Source: Axinella damicornis (lineage: Eukaryota > Porifera > Demospongiae > Axinellida > Axinellidae). From it: a stretch of 64,000 nt of DNA. Positions 1-64,000 of the stretch are shown piece after piece. The position numbers and the translations under genes were made by a program. A model generated the notes under the pieces. That model made no database searches. It had not been told where the DNA came from and was given only the letters and a program-made list of their open reading frames with translations. The DNA lies in contig OZ007518.1 in assembly GCA_963931865.1 (NCBI GenBank), positions 6,626,570 through 6,690,569 on the forward strand. Reading direction: 5' to 3'. How positions within the stretch are numbered: the stretch's first letter is position 1; the number at the start of each line of letters is the position of its first letter.

Positions 1-545
1 TACTTCACTTTCATTCATTTCCACTGCACATTTCCATTGTGAGTTATGCTTCCAAATGGCACCCTTTCACTAATACTTCCACTTCCATTGCACTCTTCCA
101 TAGTATGCTTCCATCTCCATCAATATTGCACTCTTCCACGTACCGCCAGTAGCATCGCCATGACCCCGTATTGACCTTCACCCGCATGAAATGGAGATTG
201 GACAATAATTATTATTATCTGGAGAGAAGTGTCACCATTCCACTGCACCAGTCAGCATCTTAGAATTTTGAATACCACCGCATGACAACTGTCCACAGAC
301 CTGAGTGAACAACTTTTGACATTGTAAGACATCGCTTCCGTTCTTAGTGTTACGTTTGTATCCTGAAAGGAGCGTGTGAATAAACTGTAAACTTCGGATG
401 GTACATGCAATAATTATGGCAGAGTACAATGGAAGCGAAAGTGTGCAATGGAAATGAAAGCATACAATGGAAGATTTAAAGGAAGAGTGCAATGGAAATG
501 GAATTGTACCATGGAAGAGTGCGCAATAGAAGTGATACATACAAA
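1..545. repeat. Inverted pair of degenerate tandem repeats
   Basis: Positions 1-150 hold repeated pyrimidine-rich words such as TTCCATTGCACTCTTCC, and 405-545 hold their reverse complement (GAGTGCAATGGAAATGGAA). The two arms would pair as a large imperfect stem with a loop of about 250 bases. The short open frames here are by-products of the repeats. It may be the edge of a foldback element cut by the window start. Confidence 0.55.
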
Positions 546-930
546 ATCTAATGAAGTGCTGATGAAATTGGAGTAGTACACACGTAGGTAAGTAAGCCCT
601 TTTGGGCTTCCATATATAACCTCCATGCATGGATGCCCCTGCTCAATATTGGAGTAGTTTTTGCATGCACCCACAAACACAGGCAGTTCCCCGTCAGAGG
701 ACAAGACTGCGGCAAAAAAAAATGATGCAGGAATCTCATGCAGTTATCCTACGACAAAAGCACCATGAATGATCTTAACATGACTGCACTGATGTAGCTA
801 CCGATGATCATACTACTGATCTTACAAGCCAGATCTATTGTCTAAAGTTACATAATGCTGCCTACCCACCCACTGTGATCACCATTTCTCAAGTCTTCAT
901 AATTAATTCTCAATGCCTCAGCAGCATTTT

Positions 931-1145
931 GATTGGGCAAATGTACTATCTTGGCGGTAAATTTAAACTTGCTTGGTGAATGACAATCAAGATCACGCTC
1001 TCGGGGACCTGTGGATATGTCTGGTCACGCACCTGGAGTGTAGATTCTTTCCCGTGCGGTAACACGGCGCCCGCCAATTCAGTAGACATGCTGCATTCTG
1101 ATTGGTCAATGTATACAGCTGTGTTATTTTGGGCGGGAACTTGGA
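931..1145 (+). promoter_or_regulatory. Probable cell-cycle type promoter of the F-box gene
   Basis: Seen: an E2F-like site at 1127-1140 (TTTTGGGCGGGAAC), an inverted CCAAT box at 1101-1105 (ATTGG), a CCAAT at 1074-1078 next to GGCGCCCG, and a further ATTGG-containing word at 931-940 with TTGGCGG at 951. E2F plus CCAAT sites are common in promoters of S/G2/M genes. The block ends 160 bases before the F-box start codon. Assignment as promoter is inference. Confidence 0.45.
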
Positions 1146-1300
1146 AATCTTTGTGGCGCACGATGGACTTCAGCCGGGACCGATGTTGGACGTGTGACTG
1201 GTGAGAGGTAAAAGGACAGTGTCTCCTCAGAATAGTTATCTCAGATTGTGGATTCCATCATCTCTCCTGTCACTTCAGTGTTCAACAACTTACTGCGAAA

Positions 1301-1910
1301 ATGGAAAAACTCATGACGCCAAATCAGTCCTCCGTCCTCATGACGCCCTCCTCCGTCAAGTCCGTAGGCTATTCTCCTCGAGTCCTCTCTCCCCTCTCTC
1401 TATTGTCGCCAGCTGCGACGCCTAAGACTCCACTGAATCTTCCCCCTTCCCCCCCAGCATTCAAGGACATCCTAAGTACGTTGTACCTGGGAGGAGTACC
1501 CCAAGTTGCTGAGAGAATCGTTTCCCTCCTCAACCCAGCTGACCTCTGCTGCTCTCAGCAAGTCTGCACAACGTGGAACGATGTTGTCTCCTCTGGTGCC
1601 CAATTCATGAGCAAAGTGAACACCTATCGCAGGCAGTGCAAGGAGAATGTTGAAAACCTGCACAAGACCGAAGAACCAATGGAGATCACAGTATCCCCAG
1701 TTAAGCGGAGACCACTAGCTGCCTTCACCCCCAACACACAGACGTTTCCAGACAACAAAAACAACATCCCCAACTCCATTCAATGGCAAGTGCATCAAGC
1801 CCTGGCACGAGGGGGATATTAGTGGGAGAGTGAGCCCCAGCAAAAGACCCAGACAGTCAGAGGCCATCTGTTGTACCAAGAAGAGCAAGAAGAGGCTGCG
1901 TAGGCTGTGA
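1301..1910 (+). CDS. Short F-box protein with KEN, RxxL and RL-tail features (Emi/FBXO5-like candidate)
   Basis: ATG at 1301 opens a 173-aa frame to the stop at 1820-1822. Residues 1-55 are rich in SP/TP sites. Residues about 60-98 look like an F-box (VAERIVSLLNPADLC, then CTTWNDVV). A KEN triplet follows at 114-116 and an RRPL (RxxL) at 136-139. The frame one base later runs without a stop from about 1701 to TGA at 1908-1910 and ends KKSKKRLRRL, like the C-terminal RL tail of the vertebrate APC/C inhibitors Emi1/Emi2. The simplest reading is one gene with a small frameshift near 1700-1790, real or in the assembly. Emi proteins also carry a zinc-binding region before the tail; no Cys/His cluster is seen here, so a truncated or processed copy is possible. 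F-box proteins bind SKP1 in SCF ubiquitin ligases. F-box fairly sure; Emi relation tentative. Confidence 0.6.
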
Positions 1911-2600
1911 ACTTGCATCAATTGGCTGAAGTATAACTCACCTTACACTGGTGCCAACAACAAGCCTCACTCGCTATGAAGCCTCCCATGCATTACTTGC
2001 TGTGAAGATGCAAGCCTGTGCAGAAGTGCACACAGAACACCACTGAAGACCCAGACTATTATGCCCTTGAATCTGTAGTCAATTTGTATTGTCATGCTGC
2101 TGAAGCGCTTTTGAAATCAAGAATTGCATTATAATACGAGTGCAGTTGGTATACGGTATTGCAAGCAACTCAGCACACTCTTGGACAGTAGACCTTATTC
2201 CGCCAAAATGAAGTTCCAGGTTTCCGTAGCTATGACAACACCCCTTGTACCATAGGCTACCATGCATGCAGACATGTTGCATCACAGATTTAATAATGAC
2301 ATTAATTAATAGTGTCCAATAATTATTGTTACCTCCTGCTCAACTTTCGTCCAGGCTCGTTGCTGGGATTTCCTTATTGTGTTCCCGGAGACAATAGCAT
2401 GTACCAATAATCATAAGATCAATCCTCTTTCTGCAAGACCAAGGTTATTCCATGAGCTAGCTACTCATGTGTATATGCACGAACTGGTTTCATGCTCTTT
2501 CATTGTGAAATCGGGGGTTGTGACTTGGCCGGTGTTGCAAGCACAAAATTGAATATGTGTGAGTGAACAGTCACATTAATTAATGCTCGGCAGAGCACGT
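1911..2600. other. Non-coding stretch
   Basis: 3' flank of the F-box gene and AT-rich intergenic DNA. No convincing exon, RNA gene or long repeat was seen. Confidence 0.5.
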
Positions 2601-2993
2601 ACCCCGTGCGCAACTTTGACTTGACAGCTATAAGCTTAGGCCTACCACCGATTATTCATACAGCATGCACGATGAGCTAGCTAGGCCACGATTATCAGCA
2701 TGCATATGCAGAATGAGATACCGTAAGTTGTGGCAGCATTAATGTTAGAAATAGGGTGTGGTCAAGTTGTATAAATTAGAAGCACGACTTTCACGCAGCT
2801 TTTCTCGGCCTCTCGAGTAGATCTCTGGTCTGTGAGTTACGTAGATGCTAGTATTTTCTGAATTCTGACACTTCTATCCTGAAATAAGCCTTCAACAAGG
2901 CCTTCACTGCTCAAACCGCTCTACATCTATGGACAGACTGACAGACAAACCAATCACTCTACCCCCTACTGCGCATGCGCACGGGGTAATTAG
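2601..2993. mobile_element. Candidate small TIR element
   Basis: ACCCCGTGCGCA near 2601 is matched by its reverse complement TGCGCACGGGGT near 2980-2993. Inside the right end is the palindrome TGCGCATGCGCA, also an NRF-1-like site. A similar end, in the other orientation and also beside a TGTCTGTCTG-type run, lies at about 36425-36510. No clear target duplication was found. Low confidence. Confidence 0.3.
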
Positions 2994-3028
2994 TTGTCAC
3001 AGTCACTGAAATTAGCTATGTACAAGAC

Positions 3029-3150
3029 AACCATTGTGTCCGAAGGAAGACATCGAAGTTTGTTGTTCGTGATGGTGACCTTCTCTACAAGAAAACTGTA
3101 CAGGGAAGCAACGGAAAGAAGGTGCAGCAGCATTTCTTCATAAATTATTA
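3029..3150 (+). pseudogene. Integrase-like N-terminal fragment (transposon remnant)
   Basis: An open frame to the TAA at 3147-3149 includes VVVRDGDLLYKK, which resembles the region preceding the zinc-binding segment of transposon and retroelement integrases (Ginger/KRBA2-like proteins). It lies 550 bases upstream of the Ulp1/PHD gene, and such integrase and Ulp1 modules co-occur in some DNA transposons. Too short to be certain; could be chance. Confidence 0.25.
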
Positions 3151-3196
3151 AATGTTAGTATTTTGTAGACTTTGCATAGGTTGGCTACTGTAGAAT

Positions 3197-3299
3197 TAGC
3201 CTCGTTGACAGGCCCCGCCCATCTGCATACTGCACACAAGTACATGTAGGATATGTATATACAAGTGGCGAAAACTGGGCGGGGTCTTGGAACGAGGCA
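3197..3299. mobile_element. Foldback hairpin, diverged
   Basis: Left arm starts TAGCCTCGTTGACAGGCCCC; the right arm ends GGGGTCTTGGAACGAGGCA. The ends match the TAGCCTCG family but the 9-bp duplication is no longer visible. Confidence 0.55.
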
Positions 3300-3478
3300 T
3301 ACCTTTCTGAGAATTTTGACACCAAGGCTGTCGTAATGTACATAACAACTACATTTTACGCCACTGAAGTTGGCGTTACATAAAGGGTAATTTAACACCA
3401 TTGAACTAAACTGATGAGGTTGCCCCTGATGTGCTTAAATGACAATTGACTCAGATGGACAATGATTGATGGTTAGTC

Positions 3479-3540
3479 TAGTCTATCGAGCTAGACCAAT
3501 TCTCTCGGAAGCAAGAGAATTGGTCTAGCTCGATAGACTA
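3479..3540. mobile_element. Foldback hairpin, 62 bp, perfect 27-bp arms
   Basis: Arms 3479-3505 and 3514-3540 are exact reverse complements around an 8-base loop (CGGAAGCA). The ends are TAGTCTATCG/CGATAGACTA. Flanks 3470-3478 and 3541-3549 are the identical 9-mer TGGTTAGTC, a target-site duplication. Confidence 0.85.
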
Positions 3541-3704
3541 TGGTTAGTCCAACTGAAACATTCCCTAACTGCTAGACCATCTTCTCCCTCTGGAAATGGA
3601 TGAGAATGAAGGAATTCGGTACAGCTATACAACTTCCTTTTGTGCACCACAGCTTTGATATGTTGTTCACACAACTCCTGATCATGAGCCGTCTATGAAG
3701 CATT

Positions 3705-4698
3705 ATGGCTTCATCACATCATGCAACATTGCATTCCAAGGTTGCCACTACCGGTACCACAGCAAATAGCCCTGTCAAAGCCCTTGCTTTCAAGCAGAGA
3801 GAGACTCTGAGGCAGAAAAATAAAGCAAGCAATCCTGTTCATGAAGTCCATGTAATTGACCTGACTACCACAACACTACCAGCTGCTCCGCAGCCACCAC
3901 TGTGGGTGCCCACATTGACTGTTGAAGATGATAAGGTGCTGCTAGATGGAGGATGGCTGTCTGACCGTTTAGTTAATGCAGGTCAGCGTCTGATACAGCA
4001 AGCACATTCGTGTGTGAGTGGGATGCAGAATGTTGCCATGGGCCACACCCTTGCATTTGATGTGATGCGAGGAGAGTTTGTGCAGGTGTTGCACACCGGT
4101 AAAGGGCACTGGGTTGCAATATCAACCATCGGGTGTCAAGCTGCTGAAGTTGACATATTTGACAGCATGTGTCCTGCACTCACTGGTGCCTTGCAGAGGC
4201 AGATAGCTGCCTTATTGTGTACCCAGCACAATGCCATCACAGTCAGGTACGTTGATGCCTGCTCGTCCACTCACTCTGGACACACTAACTAACCTTCCTG
4301 CTTTCTTCTACTCTTGCAGATACAGAAAGTGCCAACTACAGGATGGATCTGCTGACTGTGGTCTATTTGCCTTGGCATTTGCAGCAGTGTTGGCTGCAGG
4401 TGGACACCCCAGTGCCTACCTCTTTCACCAGCAGGCAATGAGAAACCATCTTCACCAGTGCCTCACCTTGAACAGATTTTCTCCTTTCCCTACAAGGAGA
4501 ATCGGGAGGGAGAACAGAAAGGCGGCAAGGATTAGTCAGCCTGTCCATGTGTACTGCACCTGCAGGATGCCTGCGAGTTTTGGCAACCACATGATTCAAT
4601 GTGGAAAGTGCCATAGGTGGTACCACCTGGATCTATGTGTGGTTGTCAGTGAACAAGCAACTAAAGCTAAATCCCAGTGGTTTTGTAGTGCTTGCTAG
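3705..4698 (+). CDS. Ulp1/C48-like cysteine protease with C-terminal PHD finger, two exons
   Basis: Exon 1 is 3705-4246 and exon 2 is 4320-4698. The 73-bp intron starts GTACGT and ends CTCTTGCAG; the junction restores an Arg codon (phase 2) and gives about 306 aa. Catalytic features of C48 (SUMO-protease fold) enzymes are visible: GHWVAIS (His), IFDSM (Asp), then LQDGSADCG with the Gln and nucleophile Cys. The C-terminus is a PHD-type zinc finger: CTCRMP, then C..C in IQCGKCHRWYH, ending WFCSAC. PHD fingers read histone tails; Ulp1-like domains with PHD fingers are known from transposon-encoded proteins in marine invertebrates. An integrase-like fragment lies upstream. No frame break is seen, so it may be a live domesticated gene or part of a transposon. 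Confidence 0.72.
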
Positions 4699-4796
4699 CT
4701 AAGCCCTTACCTTACTATTCACATTATGACATTTGCTATTTACTAAACATTCTATACCTGCAGCTGTTGTCTCCCCTATTCAGGCTCCCAGTTAGT

Positions 4797-4844
<48 letters not shown>
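4797..4844. repeat. Poly-G run (about 48 bases)
   Basis: Uninterrupted G tract; strong G-quadruplex potential and likely unreliable in length. Confidence 0.9.
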
Positions 4845-4845
<1 letters not shown>

Positions 4846-4947
4846 TAAGATAGTAGGCTAGCCTCTGCTAACGAAAAGTTAGTAAGCTAGTTATATAATG
4901 ATTTACTTACCTTGCTCAGCATATAGCTAGAGTCCATGTACATGTAG

Positions 4948-5135
4948 CTAGGACCAAATTTGTTGTCTTTCAAAAACGGTCCCACCTGGGACCAAAATTG
5001 ACAGGGTAGGACCAAATTTGTTGTACAAAAACAGTCTGGGGGGACCTAAATTGCCAAGCAAAAATGGTCCGGGGGACCGAAATTGACAAGCAAAAATGGT
5101 CCGGGGGACCAACTCTGACGGGGACCGATTTTGCC
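4948..5135. repeat. Minisatellite of about 35-45 bp units
   Basis: Several diverged units of the form GGACCAAAATTGACAAG followed by AAAAATGGTCCGGGG. Each unit contains GGACC and GGTCC and could fold locally. No gene. Confidence 0.7.
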
Positions 5136-5174
5136 ATGACAGGCCTTTCTTGGAAAATGGCAATGCTACAAAGG

Positions 5175-6380
5175 TAGTCTCATGCCCAGCCCTTCACGCG
5201 TGCCCCCACGGAGAAGGTCTGGTGTTTTGAGTGCGATTTCTTGTCACTAACACCTTTGCAATCTGGAATTTGAGATGGCGAAATCGAAGAGTGTGCACAT
5301 AATATACTACCAATTATTGTGGGTTACGTTGTCATAGTGTAGAGTGTCCCCCCACAAAATGTCCCCCCGGACATTATTCACTGGTGAATAATGTCCCCCC
5401 GGACATTATTCACTAGTGAATCATATCCCCCTAGGACATTATTCACTAGTGAATAATGTCCCCCCTCAGTGAATAGTGTCTCCCCCTAGGACATTATTCA
5501 CCAGTGAATTATGTCCCCCCTAGGACATTATTCACCAGTGAATTATGTCCCCCCTAGGACAAAATTCACTGAAACGCTACCACTCCTTGCACAAAGAGCA
5601 TTGTACTAGTGCCCCCTAAGCCTTAGTGATGTGTGCACGAACGCGAAAGTGTTCTTGGCTCTTTCTTCTCGCTTTTAGAAAAACCGGTGGGGTAGCAATG
5701 GAAGGTGAGCAACTCGTAAATCTCGTCATACTTGGGGTCCATGATATAAACGATCAGCAGTATAGCGCAGCGCTACATCGATCGATCACCTTCGAGCTTC
5801 GCAGATCGGCAATCACCTTGGTGGCGCATACGCAAGGGGGGACATTATTCACTGGAGGGGACATTATTCACTAGTGAATAATGTCCCCCCGGACATTATT
5901 CACTAGTGAATAATGTCCGGGGGGACATTATTCACGGGGGGACAGTATTCACTCCGACAACGTGACCGATCGATCGAGGAGGCAAAAACAGCTCAGTTTA
6001 AACAACTCGTAACAGGGACTTACTTCGCTGTTGGTTGATGACACCCCTTCGTAACTTCTAAGAACCTTTCAGCCATTTCCAACTCCGAAGAACAACGGTT
6101 TACGGCAATACCGGAATAACGAAGAAGTCCACCGTCCTTCTGTTAGCAGCCGATGTTTCGGGGGTTAGGGGACATCGCTGAATACTTGAAGTAGGGTCTA
6201 CAGCCACTGTCAAAAAGTACAGAAAGGAGCGTTTATCTTCAAATTTCTCTGATAATTGCATTCTTAGCGCAATCAGCGCTTCAATTACACCTACGCTGGA
6301 CACGCCTCTGTGACAAGAAATGTAACTCAAACCACCAGACGTTCTCCGCCGGTGGGCGTGGACGTTTGGGCACGAGACTA
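5175..6380. mobile_element. Long foldback-family TIR element, 1206 bp, 9-bp TSD
   Basis: The left end TAGTCTCATGCCCAG and the right end CTTTGGGCACGAGACTA-like terminus (TTTGGGCACGAGACTA) belong to terminal inverted repeats of about 70 bp. Flanks 5166-5174 and 6381-6389 are the identical 9-mer CTACAAAGG. Its ends match the small palindromes found throughout the window (compare 40996-41037), so it may be a longer member of that family. No transposase frame is visible, so it is non-autonomous. A second element is nested inside at 5323-5965. Confidence 0.75.
5323..5965. mobile_element. Nested TIR element built of GTCCCCCC/TTCACTAGTGAA repeats
   Basis: The left end (GTTACGTTGTCATAGTGTAG) and right end (reverse GTCACGTTGTCGGAGTGAAT) are inverted copies that continue for about 60 bases. 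Inside, 5350-5575 and 5838-5950 carry many units of ATTATTCACTAGTGAAT next to GGGGGGACA. The unit is itself palindromic, so each arm is an array of small cruciforms. The unique centre 5580-5835 has no recognisable protein. No clear target duplication. Confidence 0.6.
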
Positions 6381-6639
6381 CTACAAAGGCATGTGAGAGC
6401 CCCAGACTTCTGGAAAGACGAGCTTCAAGTTATCCGCCGAGTCATCCGCCGAGTGACTTCCGGTATACTTTTCCGCGGCCGCCGACTCGAAACTTTGCTA
6501 GAACCCCGCATGAAGTGCTTCTTTTGGAGTACAGGCAGGAGGAGCATGGGGAGTAAATCGCAAAAAGCCTGCAGGCTGGATAACTGTAAGTTAAGTCTCC
6601 GTCAACTATGCTATGTATAACTACTTTCGATCACCGTTA

Positions 6640-7075
6640 GGCCACTGTTTACTGCAAACATGTTTCTGGTCACAAATTTCCCCTACAATAGTGCGGGCGG
6701 GCGGTTACCATTATTCATTATTTTAATTATAATGACATCACATCCTGACAAAGGAGCCTCACGAGCAAGGAAGCAGCGCTATAAACGCGTCTCCAGCTAG
6801 ACTAGACGTAGCCTCGTACCCAGTCCCACGCCCAGCTTTTCGCCGCTGCTTAGTACTTTACCGTACTAAGCAGCGTTAGTACTTTACCGTACTAAGCAGC
6901 GACGAAAAGCTGGGCGTGGGACTGGGTACGAGGCTAGACCAGACGCACATGCACGCTACTTTGGGATCACGTGGTCAAATAATGATGTGACGTCATCAAT
7001 AATGGCCAATTGATGCGGTTCAGTCAACAAGATGCGGGCGGGTGACCAGAAACACACTTAATGTAAACAGTGGCC
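6640..7075. mobile_element. MITE with TTA duplication (PIF/Harbinger-like), empty site known
   Basis: The 436-bp insert starts GGCCACTGTTTACTGCAAAC and ends with the inverted form (TGTAAACAGTGGCC); the inverted repeats run about 35 bp. TTA occurs at 6637-6639 and 7076-7078. Copy B has the uninterrupted site (TAA at 13999-14001, minus strand TTA). A 3-bp TTA duplication with GGCC ends fits PIF/Harbinger MITEs. It carries a foldback hairpin (6809-6936). Confidence 0.75.
6809..6936. mobile_element. Foldback hairpin, 128 bp, with doubled core
   Basis: The arms start TAGCCTCGTACCCAGTCCC and pair to the end. The core word TTAGTACTTTACCGTACTAA occurs twice in tandem. Flanks GACTAGACG (6800-6808) and GACCAGACG (6937-6945) match at 8 of 9 positions. 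Confidence 0.8.
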
Positions 7076-7518
7076 TTACATGTACACACAGCATGAAATG
7101 GCATACTGTCAGGCACATTTGAACCAAGGGCATAGACAGTAAGGGTTTCCTCTTCAGAGAACGCACAAAAAATCAGTTCCAGGGTTATAGATAGTTTCGG
7201 AACCAGACCCTTTGTGCGGGGGAGGAGGAAAGGGTCTGGGCACGTTCCTACATTCGAGTTGTCCTCACGGAATGTAATTATGCGTGGTAATTAGCAATCA
7301 ACTGCGATACCACACGTACGATCACAGTCACCTGCTCGTTGCTCCCCTCGACTTTTGTCAGACACTCGCGGGTAACGCGGTACGGCACAGCGATTTGCCA
7401 TGTCTAGTCACTGGCGACATCGAAAGCTGGAAAAATTGTTTCCTTGACGTCATTTGCAATCAACGCTTCTGATTCGTTAGGTCAACATTCCGACCTGGGG
7501 ACAACTCGAATGTAAGAT

Positions 7519-8143
7519 CAGGGTTTCATACAGGATTTTTTGCTGGGGGGAGGGGGGGGGGGGGGGGACACATGGCAACCCATGCAAGCCCCACCCCCTC
7601 CCATTCCCTCGGCACGTCATATCGTACACAGGGTTGTGACCAACTGACATGTTTTGACATGTTCAGATCTGGGTACGTATTAGGCTACCTGCCTCATTCA
7701 TGTCATCGTGTACAGTACATGTAAATTTAGTGAAGCTTGCAACATCAGAAAGAAGAGCAGTGGCGGATCTAGAAATTCGGAAAGGGGGGTTCAGTGGTGA
7801 ATGTAGTGAACAGAGGCGCAAAGTGCTGATCTGTCATCCGCGCGAAGCGCAGAAAATTTTTTTTTTTTTGGCTTACAAGTAGTCTATGTTTTTAAAGAGA
7901 AAAACCACCGTATTTGCTGTGAGATGTAGCTAGCACACTTCACTTATTCACTACTTATACTGCTGCATGTCCAACCAGTTTAATATTTAATTTATATTGT
8001 CTTCTGTTTTCTGGGGGGGGGGGGGGGGAACCTAGCCTCGTTCCCACGCGGCCTGGGAATGAGGCTAGGGGGAACCTCACCTGGGGGGGGGGGGGGAATC
8101 CCAGGGCCAACCCCCCCCCCCCCCCCCCCTGTATGAAACCCTG
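7519..8143. mobile_element. TIR element with 5-bp duplication AAGAT, empty site known
   Basis: The 625-bp insert starts CAGGGTTTCATACAG and ends with the exact inverse CTGTATGAAACCCTG. AAGAT stands at 7514-7518 and 8144-8148, and only once in copy B (13561 region, reversed). The CAGGG end recalls hAT elements, but the duplication is 5 rather than 8 bp. Inside are long G and C runs, a CAGTGGCGGATC-type word at 7759 and a 35-bp foldback at 8033. Confidence 0.72.
8033..8067. mobile_element. Foldback hairpin, 35 bp (smallest full copy)
   Basis: Arms TAGCCTCGTTCCCA and TGGGAATGAGGCTA around a CGCGGCC-like centre. Flanks 8024-8032 and 8068-8076 are both GGGGGAACC. The flank is G-rich, so this single match is weaker than others, but it follows the same 9-bp rule. 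Confidence 0.75.
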
Positions 8144-8626
8144 AAGATGGTGCCCAGACCCTTTCCTCCTCCCCTGCACGAAGGGTCTGGTTCCGAGGAC
8201 CGAGACTAGGTTATAGACAGAGACTATTTTCTACTGAGTCAGTACGATGCTGAAGGTACCAGCTGTGATCAAGCATGTACAGCTATATGACTTGCTGGCC
8301 AGATGGTGGTAGGGGCAGGGGGCTGAGGAGGGGGGAGCTCAGATGAATCTCTGGACAACAGTCCCAAGACTCACCACAAAGATTTCAAGCCTCAATCCCC
8401 TCAAAGTCATGTGCGTATGTGGGGGATTGTGGTACTGTAGTCGCTCGTATGAGAGTTGGACCTGTGCGTAAAAGTGATTATGTGAGCTGTGCTTAATAAC
8501 ACACCACCATGGTATATGTTGTGTAGTGATGGTCTGATGGGGTCAATGCCAATGCCCAAAGGTTCAGTGACTATAGTATCCAGTTGTAGTGAAATGAGTG
8601 TTTTTCATGATGAACTTCCTCTTTGA

Positions 8627-8627
<1 letters not shown>

Positions 8628-8713
<86 letters not shown>

Positions 8714-8715
8714 AC

Positions 8716-8748
<33 letters not shown>

Positions 8749-8762
8749 CACATACACACACA
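8628..8762. repeat. CA/TG microsatellite
   Basis: About 135 bp of CA dinucleotides with rare ATA, CGC and CAAC interruptions. At the same place in copy B (about 13062-13084) only some 20 bp remain. Open frames over it are artefacts. Confidence 0.95.
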
Positions 8763-8999
8763 TAGCCAAAAGGAAACCTGGCTTGTCACCACACATGCTA
8801 AAGTGTGTGAACCTTTGGGAGTCCCAGCTGTAGCCCCCTCTCCCCTCACCTCCACCAATGGAAGGAGGGAGGAAGAGGGGGGCAAGGGCCTTTTTCAACC
8901 ATAGGTGATATCACAGGTGAGGGGGAGGGGGTGTGAGGGGGAGGGAGGAGGGGGTGTGAGGGGGAGGGAGGAGTGGAGCCATGATATATGTATTGATCA

Positions 9000-10860
9000 T
9001 ATGATGACCATCAGGTGCACAACATTATTCGTGCAATGAACCAGCTCTATGAGCGTTTCCCGTAGCCAGAATTAGGTGTTGGTGTTGGTGCACTGTAGTA
9101 CTGGCTGCAGGTAGCCTCGTTCCCAGGCCTTCTCACCCCAGTGTTTGTCGCTTGCAGTAGTGCAAGCGACAAACGCTGGGGTGAGAAGCCTGGGAATGAG
9201 GCTAGGCTGCAGGTAGGTCTCACTGTTAGTGGCTGAAGCGATGGGGCTCTCCCTTGTCATGTGCGTGATGGCATGCTGTGTGAGTGTCTTTAAGATTGTT
9301 GTCTGTTATGACTGTGGCTCACGGTGGTATTGTGGCACTGCAAACAGTTTGCATCCAGGAGAGTGCATGTAATGCTGTCGTAGGACCCCTTTTATATTCA
9401 GCCACACGCTGCCACTGCCAATGGTTCTGTCTCTGTGTGTGCGTGTACTTGGACAGCTGATATTCTGTACTGTGTGTAGGGATTATTGTGTACATTAATT
9501 TTGTTTTAGTAGTGCATTGTACATTCAGCTCTGAGTTGTACATGCATGCATATAGTTCTTACGTGTCCTCTCCTCCCTCCTCTTCCCCCTCCCTCCATCT
9601 CCCCATCCTCTCCTCCCTCTTTTCACCCCTCACCGTCCGCCTCTTTCCTTTCTTCCCTCCGCCCCTCCCTCCTCTCCTCTCTCCACACCTTCCTCACCCT
9701 CCGTCTTTCCACCCACAGACTCTGGATCCTGTCCCCCCACATAGTGAATCCATTGATGTCATTGTATTGGGGGCGTGACTAACTGACCTCCTAACCATGC
9801 CCACTTGAAAGATGCTGTCTGAAGTAGACTCCTGGGTTAATCACAGTTGTGCCAAAAGGTGAATTCCCATGTACTGTAGGGTACCAATATGCAGGAGCGC
9901 ATAATGGTGGAGATGAAGAGCAAAAGAAGGAAGTAGCGTGAAACGACCACGCAATAGATTACAGTAGTGTGTTACTATTTTTAGTGCACAAGTGTATCAT
10001 TGTCTCTCCATGATGCATTGGCTGACTGCCAAAGATTGTTGGGAGACTCATTACAGGGTTCCCATCATCAGATCCTTTGGAGCTAGGTGCATTTTGCAAA
10101 GCCAGTTTTGGGTATGATCTTGGCCCTAAAACAAGGCTATGCAGACATATTAATGTGATGTACAATGATGAACTCACTCGAGGGTGTGTACGTATTATCA
10201 TTTGGTTCTGAACAGCTAGGTTATGTGATTATGGCTGTACCCCTGTGTGATCCCTCCCAGACCTAAACGTGTTGAAGGAGGGCATGGTATCAAGTGAGGG
10301 CACACCCACACCCTTTGCCATGACCAAGGAGGATGGACACAGACGGATGGAGACATGTCTGCGGAGTCCAGTATGACCCAGCAGGAGTGGAATCAGAAAC
10401 AAAGTGAGGAAGGGAGGATGGAGGGATGGTCAGGGGGGTGGGGGGAAGGATAGAGGGAGGGGCGGTGGATGGAGAGGAAGGAGGCATCAATCACTGCTGC
10501 TTGTGCTAGCACTAGGAAACTGGATGCTCTGACAGACAAGCAGTAAGACCTCATTCAGTTATACCCATGGCGGCCATACTTTTGAGTAAATATGCCCACG
10601 ACCCCTTTGAGAGTAGCCATTCAATGGGCATATTCTCTGGTACACATTTAATATGATTGTGTCATTGTGCAGGTGATGTAATTTCTTCTCCTCCTCTTCC
10701 CCATTCTCCCTACCCTCCCACTCTCACCCTGATCTCGTGCAAAGAAGATGGGAGAGCCATAGGCAACACAGCCGGTACCTCATGTAGCAACTGCAGCAGG
10801 GTGCCCTGGAACAGGAGATGCAAGATGACAGGAGCTAGTGCTACAGGTCACAAGGTACGT
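9000..10860 (+). other. Scattered exon-like fragments of an unrecognised gene
   Basis: Several short open segments sit between plausible splice signals. Around 9016-9062 a frame reads VHNIIRAMNQLYERFP. At about 9719-9778, behind a long pyrimidine tract ending CCACCCACAG, a frame reads TLDPVPPHSESIDVIVLGA then stops. At about 10349-10400 a frame reads MSAESSMTQQEWNQKQ before GTGAGG, and near 10512-10540 one reads KLDALTDK before GTAAGA. Near 10786-10858 there is a coiled-coil-like QLQQGALEQEMQDD. No consistent gene model was obtained, and a decayed gene is equally possible. Confidence 0.25.
9112..9204. mobile_element. Foldback hairpin, 93 bp
   Basis: Outer arm TAGCCTCGTTCCCAGGC, inner arm GTTTGTCGCTTGCA paired with TGCAAGCGACAAAC. 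Flanks 9103-9111 and 9205-9213 are both GGCTGCAGG, an exact 9-bp duplication. Confidence 0.88.
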
Positions 10861-11155
10861 ATGGACTGTGAGTTGGCCTGGTATAGCTAGATACTCTGCG
10901 TGATACTGTTGGTTCTTTTGTTGAGTTATTCCCTCTATGATTGTCTATACTTTGAGCTGAATACCTGCCTTTTCTTCCTCCTCCCTTCCCACCCTCTATA
11001 CCCCCCCCCCCCCCCCCCCTTACTGATCACTACCTGCACAATTCAATTAAGATGAACACTTACACCAAGACGAATATGATCACTCATTGTTGCTTGCAAG
11101 AGCGCATGATGACATCATTGTTTTCTCTCGACCTAATACATGCATGCAATGAATG

Positions 11156-11257
11156 TAGCCTCGTTCCCAGTCCCACGCCCAGCTTTTTGTCGCTTGCAGT
11201 ACGCTTTACCGTACTGCAAGCGATGAAAAGCTGGGCGTGGGACTGGGTACGAGGCTA
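11156..11257. mobile_element. Foldback hairpin, 102 bp
   Basis: Starts TAGCCTCGTTCCCAGTCCC and ends GGGACTGGGTACGAGGCTA; core GCTTGCAGTAC/GTACTGCAAGC. Flanks CAATGAATG and CCATGGATG match at 7 of 9. Confidence 0.8.
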
Positions 11258-11576
11258 CCATGGATGTATGCACAAGTTTAACTTGTCTTCTTGGAATGCA
11301 CAACATTGTAACTCATGACTTTGTATTATTGACTCAACTTCATTCAGAGAACAGAACAAAAAATTATAATCCAACATATACAAAAAGGTAGAGAGAATAT
11401 ACTTGTAAAGTGACTTGTAGAAAGTACGTCGAACTTCATCAGCTCCAATCAGCAATATATACACCTATATGGACGGAACAGCAATACAGCTATACAAGAT
11501 GTTTGAAGCTACTTTGCTGTAGTTAAATACTGTGCATAGCTATTTCTAATGGCTTATTGGCCATTTCAATACGTAT

Positions 11577-11690
11577 TACTACAGCAACCATTATACATGA
11601 CATAATTATATCGAGGGGCAACCGCTCTCCTGGGGTAGGCGTTGCAACCCCTTCACTACAGCAACCATTATACATGACATAATATAAGGG
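11577..11690. repeat. Short direct repeat
   Basis: CTACAGCAACCATTATACAT followed by GACATAAT occurs at about 11579 and 11655. Between them lies a 40-base block, GAGGGGCAACCGCTCTCCTG onwards, that recurs in diverged form at 29068-29104. Confidence 0.6.
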
Positions 11691-11699
11691 CGTGACACT

Positions 11700-12440
11700 T
11701 CCATAGACGTGCTAGTCACAGCTGCATGCGACCGGGGGCAAGAATTTATTTTGTGCTACTTGACTGCATTGCAGAAAGACTCTTGACCGTTTGACTGCAC
11801 TGTATTTCAGCCATTCACCGTTTGACCGCGTGCACCTTGATCCTATAATATGCGGAAGAATGCGTAGCGACTCCACCCCTTCCTTAGTATACAGGGTCAA
11901 AATGCCCGGTTGCAACTGTGACTACAGCGAATAAAATTATGGGAGTGTCACCCCACTTGCCTATGTGGTACATGTATAAGGCTGTTCCCACCGCCAGTAT
12001 CTGACTACTTGTTGTATGCAAATAAGGTGGGGGTAGGAAAGCCTGGGAGAGCTGGTCAAGTGCGATGACATCAGGTAGACAGACGGTACAGACACATGGG
12101 GAGTGGTGACCAACCATTACAATATCAGTATCAACCGTCTGCCTTGCTGATATCCAACCATTGGATGGACAGTATAAGAAAGGGTTTATGCTCATTTAAG
12201 TACAGTAGGGCAATGGTTTAGGTCCATAGCCAGCGCTGAATGAGCATGTGTGTCTTCTTCCTGTTGGACCAGTATCCACATCCTTTTGTTTAGACTTCAG
12301 CATCTCCAACTAGTTGGTTGTGAAGCTTGCTGCACATAGTTCACAGTAGATACCAGTCTGATATCGTATCATTAATGTTTTACACAATGCATGCAGTTCA
12401 GTTTCACGCATACTGCATACCTGGACAGCCCTCTCTGTTG
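11700..12440. other. Non-coding stretch
   Basis: No convincing exon or RNA gene was seen here; the frames present lack recognisable domains. Confidence 0.4.
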
Positions 12441-12455
12441 GTAGCCAGTACTGGC

Positions 12456-12488
12456 TAGTCTTGCGGGCCAGTCTGGCCCGCAAGACTA
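12456..12488. repeat. Short palindrome, 33 bp
   Basis: TAGTCTTGCGGGCCAG pairs with CTGGCCCGCAAGACTA around a single base, and weaker pairing continues outward. Ends resemble the foldback family but no 9-bp duplication is visible. Confidence 0.55.
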
Positions 12489-12539
12489 GTCGGTACCCTA
12501 CCCTTGAGAGTCTGAAACTATTAATGGTAATTAATGTAC

Positions 12540-12970
12540 CTGACAGCATGCCATTTCATGCTGTGTATACGCATGACATACTCAGGTGAATCAATAATTT
12601 CCTGCCTGCAAATTATAACAGTCATCGAAAGTAGTTATACAAACATGTACATGAGGCCATAGCATGAACCAATCGGGTCATTTACATGCAACTAAAGACT
12701 AGAGTTTGACACTAATGTCACCCTCAGACAGCAGAAAGGGTGAGATTTTGGGTAGAGACAAACAACAGTGATACTCCTTGTACAAAATAGTGTTGGCACT
12801 GAGACTTCATAGCTTAGTTGACGGATCTTAACTTACAGTTATCCAGCATCCAGGGTTTTTGCACCTGTGTATATACTCCAAAAGAAGCACTTCATGCGGG
12901 GTTCTTGAGCAAAGTTTCTAGCCAGCGGCCGTGGAAAAGTATACCGAAGTCACTTGGCGGATAACTAGAA
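12540..12970. repeat. Direct-repeat partner of 13965-14211
   Basis: The words GCATGCCATTTCATGCTGTG, ATCGAAAGTAGTTATAC and the block 12795-12968 recur in the same order and strand at 13965-14211, with extra sequence in this copy. The pair brackets copy B of the inverted duplication like terminal repeats. Confidence 0.55.
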
Positions 12971-14211
12971 GCTGGTGAGGGGAGAGGGGGCTACAGCTGG
13001 GACTCCCAAAGGTTCACACACTTTAGCATGTGTGGTGACAAGCCAGGTTTCCTTTTGGCTATGTGTGTGTATGTGTGTGTGCGAGTCAAAGAGAAAGTTC
13101 ATCATGATGTAAAACACTCATTTCACTACAACTGATACTATAGTCACTGAACCTTGGGCATAGGCATTGACCCCATCAGACCATCACTACACATCATATA
13201 CCATGGTGGTGTGTTATTATTAAGCACAGCTCACATAATCACTTTTACGCACAGGTCCAACTCTCATACGAGCGACTACAGTACCACACTCCCCCACATA
13301 CGCACGACTTTGAGGCTTGAAATCTTTGTGGTGAGTCTTGGGACTGTTGTCCAGAGATTCATCTGAGCTCCCCCCTCCTCAGCCCCCGGCCCCTACCACC
13401 ATCTGGCCAGCATATCATATAGCTGTACATGCTTGATCACAGCTGGTACCTTCAGCATCGTACTGACTCAGTAGAAAATAGTCTCTGTCTATAACCTAGT
13501 CTCGGTCCTCGGAACCAGACCCTTCGTGCAGGGGAGGAGGATAGGGTCTGGGCACCATCTTACATTCGAGTTGTCCCCAGGTCGGAATGTTGACCTAAAG
13601 AATCAGAATCGTTGATTGCAAATGATGTCAGGTAAACGATTTTCTCCAGGCTTTCGATGTCGCCAGTGACTAGACATGGCGAATCGTTGTGCCGTACCGC
13701 GTTACCCGCGAGTGTCTGACAAAAGTCAAGGAGAGCAACGAGCAGGTGACTGTGATCGTACGTGTGGTATCGCAGTTGATCGCTAATTACCACGCATAAT
13801 TACATTCCGTGAGGACAACTCGAATGTAGGAATGTGCCCAGACCCTTTCCTCCTCCCCCGCACAAAGGGTCTGGTTCCGACACTATCTACAACCCTGGAA
13901 CTGATTTTTTGTGCGTTCTCTGAAGAGGAAACCATTACTGTCTATGCCCTTGGTTCAAATGTGTCTGACAGTATGCCATTTCATGCTGTGTGTACATGTA
14001 ACGGTGATCGAAAGTAGTTATACATAGCATAGTTGACGGAGACTTAACTTACAGTTATCCAGCCTGCAGGCTTTTTGCGATTTACTCCCCATGCTCCTCC
14101 TGCCTGTACTCCAAAAGAAGCACTTCATGCGGGGTTCTAGCAAAGTTTCGAGTCGGCGGCCGCGGAAAAGTATACCGGGCGGATGACTCGGCGGATAACT
14201 TGAAGCTGGTA
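12970..14211. repeat. Inverted duplication, copy B
   Basis: Reverse complement of segments of 6445-8862. This copy lacks the elements 6640-7075 and 7519-8143 and so preserves both empty sites. It includes the foldback-family element 13497-13885. Confidence 0.8.
13497..13885. mobile_element. Foldback-family TIR element, 389 bp
   Basis: Starts TAGTCTCGGTCCTCGGAACC and ends GGTTCCGACACTA; inverted repeats are about 85-90 bp. Flanks TCTATAACC (13488-13496) and TCTACAACC (13886-13894) match at 8 of 9. It is the uninterrupted sister of 7192-8208. Confidence 0.75.
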
Positions 14212-15178
14212 TACGTGATGGATGCAAGGCACGCGCACGCCGATTATTTAAAATCATTACGTCACCCTCAGTATTAAACTTAGCAACAGGGAGTGTTTTT
14301 GCATTCCGCATTTTGCATAGCTAGCGACAGTCACACTGTTTCTTCTAGCAGGCTGAGAGACAAGATACGGATTCGACGTGCACCTCGCTAGCTACATGTA
14401 GCTGGAAATGATTCCAACCACCACAATTCTCGCTGTAACTCTTTTCTCGCTCGTTACCACTCTTTCTGCGAGGGAAACACGCACGGAGACTTTCTATCCA
14501 GATCGTCCCGTTTCTGGTCATCGTGTTGGATACGGAGGTAACTTTAGTGTCGCATGACATTTAAGCCGTACCTATAGAGTAGGTGCAGGTATTATGAGAC
14601 AGCACCAATTATGGGTTTCATACTTCACCACAATTTATAGACATTGTCACTTTGCCTGAACATTGTCAAATGTATCCTCTAGCTAGCTACCATTTGAATG
14701 GTGCAAAGCATTAAATTTTGGTACTCATGATTTGGACAGTATATAAAATTGTGATGAAATGTATGTGTAATTCCACACTGCCAGAATACCAACAAGCATG
14801 AAATAGTTCTAACAGCATCTTCTATGCTGGTAGGGGGTAGCTACCTGGCCAAATGTGATTAGGTATGAAATGTATAGCAAAAACAGTGGTGTCTCATCTG
14901 CATAGCTGTCTCATAATTGCCTCATTAACGTGTGTGATAAAAATGCATGCAACGAAACTGCAGTACAGAGAAAACACTGAAACTTTACCTATACCATGGA
15001 TTGTTAGTACAGTGTATTACCTTGAATCTATACCATACATAGTACAATCACGTCCTGTTGATAGCTTGTTGGTTAACTTGTGATGGTATTGTGTCTCATA
15101 TAATTGGGGCGGCTACTCTTGCTATTATATGTGCTAGCTACAGTTAGCCAAAACACTGATATTTTTCCCATTACAAAC
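14212..15178. other. Non-coding stretch upstream of the EGF-containing gene
   Basis: AT-rich. No exon was found that supplies the missing first exon and signal peptide with confidence. Confidence 0.4.
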
Positions 15179-18100
15179 ATGCAGGGCGATATCGTGTGGA
15201 ATTCTGATGCTGCCAGCGATGTAGCCATCACCGTGACACTCTCAGTGGACACTGAAGTCCAATTCAACAGCACTGTGATTGAGTTCTCTGACGATCTAGG
15301 ATCCCACTCAGTATCACTGAGGGTCCAAAATCTGCGTGATTGTGGCAGTGCAAGTGCATGGAATGCAAATTCTGTGGTAACACTTCTTATGGCTGTGCTA
15401 GCAGCTCTCCTCATCTCACGATGCTCTGGTTCCTCTATCTGCAGCTGGTTTATCCTAGCTGCCATACTTGTAGGTGTGGCTGCTCTGCAAGCCTGTGCTA
15501 ACAGCTGCACAGAAAGAGCTGATGTGGCAATTCTTGTGCCCAGGTAGGTCAGCATACATCTTAACTATAATTGTCGTATTCTGTATACTTCTATTGTGCT
15601 ATACATCTGGTAGTATAATAATAATTATGTTCGGTCCAGTAGCTATAACCCTTGCAATAATGTATACCCATTCATTTAGCTCATAATGTATACCCATTCA
15701 TTTAGCTCATAATGTATAACCGGCATGCATTCAACTATGTATGTGTGCAATACTCACAATAGAATGCATTGGCTGCTTGCAGGAACTTCACGTTCAGTGC
15801 AGTCACTTTGTCATCCAGAAGAGGTAGTAATCAGATTGACCACACATTGATCGCATCAAATGCAGCTGTAAGATGTTCAAGTGGAGCAGCAAACACAGGT
15901 ATAGCTATCTATTATAATAGCAAAATTGCTATATATGTGCGGAGAGCTATAGCTTGCCATTAGGTGAGGGAATAGCTTGACTGTGTGAAGAATCACATTT
16001 CCATGGCATAGAGTTACCAAGGTATTTTGCAACCGTTACAGTTTGTGGAAGCTGCTGTCATGGAAATGGGAGATGTGTTGATGGAGGTTGCCAATGCAAG
16101 TCTGGTTTCCAAGCAGATGACAATTGTGGTGAGTGAAATGTCCAAAGGTCATGATCAAGGAAGTCCTGATCATGTGACTATGTTAAGATAGTCACATGAT
16201 CAGCTGACTTCCTTGGCATCATGGTGATGATGATATACCGTTGCTCCAGTTTACTGAAATGGCCAACAATCATTCATGTTCGGTGTTAACTAACTGGAGT
16301 GACATGCAGCTACCTAGTATCATTGGGTACAATGGGTAGGTTAGAATGGCCAACGTGTTACGTTTAGAATGTTCAGTAAATTGGAGTTAGTACTACAGTA
16401 GAACATGTGGTGTGCTGGATGTGTTTTCATTATTGGGAAACAAAGTAGAAAGTAACCTACAGCTATACACTGAAGGAGGCAGCTATTTTAGTATGCCTAC
16501 CCCAGAATTCAGTTGATTGGCTTAGTTGCATTTTAGCCTTGATCCACCCCCTGCCTTTAATTCCCTATCCAAATAACACAACCATGAATAACTGTAATTG
16601 TTATTCATCCTGTTACCCCACAAAGCACAAATATGCACAATCATGAATTTATTCCAATAAACACAAAGTTGTACCCGCTGACATCACTGTGTATAACCGA
16701 AAATGCATAAATGTTGTACTAGGCATGTGTAGCTACAGCACCAGATCCAGCAAGGGATTAATTGGTGTTCAACTTAATCGATTGCAGAATTGTAACACAA
16801 GCAACCTAACCTAGGGTAAGACAACACAGGAGCTGCAGCTCATGATACACCCATGCACTTCACCGGCTTACTTTTGGCAATGCCATCCTGCATCATGTAT
16901 GCTTGGTGAAATCATTGGAGGACACCAAAGTTCTTTTTTTCCCTTGATGTCACAATTATCATTATGCAGAATCTATGGCGTGCTGTTTAACGCTGTTCAA
17001 TGCAAATGTGGTGATCACATGAGGTTTTTGTTGAGGTGGCGAAATAAGAAGCACGTAATCCAGGCAATTAATTCTTCCATGTGATCGAATTTCTCACTTT
17101 GCTATGACCATTGTGGTTAGTCCCATATCCCATACTCAATGTAAGGAAGCCACAACACGGAAAGGATGGGGGTCTGATATCATACTTGAGTATTCAGACA
17201 ACATAATTTTGCCCGAGTTACACCAGTGTTGTACTTTGAGATATGACATACCCCAATGTAATAAATGGCAGCATAAATTATTACGCGAGTCGCCTTGCAT
17301 TGTACTGGAATATAACAGCTATGGCAAGTATACCTGAAGGAAAGGTATCCCGAGCATCACACTGTTGAGATAGCGTGTTAGCACGCATGTTTATGTGCAT
17401 GTTACAATGGTTGCCGTGGAGACCAGGTGTAAACCATGTGTTTCCATGGAAACTTTAATGTCTGTACCCAAATATGACCTTATACTGGAATTGATTACTG
17501 GAATAGAATATACTGGAATGAAGCAAGTATAGTGCCTGACATCTACTGATAAAAGGCAGCCACAGAAAGCAGCCACTGGCAAGAAATGTATCAAACCATG
17601 CATACTTAATAGGATTCATGGTGGATGGTATTATGTTCTCAAAACCAGGAGCGCATAATGAGGTAGAGCTGTAAAAAGAGAAGGGATGTTTTAACTAGCC
17701 TCTGGTCACCTCAGTTGCATCTCAGTGCCTCCTCCACCATGGTAATCAAGGAATGCGCACGCAAGTGCAGCCTATATATATACTGCAAGAAATGGAGGGT
17801 TGATCAAACCCAAAGTGGGTTGCCGCAGTTGCAGTTTAGCAGTGACTCATCCCCTGACCTTACCCTGCCTGCCTTTTGCACTTAAAAAGTTGTTTATCCA
17901 AATAACTTGGGTTTTGTACATGTAGCCTAGCCTGGGTATGAGGCTGCATGTAGCCGGCCGGCCAGCCACGCCGGCGACATTGCACTCGTACTCACAGCTG
18001 TCTTGTCCCCAGACTAGGCATGCGTCCCCCAGGCCATACGCGCATGCATACGCATGGAACGAGGCCACTAGCCGGCCACCCACGTCCACGTACGTGCACG

Positions 18101-20689
18101 ATGCAATGTGCAATTCAATTGCTGCGCAGTTGCTAGGCGCTATGCGAGTGCAGAAGGATGAAACGACAACGGGCTCCACAGGCACAGGGCATTCAAGCAT
18201 ACTTCTGTAAGTAAACGAGGAAGGACACAGGCAATGGTGAGTAGCTACACTTTCACTTTGTCTATCATACCATGCAGGGTTATAGCTAAGTATTAACGTA
18301 GCCTGATAACATCCTAGCTAACAAGTTCTGTTTATTAAATCATTAAGTAGTCCGGCGCAGTCATGATAAGTACAGCCTCCTGGGTGTTTTGTGATTGCAG
18401 AACGTGACACTGGATCACCATCTGAGGAACACCCCATGCAGCTCATCTTCTGGTCCAGAACCGCAGCTTTCGCCGATCGAGGACATCAGCGTCTCTGTGG
18501 ATCCTCTCAGTCTGCCAACAATTACTTGTCAATGAGATGTACACAGAAAGAGGAGAGACTTAGCGCTCTGGGACTCATACACACTCATTACCATGTAGCA
18601 ATTGATGTTGACACTGTTTGTAAGATTTTCATTCACAAACACCCCCGTAGAATGGAAGCAGCTAGTTTACCTTTTTAGCCCATTTTAATGGCCATGTTGT
18701 GTACAATTTTGTGTAATTTTCACTCGGATAGCTATGTAGTAATGAATTTGCACCTCAGACAGTCAATTTTTTCAAAATTTTCCCGGGGGGGCATGCCCCC
18801 GGACCCCCTTAGCTATGGCCACGCTTTGCGCGGCCCCTCATCTCTGGATGAAGCATTGACAACTTGTCCCAAAATGTAACCCCCCTCACAAAATCCTGGT
18901 TACGGGCCTGTTATGCATGGTCGTTTCACGCTTCTCCCTTCCCTACATCATTATGCGCTCCTGTCAAAACCCATTGACAGCCCATGGATGCATGAAACTT
19001 ACCAGTTTTCAGCCCCCAAACTTTGCACACGTGCCCGTGCATCCATCCTGCACATCCTGCACATACATGACTACATCCACCCATCAACATTCTGCTGTAG
19101 TCCCCTGTCACCTGTTTTTTTTCTCTTGACACTGAACAGCGTACAGGAGGCTGTGTATAACTTTCGAAGGCGAAATGTAGCAACACTGACATAGAGCTAC
19201 GAACAACATATGCATAAGGACCGAGAATAGCTAAATGTATTATGCGGTATGTCTATATTGAATGTAATATTATCTGATCACTAAAATTAAACCCTCCATA
19301 GAAATTCAGAGGGCCACAAGCTATTCGTTGAACACCAACCCTGCCAATCCAGTCATTATAACACTAAAACAGCTGAGGGTGAGCAGCTTCAGGTTCTTTG
19401 TGAGAAAGATGAAGATGGTGTTGCAAGCGGTGTTGAATCCCTAACTTTTGATGATGGACAAGGTAATACCACTTTTGTGACCCTTAACGCAAACAACTCT
19501 CTCGTGAATACAGTAACTACGCTTTCTGGTACCTATCTCCAGTTCGACTGGAATGACAACCTAACAGAAGTACAAGTCACTGCATTGTCTCCTGGTGGTT
19601 CTATTCAGGTCACAGTTAACGTAGACCTAACTGACATTGATACTAACAACCGTTCCAAACGTGATACTAATGGCCAGAGAAGTTCATCAAACTATCCCAG
19701 TGACAATTTGAAGCCTTTGCAAACAAAAAGCAAATCAGACATATCAAGTCTTCACTAACGAAACGTCAGTCAGAAAGTATTGCAAAGGTACCTGTCACAG
19801 TCTCACGGTGTGATGAGCCAGAGCCAAATGCCCAAGTATTTGCAAATGCCCTGCTGAACTACAAGGTCACTCCAAGTGGACCTCAGTGGACAGGGGAGGT
19901 ACACTATATGGCTGTCCGCACTACTTCTCCAGGGGTCTACTACGTTAAAATTCCAACACAACCATCATCAATGCTGGGTGAGGCCATAGAAGAAGTGTGT
20001 AAAATTATAGTTGGAATCATTGGCCATGGGTGCACAGCTGTATCGGCTATCAACCCAGCATTGGAGCTAAGTATCTGCGTTAGAATTGCAGCTGCAGTAG
20101 ATCTCATCACACTTCCTGTTCCTGGTCATTCTGTTCCAGTTTTTGTAGCTTGTGAGGCAGGGTTCCGTGCATTTCGGTTGTATTGTGACACCCTTGGTGC
20201 GTCTCCTGCAGTAGGTGCTCCTAGCCCTGCTGATGGGATATGTGAATCAATTTCCATAGTCGACGATGCCATTGATTTGTTCCGAGCAAAAACCATACAT
20301 TTGCAACCGTATGCGATTTTTCCAGCAGGGATAGAGTTACTGCAATTGGCCGAAGTCTTGAAATCCAACCATATTCATTCACTATCGAAGATGATAACAG
20401 TTTGCCAGTTCTCACATTACTGACAGTTACCCCAAATGATCCAGCACCTGAAGAAGCCTATATTGTTCGTGTTACTTACATCTGTGGCACTCCCTCTGTG
20501 ACTGTAAGAATGCATATCATCGGAACAGACAGCTACGCGGATTCTACCGCCTGCTATGGAAACTCCCCTTCATCTTGTACTCTATATGTGCCAGGAGCTG
20601 AGGCTAATGTACTGGATCGTGTTACAATTACTATCACTGAGACAAGTCAAGGATACTCCTTTACTCGGAAAGTCATTGTCATATTCTAA
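15179..20689 (+). CDS. Extracellular EGF-containing protein, multi-exon, two frameshifts in last exon
   Basis: Four exons join in compatible phases: 15179 (first in-frame ATG; possibly an internal exon starting at 15185)-15543, 15783-15898, 16042-16128, 19310-20689. Donors GTAGGT, GTATAG and GTGAGT and acceptors CTTGCAG, GTTACAG and ATTCAG are visible. Exon 3 is one EGF-like module (CGSCCHGNGRC, then CQCKSGF). The last exon begins GHKLFVEHQPC, contains a furin-type RSKR, and ends YSFTRKVIVIF before TAA. The frame must shift near 19693-19700 and again near 20330; single-base changes would repair both, so these are either assembly errors or decay. The first coding exon with a signal peptide is not identified. 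The third intron is 3.2 kb and holds a TIR element. Function unknown; secretion or surface location is inferred from the EGF module. Confidence 0.55.
16157..16214. repeat. Short palindrome in intron
   Basis: Arms 16157-16180 and 16189-16214 (AAGGAAGTC.. to ..GACTTCCTT) fold around TGTTAAGA. Ends differ from the TAGCCTCG family. Confidence 0.65.
17646..18961. mobile_element. TIR element with 7-bp duplication, in the long intron
   Basis: Starts CAGGAGCGCATAATGAGG and ends with the inverse CATTATGCGCTCCTG. TCAAAAC lies immediately outside both ends. The inverted ends are short (about 15 bp). The interior has a truncated foldback (17928-17946) and GC-rich short palindromes, but no transposase. 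A solo copy of the same end with its own 7-bp duplication is at 24641-24663. Confidence 0.5.
17928..17946. mobile_element. Deleted foldback remnant, 19 bp
   Basis: TAGCCTGGGTATGAGGCTG lies between two copies of CATGTAGCC (17919-17927 and 17947-17955). It looks like a foldback that lost most of one arm but kept its 9-bp duplication. Confidence 0.5.
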
Positions 20690-20699
20690 GTTTATACAC

Positions 20700-21120
20700 A
20701 CACTGCTTCAGACAACAACAAATAATGTAAGTTGTGTTTCCCATAAAAGTGCACTTTTATATTTAGTTGCATGTGAAACATAATACTGTGCATATACACT
20801 GTCATCCCTTATCCTTGCAATACAGTAACTTACTTGTTGTACGATTGAAGGACAGGTAAATGTATAGCTAATCCACGCTTTTTTTATCTTTACAGTGCAC
20901 TTTTTGAGCCAGCTAGCTAGCTATTTCATTGTTGCTGTTGAATGTACTGAAATGAGTTTTTAGTGAAAATGGACAAACCTATGGTCAACTACACCTAGTT
21001 TATGCAGAACAATAATTATACTGTGTACTAGCTCTTGTGATCTAAGTAAACCTTCCAGCCTCCATGACTTTTGTCTTTGCATCCCATAACTGGGGAAGCA
21101 TAGTGAGTATTATGGCATGA
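20700..21120. other. Non-coding 3' flank
   Basis: AT-rich flank after the EGF-containing gene; no gene seen. Confidence 0.4.
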
Positions 21121-21123
21121 AAC

Positions 21124-21186
21124 TAGCCTCGTTCCCAGTCCCACGCCCAGCTTTTCGTCGCGCGCGCGCTGCTTAGTACGGTAAAC
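21124..21186. mobile_element. Half foldback (right arm missing)
   Basis: Only the left arm is present: TAGCCTCGTTCCCAGTCCC, then CACGCCCAGCTTTTCGTCGC, then GCTTAGTACGGTAAA. It matches the left arm of 6809-6936. Confidence 0.65.
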
Positions 21187-23575
21187 CATGTTAACAATTA
21201 TTTGTGACATTGATATCAGTGCTTGGGAAGGGGAAAAAGGCCATGCACTTACTATTGCAGAGATTAAAAATTAGCAGTAGTACCTTATTATCAGTTACTC
21301 TTCTACCAAGCAGTGTCAGCATTTGCTGTCATAATCTCTATTTGAGGGGTTAATGGTTACGATGTACAAGTTGCAGCTGCCAGGTTGTCTACATAAACGA
21401 AGTGGATATTGGTCCGGCAGGAAGTAGGGCAATGGGTTAGGGTATGTTGGCCGGTTCTAGATGCGTGCGCGTTTCCGGTACCTATATACCTAAAAAAATA
21501 AGAGATAACAGTATTCATAGCGGAAGCGGTACACGCAAACGTGTTACAAATTCAATTAACCACAGACTAATGAGCCTTATACTTTGCGTCAAATTTTACG
21601 AAGGGAAATTGTTTCTCACGTGTTATGACTGGTTGCACGGGTAGTCTGGTGTATTTTGCAGGGCGACATGAAAAGAAATAACGAAATTTGGGTACGAAAC
21701 GAAGATTATGCATGCCTAGAGCTTGTTCTTCTTGGATGATCCGGTAAGTTTTTGTGCAGATAGCTAAAAATATACACAGATCACCGAATATCTCTTCATC
21801 ACGACCAAGCAGAATTTTGAGGGTTGGGCTCCCATCTGCCTCTCAGTAATTTGACGCAAAAGTGCTTGAGCACTGAGGCTAATTGCCTAGGTCCAAATAC
21901 CCTGGGGCATTTTACTTTCCTGTTCCAGGAGTTTCATTCGGTGTTGTAATGTTGGAATGCAACTTGTTTCAAATTAATATAATTATGATATAAAGCAGCA
22001 AATTACCAGAAAGATTTAGTCGAATAGTATATCGTAGCCTTAACATTAGGTGTGAATTGCATCACGTTTATTATAAGTTCAGGATTCTGATAATGCATTC
22101 ACCGTCCTCAATTCAAATTCATGTACTAACAATCTGAGTTTCAGCTGAGCACATCAAACAACAGATAGTCTGCTCAGTAACAATGATACTATATAAGTAT
22201 CACCATAGTACCAAGCTATACCGGAAAATATCACGAGTTTGTTGCCATAGTGTTGTTACGAGTGCGAAGCACGAGTAACAATGCCGAAGGCAACAAACGA
22301 GTTTTCTGGCAGGTTTTCTGGTTTCCCTTCCCAGGAAAGGGCTTCCAATAAGCATCCATTTGCTTCCTGCTCAATCCTGCCCATCTGGGAAACTTTCATA
22401 AAGAAAAAATGATAGCTACTGTAACAATGTTTGTGTACTACAACTTTTATACAATCAAAATCAATACCATTGGTACAGTGCTGGAATGCAGCTTCAATAC
22501 TTGGGACTCAGATCACCAGCATTGGGACAATTTTGCCATAGCGCTGGGACTGAAAAACTGAAGCAGGATGTCGCAAGGAAGAATGAAGGAAGATATTGCA
22601 TGGTGATCCTGATGCTCAGTATGGCCAGCCTGACAGAAAATGTAGCTTTGAAGGTACCAGTAAGTCAGTACTTTAAGATCTCACAACACAAGGAAGGGAA
22701 ACAGCACACTCGGAGGTATGAAAAGACAATGTACAATCACCTTCACCAACGAAGCATTGTTTACAACAACAGTGCGCTACTAGTTTGGGCTGGATTGCAG
22801 ATTTTAAATGAGATTCATTGATCTCACGTATCTAACCCCGCCCATTCATCTGTGCAGGCCCTCTCACTTCCTCGTCTGAGAATGGGGTACTTCATTTCTT
22901 TTGTCTGGTCAAAGCCTTGTACACTCTCTTAGCCCTCCAAATGTTTTTCAGCGCTAGCGTACAGTCTGCCAGTGGGTGTTTTTGCACATTTGGGAAAGGT
23001 CTTGATTTGTATTTGTCGGGTTTTGCTTTTACATTAATTTTGAACATAAGTGAACTGTGGACTGAAGAAGGTCAGTAAAACCCATTGACTTTGTCTGCGC
23101 CAAGTTCAGTTGGGATATGAGGCTTCAGAGTTTGTGTTTTAAATTATCCTTACAGAAGGATTCTTTCAATTCAGTTGTCAATTCGGGGAACAGTAATAAT
23201 TTATACATTGGTTGGTTGAGTGATGCGGTCAGAGGGTGTCAATCTATCCAGGTCCTCTTTGAGCAGGGAGTCTGCAGATCGTCTCAAGATTTTACATTGA
23301 CATGCATGTAGAATAGCTGTTAGTATTAAATTTTGTAGTCAAAGGGCGATGGTCTGACATGTATATAGGGGTTTCTCCGATATTAAAGTATGCAATAAGT
23401 TTGAAGAGGTCATGGGAGGCTACAGAGTAGTCAACTACACTGGAGCCCCTTGGGGTGATGCAGGAAAAGCTCCTTGTCCTTTGTCTATTCCCATCCTTCC
23501 ATTTATGATCGTTAGTCTGCTAGAAATGCAGAGGTCGATCCGTTCTTTGCCATGCATAGTTATTGTTTTCTGTCC
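21187..23575. other. Mostly non-coding
   Basis: The longest ATG frame is 22486-22821 (+, 111 aa, begins MQLQYLGLRS); it has no recognised domain and no supporting splice or promoter signals. Nothing else convincing was seen. Confidence 0.35.
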
Positions 23576-23940
23576 CTCAGATGCTCTTATATAGCCCCAC
23601 CTCATCTACCACATCTACCACAGTCTGGTGGGAGAGGAAGGTGGTTAGGTGAAAATTTGACTTATCATTGCAATCTGCTGCTGACACAGCAAGAAAATAA
23701 TAGCCACAATTACTGGGTTTGCAATTATTATCATGCAGTTCTACAGTTCGGTCCAGTTCTGTTGTTATTGGCAGGAATGTTGCAGGAGACTGTGTAACTG
23801 TATGCACAGGTAACCCAAAGTAGGTGTAACTAATGGTATTACGTGTCAACTTACCACTCAATTTATTGTGATGTAGCAACGGTTCTGTCAAAGAGAGACT
23901 TATTTGCATAAGGTCGGCATTACACACTGGAATGACTGGA

Positions 23941-24180
23941 CATAGCTCCTGGACCAACAGACTGATTGTATACAATCGCCATGTATGCAGTGCAAGTAGC
24001 CAAATTCCTCTGAAGAGGGATTTATTACGACAATGCCTTGCAGGACATTTGTCAAGCGCACCTCAAACTGAGGCAAGAAGACCTTTCTGGAAAGATAATA
24101 TGATGCCATCAAATGACATATAGCTCCTGGACCAACAGAGCGAAGGTATGCATGTGCAGTGCAAGTATAATATATAGCCA
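23941..24180. repeat. Spaced direct repeat
   Basis: TAGCTCCTGGACCAACAGA, followed by ATGYATGCAGTGCAAGTA-like sequence, occurs at 23943-24002 and 24120-24180, about 178 bp apart. Confidence 0.6.
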
Positions 24181-24431
24181 ATAATAAATCACCACCCTGA
24201 TCTTACTATATACCACTCTTGCATGCACAAATAGGTATCGTGGAGCTGCTTGCAATAATGTCAGCTGACAAAGTGACCTTGATCTATGTTGTAACAGATC
24301 AAAATCACAACCCCAGATCGATGGTGGGAATGACTGAGATGCATTGCTATGCCCCTCCCCCCACCCTCTTACTAGGATACGTATGCACACTGAGAACAAT
24401 TCAGTGCTTCAAATTCATGGAAGTGCAACAC

Positions 24432-24479
24432 TAGCCTCGTTCCCAGGCCATCTCGGGCCTGCAGCTGGGAACAAGGCTA
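24432..24479. mobile_element. Foldback hairpin, 48 bp
   Basis: TAGCCTCGTTCCCAGG to CTGGGAACAAGGCTA. Flanks 24423-24431 and 24480-24488 are both GTGCAACAC, an exact 9-bp duplication. Confidence 0.88.
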
Positions 24480-24640
24480 GTGCAACACCACACACAGTGG
24501 ACAACATTTTGGTTCCAGTAACACACACTATTCACATTGGTCAGCACCCCCTGAGTCCACTATTCAGTGTGCATTTTAGCAAATATCCAGAAGAAGAAAT
24601 TAAAACTACGAGTGTAATCAACAATGATGCTGAATTTCAC

Positions 24641-24663
24641 CAGGAGCGCATAATGAGGAAGTG
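24641..24663. mobile_element. Solo 23-bp end of the CAGGAGCGC element
   Basis: CAGGAGCGCATAATGAGG plus five bases, flanked by ATTTCAC on both sides (24634-24640, 24664-24670). It shares its first 18 bases with the left end of 17646-18961. It may be a deletion or excision product. Confidence 0.5.
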
Positions 24664-24866
24664 ATTTCACATTGTGCACAGTGTGCACTTTGTTTCTGCT
24701 GACATGCACATGCACAGGGGAGATGGCTTATAACATGTTACTATCAAAAATTACTCACAAGCACACAGCTGTTTTTGGTTGTTTTATTTTCCAGTGTCAT
24801 GCAGTGAAGTGCGAAAAGCTTGTACTGGTCATTCTGCTAGCAGAACCCTTGTTAGCTACTTGTTAA

Positions 24867-25467
24867 CCCTTTAACCACCGAATTCTTTCCACCAAGACAA
24901 CACATTTTCATGCATTCAGCGCACACCACTTTCGTAGGTACTCCTCTCCCACAGCATTCGCTCCTCAGCGGCCAAACTTGGTGGGGCCCGCACACATGGA
25001 GAGACCCCTCTGGCAATACCGTTAATGATATTCATGACCCCCCACAAGGCCAGCAATCGGAGGTCAAAGGTGGATGTCAGCCGGATTTTCGCCCAGCATT
25101 TCCCTAAACTTGGGCCAGATCTGACTGATGGCACACCTTACACCACCAATTTGCAGGTTTTCTTGAGGCCCTGGGTGGGGTCTATGAATATCATTAGAAT
25201 CAAAAATTCTTGGGTCAATGAATCTCATTAAAATCAAAAAACGCCCACCGCAGGCCGAAGGGGGGGCGCAGCCCCCCCTTCGAAACCCCCCCGCTTGTAC
25301 GTTTAGTGGGGGAGGCGCGCCGAAATCTGACCAAATTTTTGAGTTCGTGCCTTAAAGTCGTCCCTAGGCCCTCTGAAGACTTTTTGGTCTCTTTTTGGAC
25401 TGGCGAGAAGCCCTACAAGTGCATAGGGTCTAAATGACGCCTATACGCGTCAATAGGGCTTAAAGGG
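24867..25467. mobile_element. piggyBac-like MITE (TTAA duplication, CCCTTTAA ends)
   Basis: TTAA at 24863-24866 and 25468-25471 flanks ends CCCTTTAACC and CTTAAAGGG. A TTAA target and CCC/GGG termini are typical of piggyBac elements. The 601-bp interior has a G/C hairpin at about 25257-25282 and no transposase frame. Confidence 0.55.
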
Positions 25468-25783
25468 TTAATATATGTTGGCTCTGGCATTGTTTGGTTA
25501 CCATGGTAATTAGTGATCACGTGATTATTATAAGCCTACCTACTAACCCTATTGGAATGCATGCATGGTCATCTGGCCCTAGCAACATAACAAAATGTTG
25601 GTATATAGCCTTATCTAGGGTATAAGACTGTATCCAATAGATAGCTATAGAACACTTGCTAGCATAATAATATTATCAGAATACCAGATATGTAGCTATG
25701 CTAGAAGCACTTGTTGGTGCACATCAGGGATTGAACTGGAATTGAACGGTTTATTGCAGCTAAAGATATTGCGGTTTTGAGTC

Positions 25784-27232
25784 GTGGATGCTGAAGAAGT
25801 CTTCCTAAACTGCAGCAACCTGACACTGGGGCAGTACAGAGCCGTAGCTCTCACAAGGGGACTCACGGGATCCGAGCAGTAGGATGTGTCGTCTCCCTTG
25901 CTGCACTTGTGATTGTCCTGCTCATCAACAAGCCTATGAAGAATGCATGGAAGGATTTGCTCGGCAGAGTTTACCTGACGAATATCCTCTACACCTTACT
26001 CTATTCCATTGTGGCTATAGTAGCAGTGAACTACTCACCTTCCCAGGAATCAGCATGGTGTGCGGCTAGAGGCTTTCTCCTGCATTACACTGGCACACTT
26101 GTGGTTGTTCACTACTGTGCTCTTGCCTTCGCTATCATGCTTCTAGTCATTGTACCAGACATTGTACCAATGTGCAAGGCAGCCAGGATGAAAATAGATA
26201 GTATCAGTCACAGGAAAGCGGAAGTGCTTCTATTCCTGGTCCTGTTCTTTTGTCCCGTTCTGAACACCTGACAGCCATTTCTTCAACAACTACCATCCTA
26301 TGGCAGCTATGGGCCATTGTGCTGGTTCCGCTTGGAGGTAACTGAAAACTGCACTGCCAACACGCTCGATGTACGCTTTCTGCAGGCAGTACCGTTTGCA
26401 GTCCTGTCTTTTGCATACTGTGTGACTTTCACAATATCACTAATTACTCTATTTTGCCGGTATTACAACTTCAAACACCGCGCTCAAACTACTGGAAGAA
26501 ACCTCACTAGAGTCATCCTGACTGTGCTCCTTCTAACAGTCATAACATTTGTGATGACAGCATGGTTCATAGTGTCCGCACTCCCCTCCAAAAGTCTCAG
26601 TGATATTCGCTCTTTCTCTACTTGGCTAGAAAATGTAACAGTCACACTAGCTGTTACTGTTGGAATATTAGTAGCTACCTGTTGGAGTTTTCGTGCACTT
26701 CACAATTTCAAAAGACGTGTGTCTCCCCATAGCTAGAGAACTGAAACACATGTGCCTCCACTGCAGAAGAGCAAGAGGACTGAATATACAGCAAGCTAAT
26801 CGCCCAGGGGAGGGTGATCTCGGAGAGGTTGGCCATCACAATCCTGCAGCGTATTTCCCTTTCAATTCACGCGCTAATGAAACTACTCCACTAATCATTC
26901 CTCCCCTGGTGGCCCACCTCAGTGATCCTACTCCCACTACCACTCCTCCTCAAGAGATGGATCGTACTGAGATAACGTCCAGCTATAATTTTTCCCATTC
27001 ACCAGACACCACAACAACTCCAAAAAGTACTGCTCACCACCTAGAGGTGGACCATAACAACGTTCCAACTCCCACAGTGTGCAGTAGTTCCCATTTACCA
27101 GTCATAAGTTCTATTCGTCCTCCTGAGGTGGACCAGCACATTGATCCTACTGACATAACGTGCAGCAATTTTTCACATTCACCGGTCACCAATACAACTC
27201 GATACCCATCCTTCGGAGGTGAACCATCTTAA
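25784..27232 (+). pseudogene. 7TM receptor copy 1, broken
   Basis: Aligns along its whole length with the intact receptors on this strand (33112, 39537). Lesions seen: the start ATG is GTG (25784-25786); a 2-base insertion near 25872 shifts the frame into TAG; TGG is TGA at 26269-26271 (the Trp of the NTWEPF motif); and the frame shifts again after TM7 near 26690. TM4, the CWFRLE loop motif and TM5-TM7 are recognisable (26272-26690). The C-tail (to 27232) is long, with three degenerate copies of the EVD..PT..CS..SHSPVT module. This copy is upstream of and diverged from copies 2-3. Confidence 0.85.
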
Positions 27233-27860
27233 AATGTAATCAGCGGTCAATTACAATAGACCTGTTTGAATACAATTTCTGGCTGAACCATCAATTAGAT
27301 CAGTGAAGTAGTGGTCAAGTGTAGGTTGTATACTTTTAGGGTTTCTGGTTGCAGTCAAATAGGTTTGCTTGTGAGTGCATCCATGGAGCTCTTGTTCTTG
27401 GCTGATCACTGTATTGTGCTTAATATTACCATAAGTTGTGATACTATGTCATACCTTCACTATCAATATTTCTTGTGTATTGCTGATCAGTCTGCCATGA
27501 ATAGCCCCCAGTGCTAGACAAGTCACCTTGAACTTCAGACGTGTGTCATGAAACATTCACGTGACAGGTAGTGGGTGTGGCAACATAAAAAATTTTCAGC
27601 TGCACTTCACATGCCAGTGACTGAACCCCCCTTTCTAAATTTCTAAATCCGCCACTGCTTACCCACTACTGCATGCCATCTCACCTGGTTAGCGGGCTAT
27701 ACCAGCTCAAGCCAGTACTTTTCACTCACTGTGATCATTCTACACCAGAGCAATAGATTCTCAGATCAGTGAAAGGCTAGCGCTGGTTAATGAAAACATG
27801 TTGTCAGCTATACATTAATTTGTGTACCTGATACCATTTCTAATGAAGCTGACCTTAGTC
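27140..27860. repeat. Duplicated receptor 3' region, copy 1
   Basis: 27140-27510 and 27640-27860 match 29907-30500. The part 27518-27658 is unique to this copy and ends in a CCGCCACTG word (reverse CAGTGGCGG), like the ends of some hAT elements. Confidence 0.7.
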
Positions 27861-27869
27861 ATAGTTCAC

Positions 27870-29000
27870 CACCAGATCTAGCCAATTGGCAGTAAGTAGT
27901 GGCCGATTCAAAGCCTAGATAATATTAGTTGCATGGTAGTTTTAGCTTTGATCAGGGTACTTCCAGCTAGTGAATCTTCCAAGGCAGGGTTTTAGAGCTG
28001 CATGGAGTTCTAAAGAAGTACACCATCCTGAATAGCTAACAACGGCGGTCATGTTAGTCCCTCCTCCTCCTTCCTCAAGCATCCCAGGACACATGTGCCC
28101 TAGTGACTTTGGCCTGCCAGTCAGAGAAGCTGGTAAAGATAAATAGTGTGTGGGATAATGGATGCTTTCCCTTGTTGCTAATTTATGTACACCACTCCTG
28201 TCTATACAATCATGTTCCCATCTTCTACTTTCTCTTTTCCTTCCCGACCTCAGATCCTTCCTGACCTCAGATCCTTCCCTGATCTCCCCTTAATTCCCCT
28301 CCTCTCCCCTCCCTCCCCTTCAAGGGCAAGTTGCTAATAGACTTAATAGTTGTAAGCTATACTTGTGGACAATTTAATTTTGTCCCTGCACCTGGCTCCC
28401 TTGTGTGATTGCGGAGAGAATAAAACAATTCACATGCATGGTCCAGTTGAATGTGAAAATGAAAGTGCTACAAATTAGTTATGTAGCTACTAGCTATAGA
28501 AGTTGCCGCCATTGCTGACTTCAAGTACATCTGCAACATGGCCTGGGGAGAGAGTGGTCCTGTCAGCCAGCATCTTGCCTTCCAGAAGTTGGTACCAGAG
28601 AACCATTTAAGCAGGAGAAGGGTCAGTGTATAATTCGGCCAATCAACATCCTGTTTTTCAGGAAATTGAAATCGACATCGTTCGTTCCGTTTTGGGGATG
28701 ACAGAAATCGGAAAAATGAAATTATTCAGCTGTCAAACCAGTTTTTCAATTTCCAATTTTTCCATCTCGTGTAGGATAGCCACTGATTCTATTCAGCGGA
28801 GTGTTGATGGCTCACCATCCTCTGTCTAGCACTCGTTTACATTTGCCAGTAGAAATTCGGTCCAGAAAGTACTGATTTCAAATTTCCGTTTTCTTTCTCT
28901 CCAGCAACACAGCCAGCAAGCAGCTAGCAGTCCAATTCAACAACGCTGACAGTGACAGACTGTGAACTTATCATTTGCAGTTCTATATAGCTAGTTGACG
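27870..29000. other. Non-coding stretch with pyrimidine-rich tract
   Basis: 28220-28320 is CT-rich (TCCTTCCC and CTCCCC repeats). Small blocks at 28050-28110 and 28425-28470 recur in diverged form at 31250-31290 and 31430-31490. No gene seen. Confidence 0.4.
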
Positions 29001-29039
29001 ACAAGAAGAGTACAGAACACGGCAACCGGTTTTTCAAAT

Positions 29040-29500
29040 CCTGATTTCAATTTTCCTGCTGTTTATCGAGGGGCAACCGCACTCCTGGTAGCCGCGATGC
29101 AACCCCAATTGCGACTCACCGTAGCGCTATTCGTTCCAATTAACGCACATGCCACGTGGCAACCACGCTCAGTCGAACGCGACCAAAAGGAAGACAAGAC
29201 ATTATTACAGCACTCACAAGTTAGCCAGCACGGTGAGTTTCGGCATGTAAGCGTCAGTGAACGCCAGCGATCATGGCCGTGTGGTCAGAATCTTCGTGTG
29301 TCTTTCCTAAGAACGGTACTGCCACCGGAAGTCGAAGAGAGCGCTCGAGCAATGGCGGCCAACGGCGAGAGAAAAGCGCTCATATCTCCACCACCAAGGT
29401 GAGTTTCAGCACCAAAATTGTACGGTGAGGACAGTGCATGATAGCGATCACGACAGTGTAGTCAGAATCTTTGCAGGCCATTCCTAAGTAGTCAAACGTT
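29040..29500 (+). promoter_or_regulatory. CpG-richer segment with a possible first coding exon
   Basis: CpG-rich compared with its surroundings. ATG at 29352 in a good Kozak setting (GCAATGGCGG) opens MAANGERKALISPPPR and runs directly into a donor at 29400 (AAG/GTGAGTTT). A similar block, GGTGAGTTTCGGCATG, then TGGTCAGAATCTTC, lies at 29230-29310 and recurs at 29399-29490. No downstream exon was identified, so the gene may be lost or its next exon distant. Confidence 0.3.
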
Positions 29501-29906
29501 AATTATTTACATTAGGTTAGATTATTTACGCGGCACAATTTTTCCTATACCAGGAGTGTAATGACGTATGTACTGTGTATGCCACGCCCCCTTTAGCTTA
29601 GCGCCCTCTATTACGTAATCCTCACAATATTATGCGGGCTCTTGTGCTGCGCGCGCAGAGGCAGGAGGTGGAGCTCTTGGGAGAGGGTCGTCCCCCAGGT
29701 CGCTCAGCTACAGAAGCAAGTCACAGGCTCTGGACTGCTGGTTTGTTGCGTGTTGCTTCACCTAGCCACTGAATGAATCATCAGTGCATGTGTAAGAGTG
29801 CATGGCAGCCGTTTGCATACCGATCTCACACACTCACATTGCAGAAATCAAATGGTGTATTTTAAGGCCGTGTGTAGATTCTGGATATGATGTCTGCAAC
29901 AGTGAC

Positions 29907-30500
29907 ATCCATGGACATAACGTGCAGCAATTTTTCACATTCACCAGTCACCACTACAACTTGATACCCATCCTTCGGAGGTGAAATATAATCAGCGGTC
30001 AATTACAATAGACCTGTTTGAAAACTAACACAGAATTACTGGCTGAGCCATCGATTAGATCAGTGGTAAATGTATGTTGTATACTTTTAGGGTTTCTGGT
30101 TGCAGTCAAATAGGCTTGCTTGTGAGTACATCCATGGAGCTCTTGTTCTTGGCTGATCACTGTACTGTGTTTAATTACCATAAGTTGTGATACTACTTCA
30201 TACCTTCACTATCAATATTTCTTGTGTATTGCTGATCAGTTTGCCATGAATAGCCCCTGTCAAAATTCTATTGGGAGACCTGGATCCTATTGGGATAATG
30301 GGGACCTCCGTTTATAGACTTACCCACTACTGCATGCCTTCTCGCCTGGTTGGTGCATGGGCTATAGGCTCAAGCCAGTACTTTTCTCTCACTGTGATCA
30401 TTCTTCACCAAGGCTGTAGATTCTCAGATCAGTGAAAGACTAGCGCTGGTATATAACATGTTGCCATGCCAGCTATACATTTGTGTACCTGTTACCACTT
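29907..30500. repeat. Duplicated receptor 3' region, copy 2
   Basis: Begins inside the C-tail coding sequence of receptor copy 1 (GACATAACGTGCAGCAATTT) and continues through its 3' flank, with indels. A partial receptor duplication without the 7TM part. Confidence 0.7.
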
Positions 30501-32115
30501 CTACTGAAGCTGCTGTATTGCAACTCTGCACTGAAGACCTGCAAACCTACAACTTGTATGAAATTCCAATATACAATTACATTTCTACACCATCTATATA
30601 TCTAAGTTCATGTTTAATGATTAACTAGCTGATAATTATATATGGGATTCTAACCTAATAGTTGGTTCACAGTACTTCTAGATGGGAGAGTCCCCCGGAA
30701 TATGGGGACCTCCTCTACTTTTGGGGTCCCCATTTTCCCATGCACTTGGACCTTGACATGCTGCAACTGTTTGTTTACGTAGACCTTGCACATGCTTGTA
30801 GCTAGCAGTCAAAACAAGCGTCAGCATGAGTTCATAGCAATAAGAGTGTGCAACTCCAATAATATTATGGTTTCTACAACTGTCATCTCAGCAGTAGCTA
30901 TGACGTGACAATCAGGGCAGAGAATTTTGTGCTACAACAGCTTCTTGATAGATACACGTTAAACATATTCAACACCGAGTACATCATACAAAATAAAATC
31001 AGAGACTTTTCTAAACACACCATACATGATGGCTACCCCTCTCTCCTAATGCTCCACCCCTTGTATATGTGGCAGGTAGGTAAATGCCATCACATTCATA
31101 ACAGTTACTGCATCAATTACAATTATCCAAAGTGACATTTTAATTGTATTTGCTGCTCCCAAGTAAACGCGGTCAATGCAAGATTTTATAACAATAAGAG
31201 TATGCAACCTGCATAATATGGTTTCATCTTGGCAGTATACTAGCTGTGACCTGCTTCCTCCTCTAGCTCCCTCATGCCTCCCAGGACAGAAGTGCCTATA
31301 GTATACTCAATTAAGGTAAGTTGCCAAAAAACAAAATTGTGTATATAGCTATTTCTATCACACAAGGGAAGTTGCAGGTGCAGGGATGACATTAAAATGC
31401 CCACAAGTTTATAGGTACAATAACATAACATGCATGATCCCAATTGAATGTGAAAATACATGGTCCCAACTGAATGCGAAAATGAAAGTTACCACTAAAA
31501 TTTGATTATAGAATCCAGATGTGGTTGGAGCTGTGCTACCACAGGAAGTGTGAAATCTGTACACATGTACTGATGCATGTACATGCAAGACTGAGCTGCC
31601 TCACGTGGACATTGCATGGAGAGACCCACTTGATATAACGGCTGCATCCAGTTGACACTGAGCCTGAGGTGACTGTAAACGGCACCTACAACATAGCAAA
31701 CTAAGGGAAACTGGTTGTTCACTGATTGTCTGCTGTAGCTATACTATGAAACATCTTGAACATGAAATGCTCATCAATACATTGCATTAATTGCTAAAGT
31801 GATCCCAGTATGTGAACAAGTGTCACGTGCAAGTTTATCATAGGGTTGCTCTCTAGTGGGACCACTTCCCACAGGTGGATATGGAGACCAACTATATGGA
31901 TGGTCAAGGGGACCTCCCATTGTATATACGATGTGACTCACACTAGCTTATCTTCATGTTATTTCAAAGAAGCAACAGGAACTATTGTCACATACCTATT
32001 TGAGATGCTGGGACTCCTTATACACAGCCAATTAATGTGAGGACTGTCATTCGGAATGCTTTTGCCGGGCTCCATTTTACGTGTGTGCCACGCTTATGAA
32101 GTGTCTGGTAACTCT
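30500..32115. other. Non-coding stretch
   Basis: AT-rich intergenic DNA with a few repeated words (for example GGGACCTCC at 30704 and 31910). No gene seen. Confidence 0.4.
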
Positions 32116-32124
32116 GGTCAGCTG

Positions 32125-32174
32125 TAGCCTCGTACCCAGGCCCCGCCCACCGGCGGGGCCTGGGTACGAGGCTA
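32125..32174. mobile_element. Foldback hairpin, 50 bp
   Basis: TAGCCTCGTACCCAGGCCCC to GGCCTGGGTACGAGGCTA, almost fully palindromic. Flanks GGTCAGCTG and AGTGAGCTG match at 7 of 9. Confidence 0.82.
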
Positions 32175-32383
32175 AGTGAGCTGTAGCCATTGTTTACTGC
32201 TGTATGTGTGGGAGAACAAATATACTGCATAGGATTTCTTTATGTGTTCCCGGCTTCACTATCTATGCACAAAAAAAAATCAGTATTCTAACATGGCACA
32301 CACTTGGTTGGAGCAAGGCACTTTTCAAAGTGGATGTTAAACCATTGGTCCCATGGAACCTAGCTACATGGTGTGTGTGTGTG

Positions 32384-32384
<1 letters not shown>

Positions 32385-32421
<37 letters not shown>
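32385..32421. repeat. Poly-G run (about 37 bases)
   Basis: Uninterrupted G tract preceded by a TG repeat. Confidence 0.9.
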
Positions 32422-32422
<1 letters not shown>

Positions 32423-32530
32423 GATACCTTTAGCAGCTGGCTACGGCCTGTTGCACATTAAAAAGCACTCTCAGTCTAGGGCATCAGAGCAATTTCAAAT
32501 TTGGCAACAGAATCGAATTAGTATTTATGG

Positions 32531-32637
32531 TAGCCTCGTTCCCAGGCTTTTCATCCCGTCAGCGTTTGTCACTTGTAGTACTAACCTGCATTACTAATGT
32601 ACTGCAAGCAACAAACGCTGGCTTGGGAACGAGGCTA
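32531..32637. mobile_element. Foldback hairpin, 107 bp
   Basis: TAGCCTCGTTCCCAGGC to CTTGGGAACGAGGCTA with inner CAGCGTTTGTC/CAACAAACGCTG. Flanks TATTTATGG and TACTTATGG match at 8 of 9. Confidence 0.82.
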
Positions 32638-32904
32638 TACTTATGGTCCCTTAATCACTCAGCCAAGTAGTAGTCCAATGCAGCTGTCTCGCCCACTGAT
32701 TGTTACAGTACTCATCCCATTCAAATGCTGAAACTTTCATGGTGACCGTGGGGTAAGGCTGATTGAGTTATTATTGTATGTCGGCATACAGGTTACATAA
32801 TAATAGACACAATAACTAAAACTGTTTACAGTGCCTGCACTGCCCTGCAGACAGTGCGGCTATTGAACCAAGTGTAAGCCATCGAAGGAAGGATCGTTTC
32901 CCAG

Positions 32905-33111
32905 GCCAGGTCAGTATACGTAATCCCGCACGCGCCGCGAAGTCTGTCATTGTGCCTCAAAATCGATGAACCTTGAACTTGGTTCACCACAAAATATAGC
33001 TTGTCATGATCTGCTTTCATTTCCAGCGTCCGGGTTGGCGCGCAAGCAATTAATGCAATTAGTATAAAGAGTCTAGAGAAAAATGTACTGTAGCTGAAAA
33101 GTATTAGAGTC
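32905..33111 (+). promoter_or_regulatory. Conserved 5' flank of receptor copy 2
   Basis: Shared with 39318-39536 ahead of copy 3 (for example GCGCCGCGAAGTCTG, TGAACCTTGAACT and TTTCCAGCGTCCGGGTTGG). It contains the presumed promoter and 5' UTR, but core elements cannot be picked out. Confidence 0.45.
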
Positions 33112-34209
33112 ATGGATGCTGGAGAAGTCTTCCTATCCTGCAGCAACCTGACACTGGGGCAGTACAGAGCCGTAACTCTCACAAGGGGACTCACGGGAGC
33201 AGCAGGATGTGTTGTCTGCCTTGCTGTACTTGTGATTGTCCTACTCACCAGCAAGACAAAGGCATGGGACAATTTGTCCAAGAGGATTTACCTGATGAAT
33301 ATCCTCTACACCTTGCTCTATTCCGCCGTAGCTATAGCAGCAGTGAACTACTCACACCCTCCTTCCCAGGAAGCAGCATGGTGCGAGGCTCTGGGCTTTC
33401 TCCTGCATTACGCTGGCACGCTAGTGGTCGTTCGGTATTGTGCTCTTGCCTTTGCTATAATGTTTCAAGTTGTTGTACCAGTGTACAAATTAGTCAGGAA
33501 CAGAAGAGATAATATTGGTCCCAGGAAAGCTAGACTGGGGGAAGTGCTGCTATATCTGATCCTCCTTCTTTGTCCCCTTCTGAACACCTGGGAGCCATTT
33601 CTTCCACAGCTACCATCCTATGGCAACAATGGACCAAAGTGCTGGTTCCGCTTGGAGTTCACTGAGAACTGTACTGCCAACACGCTCGACGTACGCTTTC
33701 TGCAGGCAGTGCCATTTGCAGTCGTGTCTTTGGCCTACTGTGTGACTTTCATGATAACACTAGTTACTTTTTGTTGTCTGTATTACAAGTTCCGCAAGCA
33801 CACTACTGGAAAAATCCTCAGTAGAGTCATCCCGAAAGTATTTCTTCTGACAGTCATAACATTTCTGATGACGGGGTGGTTCACATTGTCATCACTCCCC
33901 TCCAAAAGTCGCAGTGATATTCACTCCTTCTCCACTTGGCTGGAAAATGTAACCGTCACACTAGCTGCTACCATTGGAATATTAGTAGCTGTTGGAGTTT
34001 ACATATACTTTCCAACCCGCTTATGTGTGGGCTGCAGGAGGACTTCGCATCCAGCAGCAAGGGGGTTGCAAAACCCCACTGGAAAGCCAACTGTTCCTTA
34101 TTCAGAGGTGGACCACCGCAACTTACCTAGTACCACAGTGTGGAAACCCTCCCACGAAACAGTTACCGTTACTGAGTGTAGTCGGTTGATTGAGACTGAG
34201 AATGACTAG
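33112..34209 (+). CDS. 7TM receptor copy 2, intact
   Basis: Single-exon 365-aa membrane protein, ATG in context AGTCATGGATG. The extracellular N-terminus is only about 24 residues with an N-glycosylation site (NLT at 12-14). Seven hydrophobic segments lie near 25-46, 58-80, 92-122, 144-160, 196-221, 240-262 and 277-300. A Cys at the top of TM3 followed by LLHY and a CWF motif in the second outer loop resemble secretin/adhesion (class B) receptors; the partner Cys pair would form the usual disulfide. A CxxC(R) cluster follows TM7. The C-tail has one EVDH..PS..SHE module and ends IETEND. It is a near-duplicate of copy 3. Ligand and G-protein coupling unknown; class assignment is inference. Confidence 0.85.
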   Translation: MDAGEVFLSCSNLTLGQYRAVTLTRGLTGAAGCVVCLAVLVIVLLTSKTKAWDNLSKRIYLMNILYTLLYSAVAIAAVNYSHPPSQEAAWCEALGFLLHYAGTLVVVRYCALAFAIMFQVVVPVYKLVRNRRDNIGPRKARLGEVLLYLILLLCPLLNTWEPFLPQLPSYGNNGPKCWFRLEFTENCTANTLDVRFLQAVPFAVVSLAYCVTFMITLVTFCCLYYKFRKHTTGKILSRVIPKVFLLTVITFLMTGWFTLSSLPSKSRSDIHSFSTWLENVTVTLAATIGILVAVGVYIYFPTRLCVGCRRTSHPAARGLQNPTGKPTVPYSEVDHRNLPSTTVWKPSHETVTVTECSRLIETEND

Positions 34210-34339
34210 CTAAATGCATTTAGTGTCATGCTTCTTCAGTCCATGTACGTAAACAGAACTTTTGTTGAACAGAGTTCGTTGTTTGCGTGTACTGGCTGGT
34301 ATGTGCATGTGCCAATTAACTCTCTACCAGCCAGTGACG

Positions 34340-34421
34340 TAGCCTCGTTAACCTTAACCCTCCCTGCTTTTTCCGTACTGCAAGCAACGATAAGCTGGGC
34401 GTGGGACTGGGAACGAGGCTA
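34340..34421. mobile_element. Foldback hairpin, 82 bp, with empty site
   Basis: TAGCCTCGTTAACC to CTGGGAACGAGGCTA. CCAGTGACG flanks it on both sides (34331-34339, 34422-34430), and the duplicated segment after copy 3 has a single CCAGTGACG with no insert (40749-40757). Its left arm has diverged. Confidence 0.9.
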
Positions 34422-34514
34422 CCAGTGACGTGTTTCCTGTCATAGTCTCCCATAAGCTCTAGCTCTGATGTGTGTAATGCTAATGAAGTACTTGAACCTG
34501 TTATGCTGTATAGC

Positions 34515-34590
34515 TAGTCTGCCTATACAGCTAATTAGAAACCTTGCAAAGTTTCTATAGAAACTTTGCAAGGTGTATATAGGCAGACTA
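34515..34590. repeat. Palindrome with TAGTCTGCC ends
   Basis: Outer arms TAGTCTGCCTATA/TATAGGCAGACTA and an exact inner palindrome CCTTGCAAAGTTTCTATAGA onwards. No 9-bp duplication is visible. Only half of the inner arm remains after copy 3 (40834-40850). Confidence 0.6.
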
Positions 34591-34827
34591 GATTATAAGC
34601 TAATGATGCTGACTCATTGACAATCATTAATCACAAAAACAATTCTATTTTTGCCCAAAATGAAATCGAAACTTGTCCTTTCTGTTACTAGGGCAATGAG
34701 AGTTCTCGGTTACCATTGGTTACCATGTAGCTATATAAGCTGCATGCAGTTTCAAGTTTGCATTTAGGTTGCATGTGCTGGGTCAAGACATGTTTTTGTC
34801 TAGCCTCTACCCAGGCCACATCCATGG

Positions 34828-35121
34828 CACTGTTGTTTTAGTTAACTAAAACTAAAACTATTATGCATTTTAGTATGGCATATTTCACTTTAGTAATTAA
34901 AACTAAAACTAAAATGAGGACTGTCTCAGCCTGTTAATTAAAACTACAACTAAACTAGAGTGAAAATCACCCCGAAAGGTGGTTACTAAAACTAAAAGAG
35001 CCTTTACTAACCCTTTTGAGATTTAGTAATTAAAACTAAAACTAAACTAAACAATGCGACTTCTACCTAATTAAAACCAAAAACTAAACTATTTCAGTTT
35101 TAGATAACTAAAGCAACATTG
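34828..35121. mobile_element. hAT-like MITE, 294 bp, 8-bp TSD
   Basis: Ends CACTGTTGTTTTAGTTAACT and (reverse) CAATGTTGCTTTAGTTATCT; rich in AAACTAAAACT. ATCCATGG at 34820-34827 and 35122-35129 is an exact 8-bp duplication, as made by hAT transposases. It split a foldback (34801-35161); the sister segment (42715-42770) lacks it. Confidence 0.75.
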
Positions 35122-35169
35122 ATCCATGGGAGGGCTGCACAAGAGCCTGGGAACAAGGCTAGGTACTGT

Positions 35170-36355
35170 ACCACTCCCTCTGCATGCAATTGCTCTAGTA
35201 GCAAACTCCAGGATCTTGGTTGGTAGTTGGCCTGCATCTATAGCCTATCAACTTTTTAAAAAGCATACAATTGCAAGTAGCTAACATCTGGCTCAAAGAT
35301 CAGAGTATTCTTATCCAACTACAAAATTGATGCATGCCTGAAGCTATATTAGCTCTAACTGTAGCACAAATATCTCACTTGTTCGCTCAGCTGCTCCAAT
35401 TACGCATGTATAACCTGGGCCTTCTTGCGATGTTGGCCCAGCCAACAGAGGCCACAGTCAATGCTAACAACTCTTCGCTTGATCACAGAAAGCAACTATT
35501 GCAAACAATTTATCTGCAGGAAGTATATATATATATATAGACAGAAGTTATGTACAATCACTCACTGTGGTCATGGGACAATTGAGAGGATAAACACCAC
35601 AGTCACACTTTTCATTCTCACAGCAAATTCACAGTCTCTCATTTCTGAACATGGAGCAATTGGCTATTGCTATATGCAAAGTGTGTAGTATGATACTCAT
35701 AGATGAAGCACTAGCTATAATTATTGCAATCATTATACTACATAGAGAAGCACTAGGTCTTGGATTTAGATGGTAAACTCAGTATTTCAACAGCACGTTG
35801 ACTGTCTTCAGCAACTCTCCATCTATGGCCAAGATCTATATATAGTGTTTCTATAGTGTTTCTATCCTCTATTATATACTGTAACTTGACCCTATAAGAT
35901 TTAGTGGACTAAAACAAAGCCATCAAGGTACCTAGCTATGCTGGCCACCCTTCCCATGACAGAGATGAAGAGACGACCCTAAATGAGAGTACGTATTTTA
36001 GTTAGTCTAAATTGTGGTGGACATCACGGATAGGATTGAGATGTAGCTAGATACAAAATTGTGCTCAGACGTCTTGCACGGTATAGTAGCTATCATAAAC
36101 TGTCATGCAGAAATGGCATGTTGCATTGAAGTCCGGAGAGTACCTTAGCTACAGGCTTTTTGTTTCACACTGTGTTTGTAGCTAGTAGCTAACTCATTTC
36201 ATTTAGCTATGTTCCAGTGCCTTACCAGGAGTAAACATTGATGGATGCAGGCAGGATGTGGGCGCATGGGCACATGCCCATCCCAGCCTGGCTTTCAATT
36301 CAAGGCCAGGCATTCAACTGCAATGCTGAAACTTATCTTTGCCCCCACTTGTACT
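35170..36355. repeat. Tandem-duplicated 3' flank of receptor copy 2
   Basis: Non-coding; matches 42780-44010 behind copy 3 (for example GACCCTATAAGATTTAGTGG and GTCTTGCACGGT). Provides the empty site (36244-36252) for the 43-bp foldback. Confidence 0.7.
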
Positions 36356-36360
36356 TCTAG

Positions 36361-36409
36361 TAGCCTCGTTCCCAAGCTGGGGAGGAGCCTGGGATCCGGA
36401 ACGAGGCTA
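36361..36409. mobile_element. Foldback hairpin, 49 bp
   Basis: TAGCCTCGTTCCCAAGC to GGAACGAGGCTA; asymmetrical centre. No clear 9-bp duplication. Confidence 0.65.
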
Positions 36410-36879
36410 GCATGTACTTGAATACTTATTAACCCTCGGCGCGCATGCGCACAGGGTTACTGCAGTCGTTTTGTGTGTCTGTCTGATTGTCTGTTTGTCT
36501 GTTTGTCCAAGAAACTTATCTGCCAACTGGTGCTAGTAAACGTAGAACTAAAGGCACTAGCGGTACAAGCGGGATACATACATGGATTTGAAACTAGCGT
36601 TTTTCCTAAAAATACTTAGTTAGGAAGCTAGAGCGCTTCTTGCTTACCGCGATAATGTCCGCCATTTTGTCCAACATGCAATTTTCCAGGCGTACTTGCA
36701 AATGATTATGGGTTTCCTGGTTGCTTCATGAATATACTTACCTAGTCAGAGTGAGCTACATGAATATCCTTACCAGGCTGTGAATACGACAATGCCCACT
36801 CGCTTCGCGCGAGGCTCTTCTGCGTGTATTCACGTATGCACTAGTTCATAATGCATGCACCATTTGGATGTAGATTTCT

Positions 36880-37107
36880 GGCGAGAACCCTGTTGGTCGG
36901 TATCTACTGCCGCTGGTGGCTGACAATGGAGTCTGTAAGGTCTATGCGTCTGAGAAAGACATGTCCAAAGTGTGGTGCAGTAGTACAGTGCATGCGAAGA
37001 GGGCGGTTTGTGATTGTGGCCATGCCTTTGCGTGTAAAAGGAGGGCACGTTGCAGTGATGATCGTGAGCCTAAGAAAGCTACCAAATGCCGAGGGTTTGC
37101 ACTTTAG
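36880..37107 (+). pseudogene. Zinc-ribbon-like fragment, frameshifted
   Basis: One frame reads KTCPKCGAVV and the adjoining frame continues HAKRAVCDCGHAFACKRR, a CxxC...CxC zinc-binding pattern. A 2-base shift near 36990 separates them. No other parts of a gene were seen; likely a decayed exon. Confidence 0.4.
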
Positions 37108-37201
37108 TGCTTTTCATTGCTGTTGGTTCAATTACTGGTTAGCTAGATACATGTAGGCCTACTTTCACAAGTTTGGGCGGGGGGTGACAACATCCCATCC
37201 T

Positions 37202-39213
37202 GGGCATATTACAACATGACTTAGACTTGAGAATCGTACCAAGCGTAATGCTTGGGACAAGTATAAGTCTCATGTCCCAAGTGTTATGCTTGGGACAAGT
37301 ATAAGTCTCTTGTGCCAAGTGTTATGCTTGGGACAAGTATAAGTCTGACTTATATGGCCCAGTATTTATACACATATTTACTATCCTTATGTGGGACAAG
37401 TATAAGTCACGGGGAGATTAAGTGAGCCCCTGCACTTATGGCATTAATGGTAACTGTAATGCAAAGCAGCAAAGGTTAGTGAAGTTTGGCTCAATGAATT
37501 TCATGAATAATTAATGAGCTATATTTTCTACAGGTGGTGGGAAGTTGGCTCAATGAATTTCATGAATAATTAATGAACTGCAATGAAGTTGGCTAAATGA
37601 ATTTTGTTAAGACTTAGTGTAATCTTCAATGATGTTGGCCCAAAAGCTATTTCAGACCTAAGTGTTGAGTTCAGCTCATACTCCATGCCACCAGGTTTCC
37701 CATTCAGTCCATAACAAGCCAGTTCAATCGTAGCAAAGCAGGAGACAAACAGCAGACACAACAGTGCTCTCTCAAGTAATCTCCATGGCTACATTTGTAG
37801 ATAAAATTTAGGAGTGGCCCGGATGCCTCATCAAGGAGCTCAGTAGTAGGATGAGAGATGTCCAACAACTGGAACATTCCCTTTCCGTTCTAGGTCTCTC
37901 TTGGTATCATCTAGCTGGGTGGTTTGTGCTGAACTAGCAAGTAGAAACAGCAGAAAAAGTCTCTTGAGATCCTTCCTGGCCCACATCTTGGAACTAATTG
38001 CTGCAATTGCCGCACTAAAACTGTTGACACCTTTTGTGCACATGATTGACTGTAGATCAAAAAGAGCCCTGCCCACTACGTAATCTGCGCAAGAAACGAG
38101 CCCTGCCCACCTTGACCGGATGTAGTAATGGCCTATGGACCCAGCCATGCATGTAAATAACCTTCAGTAGGCTCAATATTCACCAAACTTACTACAAGCA
38201 ACCACTGTATGTACAACAATTTAGCATGAGCTTTGATGACACCAACTCGGACCGCTTCTAAATCTTTCACTCGATCTCTCTCACTGAGTCAACAACAGCT
38301 GCTGCAAGTGTAGAAAAGAATTTATTCATTCAACCTGTAAGAAAAATATTATTCATTCAACCTGTAAGAAAAATGCAGATGGAAGTTGTTGAATAGGGTT
38401 GCTGGCGCAGATGAGTGGGTGAAGGCGTTTCAAGATGGTGATGATGTCACTCGGCTGAGTTTATCACAGGGAGAAGGTGGATTCGAACAGGGAGGTGACG
38501 GATGAGATAGACATGTATAATGAGGGAGATTGTGAAGGGGTGCCATGGGACAGACGTAAGGTGTTTCTAGGTCAACCCCCAGGTACGTTATACTGATGTC
38601 CCCGTAAACTACGGTAGTTATAGAACACACTAAGTCTGTTGTTACATTCATGTACTATTATTATACCAAACCTGTACATTATACTGGGCCGAGTATTGTC
38701 TGTGGTTGTGCGATGCCCCTCAACTGGCTGATGAAACTTTAATATTATCAATAATACCTAGCTAATTACCTATTCATGATATTCATTGAGTCAACTTCGC
38801 ATTACATAATTAAATTATTACATTTAGCCAACTTCAGGTTTGCATTGCAGTTCATTCATGAAATTCATTGAGCCAACTTCCCACCACCTGTAGAAAATAT
38901 AGCTCATTAATTATTCATGAAATTCATTGAGCCAAACTTCACTAACCTTTGCTTTGCATTACAGTTACCATTAATGCCATAAGTGCAGGGGCTCACTTAA
39001 TCTCCCCGTGACTTATACTTGTCCCACATAAGGATAGTAAATGTGTATAAATACTGGGCCATATAAGTCAGACTTATACTTGTCCCAAGCATAACACTTG
39101 GCACAAGAGACTTATACTTGTCCCAAGCATAACACTTGGGACATGAGACTTATACTTGTCCCAAGCATTACGCTTGGTACGATTCTCAAGTCTAAGTCAT
39201 GTTGTGAACTGCC
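37202..39213. mobile_element. 2.0-kb TIR element with about 400-bp inverted repeats, 8-bp TSD
   Basis: 37202-37605 and 38820-39213 are near-identical inverted copies. Each carries three tandem CTTGGGACAAGTATAAGTCT blocks near the end and two TGAATTTCATGAATAATTAA blocks further in. CCCATCCT stands on both sides (37194-37201, 39214-39221). The extreme 15 bases are less well matched than the rest. The centre (37606-38820) has no transposase; the frame 37840-38148 (-) is unrecognised. It lies between receptor copies 2 and 3. Confidence 0.72.
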
Positions 39214-39317
39214 CCCATCCTGACGAGAACCATGCACGTCACGGTTCGGGGGGACAGCTGGTCCTCCCACACCACTAACTGTCAAAGTGAGTTATGTAAT
39301 TTCATGCCAGTTGTGCC

Positions 39318-39536
39318 AGGTCAGTAATCCCGCATGCGCCGCGAAGTCTGCGTCAATCAATGAACCTTGAACTCGGTTCACCACAAGTGTGCATGTGCGT
39401 CCGACTGTCAAGATCTGCTTTCATTTCCAGCGTCCGGGTTGGCGCGCAAGCAATTAATGCAATTAGTATAAAGAGTCTAGAGAAAAATGTACTGTAGCTG
39501 AAAAGTATCTCTTCAAGCTTCACTTGGATTAGAGTC
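39318..39536 (+). promoter_or_regulatory. Conserved 5' flank of receptor copy 3
   Basis: Same blocks as 32905-33111, starting just beyond the 2-kb element, plus a 24-base insertion (CTCTTCAAGCTTCACTTGGA region) immediately before the start codon. Confidence 0.45.
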
Positions 39537-40628
39537 ATGGATGCTGAAGAAGTCTTCCTATCCTGCAGCAACCTGACACTGGGGCAGTACAGAGCCGTAA
39601 CCCTCACGAGGGGACTCACGGGAGCAGCAGGATGTGTTGTCTGCCTTGGTGTACTTGTGATTGTCCTACTCACCAGCAAGACAAAGGCATGGGACAATTT
39701 GACCAAGAGGATTTACTTGATGAATATCCTCTACACCTTGCTCTATTCCATTGTGGCTATAGCAGCAGTACACTACTCTCACCCTCCTTCCCAAGAAGTA
39801 GCATGGTGCGAGGCTCTGGGCTTTCTCCTGCATTACGCTGGCACGCTAGTGGTCGTTCAGTATTGTGCTCTTGCCTTTGCTATAATGTTTCAAGTTGTTG
39901 TACCAGTGTACAAATTAGTCAGGAACAGAAAAGATAACATTGGTCCCAAGGAAGCTAGACTGGGGGAAGTGCTGCTATATCTGATCCTCTTTCTTTGTCC
40001 CCTTCTGAACACCTGGGAGCCATTTCTTCCACAGCTACCATCCTATGGCAACTACGGACCAATGTGCTGGTTCCGCTTGGTGTTCACTGAAAACTGTACT
40101 GCCAACACGCTCGACTTACGCTTTCTGCAGGCAGTACCATTCGCAGTCGTGTCTTTGGCCTACTGTGTGACTTTCATGATAACACTAGTTACTTTTTGTT
40201 GTCTGTATTACAAGTTCCGCAAGCACGCTACTGGAAAAGTCCTCAGCAAAGTCATCCCGAAAGTATTTCTTCTGACAGTCATAACATTTGTGATGACGGG
40301 GTGGTTCACATTGTCATCATTTCCCTCCAAAAGTCGCAGTGATATTCGCTCCTTCTCCACTTGGCTGGAAAACGTAACCGTCACACTAGCTGCTACCATT
40401 GGAGTATTAATAGCTGTTGGAGTTTACATATACTTCCCAATGCGCTTGTGTGTGGGCTGCAGGAGAGCTTCACGTCCAGCAGCAAGAGGTTTGCAAAACC
40501 CCACTGGAAAGCCAACTGTTCCTCATTCAGAGGTGGACCACCGCAACTTACCTAGTAACACAGACTGGTGGAACCCCTCCCACGAACCAACTGAGTGTAG
40601 TCGGTTGATTGAGACTGAGAATGACTAG
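39537..40628 (+). CDS. 7TM receptor copy 3, intact
   Basis: Single-exon 363-aa receptor, nearly identical to copy 2. TM segments near 25-46, 58-80, 92-122, 144-160, 196-221, 240-262, 277-300; TM3 Cys91, LLHY 97-100, outer-loop CW 177-178, NCT glycosylation site at 186-188. Differences from copy 2 are mostly conservative; the tail has DWWNPSHEPTECS in place of the VTVTECS form. Same one-module tail ending IETEND. Its promoter region and 3' flank are duplicated from copy 2, so the pair arose by a segmental duplication of several kilobases. Confidence 0.85.
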   Translation: MDAEEVFLSCSNLTLGQYRAVTLTRGLTGAAGCVVCLGVLVIVLLTSKTKAWDNLTKRIYLMNILYTLLYSIVAIAAVHYSHPPSQEVAWCEALGFLLHYAGTLVVVQYCALAFAIMFQVVVPVYKLVRNRKDNIGPKEARLGEVLLYLILFLCPLLNTWEPFLPQLPSYGNYGPMCWFRLVFTENCTANTLDLRFLQAVPFAVVSLAYCVTFMITLVTFCCLYYKFRKHATGKVLSKVIPKVFLLTVITFVMTGWFTLSSFPSKSRSDIRSFSTWLENVTVTLAATIGVLIAVGVYIYFPMRLCVGCRRASRPAARGLQNPTGKPTVPHSEVDHRNLPSNTDWWNPSHEPTECSRLIETEND

Positions 40629-40995
40629 CTAAATGCATTTAGTGTCATGCTTCTTCAGTGCATGTACGTAACAGAACTTTTGTTGAACAGAGTTCGTTGT
40701 TTGCATGTACCGGCTGGTATGTGCATGTGCCAATTAACTCTCTACCAGCCAGTGACGTGTTTCCTGTCATAGTCTCCCATAAGCTCTAGCTCTGATTTGT
40801 GTAATGCTAATGAAGTACCTGAACCTGTTACATTGTAGAAACTTTGCAAGGTTGCTGTTGGAGCCATGGGCAATTAACAGTGAAGTGGGGTTCCTCTCGC
40901 ATATACGTAACTTCAGGAACTGGCCGTGCTAGTGAGAGGTAGCTAGCTAGCTCACTGCTAAATGCTAGCTAGCTACCAGTATAGAGATAACAAGT

Positions 40996-41037
40996 TAGTC
41001 TCGTACCCAGACCACGTGTGGTCTGGGCACGAGACTA
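40996..41037. mobile_element. Foldback hairpin, 42 bp
   Basis: TAGTCTCGTACCCAGACC to GGTCTGGGCACGAGACTA, near-perfect palindrome. Flanks ATAACAAGT and ATCACAAGT match at 8 of 9. Its ends match the 1206-bp element at 5175-6380. Confidence 0.82.
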
Positions 41038-41049
41038 ATCACAAGTCTT

Positions 41050-41980
41050 GCAACATGGATCAGATTGCTCAAAACTACAATATCACCATTGACGTTTATG
41101 CAGGAAGCCTTGCATTACAAGAGTTTTGCGATCCTATATAGGCTTATTCAAGATCTGTATAGTGCACCTGTGGGCTTCCTTAGAGACAATATAATTAACC
41201 TCTGCTTGCAGTAAATTGTGTGTGTATTTTGTAGCCTCTAAAAGCATTGGGAAGCTTAACAGTTACAGCAAAGACACCACCTTTCACTGTCCAACAACAA
41301 TAACTGATGAACTAGCCTTGAGGGTAGATTGCTAAGATTGGAACAGTGTCAGAGCTAGCCTAGAGCATCTCTAGATCTAAATAGCTTCTTTTAGTGGGCA
41401 GAAAAACTGTCTGAGCAATCAAATAGCTACACATTGCAAAAGCATACAGAACTTGATATAATAAGGACTAAGAACATCAGTGGGCTCAGGCATAGATTAT
41501 ATTATAGCTAGCTCTGTACAATCACTGACTCAGGGACCTGACGACAGCTGTTGCAGTCTGTTTGGTTTCCAAGTAAGCCTCGGCATACTCTTGCCCTGGC
41601 CTGCCTCTTATACCATATACGAGGGAGGTATGCGGTATATGGCACTTGCGCTCATTTTTTAAATCATACCAAATAGGGAATAGTCATAGTACAAGTCACC
41701 CACCAGTACATGACTGTGTAGTTCATGTGTGTATACTTGTATTGCCTGTCCTCAGTTGGGTTATTAATAGTTGTATCTATATATAGTGTGTGGGCGGATC
41801 AAAGGCGGCGAATGTGGTTTGTAGTCTCATACTGTGTTGTGCCCAGCCATCCGTGCGTGTGGATGTCTGGGCACAAGAATATTAATATATCCGAAGCCAT
41901 GCTTTAGATCTATAATCAAACATGCAGTTGGAGCATGCAGAGCTCTCTAATTCAGCTAGCTATAGTCACAAGCCATGCCG
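41050..41980. other. Non-coding stretch
   Basis: No gene recognised. A near-palindrome GTGCCCAGCCATCC/GGATGTCTGGGCAC lies at about 41838-41873. Confidence 0.4.
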
Positions 41981-41990
41981 TTAGAGTCGT

Positions 41991-42053
41991 GGTTTATGGG
42001 AAACCCCACTTGAGGCTCATGCATGAACAGGCCTCTGGTATTTCCCATAAACC
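41991..42053. repeat. Short inverted repeat
   Basis: GGTTTATGGGAAA (41991-42003) pairs with TTTCCCATAAACC (42041-42053). Confidence 0.6.
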
Positions 42054-42247
42054 GTGCACTCAAGGCCATAGTCAGCACTTTATGCAGACATATGACAGTA
42101 TTACTGTAAGCACATGCAACCATTGTCACTTGTCCCACACTTAACTGTGTTGGTGCACTCAAGGTCATAGTCAGCACTTTATGCACACAATAGACACATG
42201 AAAGTAAGCACATGCAACCATTCACTTGTCCCACACTTAACTGTGTT
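42054..42247. repeat. Tandem duplication of about 98 bp
   Basis: GTGCACTCAAGG, then CATAGTCAGCACTTTATGCA, then GTCCCACACTTAACTGTGTT occurs twice back to back (42054-42152, 42153-42247). Confidence 0.8.
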
Positions 42248-42714
42248 CAGCTTGTCACAATGTTGTTAGAAGAGAGCTAGAGGCTGCCACCATTGTCACT
42301 GATGATATATAGCTATGTCGTCCTGACCATGCACAAACATTGAAGTGGCCCGGTCTATATAACACTATAATTATATAAGAGGAGATTTTGAAGAGAGGGT
42401 TAGGGTTGTATGGCCGTTTGGTATTATTAACAGTGGCGATACATTTAATTAGTTATGCCTCATTTCTATAGCCGCATTGCATTATGCAATTACTGACAGC
42501 CCTCTGGAGCATAACTCAATCAGTAATCACAAATCAATTTCTGTTTTTGTCCAAAATGAAATCAAAACTTGTCCTTTCTGTTACCAGGCCGGGGCAATGA
42601 GGGTTCTCTGTTACCATTGGTTACCATGTATAATTATAAGCTGCATGCAGTTTCAAGTTTGCATTCCACTGCATTGCACAACTTGCATGTGTCTGGGTCA
42701 AGACTGCTTTTGTC

Positions 42715-42770
42715 TATCCTCATACCCAGGCCACATGGGAGGGCTGCACAAGAGCCTGGGAACAAGGCTA
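42715..42770. mobile_element. Foldback hairpin, 56 bp (diverged)
   Basis: TATCCTCATACCCAGGC to GCCTGGGAACAAGGCTA. It is the sister of 34801-35161, here without the hAT-like insert. No clear 9-bp duplication. Confidence 0.65.
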
Positions 42771-42779
42771 GTTATGCAT

Positions 42780-44030
42780 TGTTACTATACCACTCCCTCT
42801 GCATGCAATTGCTCTAGTAGCAAACTCCAGGATCTTGGCCTGCATTTATAGCCTATATATCAACTTAAAATTGCAAGTAGCTAACATCTGCCTCACAGAT
42901 CAGAGTACGTACTCTTATCCAACTACATATTGGATATGGATATGAGTAAATCTAAAATAATAGATGCATGCCAGAAGCTATGTAGCACAAATATCTCACT
43001 TGTTTGCTCAGCTGCTCTGATTACACGAGGATAACATTAACCTGGGCCTTCTGCGATGTTGGCCCAGCCAACTGAGGCCGCAGTCAATGTTAACAACTCT
43101 TCGCTCACAGAAAGCAAACAATTTATCTGCAGAGTGTCAGAAGTTATATATGTACATCATGAACACCACTGTGGTCATGGGACAATTGAGAGGCCGGATA
43201 AACACCACAGGCACACTTTTCATATATCATTCTCACAGCATATTCACAGAGTCTCATTTCTGAACATTGAGCAATGGCTATTATTATAATAGCTATAAAT
43301 ACACCAAGTGTGTGATATTCATAGTATACTGTTCATAGATCGATGGGGCACTATAATTATTATAGGAGCTAGCTTATCAATCAGTGATATTAGTCATATA
43401 CTAGAAGCACCAGGTCTTGGATTTAGATGGTAAGTGGCATGCAAGCTCAGTATTTCAACAGCACGTTGACTGTCTTCCGACACTCCCCATCTATGCATGG
43501 CCAAGAACTATAGTGTTTCTATTGTCTGTATGTACGGTAACTTGACCCTCAAGATTTAGTGGACTAAAACGAGGACATCAAGGTATATACCTAGCTACTA
43601 GCACTGCTGGTCACCCTTCCCTTGACAGAGACAGTGATAAGATTAGTTAGTCTAAATCGTAGCAGACATCACGGATAGGATTGAGATGTAGCTAGATATA
43701 AAATTGTGCTCAGACGTCTTGCACGGTGTAGTAGCTATGATAAACTGTCATGCAGAAATGGCATGTTGCATTGAAATCCGGAGAGTAACTAGCTACTACA
43801 TCCTTACAGGCTTTTGTTTGTAGTAGCTAACTCATTTCGTGCAGCAATAAATGATTCCAATGCCTTACCAGGAGTAAACATTGACTATAGATGCAGGCTA
43901 GCCTCGTTCCCAGGCCGTTAAATGGCCTGGGAACGAGGCTAGATGCAGGCAGGATGTGGTCGCATGGGCATATTCCCAGCCTGGCTTCCAAGGCCAGGCA
44001 TTCACCCACTCGGCTGCAATGCTGATCAGT
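42780..44030. repeat. Tandem-duplicated 3' flank of receptor copy 3
   Basis: Non-coding counterpart of 35170-36355, with an inserted 43-bp foldback at 43899. Confidence 0.7.
43899..43941. mobile_element. Foldback hairpin, 43 bp, with empty site
   Basis: TAGCCTCGTTCCCAGGCC to GGCCTGGGAACGAGGCTA around GTTAAAT. GATGCAGGC flanks it on both sides (43890-43898, 43942-43950), and the sister segment has one copy with no insert (36244-36252). Confidence 0.93.
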
Positions 44031-44652
44031 AAAAGTGATTTGGTGGATAATAATTATCTTTTTTACAAGCATGTGTAGGATAATCGTGCAAACTCCGTAC
44101 ATAAAATTGTATGCAAAATACAGTAAGCCAGTCACAGTAATATTGCTGCGACTTGATTACTGTATTAGCTAGCTATGCATGCAATGTTATGTGTCTATTA
44201 GCTATACCTCCACATCATTATGAAGGATGCCATGCATCATCACTGGTGGGTGGAGCTAGACGCTGCACTCATCGTATTGCCACCCAGCAATCCGAGATTG
44301 TACGTGATGCAATGGTGCATGGCTACCCGAAGGGGTGAAATCAGACCATTGCAGAACATGCCCTGCATGGAATACCCATTACTGGGTAGATTGGGCAAGG
44401 TGTTGGACAAAGTGGCAAACAACATCACACTATCTAGCTACTCCTGAAAGAAGCCTTTCACCTCTGCCTTACAAATTAAACTCAGAGACGTTGATGAACA
44501 GAGACGCGTACGAAGTGCTCTTTCATCCTGGTCTGGAGGGTTCATTGTCTGTGCCATGTAGACATGGCCATTAGCTACATGGGGGTTGGTATATATCATG
44601 TTTGACTTCTTAAGATTTTCAGATGGATCTTTAACTCTGTGCATCAGCTGCC

Positions 44653-44672
44653 TAGACTCGTTCCCAGGCTCC
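44653..44672. mobile_element. Single foldback arm
   Basis: TAGACTCGTTCCCAGGCTCC with no facing arm; a likely half copy. Confidence 0.4.
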
Positions 44673-44829
44673 ACTGGTAGATCTGTTCCTGTTCGCTCCA
44701 TCTCCATCAAAGTGGCAGTCTACTGTTCACCATCTCCAATTAAGACCTCATCCACCAGGACATGGGCCAATGATGGGTGTCAAATCATTCCTGATGCATA
44801 TAAGTTATTGCCTTCAGGTAGTGCATAGT

Positions 44830-44950
44830 GTGGGCCTTTGAATGTCTGGAGCAGCTTGTTCTGCAAGAAGAGCTTCTGCCCGTCCTGCTTAGCTACAAGA
44901 TCACTTGTTGCTCAACCCTTGCCGGGTAGCTACACCTGGAATAGGTTGAG
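44830..44950 (-). pseudogene. Exon-like fragment shared with 51.0 kb
   Basis: On the minus strand a frame reads QDGQKLFLQNKLLQTFKG, and 50963-51085 reads QDRQKLFLQRTSLLLQTFKG. Similarity at both DNA and protein level suggests copies of one exon of an unrecognised gene, carried by duplication of the receptor region. Downstream sequence differs and this copy soon meets a stop. Confidence 0.3.
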
Positions 44951-45440
44951 TATTATTGAGTGGTTGGACTCAAGTTTACAAATTAGTTTATCACATGAAA
45001 AATCAGAGAGGTTTTTTTCTGTGTGCAGATAGCTAAGTTGGACATACTAGTAGCTATTATGAGACTAGCCCATGACTGCATGCTGGTAGTATGAGGTATA
45101 TACTGCCATTTGGGAATAATTACACGACTGATAGCTGCTTTTAGTGCCTGTTGTGGCAACAGACATTCCTATTGCTATCAGTGTTGCTTAGCTATAGCTG
45201 GCTGAAGCCATTCTCATTTTACTTGTGCATGTGGTCATTTGCTTGAATTATTTCCATTTGTACCTTAAACATAATAAGGAGACACTGAATTAATCAGCAG
45301 TTTGTTAGCTCTAGTGATTATTGTAATGCTATAGACACTAATAAACTCTCCCTTTGGGCTATATTTGAGTGCATGTACTGGTCAATCTCCTGATAATATT
45401 AAGCCTCCTGCTTTGTATATACTTTGAATCTGAGGGGGAT

Positions 45441-45475
45441 TTTAGTTGAACATTCTAATCGAGTGTTCAACTAAA
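45441..45475. repeat. Short inverted repeat
   Basis: TTTAGTTGAACA (45441-45452) pairs with TGTTCAACTAAA (45464-45475). Confidence 0.6.
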
Positions 45476-45694
45476 GCACAATCAAGCAACTCAAACTCGT
45501 GCATACCAACATGTATAGCTGTAACAGCAGGATGTAGCTAGCTATACTCTAATTTCACTTCTGATTACAACAGATGATCACCATTATCACTAGGTGTTTA
45601 TACATTCCATGTTCTGGCTGCTTAGTACTACACTCTCTTATTAGCTATGTACAGTGAACTATGACTACTCACACAGGACGAAATTGCTGTTGAT

Positions 45695-46897
45695 TCAAGT
45701 AGTTGTTGTAGTGATGGGTTCATGAGAAATACTGCATGTCGTGTGAGTAGGATTTTTCACCTCGAGCTCTGGAGGATGAGCAATCAGTGGAGTACACATG
45801 CATTCCGTAGTGACTGGTGAATGAAGAACGTTGCACGTTGTATGAGTAGGATACTTGTGACGGTCCACCGCCAGTAGATGAGGATTAATCACTGGTGGAG
45901 TGTTGCGATGGGCCACCTCTGGGGGATGAATAACTTGCAGTTCAATCCGTCCTCTTTCCTGATGTGCATCTTTCCTGCAGTGCAGACACGATTGCATTGG
46001 GAAGTGTACATAAACTCCTACAGCGACAAGTATTCCAATGGTACTTGCCAGTGTGACTGTTACGTTTCTTAACCAAGCGGAGAAAGAACCGATTTTGCTG
46101 AAGCCGATAGTTGACAGTACCAACCACATCATGAACATAAATATCATGATGGTTAGAATTACCAATGCTGGGATGACTCTGATGATGCGACTTCCGATTG
46201 TTTTCGTGCGGAACTTGCAATACATGCGACACAGAGCAAGTAATACTGTGAAACTCAGTCCAAAGAATACAAAACACACAACCGCAAACGGGATGGTCTG
46301 CAGAAAGAGTGCATTAGATGTGTTGGTAGTGCAGTTGTTGGTTAACTCCAAGCAGAACCAGCACAATGGTCCGTAGTTGCCATAGGATGGTAGCTGTGGA
46401 AGAAATGGCTCCCAGGAATTCAGAAGGGGACAAAGAAAGAGGATCAGGAAGAGAAGTGCTTCCCATAGCTTTGATCTCCTAAGAATAATGGCAATGCTAT
46501 CCCTTCTCCTCTTCCTGACTGCTTGGCACACTGGTACAGTGACTTGAAATGTTATAGTAAAAGTGAGAGCACAATAATGAACTATCAATAGTGTGCCAGA
46601 GTAATGCAGGAAGAAGCCCCTAGCTGCACACCATGCTGATTCCTGGGAAGGAGGGTGTGAGTAGTTCACTGCTGCTATAGCCACAATGGAAAAGAGCAAG
46701 GTGTAGAGGACAATTGCCAAGTAAATCCTCTTGGGCAAATTCTCCCATGCCTTTTTCCTGATAGTGAGTAGGACAATCCCAAGTACAGCAAGGGAGACGA
46801 CACATCCTGCTGCTCCCGTGAGTCCCCTTGTGAGAGTTACGGCTCTGTACTGCCCCAGTGTCAGGTTGCTGCAGGACAGGAACACTTCAGCATCCAT
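45695..46897 (-). CDS. 7TM receptor copy 4, intact
   Basis: Single-exon 400-aa receptor, the first of the minus-strand block, facing copies 1-3 tail to tail. Same plan: short N-terminus with NLT, TM1 at about 24-45, SAWC at the top of TM3, FFLHY, PSYGNYGPLCWF in outer loop 2, seven TM segments ending near 300. Unlike copies 2-3, inner loop 3 reads CKFRTKTIGSRIIRVIP, as in the other minus-strand copies, and the tail is about 100 residues with two PTHTTC..SH.P(V/I)TT modules. The initiation region reads MDAEVF, one Glu shorter than its relatives. The broader loop 2 sequence RKRRRDSIAIILRR is peculiar to this copy. Confidence 0.85.
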   Translation of the reverse strand: MDAEVFLSCSNLTLGQYRAVTLTRGLTGAAGCVVSLAVLGIVLLTIRKKAWENLPKRIYLAIVLYTLLFSIVAIAAVNYSHPPSQESAWCAARGFFLHYSGTLLIVHYCALTFTITFQVTVPVCQAVRKRRRDSIAIILRRSKLWEALLFLILFLCPLLNSWEPFLPQLPSYGNYGPLCWFCLELTNNCTTNTSNALFLQTIPFAVVCFVFFGLSFTVLLALCRMYCKFRTKTIGSRIIRVIPALVILTIMIFMFMMWLVLSTIGFSKIGSFSAWLRNVTVTLASTIGILVAVGVYVHFPMQSCLHCRKDAHQERGRIELQVIHPPEVAHRNTPPVINPHLLAVDRHKYPTHTTCNVLHSPVTTECMCTPLIAHPPELEVKNPTHTTCSISHEPITTTTT

Positions 46898-46989
46898 GAT
46901 TCTAAACCAAGAGCTGCCCTTCAGCTTCTGACTAGATTATTTGCTCACCACACATGGCATGGGAATGCAAAATAAAACCTGCATGTAGC

Positions 46990-48600
46990 TTGTAGCCAGA
47001 GATCCTGCAGTACATATACCAATCACGCAAAATGTAGTACCTACTGTGCAATAGTTGCAGGGGACAATCAAATCTTATAATAATAGAAAATCGTTAAATC
47101 AGGTGCACATGATTCCATTTGGGAATAACTGCCAGATGGATGCAGTTTATAGTTGATAAGTGAGTGCAATTAATGCTTGTTTTGACAACAGATCAGTAGA
47201 TATCATTATCGCTGTGAGAATTTTCCAGTAGGCATCATATAATTGCTTATCTGGCCAAAACCATTTTCTCATTTAGCTTGGGATATGAATCAATTACTGG
47301 CATCTTTTTGACTGATTGATGCCTTCACATTAGAGTTTATAAGTTCAGTGAACTAAACAAGGTCAAGGTTCTTGGGTAGCTATCAGTCGGAAGCCAGTCT
47401 GTTTGAAACTTTCACGATTTTTTTGCTTGGCTAAAACACCATTTTTCAGCTTGTGCCAAATGGTTTCTAATGTAGTATGTAATCATAACTGATACTGTTG
47501 TATTCAGTTGTCGATTACAGGCAATTACAACAGTTGCATGATTACATAACACCACTACTGTTACACAGGAAGTGAAGTACTATGGATTAAAAAAAAAATG
47601 CAGACATGTGCAACACATTGAGTAAGCACCACTATAAAGTGAGGACGTCAGAACTGTACGTGATGCATGGTGAACTAGATATGCCAAATTGGAATTACAG
47701 CCAACGTTAATGTAACATTAATTGTAGGATTTTGAATGATGCTAAAAACGTTTTTAGTCTCGGTCCCAGACCCAAACCAACCCCAGCTGGGGTTGGTTTG
47801 GGTCTGGGACCGAGACTAAAAACCATAAATTATAGCAGGAATTGTAACATTCTGGAAGTTGACATTTAGGTGACATCTTTGGTGCTGTTAATAGGAGATG
47901 GCATACTGGTATGGACTTACCCGGGTTGTTTTGCATGAGACATTGAGTGACAATTAAAAGCGTTATACTGGATTGCAAGAGCATGTATATACGGGTGCAA
48001 ATCGAAGTTGCAGTACAACTGCACTTGCTTCGTTATCTGAGTTGAAACTGAGGAAAAATGAAGTAACTGTATTATAATTATGACATTGTAGTGGAGCTTG
48101 CATACAGTCTGTAGCTACAAACCTTCATGATGTTTGCAGCTTTCCGTTTTGTATAAGATCTAAGCAATCAGCTGGTACCTGCTGGTACCTGATACAGAGT
48201 CATATTTATTTATTTTAATTTTAACGATTGCTTGTAATCTGAGCTCCAAGCTGGTTTCAGTATATACACTGGAGTGCAGCAAAAATAACAAAGGACTTGG
48301 AAATTTACTTAGGCAACAATAGATCATTAATGATACTGAAGTTCACACCTAACAAGGTTCTTTGATGTCACTGCTAGGAATCTTATCGTGTGAACTGCAG
48401 TAACAAGGACAAATTGTAGCTGAAATACAATTGTTGCGATACCTCATGTGTTTTGCATTTGCCCGTGCATGGCTGCTCTCACAAGCTAGCCGAATGGGCA
48501 TTTTCTAGTATAGGAGCATGGTATCAACAATTGCAATTGTGGTGAGAGTGCAGTACATAATTATGTATAGTGCTGCATGGAACCCATCTAATAGGTACTT
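46990..48600. other. Non-coding intergenic DNA
   Basis: Spacer between copies 4 and 5. It contains a perfect 64-bp palindrome (47755-47818) and, at 48125-48175, a diverged arm of the palindrome best preserved at 53315-53426. No gene seen. Confidence 0.5.
47755..47818. mobile_element. Foldback hairpin, 64 bp, perfect palindrome
   Basis: TAGTCTCGGTCCCAGACCC pairs base for base to GGGTCTGGGACCGAGACTA with no loop (centre CAGCTG). The ends match the 389-bp element at 13497-13885. No 9-bp duplication could be recognised. Confidence 0.8.
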
Positions 48601-48671
48601 GTACACAGGGCACACTAGTAGCACTTAAAGTCTTGCACTTGTATGCAGTCTAGCCATTGTGCCGTCACTGG

Positions 48672-49883
48672 TCAAATATGGGTCGTAGTGACTGGTTCGT
48701 GGGAAATGCTGTACGTTGTGTGGGTAGGATGACACGAGTCCACCTCCGGTGGGTGAGTAGAGATAAGTGGAGTGTTTTCTGTTACGGTGATGGGTGAATG
48801 GGGAATGTTGCACGTAGTGTCAGTAGGATACTTGTGATGGTCCACATCCGATGGATGGGGACTAAGTACTGGCTGAGCGTTATGATAGGCCATGGCCACC
48901 TCTGGGGGGTGAACAATTTCCTGTTCATTCTGCCCTCCTTCCTGCTGCAATGCTCTCTTGCAGCGCAGACACAAATACGTTGGGAAGTGTAAATAAAATC
49001 CTACAAGAACTAGTATTCCAATAGTACTTGCTCTTGTAATTGCTGCATTTCTTAGCCAAGCGGAGAAAGAGCCAATTTGACTTGAGGTGATAGCTGACAG
49101 CACAATGAACCACAGCGTCATCATGAATGATACGACAATCATAATTACTATTGTTGGGATAACTGTGATGATACGACTTCCAATTGTTTTTGAACGGAAC
49201 TTGCAGTATGTGCGACACAGAGCAAGTAATACTATGAAAGCCAGCACACTGAATCCAAAACACAGAACAGCAAAAGGGATTGTCCGCAGAAAGAGTTCAT
49301 CAGATTTATTGGTAGTGCAGTTGTCAGTTAACTCCAAGCGGAACCAGCACGATGGCCCATAATTGCCATAGGATGGTAGCTGTGGGAGAAATGGCTCCCA
49401 GGAATTCAGAAAGGGACACAGAAACATAAGTAAGAATAAAATTACTTCCCATACTTTTGCTTTCCTTGGACTGTAAATATTATCATGCTTCTTTCTGACT
49501 GCTTCCAGGTACACTGGTACAGTGACTTGAATCACTAGAGTGAATCCGAGAGCACAGTAATGGACGATGACTAGTGTGCCACAGTAATGCAGGAGAATGC
49601 CTGTAGCCGCACACCATGCTGATTCTTGGGAAGGAGGGTGTGAGTAGTTCACTGCTGCTGTAGCCATAATGGAATAGAGCAAGGTGTAGAGGATGTTTGT
49701 CAGGTAAATCCTCTTGGGCAAGTTCTCCCATGCCCTTTTCTTGGTAGTGAGTAGGACAGTCCCAAGTACAGCAAGGGTGATAACACATCCAACTGCTCCC
49801 GTGAGTCCCATTGCGAGGGCTGTGATTCTATACTGCCCCAGTGTAACATTGCTGCAGGACAGGAACAATTCTTCAGTATCCAT
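48672..49883 (-). CDS. 7TM receptor copy 5, intact
   Basis: Single-exon 403-aa receptor, the longest in the array. N-terminus MDTEELFLSCSNVTLGQYR; TM1 carries AVGCVITLAVLG; ATGILLHYCG in TM3; GPSCWFRLE in outer loop 2; inner loop 2 has YSPRKAKVWE. The C-tail has two clear modules (DVDHHKYPTDTTCN.. and EVDSCHPTHTTYS..SHEPVTT). More diverged from copies 6-9 in TM1 (MGLTGAVG) than they are from each other. No lesion seen. Receptor class as for copy 2 (class B-like by inference). Confidence 0.85.
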   Translation of the reverse strand: MDTEELFLSCSNVTLGQYRITALAMGLTGAVGCVITLAVLGTVLLTTKKRAWENLPKRIYLTNILYTLLYSIMATAAVNYSHPPSQESAWCAATGILLHYCGTLVIVHYCALGFTLVIQVTVPVYLEAVRKKHDNIYSPRKAKVWEVILFLLMFLCPFLNSWEPFLPQLPSYGNYGPSCWFRLELTDNCTTNKSDELFLRTIPFAVLCFGFSVLAFIVLLALCRTYCKFRSKTIGSRIITVIPTIVIMIVVSFMMTLWFIVLSAITSSQIGSFSAWLRNAAITRASTIGILVLVGFYLHFPTYLCLRCKRALQQEGGQNEQEIVHPPEVAMAYHNAQPVLSPHPSDVDHHKYPTDTTCNIPHSPITVTENTPLISTHPPEVDSCHPTHTTYSISHEPVTTTHI

Positions 49884-50039
49884 GACTCTAAGCCAAGACG
49901 CGACTGGCTATAGCTGTAATAACTTAAATTGTGCATGTGTCTGTGAATATTGTTCCACCTTGATAATGGCCCCCTTAGCGCATGCGCCACAAGCAAAGTG
50001 TAAGTAAATAGCGTAGCGCTGCACACAAGCGGCTAGACC

Positions 50040-50960
50040 ACCGACAAGTTCCTCACCACCCACGTACCCCACTGTTTTTCTTAAACCAGAAGTAACTCCT
50101 GAGAATTAATAGCCGCAAGAGCGCATAAGTAGATCGCCCCCTTGATAGCCGGCCAAGAGCAAGCGCAGGCTGGTGTTTTAGAGGCGTGGTCTTTCCGGAG
50201 CTATTAATTTTAAGGATACACATTCCATTCCAGGGCTCCTCTGAGATGCTCTTCTGTGTTCACACCCTGAGGGTACCGGTGGTGGAAGGAGTAATGCAGG
50301 TAACTATCTGGCAGATCTCTATTACAGTAGACTTTCAGTAATGCAAGGGATACGCAGATAGCCGGTGAGCTAATGCAGGTGTGTACCCAGTTATGATTAC
50401 AACAGTAAAGGTACAGCAAGTGATTTATTGTTGGGAGCTGTTCCATACAGAAATAGAGCTAGGTACAAAAGACGACTTAAAGGTATTGGTGCATGGACAG
50501 GGTATACGAACTGCATTGGTGCATGCGGCAGGGTATATAGAAATAGAAATGGACCTAGCATGGAGCTCTGCACACCATGGAAGCCCCATTGTTTGTTGGA
50601 TAGTGGATGAAATTCATTATTGATGGTTAGTGACAAACTGCATGGTGAAAGTGGCGCTCCAGCATTTGCTCACTATTGAAAGTAAGGAAATCTTAGATAC
50701 TGATCATGTTTAGGGGTGCATTGCTCTTCTGGTGTCTCAAAGAGTGGTAGTTTTCCATATCCTCCTTCTGCTCCAAGGTGACGGTAATGGTGGCATGTAT
50801 GCTGTAGGATGGTACAAAATTAATCCTTCAAACTGTCTTCTTCAATACACGGAAAATGTCATCAGTGTCTGCAAATTCTTGGTGGATGCATCAAATCACC
50901 CATTGTCCTAATACATAAGGCGCTTGAGGTATAATGTTGTGTACCATAATTATCCTTTAC
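50040..50960. other. Intergenic stretch without a recognised gene
   Basis: The open frames at 50210-50636 overlap on both strands and show no domain. GAGCGCATAA near 50115 resembles the inside of the CAGGAGCGCATAATG end but is not flanked by a duplication. Confidence 0.35.
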
Positions 50961-50962
50961 AG

Positions 50963-51085
50963 CTAACCTACATCCTACAAACACAACAATCTGTTCTGGT
51001 TTCAGTGCCTGCATGCCTTTGAATGTCTGGAGCAGCAAGCTTGTTCTCTGCAAGAAGAGCTTCTGCCTGTCCTGCCGTTCATTTG
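50963..51085 (-). other. Exon-like segment of an unrecognised gene
   Basis: The minus-strand frame reads KDWATNERQDRQKLF, then LLLQTFKGMQALKPEQIVVF, then VGCR. An AG precedes it and AG/GTTAGC follows VGC, as in an internal exon. A related fragment is at 44830-44950. No neighbouring exon was found. Confidence 0.3.
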
Positions 51086-51189
51086 TTGCCCAGTCTTTGC
51101 AAGGTAATAATCACATACAATAGCCAATTCAACCATGCAACGTGTAAGCTAATGTACCATCTGTCTTCTAAAGAGTGTTTTTTTCATGA

Positions 51190-51385
51190 CCAAGAAGACT
51201 CCTCCCCCTCATCCTCCTCCTCCTCCCCCTCCCCCCTTCCCCCTCCCCCTTCCCCCTCCCCCTCCCCCCTCCCCCTCCCCCTCCCCCCTCCCCCCTCCCC
51301 CTTCCCCTCCCCCCCTCCCCCTCCCCCCTCCCCCTCCCCCTCCCCCTCCTCCTCCTCCTCCTCCTCCTCCTTCTCCTCCTCCTCC
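51190..51385. repeat. Polypyrimidine tract (CCCCCT and CCT repeats)
   Basis: About 195 bases of almost pure pyrimidine on the + strand; mirror-symmetrical stretches could form triplex DNA. Long frames on both strands here are artefacts. Confidence 0.9.
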
Positions 51386-51389
51386 ATGT

Positions 51390-52020
51390 AGCTGCACGGT
51401 GCTGCTACTTGTCAATTATTGGCCCGAGAAATTCTGTGTGTTATGTAAGTAGGGTATTGGATGTTTGTATTTCCTCAGATGTGTACACCACAAATTGATG
51501 ATGTTCAGCCCATTTGTGGTATTATATTGCGACCAAGCCAGACAAGAATAGGATGTACAATCTAGTATCAGCATCACCACTATCTACTAATGCTCAAGCA
51601 TACAATAATTGCAGTATGGTATATTATACTTTGAATTAGAGGAGATAATTATGGCCTTCCTGATGATGTTGGGCAAGCTAGAGTAAGCAACAAGTTCCAG
51701 CTGATTGCTTAGACCTTACACAACAGAAAGCCGTGAACATCATGACAGTTTATACTGGCTGTATGGAATGCTCCACCGTGCATATGTCTATACATGTAGT
51801 CACATGCAGGTATAGTTGCAACTTCGATATTGAAAAAAATCATAGTATCATTAAAACAACAATTTTGATTATCACATAATTATGTCATAATATTATTGTT
51901 TGCAACTGGCATTACATAATTATATCAACTGCATTAATTAATACCACCAAAATGTCATATCATGATTAGGAACATCAAAATCCTACAATAAAATTGTTCG
52001 CATTTTCAGTGGTTGTACCA
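51390..52020. other. Non-coding spacer
   Basis: 51690-51830 matches 53380-53500, part of a tandem duplication of receptor units 6 and 7. Confidence 0.5.
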
Positions 52021-52024
52021 ATTA

Positions 52025-53025
52025 TTATATGTCTGTAGTGACTGGTTCATGGGAAATGCTGCGCATTGTGTAAGTATGATACTTGTGGTAGTCCACCTCT
52101 GGGTGATGAATAGAGATTAGTGGAATAGTTTCTGCAGTGACTGTAGTGACCGGTGAATGGAGATTGGTGTAGGTCGTTTGGCTACACTGAGTGTTGTGAT
52201 TGGCCACCTGTGGGGGATGAATAACTTCCTGTTCATTCCACCCTCCTTCCTGATGTAAAGCTCTTTTGCAGTGCAGACACAAATGTGTTGGGAAGTGTAC
52301 ATAAATTCCTACAACCACTTGCGTTCCAATAGTAATTGCTGGTGTAACTGTTACACTCCCTAGCCAAGCAGAGAAAGAGTCAATTTGACTTTTGGACGGG
52401 ATAGCTGACAGTATGAACCATAGCATCATCATGAATGATATGACTGTCACAAGTGCTGTTGTTGGGATGACCGTGATGATGCGACTTCCTATTGTTTTGG
52501 CACGAAACTTGCAATACATGTGACACAGAGCAAGTGATATTGTGAAAGTCAGCACTCCGACCCCAAAACACACAACTGCCATAGGGATCAATTTCAGAAA
52601 GAGTTCATCAGTTTTGTTGGTAGTGCAGTTGTCAGTTAACTCCAAGCGGAACAAACACAATGGTCCATAGCTGCCATAGGATGGTAGCTGTGGAAGAAAT
52701 GGTTCCCAGGTGTTCAGAAGGGGACAAAGAAACAGGAGTAGGAATAGAAGTACTTCCTTTGCTTTCTTGCGGCTGTGAATATTATGTTTCTTCTTCCTGA
52801 CTGCTTCCAGGTACACTGGTGCAGTGGTTGCCAAGTAAACTCTCTTGGGAAAATTCTCCCACACCTGTTTCTTGGTAACATGAATGAGCACAATGATCAC
52901 AAGTACACCAATTGCAAGGGAGACAACACATCCTGCTGCTCCCATGAGTCCCCTTGCCAGAGCTACAGCTCTGTACTGCCCAGTGTCAGGTTGCTGCAGG
53001 ACAGGAACACTTCTTCAGCATCCAT
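52025..53025 (-). pseudogene. 7TM receptor copy 6, broken
   Basis: The ATG is intact (53023-53025), but one C is missing from the GCCCCAGTG run near 52980, shifting the frame within LTLGQY. An in-frame deletion near 52820 joins KRVYLAT to TAPVYLEAV and removes TM2, the first outer loop and TM3 with its disulfide Cys. Downstream TM4-TM7, CLFRLE (the CWF Trp is Leu) and a two-module tail are open to 52025. Without TM2-TM3 a functional receptor is very unlikely. Confidence 0.85.
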
Positions 53026-53314
53026 GACTCTACTGAAGCGAATCGACAATGACTAGTCTGAAGCTATATTTGCTTGCATCAACAGATTGAAAATGCAGCT
53101 GTATTCAAGAACAAGAACACATGCACATAGAGGATATACTATCTATGATCTACCCCAGAGTCATCTTACGCAGACTGCCAGCTTAGGCTACAGCTACATG
53201 CTGTAAAATCACAACTGTCATGTACTAGTTACTGAAGTAACTGTTATGTACTAGCTAGTGTGCAGTAGGTATCAAAGTTTACATATAAAGTCTGTTTAGA
53301 AGCATTCTGGTGGA

Positions 53315-53426
53315 CTTTCATGATGTTCACAGCTTTCTGTTATGCACGGTCTAAGCAATGATCTGCTACCTGTTCCAGTTGATTGCTTAGACCTTACATA
53401 ACAGAAAGCTGTGGACATCATGAAAG
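53315..53426. repeat. Palindrome with 45-bp arms between receptor copies
   Basis: 53315-53359 (CTTTCATGATGTTCACAGCT onward) pairs with 53382-53426 with few mismatches around a 22-base loop. Related single arms occur at 48125-48175 and 51700-51760, all in receptor spacers. No duplication of flanks recognised. Confidence 0.7.
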
Positions 53427-53915
53427 TTTATACTGGCTGTATGGAATGCTCCACCGTGCACACGTCTATAGTCACATGCACTAGTTGCAACTCAGATAAT
53501 GAAACAAGTACATGTATCATTAAAACAACAAATTTCATTTATCAAAATTATATCTGCAACTGACACAACATACCAACTGCATTAAAGCCATGCATGCAGC
53601 TGTACAGGAGGTTAGTGTGCATTGGTGTCCAGCTGTGCTGCAAATTTGGTCCTATTTCCATGCTCTTGCAATCCACTGATGTTTGTCACTCAAAATCTCA
53701 TGCAAAACGAATCAGATAAATGCAGTTTGCCAGTTGCTAGCTGTAAATACTATAATGTCAGCACTCAAGAATTAATGTCAACTTCCAGAATGTTAAGAGC
53801 TACCACCAAAATGTCACATCATGATTATGTACATCATTCTTTCAGCATGATTCAAAATCCTACAGTAAACGTTAAATTGTTCATACAAATGCACATGCAG
53901 TGGTTGTACCAATTA

Positions 53916-55070
53916 TTATATGTCTGTAGTGACTGGTTCATGGGAAATGCTGCGCATTGTGTAAGTATGATACTTGTGGTGGTCCACCTCTGGGTGATGA
54001 ATAGAGATTAGTGGAATAGTTTCTGCAGTGACTGTAGTGACCGGTGAGTGGAGATTGGTGTAGGTCGTTTGGCTACACCGAGTGTTGTGATTGGCCACCT
54101 GCGGGGGACGAATAACCTGGTGTTCATTCTGTTCTCCTTCCCGATGTAAAGCTCTGTTGCAGCGCAGACAACATAGATGTGTTGGGAAGTGTACATAAAC
54201 TCCTACAACTACTAGCATTGCAATAGCACCTGCTAGTGCGCCTGTTACACTCCCTAGCCAAGTGGAGAAAGAGCCGATATGACTTTTAGATGGGATAGCT
54301 GACAGTATGTACAACAGCATCATCATGAACGTTAGAACAGTCACAAGTGCTATCGTCGGGATGACTGTGATGATGCGACTTCCTATGCGACACAGAGCAA
54401 GTGACACTGTGAAAGTCATTACACTGCATCCAAAACACAGAACTGCAAAAGGGATCGTTATCACATAGAGTTCATCAGATTTGTTGGTAGTGCAGTTGTC
54501 AGCTAACTCCAAGCGGAACCAGCACAATGGTCCATAGTTGCCATAGGATGGTAGCTGTGGAAGAAATGGCTCCCAGGTGTTCAGAAGGGGACAAAGAAAC
54601 AGGATCAGGAATAGTAATACTTCCCGCCAAAGTTTTGCTTTCTTAGGACCGTGTATGTTAATATGTTTCTTCTTCCTGACTGCTTCCAGGTACACTGGTG
54701 CAGTGACCTGAAACACTGCAGAGAATGCGAGAGCACAGTAATGGACAATCAATAGTGTGCCAGTGTAATGCAGGAGAAAGCCCAGAGCCTCACACCATGC
54801 TGATTCCTGGGAAGGAGGGTGTGAGTAGTTCACTGCTGCTGTAGCCATAATGGAATAGAGCAAGGTGTAGAGGACAGTTGCCAAGTAAACCCTCTTGGGA
54901 AAATTCTCCCATGCCTGTTACTTGGTAACGTGAATGAGCACAACGATCCCAAGTATACCGAAGGAGATGACACAGCCTGCTGCTCCCGCAAGTCCCCTTG
55001 TGAGAACTACAGCTCTGTACTGCCCCAGTGTCAGGTTGCTGCAGGACAGGAACACTTCTTCAGCATCCAT
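53916..55070 (-). pseudogene. 7TM receptor copy 7, one nonsense codon
   Basis: Start ATG at 55068-55070 and an open frame to the tail at 53916, except TAA at 54918-54920 in the first inner loop, where copy 6 has AAA (HVTKKQ). Nine residues of inner loop 3 (MYCKFRAKT region) are also deleted in frame. TM2-TM7, SAWCEAL, GPLCWFRLE and the two-module tail are otherwise intact. A recent or polymorphic null allele fits best; readthrough or a downstream start would lose TM1. Confidence 0.8.
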
Positions 55071-55089
55071 GACTCTACTGAAGTGAATT

Positions 55090-55735
55090 GAGAATGACTA
55101 GTCTGAAGCTATGTTTGCTTGCATATATGAAAATGCAGCTGTATTCAAGAACAAGAACACTATATAATAAAGTATCTATGATCTAGCTACCCCAAAGCCG
55201 TCTTAAGCGGACTGCCAGCTTATGTATAGACTATACTGCATGCATGCTGTAAAAACAGAACTGTCATTTAAATGCAGTTGCTATGTTATGTCAGCTGCAA
55301 ATATGATGAACTGTAGATATTATGATAACAAAATTGTTGTTGTAGCATACTTGTTTTGCTATCTGGGTTGAAACTGAAGTAACTGTGAGCTAGAATAGAG
55401 CTAGGTTTGTACATAAGGTATTAGGCTTTCCTTTTTGTAAGGTCTAAACAGTCCTGCAGATGGCTCTTCCCCAACATCATCTAGATCTCCTCTAGTTCAA
55501 AGGACCCCACCCTAAAATGGCATAGGGACATCCCTTGGCAATATTACCTTGTGGTGCACACATCTGAAACTAGGTAAAATCATCACATGCATACATTTTT
55601 AGAACTACGGAGTAGCAAACATATAAACTGTCACAGCACAAAATGTATTGTGATCACATTACCACTTTAATATCCATGATTGCACTCACGTGAGAAATGT
55701 GAGTTATGACAAATGCTTACTCTAGGAGATATCAA
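55090..55735. other. Non-coding spacer
   Basis: Nothing recognised besides similarity to the flank of copy 6 near 53030-53110. Confidence 0.4.
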
Positions 55736-55737
55736 AG

Positions 55738-55815
55738 TAGCCTCATTCCCAGGCTCCTCCCCAGCTTTTTGTCGCATACTGTAGCTACATAAAAAGGAGC
55801 CTGGGAACGAGACTA
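55738..55815. mobile_element. Foldback hairpin, 78 bp
   Basis: TAGCCTCATTCCCAGGCTCC to GGAGCCTGGGAACGAGACTA; inner CCCCAGCTTTTTGTCGC is one-sided. ATATCAAAG flanks both sides (55729-55737, 55816-55824), an exact 9-bp duplication. Confidence 0.88.
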
Positions 55816-55829
55816 ATATCAAAGGTCTA

Positions 55830-56850
55830 TACTAGTACTCCTATTGAGGCAAGGTCAGATAAGTTGTACCCATAGCTGTAAGGAATCATATAATTATAGC
55901 ATAGATAATCGCTGTTAAGTTGTCTGAGTGAGGTAAGTGGTGTCACTTTCATAATAGTTTCAGCACTGGGAAATTAGTCACATAGAGCAAACGTTTGCTT
56001 TAGACTGGATGATGGTTTGAATAGCAATCACCGTGATTGCTGTCTACACTGCCTGATATTGAGAATGAGCAATGATGGGTACCGCAATCTTATAGCTACA
56101 TGCAGACACCATTTGCATGATTTTCAAACTACCAGGGTCAATGCAAATTGTGCAGCTGTATATACCAACTGCATGTATTGACTTCTGCCTACCCCAGAAC
56201 ACCATACCTTTAGCATTTTGTTTCAACAGCACATCAATTATTACTGAGAGTAATTGCTATTACATCACAGGACACACTCGCAACTTGAAACTGTGTAGAG
56301 ACATGCAATGTGATGTTATTTAAACCATTATCCAACCTTCGCAGAGCCTACTCAAAACTGTTACACAATTGTGCATGTGTAATCATGACCGGCCATTACC
56401 ATAATTGTTAGGCATAATATTATGTCAACTGTCAAATTACGATTGCAAATCACTGTTACACAATACACATAGGCTTTGATCGATAACTAATTCGCATAAT
56501 ATTGTTCTATTCTTAGAATTGACAACTATTAACTATTTATTATGTTCTATTAACAATGAAGGTAGAATTAGCTAGCCATGAGTCACGAGAGACGATGTAG
56601 ACAGTTGCAATTGATGCAGCTTGTCTCTATAGACTGATCTCAGAACCAGCCTGCAATACTAGTCTGGACCGGGGACAAGAGCACCTACAAACAGTTGTTC
56701 CAGTACATGAATTACCAAAAGTGACTCTTTAGCAGCCATCTATTAAATTCTACTAGCATACAAAGTGTACAATAATTATATTGTTGTTTGATAGTGAACA
56801 CATTAAAATAGGTCACACATTACTTAATAATTGTCACTTTAGGTCACACA
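55830..56850. repeat. 3' flank of receptor copy 8, duplicated at copy 9
   Basis: 56150-56850 matches 59130-59185 plus 60175-60810 behind copy 9. It contains no gene and represents the state before the insertion at 59182-60170. Confidence 0.65.
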
Positions 56851-56857
56851 TTACTTG

Positions 56858-58036
56858 TCACTTAATATTTAGGTCTGTAGTGACTGGTTCATGAGAAATG
56901 CTGCACGTTGTGAAAGTATGATACTTGTGGTCGTCCACCTCTGGGCGATGAGAAGAACTTAGTGGAATAGTAGTTTCTGTAGTGACAGGTGAATGGGGAT
57001 TGATATACATCGTTTGGCTACACCGAGTGTTATGATTGGCCGCCAGCGGGGGACGAATAACCTGCTGTTCATTCTGTTCTCCTTCCCGATGTAAAGCTCT
57101 GTTGCAGCGCAGACAACATAGATGTGTTGGGAAGTGTACATAAACTCCTACAACTACTAGCAATGCAATAGCACCTGCTAGTGCAGCTGTTACACTCCCT
57201 AGCCAAGTGGAGAAAGAGCCGATATGACTTTTAGAGGAGATAGCTGACAGTATGTACCACAGCATCATCATGAACGCTATGACAGTCACAAGTGCTATTG
57301 TTGGGATGACTGTGATGATGCGACTTCCTATTGTTTTGGCATGGAACTTGCAATACATGCAACACAGAGCAAGTGATACTGTGAAAGTCATTACACTGCA
57401 TCCAAAAGACACAACTGCAAAAGGGATCTTTATCAGAAAGAGTTCATCAGATTTGTTGGCAGTGCAGTTGTCAGTTAACTCCAAGTGGAACCAGCACAAT
57501 GGTCCATAGTTGCCATAGGATGGTAGCTGTGGGAGAAATGGCTCCCAGGAGTTCAGAAGGGGACAAAGAAACAGGATGAGGAATAGTAATACTTCCCACC
57601 AAATTTTTGCTTTCTTAGGACCGTGTATGTTAATATGTTTCTTCTTCCTGACTGCTTCCAGGTACACTGGTGCAGTGACCTGAAACACTGCAGAAAATGC
57701 GAGAGCACAGTAATGGACAATCACTAGTGTGCCACAGTAATGCAGGAGAAAGCCCAGAGCCTCACACCATGCTGATTCTTTGGAAGGAGGGTGTGAATAG
57801 TTCACTGCTGCTGTCGCCACACTGGAATGTAGCAAGGTGTAGAGGACAATTGCGAAGTAAATCCTTTTGAGCAAATTCTCCCATGCCTTTTCCCTGATAG
57901 AGAGCAGGACAATCCCAAGTACAGCAAGAGAGACAACACATCCTGCTGCTCCTGTGAGTCCCCTTGTGAGAGCTACGACTCTGTACTGCCCCAGTGTCAG
58001 GTTGCTGCAGGACAGGAAGACTTCTCCAGCATCCAT
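56858..58036 (-). CDS. 7TM receptor copy 8, intact
   Basis: Single-exon 392-aa receptor. N-terminus MDAGEVFLSCSNLTLGQYR (MDAGEVF as in copy 2); TM1 GCVVSLAVLGIVLLS; EALGFLLHYCG in TM3; YGPLCWFHLE in outer loop 2; inner loop 2 RKKKHINIHGPKKAKIWWE, shared with copies 7 and 9. TM7 contains ALAGAIALLVVVGVYVHFP. The tail has two modules and ends SHEPVTTDLNIK. Copies 7, 8 and 9 form the youngest-looking subgroup, judged by shared loops, tails and flanks. No lesion seen. Confidence 0.87.
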   Translation of the reverse strand: MDAGEVFLSCSNLTLGQYRVVALTRGLTGAAGCVVSLAVLGIVLLSIREKAWENLLKRIYFAIVLYTLLHSSVATAAVNYSHPPSKESAWCEALGFLLHYCGTLVIVHYCALAFSAVFQVTAPVYLEAVRKKKHINIHGPKKAKIWWEVLLFLILFLCPLLNSWEPFLPQLPSYGNYGPLCWFHLELTDNCTANKSDELFLIKIPFAVVSFGCSVMTFTVSLALCCMYCKFHAKTIGSRIITVIPTIALVTVIAFMMMLWYILSAISSKSHIGSFSTWLGSVTAALAGAIALLVVVGVYVHFPTHLCCLRCNRALHREGEQNEQQVIRPPLAANHNTRCSQTMYINPHSPVTTETTIPLSSSHRPEVDDHKYHTFTTCSISHEPVTTDLNIK

Positions 58037-58039
58037 GAC

Positions 58040-58560
58040 CCCAAAAGCAACTAGCTAGCTAGGCACTTGTTTTACAAATACCATGCAGTCAAAAGAATAG
58101 TTGGCTAACAAATTAAACGGGAAGATCTGCAGCTATTGCCAGCTATTGCCAGAACATATACACTATATATTGTGCATCACAGTAAGAATTGTTGTTTTGA
58201 TATAAGGTCCTGCTGCTCCTGTGAGTCCGCTTGCATTGACAATAATAATTGACATTTGCTACCACTACTTGAGGATTAATGTTTACAATACGTTCAAACT
58301 CCCAAACCACAGTTTTTGCTAGAATTCTCACTCATCAGGAGGGATGCTTACAAATACATCAAACTCGAACTCCCAGACCACAGTTGTTTAGTAAACAATA
58401 ATAGTATCCCCAGAGAATAATACCTCATATAAAGCTCTCTGTAGGGGATGATTATATGCATACGTATGCACCACGACAGGAACTGTAGTGCTGTTATAGC
58501 TAATCTTTCAAGTATGTTTGTTTTTTCCAGGGCCTTTAGGGGGGGAAACCCCCCACTAAA
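58040..58560. repeat. 5' flank of receptor copy 8, duplicated at copy 9
   Basis: Blocks such as GTTGTTTTGATATAAGGT and CGTTCAAACTCCCAAACCAC recur at 62090-62360 upstream of copy 9; presumed promoter region. Confidence 0.55.
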
Positions 58561-58570
58561 AATTTGAAAT

Positions 58571-58594
58571 CCCCCCCCCCCCCCCCCCCCCCCC
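58571..58594. repeat. Poly-C run (24 bases)
   Basis: Uninterrupted C tract next to GGGGGGAAACCCCCC (58541-58555). Confidence 0.9.
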
Positions 58595-58599
58595 AGCTG

Positions 58600-59170
58600 C
58601 AAGGAATCATATGTATAGCACAGATAATCACTGTCTATATAGTTGTCTGAGTGAGGTAACTGGTGTCACTTTTGTAATAGTTTTGGCTTCATTCTATTAA
58701 CACTGTATAAAAGGGTAACAATTAGTTATTATAGGTAAACTAAAACAGCACTAATGTCAGTGACCTATTAGTGCTGTATATTTCCCACATGCATCAGTAC
58801 ATGGCGTTTTAACCAGAATGGACAATTTTATTATACAACCATCCCCAATGAAATGAACCAAAAAACCTTGTTTGTATGCATGGCTCGATGCATGCATGCC
58901 TGATCTTGAGAATGAGCAATGATGGGCGCATATGCCATAACGTTATAGTTACAAACACTTTATGTTGGACACTAGCATAGACTTGTACAAAGTTAACTGT
59001 GCAAATCTATAGTTAGCTGGCCGGGACCTTGACAGCATGCAGTTTATTTGAACTACAATGGAGAGAAAAGAACACATCAGTCAACTCCCTTGCAATTGGT
59101 TTACAAACGTTTCAGGGTCAATGCAAATTGCTGTATATCAACTGCAGGTATTGACTTCTACTTACACACC
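58600..59170. other. Non-coding spacer
   Basis: Spacer between copies 8 and 9; no gene recognised. Confidence 0.4.
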
Positions 59171-59181
59171 AGAACACTTAA

Positions 59182-60170
59182 GGTAGTAAACATGGGTACC
59201 GCGATCTCCGAAACCAAGTTGATGGTAAATGGGCAGCATCAAAGCGTACACAAGTTTCAGCAATACTTTGCATCAAACTGCTCCCTCTGCTTGAAAATGC
59301 CCTAAAACTCAATTTTAAGGCCCTCTACGAAACTGAAAATTTGGACCCTCTCCAAGGCCCCACCCACACTCTGACCCCATCATCAATACACACACAAAAC
59401 AGGCCCCAAAACTACGGATGGATTTACCACCTGCTCTCCTCACTTGCAGGCTACAGCCCAAAACTCACTGCCACCCTCAAAAACAGAGGTTTGGCTACCC
59501 TAGGCTTTCAAAAAAAATTCCACGCACACCAACTAAAACCGACTCAAGCCAAGGCCAGTTTCCAAAAGGTCAACCTACCCCTTGCAAAAATAGGGATGCT
59601 TTTCCACGTTCACCTCTCGGTTACCGAGTTTTGGCCACACATCTACTCCCTCTCACCAGCCCAGTCCAGCTACCAAACCAGCCAAATTCGCCCTAACACG
59701 AAAATGGGCGGGGCCTGTAATGCCGAAAGGTCAACTCTCTAGAGTACCTTGGCCAGGGAGCTGTCGGAGGCTGTTCACTTTCCAGGCTGTTCTTCGGCCA
59801 CTTCAGCAGACCCACAAACATTCCTGCTCACTCCACCTAGCTATTCACACACAGATAGCCCATCGCCACATTCAATCAGCTAGAATAGCTTCTTACTTAA
59901 AAAAAATAAAAATAAAAAAAAATAAATAAATAAAAAAGAGTGTTCAAACAAATCTTCAAAGTACCGCACGGCCACATCAGAGTACCGATTTGAAACTCGA
60001 AAGGGCCGCTAGCCGCATCAAAGAGAGAAGCCCCCCTTGTTTATTCCGGTTGCCGCCATGGGAAAACGTAAACAGATGAATAACTCTAAATAACCGTATG
60101 CAAGTGACGTCATCTCATTAATTATTCATGAGCAAAATTGCGCGATTTCGCCGATGCCGTGCTTCCTACC
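59182..60170. mobile_element. Insertion with TTAA at both ends and an A-rich tract
   Basis: Absent from the corresponding spacer at copy 8. TTAA at 59178-59181 and 60171-60174; ends GGTAGTAAACATGGG and (reverse) GGTAGGAAGCACGGC are partly matched. 59898-59938 is an A-rich tract (AAAATAAATAAATAAA). The frame 59341-59742 (133 aa) has no recognised domain. TTAA suggests piggyBac or Kolobok type, but the ends do not start CCC; the A tract could mark a nested retroposed piece. Confidence 0.45.
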
Positions 60171-60809
60171 TTAATCTTATAATTATACCTTTAAGATTTT
60201 GTTTCAACAGCACATCAATTATTACAGAGAGTAATTTCCATTACATATGCATCACAGGACACACTCCCAACTTGAAACTGTGTAGACAGTTATACAAACA
60301 TGCAATGTGATGTCATATAATTATATTAAAATAAACCTTTGCAGAGCCTACACAAAAGTTATGCAACTGCGTAATTATGATGTAATCATGACCAGTACCA
60401 TATTAGGCGTTTCAACTGTCAAATATTACATTTGCAAATCACACACAATACACATTGGCCTTGATGGATTACTAATTCTTTTCATTCATAATTGACCTTT
60501 TGCCTTTCTTATTATGCTCCATTAACAATTAAGGTATAGAATTAGCTATAGCCACGAGTCACGAGAGACAATGTAGACAGTTGTAATTGATGCAGCTGTT
60601 GGCCTTGTCTCTATAGACTGATCTCAGAACGAGTCTGCAGTACTAGTCTGGACCGGGGACAAGAGCACCTACAAACAGTTGTTCCAGCACATGAATTACC
60701 GGAAGTGACTCTTTAGCAGCCATCTATATATATTAAATTCTACTAGCATACAAAGTGTACAATAATATTGTTGCTTGATAGTGAACACATTTAGGTCACA
60801 CATTAATTG

Positions 60810-62000
60810 TCACTTCTTTAGGTCTGTAGTGACTGGTTCATGAGAAATGCTGCACGTTGTGTAAGTATGATACTTGTGGTGGTCCACCTCTGGGCGATGA
60901 GAAGAAATTAGTGGAATAGTTTCTGTAGTTTCTGCAGTGACTGTAGTGACTGGTGAATGGGGATTGGTATACATCGTTCGGCTACACCGAGTGTTATGAT
61001 TGGCCGCCTGCGGGGGACGAATAACCTGGTGTTCATTCTGTTCTCCTTCCCGATGTAAAGCTCTGTTGCAGCGCAGACAACATAGATGTGTTGGGAAGTG
61101 TACATAAACTCCTACAACCACTAGCATTGCAATAGCACCTGCTAGTGTAACTGTTACACTCCCTAGCCAAGAGAAAGAGCCGATATGACTTCTGGGGATA
61201 GCTGACAGTATGTACCACAGCATCATCATGAACGTTATGACTGTCACAAGTGCTGTTGTCGGGATGACTCTGATGATGCGACTTCCTATTGTTTTGGCAC
61301 GGAACTTGCAATACATGCAACACAGAGCAAGTGATACTGTGAAGGTCAGCACACTGGATCCGAAACACACAACCGCAAAAGGGATCGTTATCAGAAAGAG
61401 TTCATCAGATTTGTTAGTAGTGCAGTTGTCAGTTAACTCCAAGCGGAACCAGCACAATGGTCCGTAGTTGCCATAGAACGGTAGCTGTGGGAGAAATGGC
61501 TCCCAGGAGTTCAGAAGGGGGCAAAGAAGCAGGAGTAGGAATAGTAATACTTCCCCCCAAAGTTTTGCTTTCTTGGGGCCGTGTATGTTAATATGTTTCT
61601 TCTTCCTGACTGCTTCCAGGTACACTGGTGCAGTGACCTGAAACACTGCAGAGAAGGCGAGAGCACAGTAATGGACAATCAATAGTGTGCCAGTGTAATG
61701 CAGGAGAAAGCCCAGAGCCTCACACCATGCTGATTCCTGGGAAGGAGGGTGTAAGTAGTTCACTGCTGCTATAGCCACAATCGAATGTAGCAAGGTGTAG
61801 AGGACAATTGCAAAATAAATTCTTTTGAGCAAATTCTCCCATGCCCTTTTCCTGATACGCATAGTGAGTAGGACAATCCCAAGTACAGCAAGGGAGATGA
61901 CACATCCTGCTGCTCCCGTGAGTCCCCTTGTGAGAGCTATGGCTCTGTACTGTCCCAGTGTCAGGTTGCTGCAGGACAGGAACACTTCTTCAGTATTCAT
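60810..62000 (-). CDS. 7TM receptor copy 9, intact
   Basis: Single-exon 396-aa receptor, start MNTEEVFLSCSNLTLGQYR. TM1 is followed by a longer inner loop 1 (LLTMRIRKRAWENLL). EALGFLLHYTG in TM3, FYGNYGPLCWFRLE in outer loop 2, KTIGSRIIRVIP before TM6. TM6-TM7 loop is shorter (AIPRSHIGSFSWLGSV) than in copies 7 and 8. The tail contains AETTETIPLISS, an extra TET unit, and ends SHEPVTTDLKK. No lesion seen. Its 3' spacer carries the 989-bp insertion 59182-60170. Confidence 0.87.
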   Translation of the reverse strand: MNTEEVFLSCSNLTLGQYRAIALTRGLTGAAGCVISLAVLGIVLLTMRIRKRAWENLLKRIYFAIVLYTLLHSIVAIAAVNYLHPPSQESAWCEALGFLLHYTGTLLIVHYCALAFSAVFQVTAPVYLEAVRKKKHINIHGPKKAKLWGEVLLFLLLLLCPLLNSWEPFLPQLPFYGNYGPLCWFRLELTDNCTTNKSDELFLITIPFAVVCFGSSVLTFTVSLALCCMYCKFRAKTIGSRIIRVIPTTALVTVITFMMMLWYILSAIPRSHIGSFSWLGSVTVTLAGAIAMLVVVGVYVHFPTHLCCLRCNRALHREGEQNEHQVIRPPQAANHNTRCSRTMYTNPHSPVTTVTAETTETIPLISSHRPEVDHHKYHTYTTCSISHEPVTTDLKK

Positions 62001-62389
62001 GGCTCCAAGAGCAACTAGCTAGGCACTTGTTTTGCAACTAACATGTAGTTAAAAATAATTGGGTAGCTAACAAATTAATCTGCAGCTGTGGCCAGAATAT
62101 ATATTTTGCATCACAGTAATATTGTTGTTTTGATATAAGGTTTTTAACTTCTGACATTCGCTATATACCACGTACTACGTGAGGATTAATGTTTACAATA
62201 CGTTCAAACTCCCAAACCACATGCAGTTTTTACTACAATTCGCACTCATCGGGAATGATGTTTACAGATACATCAAACTCCCAGACCACAGTTGTTTAGT
62301 AAACAATAATAGTATCCCCAGAGTATACCAATTGCTGCTATAAAGCTCTCTGTAGGGGATGACTATAATTGTGCACCACATTATAGCTA

Positions 62390-62880
62390 ATCCAGTATAA
62401 TTCGCCTGTTCTGTGTGCAACTAGTTGAAGCCGGCTAACATCATGCAATGTACAACGTCAGTGGCTGCTCCAAGAGCCAGCCACAGTGAACTGCATGCAT
62501 CGACAATATGCCTGCCAACAATTTGAGGAGGTTCTATACACACGCATGGTTCTGAAGTCACAGTTATATTATAGGAAGTAACATTACAGCTCTATGGAGA
62601 AAGATACCTGTAGGAGGAGGGGGGGCTTTGACAGGGGCTATGCATATACAAAAAGCCATGCATATGGTCATGGGCATCAGTACTGATGGGCATAACCATG
62701 CATTATCATCCATTAATTATGATTTTCACTTTTCAAGCAATTACGCATTACCAGTAATTATAGCCTATTTCCGTAAGAAGTATTCCAGGAAACTTAACAG
62801 GTATCAGGTGAATGGTTGTAGTTCCACACACTGATTATAGGTACTTGTACACAAGATATAGTCTCATTTTAACTCCTGCA
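62390..62880. other. Non-coding spacer
   Basis: Spacer between copies 9 and 10; no gene recognised. Confidence 0.4.
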
Positions 62881-62904
62881 CTTATGGGTTGTAGTGATTC
62901 AGAT

Positions 62905-64000
62905 TCATGGGAAGTACTGCATGTTGCATGAGTAGGATATTTGTGATGGTTCACCTACTAGCTCCAGGGGTTGAGCAGAGATTAGTGGAGTGGATTCTGT
63001 AGGAGTGCATTCTGTAGTGACCGGTGAATGGGGAATGTTGCAGGTGGTGTCAGTAGGATGCTTGCAGTGGTCCACTGGAGTAACCGTAGTGATTGGTGAA
63101 TGGAGACTGGTATACATTGTTTGAGTGTTGAGACAGGCCACTTCCGGGGGATGAACAATTTGCTGTTCATTCTGTTCTCGTTCTGAGTGCAAAGCTTTCC
63201 TGCAGTGCAGACACAAGTGTGCTGGGAAGTGTACATAAATTCCGACAACAACATTCCGATAGTACTTGCTGTTACAATAACTGTTACATTTCTTAGCCAA
63301 CCAGAGAAAGAACCGACTTTGCTGAGACTTTTGGAGGGGACAGCTGACAGTATGAACCACTCTGGCACTATCATGAATGATGTCACTATCACAACTACCA
63401 TTGTTGGGATAACCAGTACTCTGATGATGCGACTTCCAATTGTTTTCGTACGGAACTTGCAATACATGCGACATAGAGCAAGTGATATTGTAAAGGTCAG
63501 CACAAAGTATCCAAAACACACAACTGCAAAAGGATAGTCTGCAGAAACAGGACATTAGATGTGTTGGCAGTGCAGTTGTCAGTTAACTCCAAGCGGAACC
63601 AGCACAACGGTCCATAGTTGCCATAGGATGGTAGCTGTGGAAGAAATGGCTCCCAGGAATTCAGAAGGGGACAGAGAAAGAGGATCAGGAATAGAAGTAC
63701 TTCCCATAGTTTTGCTTTCCTGGGACTGTAAATATTATCATGTTTCTTTCTGACTGTTTCCAGGTACACTGGTACAGCCAAAGTAAGCACTACAGTGAAT
63801 GCGAGACTCATGAGCACAGTAATGGGTGATCATTAATGTGCCGGAGTAATGCAGGAGAAAGCCTAGAGCCTCACACCATGCTGATTCCTGGGAAGGAGGG
63901 TGTGAGTAGTTCACTGCTGCTATAACCACAATGAAATAGAGCAAGGTGTAGAGGACAGTTGCCAAGTAAACTCTCTTGGGCAAAATTGTCCCATGCCTTT
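62905..64000 (-). pseudogene. 7TM receptor copy 10, broken and cut by the window end
   Basis: The N-terminus and TM1 lie beyond the window. Visible frame breaks: an extra base near 63983 (CAAAATTGTCCC for CAAATTCTCCC), an insertion near 63815-63830 in TM3 (HYCA to LAFT), a missing base pair region near 63533 at the start of TM5, and another shift near 63245 in TM7 (GIYVHFPAHLC continues in the next frame). TM2-TM7, GPLCWFRLE and a two-module tail are all still readable across frames. At least four lesions make this a clear pseudogene. Confidence 0.85.

Follow-up and report, generated by a model that had tools for sequence, protein, structure and literature searches.

The genome of the demosponge Axinella damicornis harbours a large family of very short near-palindromes with TAGYCTCG...CGAGRCTA ends, which are probably non-autonomous Mutator-like (MULE/foldback) transposons, partly shrunk by internal deletion. 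In the window, i.e., the whole 64,000-nt stretch of DNA that was analysed, 15 short elements were counted besides one 389-bp relative (Table 1), the count of short elements omitting five pairs with poor arms (at most 10/14 positions matching). The "about twenty" near-palindromes announced by the sequence-only reading were therefore a generous estimate, and the coordinates and flanking 9-mers it gave for 12 named elements are all exact (9/9 in seven, 8/9 in three and 7/9 in two). A duplication occurs around 12 of the 15 short elements and is lacking in the other three (12456, 36361 and 47755). The short window elements consist for the most part of inverted repeat, as foldback elements do, with a paired fraction of 0.63-0.95 in those that were folded (n = 14).

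Table 1. Palindromic elements, long relative and empty sites. Positions are those of the whole 64,000-nt window; for elements with a duplication, the row span comprises the element plus 9 bp on each side.
Feature	Position	Row span	Strand	Flanks
Palindromic element, 62 bp, divergent ends TAGTCTATC	3479-3540	3470..3549	.	TGGTTAGTC both sides, 9/9
Element, 128 bp, long hairpin arms	6809-6936	6800..6945	.	Duplication GACTAGACG/GACCAGACG, 8/9
Asymmetric element, 35 bp	8033-8067	8024..8076	-	Duplication GGGGGAACC, 9/9
Element, 93 bp	9112-9204	9103..9213	.	Duplication GGCTGCAGG, 9/9
Hairpin element, 102 bp	11156-11257	11147..11266	.	Duplication 7/9
Related palindrome, 33 bp, TAGTCTTGCGGGCC..	12456..12488		.	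No 9-bp duplication, 2/9
Long relative, 389 bp	13497-13885	13488..13894	+	Duplication TCTATAACC/TCTACAACC, 8/9
Element, 48 bp	24432-24479	24423..24488	.	Duplication GTGCAACAC, 9/9
Element, 50 bp	32125-32174	32116..32183	.	Duplication 7/9
Element, 107 bp	32531-32637	32522..32646	.	Duplication 8/9
Element, 82 bp, filled site of first empty-site pair	34340-34421	34331..34430	.	Duplication CCAGTGACG, 9/9
Second empty site, without element, paralogous sequence, pairs with 43899-43941	36244..36252		.	One GATGCAGGC
Related element, 49 bp	36361..36409		.	No 9-bp duplication, 1/9
First empty site, without element, paralogous sequence	40749..40757		.	One CCAGTGACG
Element, 42 bp	40996-41037	40987..41046	.	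Duplication 8/9
Element, 43 bp, filled site of second empty-site pair	43899-43941	43890..43950	.	Duplication GATGCAGGC, 9/9
Element, 64 bp, arm ends matching 14/14	47755..47818		.	No 9-bp duplication, 4/9
Element, 78 bp, unequal arms	55738-55815	55729..55824	.	Duplication ATATCAAAG, 9/9

In the window and 14 loci of 10 kb, whose places were fixed beforehand, one per large contig, flank identity reaches at least 7/9 in 19 of 29 candidates (11 exact), against 4 of 812 cross-paired flanks. A larger set of 286,268 bases with looser ends, which is not random since loci L002-L004 were included for matching ends and other loci for MULEs, and in which duplication-bearing candidates took precedence over those they overlapped, gave such a match in 27/63 candidates (16 exact) and none in the remaining 36, versus 10/3906 for cross-paired flanks. 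For this set, locus L001, overlapping L002, was left out and 65 rows were merged to 63; by source, 13/20 candidates from the window and 11/30 from the 14 loci carry a duplication of at least 7/9. One of the ten control matches corresponds to a 9-bp spacer common to two adjoining L002 elements. Exact direct repeats measure 9 bp in 16 of the 63 candidates and 10 bp in a single one, none being found at 5-8 or 11-13 bp; duplications of mostly 9 bp are those of Mutator-like elements, although a superfamily cannot be assigned from the length of the duplication by itself. No convincing target consensus emerged among 24 duplications. A correction process keeping the arms identical left no sign, the arms diverging like the duplications (19/324 versus 14/243 mismatched positions in 27 elements, both figures being limited by the selection of the elements). 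Tandem paralogues in the window moreover hold empty sites for two elements of 82 bp and 43 bp; block 39324-40758 shares 91.9% identity with 32920-34340 for the first pair, and 119/150 aligned positions are identical around the empty site of the second. Separate insertions accompanied by 9-bp duplications, as read from the letters of the window, are thus borne out by both the control-tested flanks and the empty sites.

Genome-wide, exact ends spaced within 16-77 bp occur at 7115 places (3496 at 16-46 bp, 3619 at 47-77 bp) versus 6 for reversed controls (3 and 3), a figure which counts end pairs only and takes in tandem arrays and some overlapping pairings. Together with 49 exact copies of an asymmetric 35-bp form, from which element 8033-8067 differs by one mismatch, these counts agree with the earlier view of a family spread across the genome. 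The one pattern searched in viral contigs gave no match, and neither TAGYCTCG nor CGAGRCTA occurs in the one mitochondrial stretch examined, L019. A mitochondrial cox1 split into three, with a LAGLIDADG-like frame and TGA read as W, points to a probable demosponge host. Within the open-access literature (PMC), four end strings had no occurrence, and the matches listed contained no account of this family or of any transposon so short.

The palindromes are not an isolated class, since relatives of 389-616 bp possess the same ends and 9-bp duplications (CAGTAGTTC, CCCCCTCCT and CCCTCCTCC at 9/9, and one at 8/9). The 389-bp relative has the left end TAGTCTCG, a right end two mismatches off, and inverted repeats of about 80 bp (88%). 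For each of three long families, 40 copies (query included) were scored out of 650, 725 (the 389-bp family) and 249 candidates, and were 94-98%, 94-98% and 87-95% identical, respectively, besides the query. Like MITEs, the family combines many copies, an apparently non-coding sequence (open frames of the long forms reach 136 codons at most), inverted ends and duplications. Unlike in the short elements, the inverted repeats do not fill most of the 389-616 bp forms; self-comparison of four long forms gave inverted repeats only, and the terminal repeats of tandem subrepeats that characterize FB-like elements are missing from their ends. A strong subterminal hairpin occurs at each end in the 613-bp family (z -5.85; 0/200 shuffles as good) and a weak one in the 389-bp family (z -2.72 at the right end, -1.27 at the left), whereas that of the 616-bp family does not rise above shuffles (z -0.14, -0.34), though an 11-bp stem is present by sequence. 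A tblastx comparison of the long forms with the MULE loci examined, L014 being left out, returned no rows. No transposase-coding member with these ends was found in the six MULE kinds sampled.

As to the mechanism, a MULE transposase encoded elsewhere would cut at the TAG/CTA ends and the element would insert into staggered 9-bp target cuts. The anatomy suggests that each long-form terminal repeat opens with a short end of about 11-18 bp, next to which lies a subterminal palindrome (CCAGRCY...RGYCTGG). Because the palindrome pair within a long form is related both as inverted and as direct repeats, a deletion between them would leave an end-palindrome-end structure, a "solo hairpin", and further loss around the centre would yield the 30-50 bp forms. 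The short elements do resemble two ends flanking one subterminal hairpin, and one prediction of this putative route held, the 64-bp solo form occurring at 14 places genome-wide, 5 of them exact, with 0 in the control; a query with one extra base in the G run had no match. The least certain step is the mobility in trans that some of the trimmed forms, particularly the 35-bp one, may have kept, since two ends of about 17 bp might suffice. It is somewhat less likely than not that the 35-bp palindrome, whose ends have about 17 bp each, is a mobile DNA transposon in its own right and has reached dozens or hundreds of loci. As a 35-bp duplex can hardly be bent into an end-pairing loop, a transposase dimer would then need to treat the whole palindrome as a single site and cut on either side of it, or else to use an extruded hairpin.

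With a probability falling somewhat short of even, the short forms were instead never mobile as such, longer insertions having been cut down in place at the palindromic centre or between short direct repeats. Among the 50 short elements listed for contig C1, the centres indeed mostly differ, a deletion across a pair of TGGGA repeats could turn a 44-bp form into the 35-bp one, and the element at 658-709 of locus L009 has, by eye, a long left arm but a right one reduced to about 13 bp. Short elements with decayed duplications (7-8/9, n = 10) have a median length of 43 bp against 62 bp for those with exact ones (n = 13; P = 0.34), a trend mildly against mobility of the 35-bp form. In contrast, the 35-bp form outnumbers the 44-bp form, its presumed parent and the one parent counted, with 49 versus 7 exact copies; strand matches with at most two mismatches amount to 472 versus 72, the former an upper bound since near-palindromic variants may count on both strands.

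With regard to the enzyme, the MULE transposase is present in the genome: domain PF10551 has 51 matches, all passing the curated cut-off, 5 solely in combination with neighbours in the frame, and 33 lie in open frames of at least 400 codons. Merlin/IS1595 elements create 8-9-bp duplications; the Merlin domain PF12762 has no match genome-wide, and the IS1595/Merlin transposase expected for a non-autonomous Merlin transposon was hence not found. The contrast between 51 and 0 matches supports the Mutator-like fit proposed from the window, and the accompanying statement that no transposase is present is right for MULEs in the window, where not one of the 51 matches lies, and wrong for the genome as a whole. 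Around the six MULE kinds sampled (L020; L021/L025/L027; L022; L023; L028; L029), searched within 6-7.5 kb (13.5 kb at most) at one or more loci per kind, no TAGYCTCG/CGAGRCTA pair belonging to a MULE was found, and in four of the six the MULE's own ends were not located. L020, L023, L028 and L029 were rejected as mobiliser since no matching ends were found for them, and L022 for having its own 89-bp ends. A 5.5-kb MULE of 967 codons, with three copies 99.4-99.9% identical, looked promising, with a TAGCC end upstream of the frame and a copy on contig C3 lying between TAGCC...GGCTA ends with the duplication CTGGCGCTC. It was discarded, since copy comparison shows that its own ends consist of an approximately 95-bp repeat with a start near CCGGGCGTTTTT; it carries the TAG elements as passengers, and the C3 copy is nested in one TAG element.

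The absence of the right ends from the six MULE kinds sampled would suit mobilisation by a transposase from a different superfamily, whether recognised or unrecognised and perhaps extinct, the MULE fit then being one of duplication length only. Such a mobiliser is unlikely, considering that Merlin matches are nil and MULEs numerous, and that two long families 94-98% identical suggest recent activity. The remaining superfamilies were set aside on their duplication lengths. In addition, 9-bp duplications by Mutator/foldback elements are documented in the available part of the Tm1 report (PMC3169594).

It is highly improbable that the palindromes belong as fixed components to a tandem or satellite repeat, a condition named by the sequence-only reading, because, even though some copies do sit in arrays (C1 1338285-1338681, 49-bp elements every 58 bp; C2 1378301-1378379, 35 bp every 44; C12 1589840-1589989, 44 bp every 53; two others with spacers of 10 and 14; and a 43-bp array in L004), the two empty sites contradict it, the elements read stand singly in different flanks, most listed places are far apart, and the period equals the element plus 9 in three of the first five arrays, as if an element with one duplication copy had been amplified later. 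On inspection, the L004 array was found to have a unit without the 9-bp spacer, and was rejected as an element plus 9.

Drosophila FB elements are kilobase-scale. Tm1, a Mutator/foldback family of root-knot nematodes, resembles the Mutator-like family proposed here, as far as the accessible part of its description goes, by foldback-type composite terminal inverted repeats, duplications mostly of 9 bp (8-10 bp in 45/53 complete elements), the lack of a clear target consensus and the inclusion of MITE-like members. It differs by one member encoding a putative transposase, by terminal repeats of 13-15-bp tandem units, by other end motifs, and by elements of stated size, the MITE-like group aside, of 1080 and 2593 bp, compared with a minimum of 30-35 bp in the sponge (PMC3169594). 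According to the portion available, Tetris, a Drosophila foldback element, shares the foldback structure, 8-10-bp duplications, the failure to find an autonomous copy and the seeding of tandem arrays, but its arrays arise from repeats inside the terminal repeats, while those of the sponge arise from whole elements, plus 9 bp in 3/5 (PMC4079207). The repetitive hairpin-forming elements of sponge mitochondria are also short and dispersed, but mitochondrial (PMC2800124, in part). MITEs generally measure 50-800 bp and the default floor of MITE Tracker is 50 nt (PMC6171319, in part); the sponge elements are likewise short and numerous, with inverted repeats and duplications, and the 389-616 bp forms are of ordinary MITE size, but among the 27 duplication-bearing elements, 13 lie at or below that floor, in keeping with the earlier claim of lengths below normal MITE size.

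Since 12 of these 27 elements are under 50 bp, nearly half of them would escape a MITE finder whose floor is set at 50 nt, and such elements may be under-reported in other genomes. The proposed route, leading from an ordinary MITE to a solo hairpin and then to a trimmed palindrome, would be somewhat comparable to the formation of solo LTRs. These tiny palindromes raise the question of the minimum size at which a DNA transposon is still able to move, and both this lower size bound and the pairing of ends by the transposase become testable.

The family of near-palindromic elements with TAGYCTCG...CGAGRCTA ends and 9-bp target duplications is real. The twelve window elements listed in the sequence-only reading proved correct in all their coordinates and flank identities (nine of nine bases in seven of them, eight in three and seven in two), and the window tally now stands at 15 short elements, 12 of them with the duplication, plus one 389-bp relative. 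The 9-bp duplications claimed in that reading also held against cross-paired flanks, at least seven of nine bases matching in 19 of 29 candidate pairs versus 4 of 812 controls, in the window together with 10 kb on each of the 14 large contigs, at positions chosen in advance. Twenty such loci were sought, of which the six on contigs other than C1-C14 did not exist; each of those contigs is shorter than 24 kb. When looser ends were searched over all 286,268 bases read, at least seven of nine flanking bases matched in 27 of 63 candidates versus 10 of 3906 cross-paired flanks, with no duplication at 36 candidates; since overlapping candidates were settled there toward those with a duplication, 19/29 versus 4/812 is the less biased figure. 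Exact direct repeats among the 63 measured 9 bp in 16 cases and 10 bp in one, and none measured 5-8 or 11-13 bp. One element (2706-2802 of L015, a stretch outside the window) is devoid of a 9-bp direct duplication, its flanks being instead near inverted repeats (gtcagtttg / tttgctgac).

Tandem duplications are present in the window, and a junction-spanning paralogue was found for only two of the 15 window elements tested. The 34340-34421 element has CCAGTGACG on both sides, and its paralogue, belonging to blocks of 91.9% identity (32920-34340 versus 39324-40758), agrees with the flanks, once these are joined, at 187 of 193 positions and carries a single CCAGTGACG with the element absent, as an empty site would. 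Similarly, the 43-bp element at 43899-43941 has GATGCAGGC on both sides, and an older paralogue near 36244-36252 shares 119 of 150 aligned positions with these flanks as joined; it too has a single GATGCAGGC and no element. Related ORFs, several of 300-400 codons, also occur in tandem at 25773-64000; they gave no Pfam match at E 0.001, and one has 124 homologues in public sequences, up to 95% identical.

The source assembly is eukaryotic and consists of 226 Mb in 120 contigs, C1-C14 measuring 10.8-22.6 Mb. Exact ends occur genome-wide at 3496 places for a total length of 16-46 bp and at 3619 places for 47-77 bp (reversed control 3 in each case), tandem arrays and some overlapping pairings being counted in. 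Arrays whose period equals the element length plus 9 look as if an element and one duplication copy had later been amplified together. A COX1-family match of 486 stop-free codons occurs on a large contig (C4, 14811759-14813060), separate from the split mitochondrial cox1 on C120.

Tandem arrays and long relatives of the family (C, contigs; L, stretches read outside the window)
Feature	Location	Character
389-bp relative	window 13497-13885	duplication 8/9
601-bp element	L008	ends as short elements, exact 9-bp duplication
613-bp element	L012	ends as short elements, exact 9-bp duplication
616-bp element	L014	ends as short elements, exact 9-bp duplication
Tandem array	C1 1338285-1338681	period element length + 9
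Tandem array	C2 1378301-1378379	period element length + 9
Tandem array	C12 1589840-1589989	period element length + 9
Tandem array	C11 379853	spacer 10
Tandem array	C1 19099191	spacer 14

The 601-bp and 613-bp elements form a single family (95.8% identical). Forty candidates were scored per family, query included, with identities of 87-95% besides the query for the 616-bp family (of 249 candidates) and of 94-98% for the 613-bp (of 650) and 389-bp (of 725) families. Genome copies of the 389-bp relative often occur as inverted pairs with 2-97 kb between them (several of the 40 scored), which suggests larger inverted-repeat elements, and part of this family may ride in such structures. Window positions 7076-14001 comprise two inverted arms, 94-96% identical, around about 4.4 kb, with a 389-bp relative in each arm, a right arm of about 940 bp and outer ends TTACATGTACACACAGC. 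An insert at about 7519-8143, which has the termini CAGGGTTTCATACAG...CTGTATGAAACCCTG and may be flanked by an AAGAT duplication, is missing from the other arm and contains the 35-bp element 8033-8067.

Each end of the 613-bp family runs from TAGCCTCGGTC through the palindrome CCAGGCTCTCTCCTC...GAGGAGAGAGCCTGG to the interior. Compared with dinucleotide shuffles, DNA folding is strong at its right end (z -5.85, 0/200 as good), weaker in the 389-bp family (z -2.72 right, -1.27 left) and no better than the shuffles at the ends of the 616-bp family (z -0.14, -0.34), although an exact stem of 11 bp (CCAGACCCTTC/GAAGGGTCTGG) lies at the left end there. The short elements look like two ends flanking one subterminal palindrome. 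The 64-bp form predicted from the 613-bp family was found at 14 genome places, five exact (reversed control 0); a query with one surplus G gave 0 matches, the mismatch search being intolerant of that indel. In left arms TAGC pairs with CAGG and TAGT with CAGA, at 25:1 versus 0:10 (36 of the 50 elements listed, P = 4e-8) and 11:1 versus 0:4 (16 of the 27 elements read that have a duplication, P = 0.003); arms lacking these motifs were omitted, including TAGC-with-CAGT arms (two and four, respectively). The first letter is the same in both arms of 50/50 and 26/27 elements, respectively. Pairing within arms and agreement between arms thus make terminal AGYCT and inner AGRCY matched inverted motifs. 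They may be binding motifs for the transposase, repeated and of two specificities, or the pattern may simply reflect two subfamilies.

With respect to the mobiliser, the genome gave 51 matches to the domain of Mutator-like transposase elements (MULEs), none inside the window, and 0 to the Merlin domain. TAGYCTCG ends belonging to the MULE itself were found in none of the six kinds sampled, which were told apart on frame length and score and not on a tree. A 5.5-kb MULE with a 967-codon frame and terminal repeats of about 95 bp occurs in three copies, 99.4-99.9% identical (L021/L024, L025/L026, L027), each carrying a perfectly palindromic 92-bp member of the TAGYCTCG family with the duplication GTAATAGGT. 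Membership of the MULE superfamily is likely, short of proof because no ends common with a transposase gene were found. A MULE-domain fragment at L014 307-999 (frame 450-839, minus strand) lies inside 95-bp inverted repeats unpaired with TAGYCTCG ends. Cysteine-rich C-terminal ends in or beside MULE frames (L022 5602-6495, L029 2092-4647) resemble, by eye, a PHD finger.

The family works like Mutator/foldback MITEs, and no description of it was found among the open-access papers listed by the literature searches. The closest described system found is Tm1, a Mutator/foldback family (PMC3169594), followed by Tetris (PMC4079207).

The 35-bp form has 49 exact copies across C1-C13, three within arrays, and the asymmetric 8033-8067 element is one mismatch away from it. 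At up to two mismatches it gives 472 strand matches (control 0), an upper bound because a variant intermediate between the 35-bp sequence and its reverse complement may count on both strands. CpG transitions represent 30 of the 51 one-mismatch variants among the matches listed (C1-C4) and 8 of the 105 possible single changes; CpG observed/expected in the 14 loci is 0.46. From this share of CpG transitions, the copies look like a single uniform form decaying through CpG loss, which would favour spread at 35 bp. The sole candidate parent counted, a 44-bp form of which the 35-bp form would be the TGGGA-to-TGGGA deletion product, has 7 exact copies and 72 within two mismatches. Recurrent deletion may instead have produced the 35-bp copies. 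Against spread at 35 bp, the median length among short elements is 43 bp where the duplication has decayed versus 62 bp where it is exact, a trend that in-place shrinking predicts but that is not significant (P = 0.34). Spread at 35 bp is the reading that the uniformity of the copies would favour, and the main interest of the family lies in whether this form moves.
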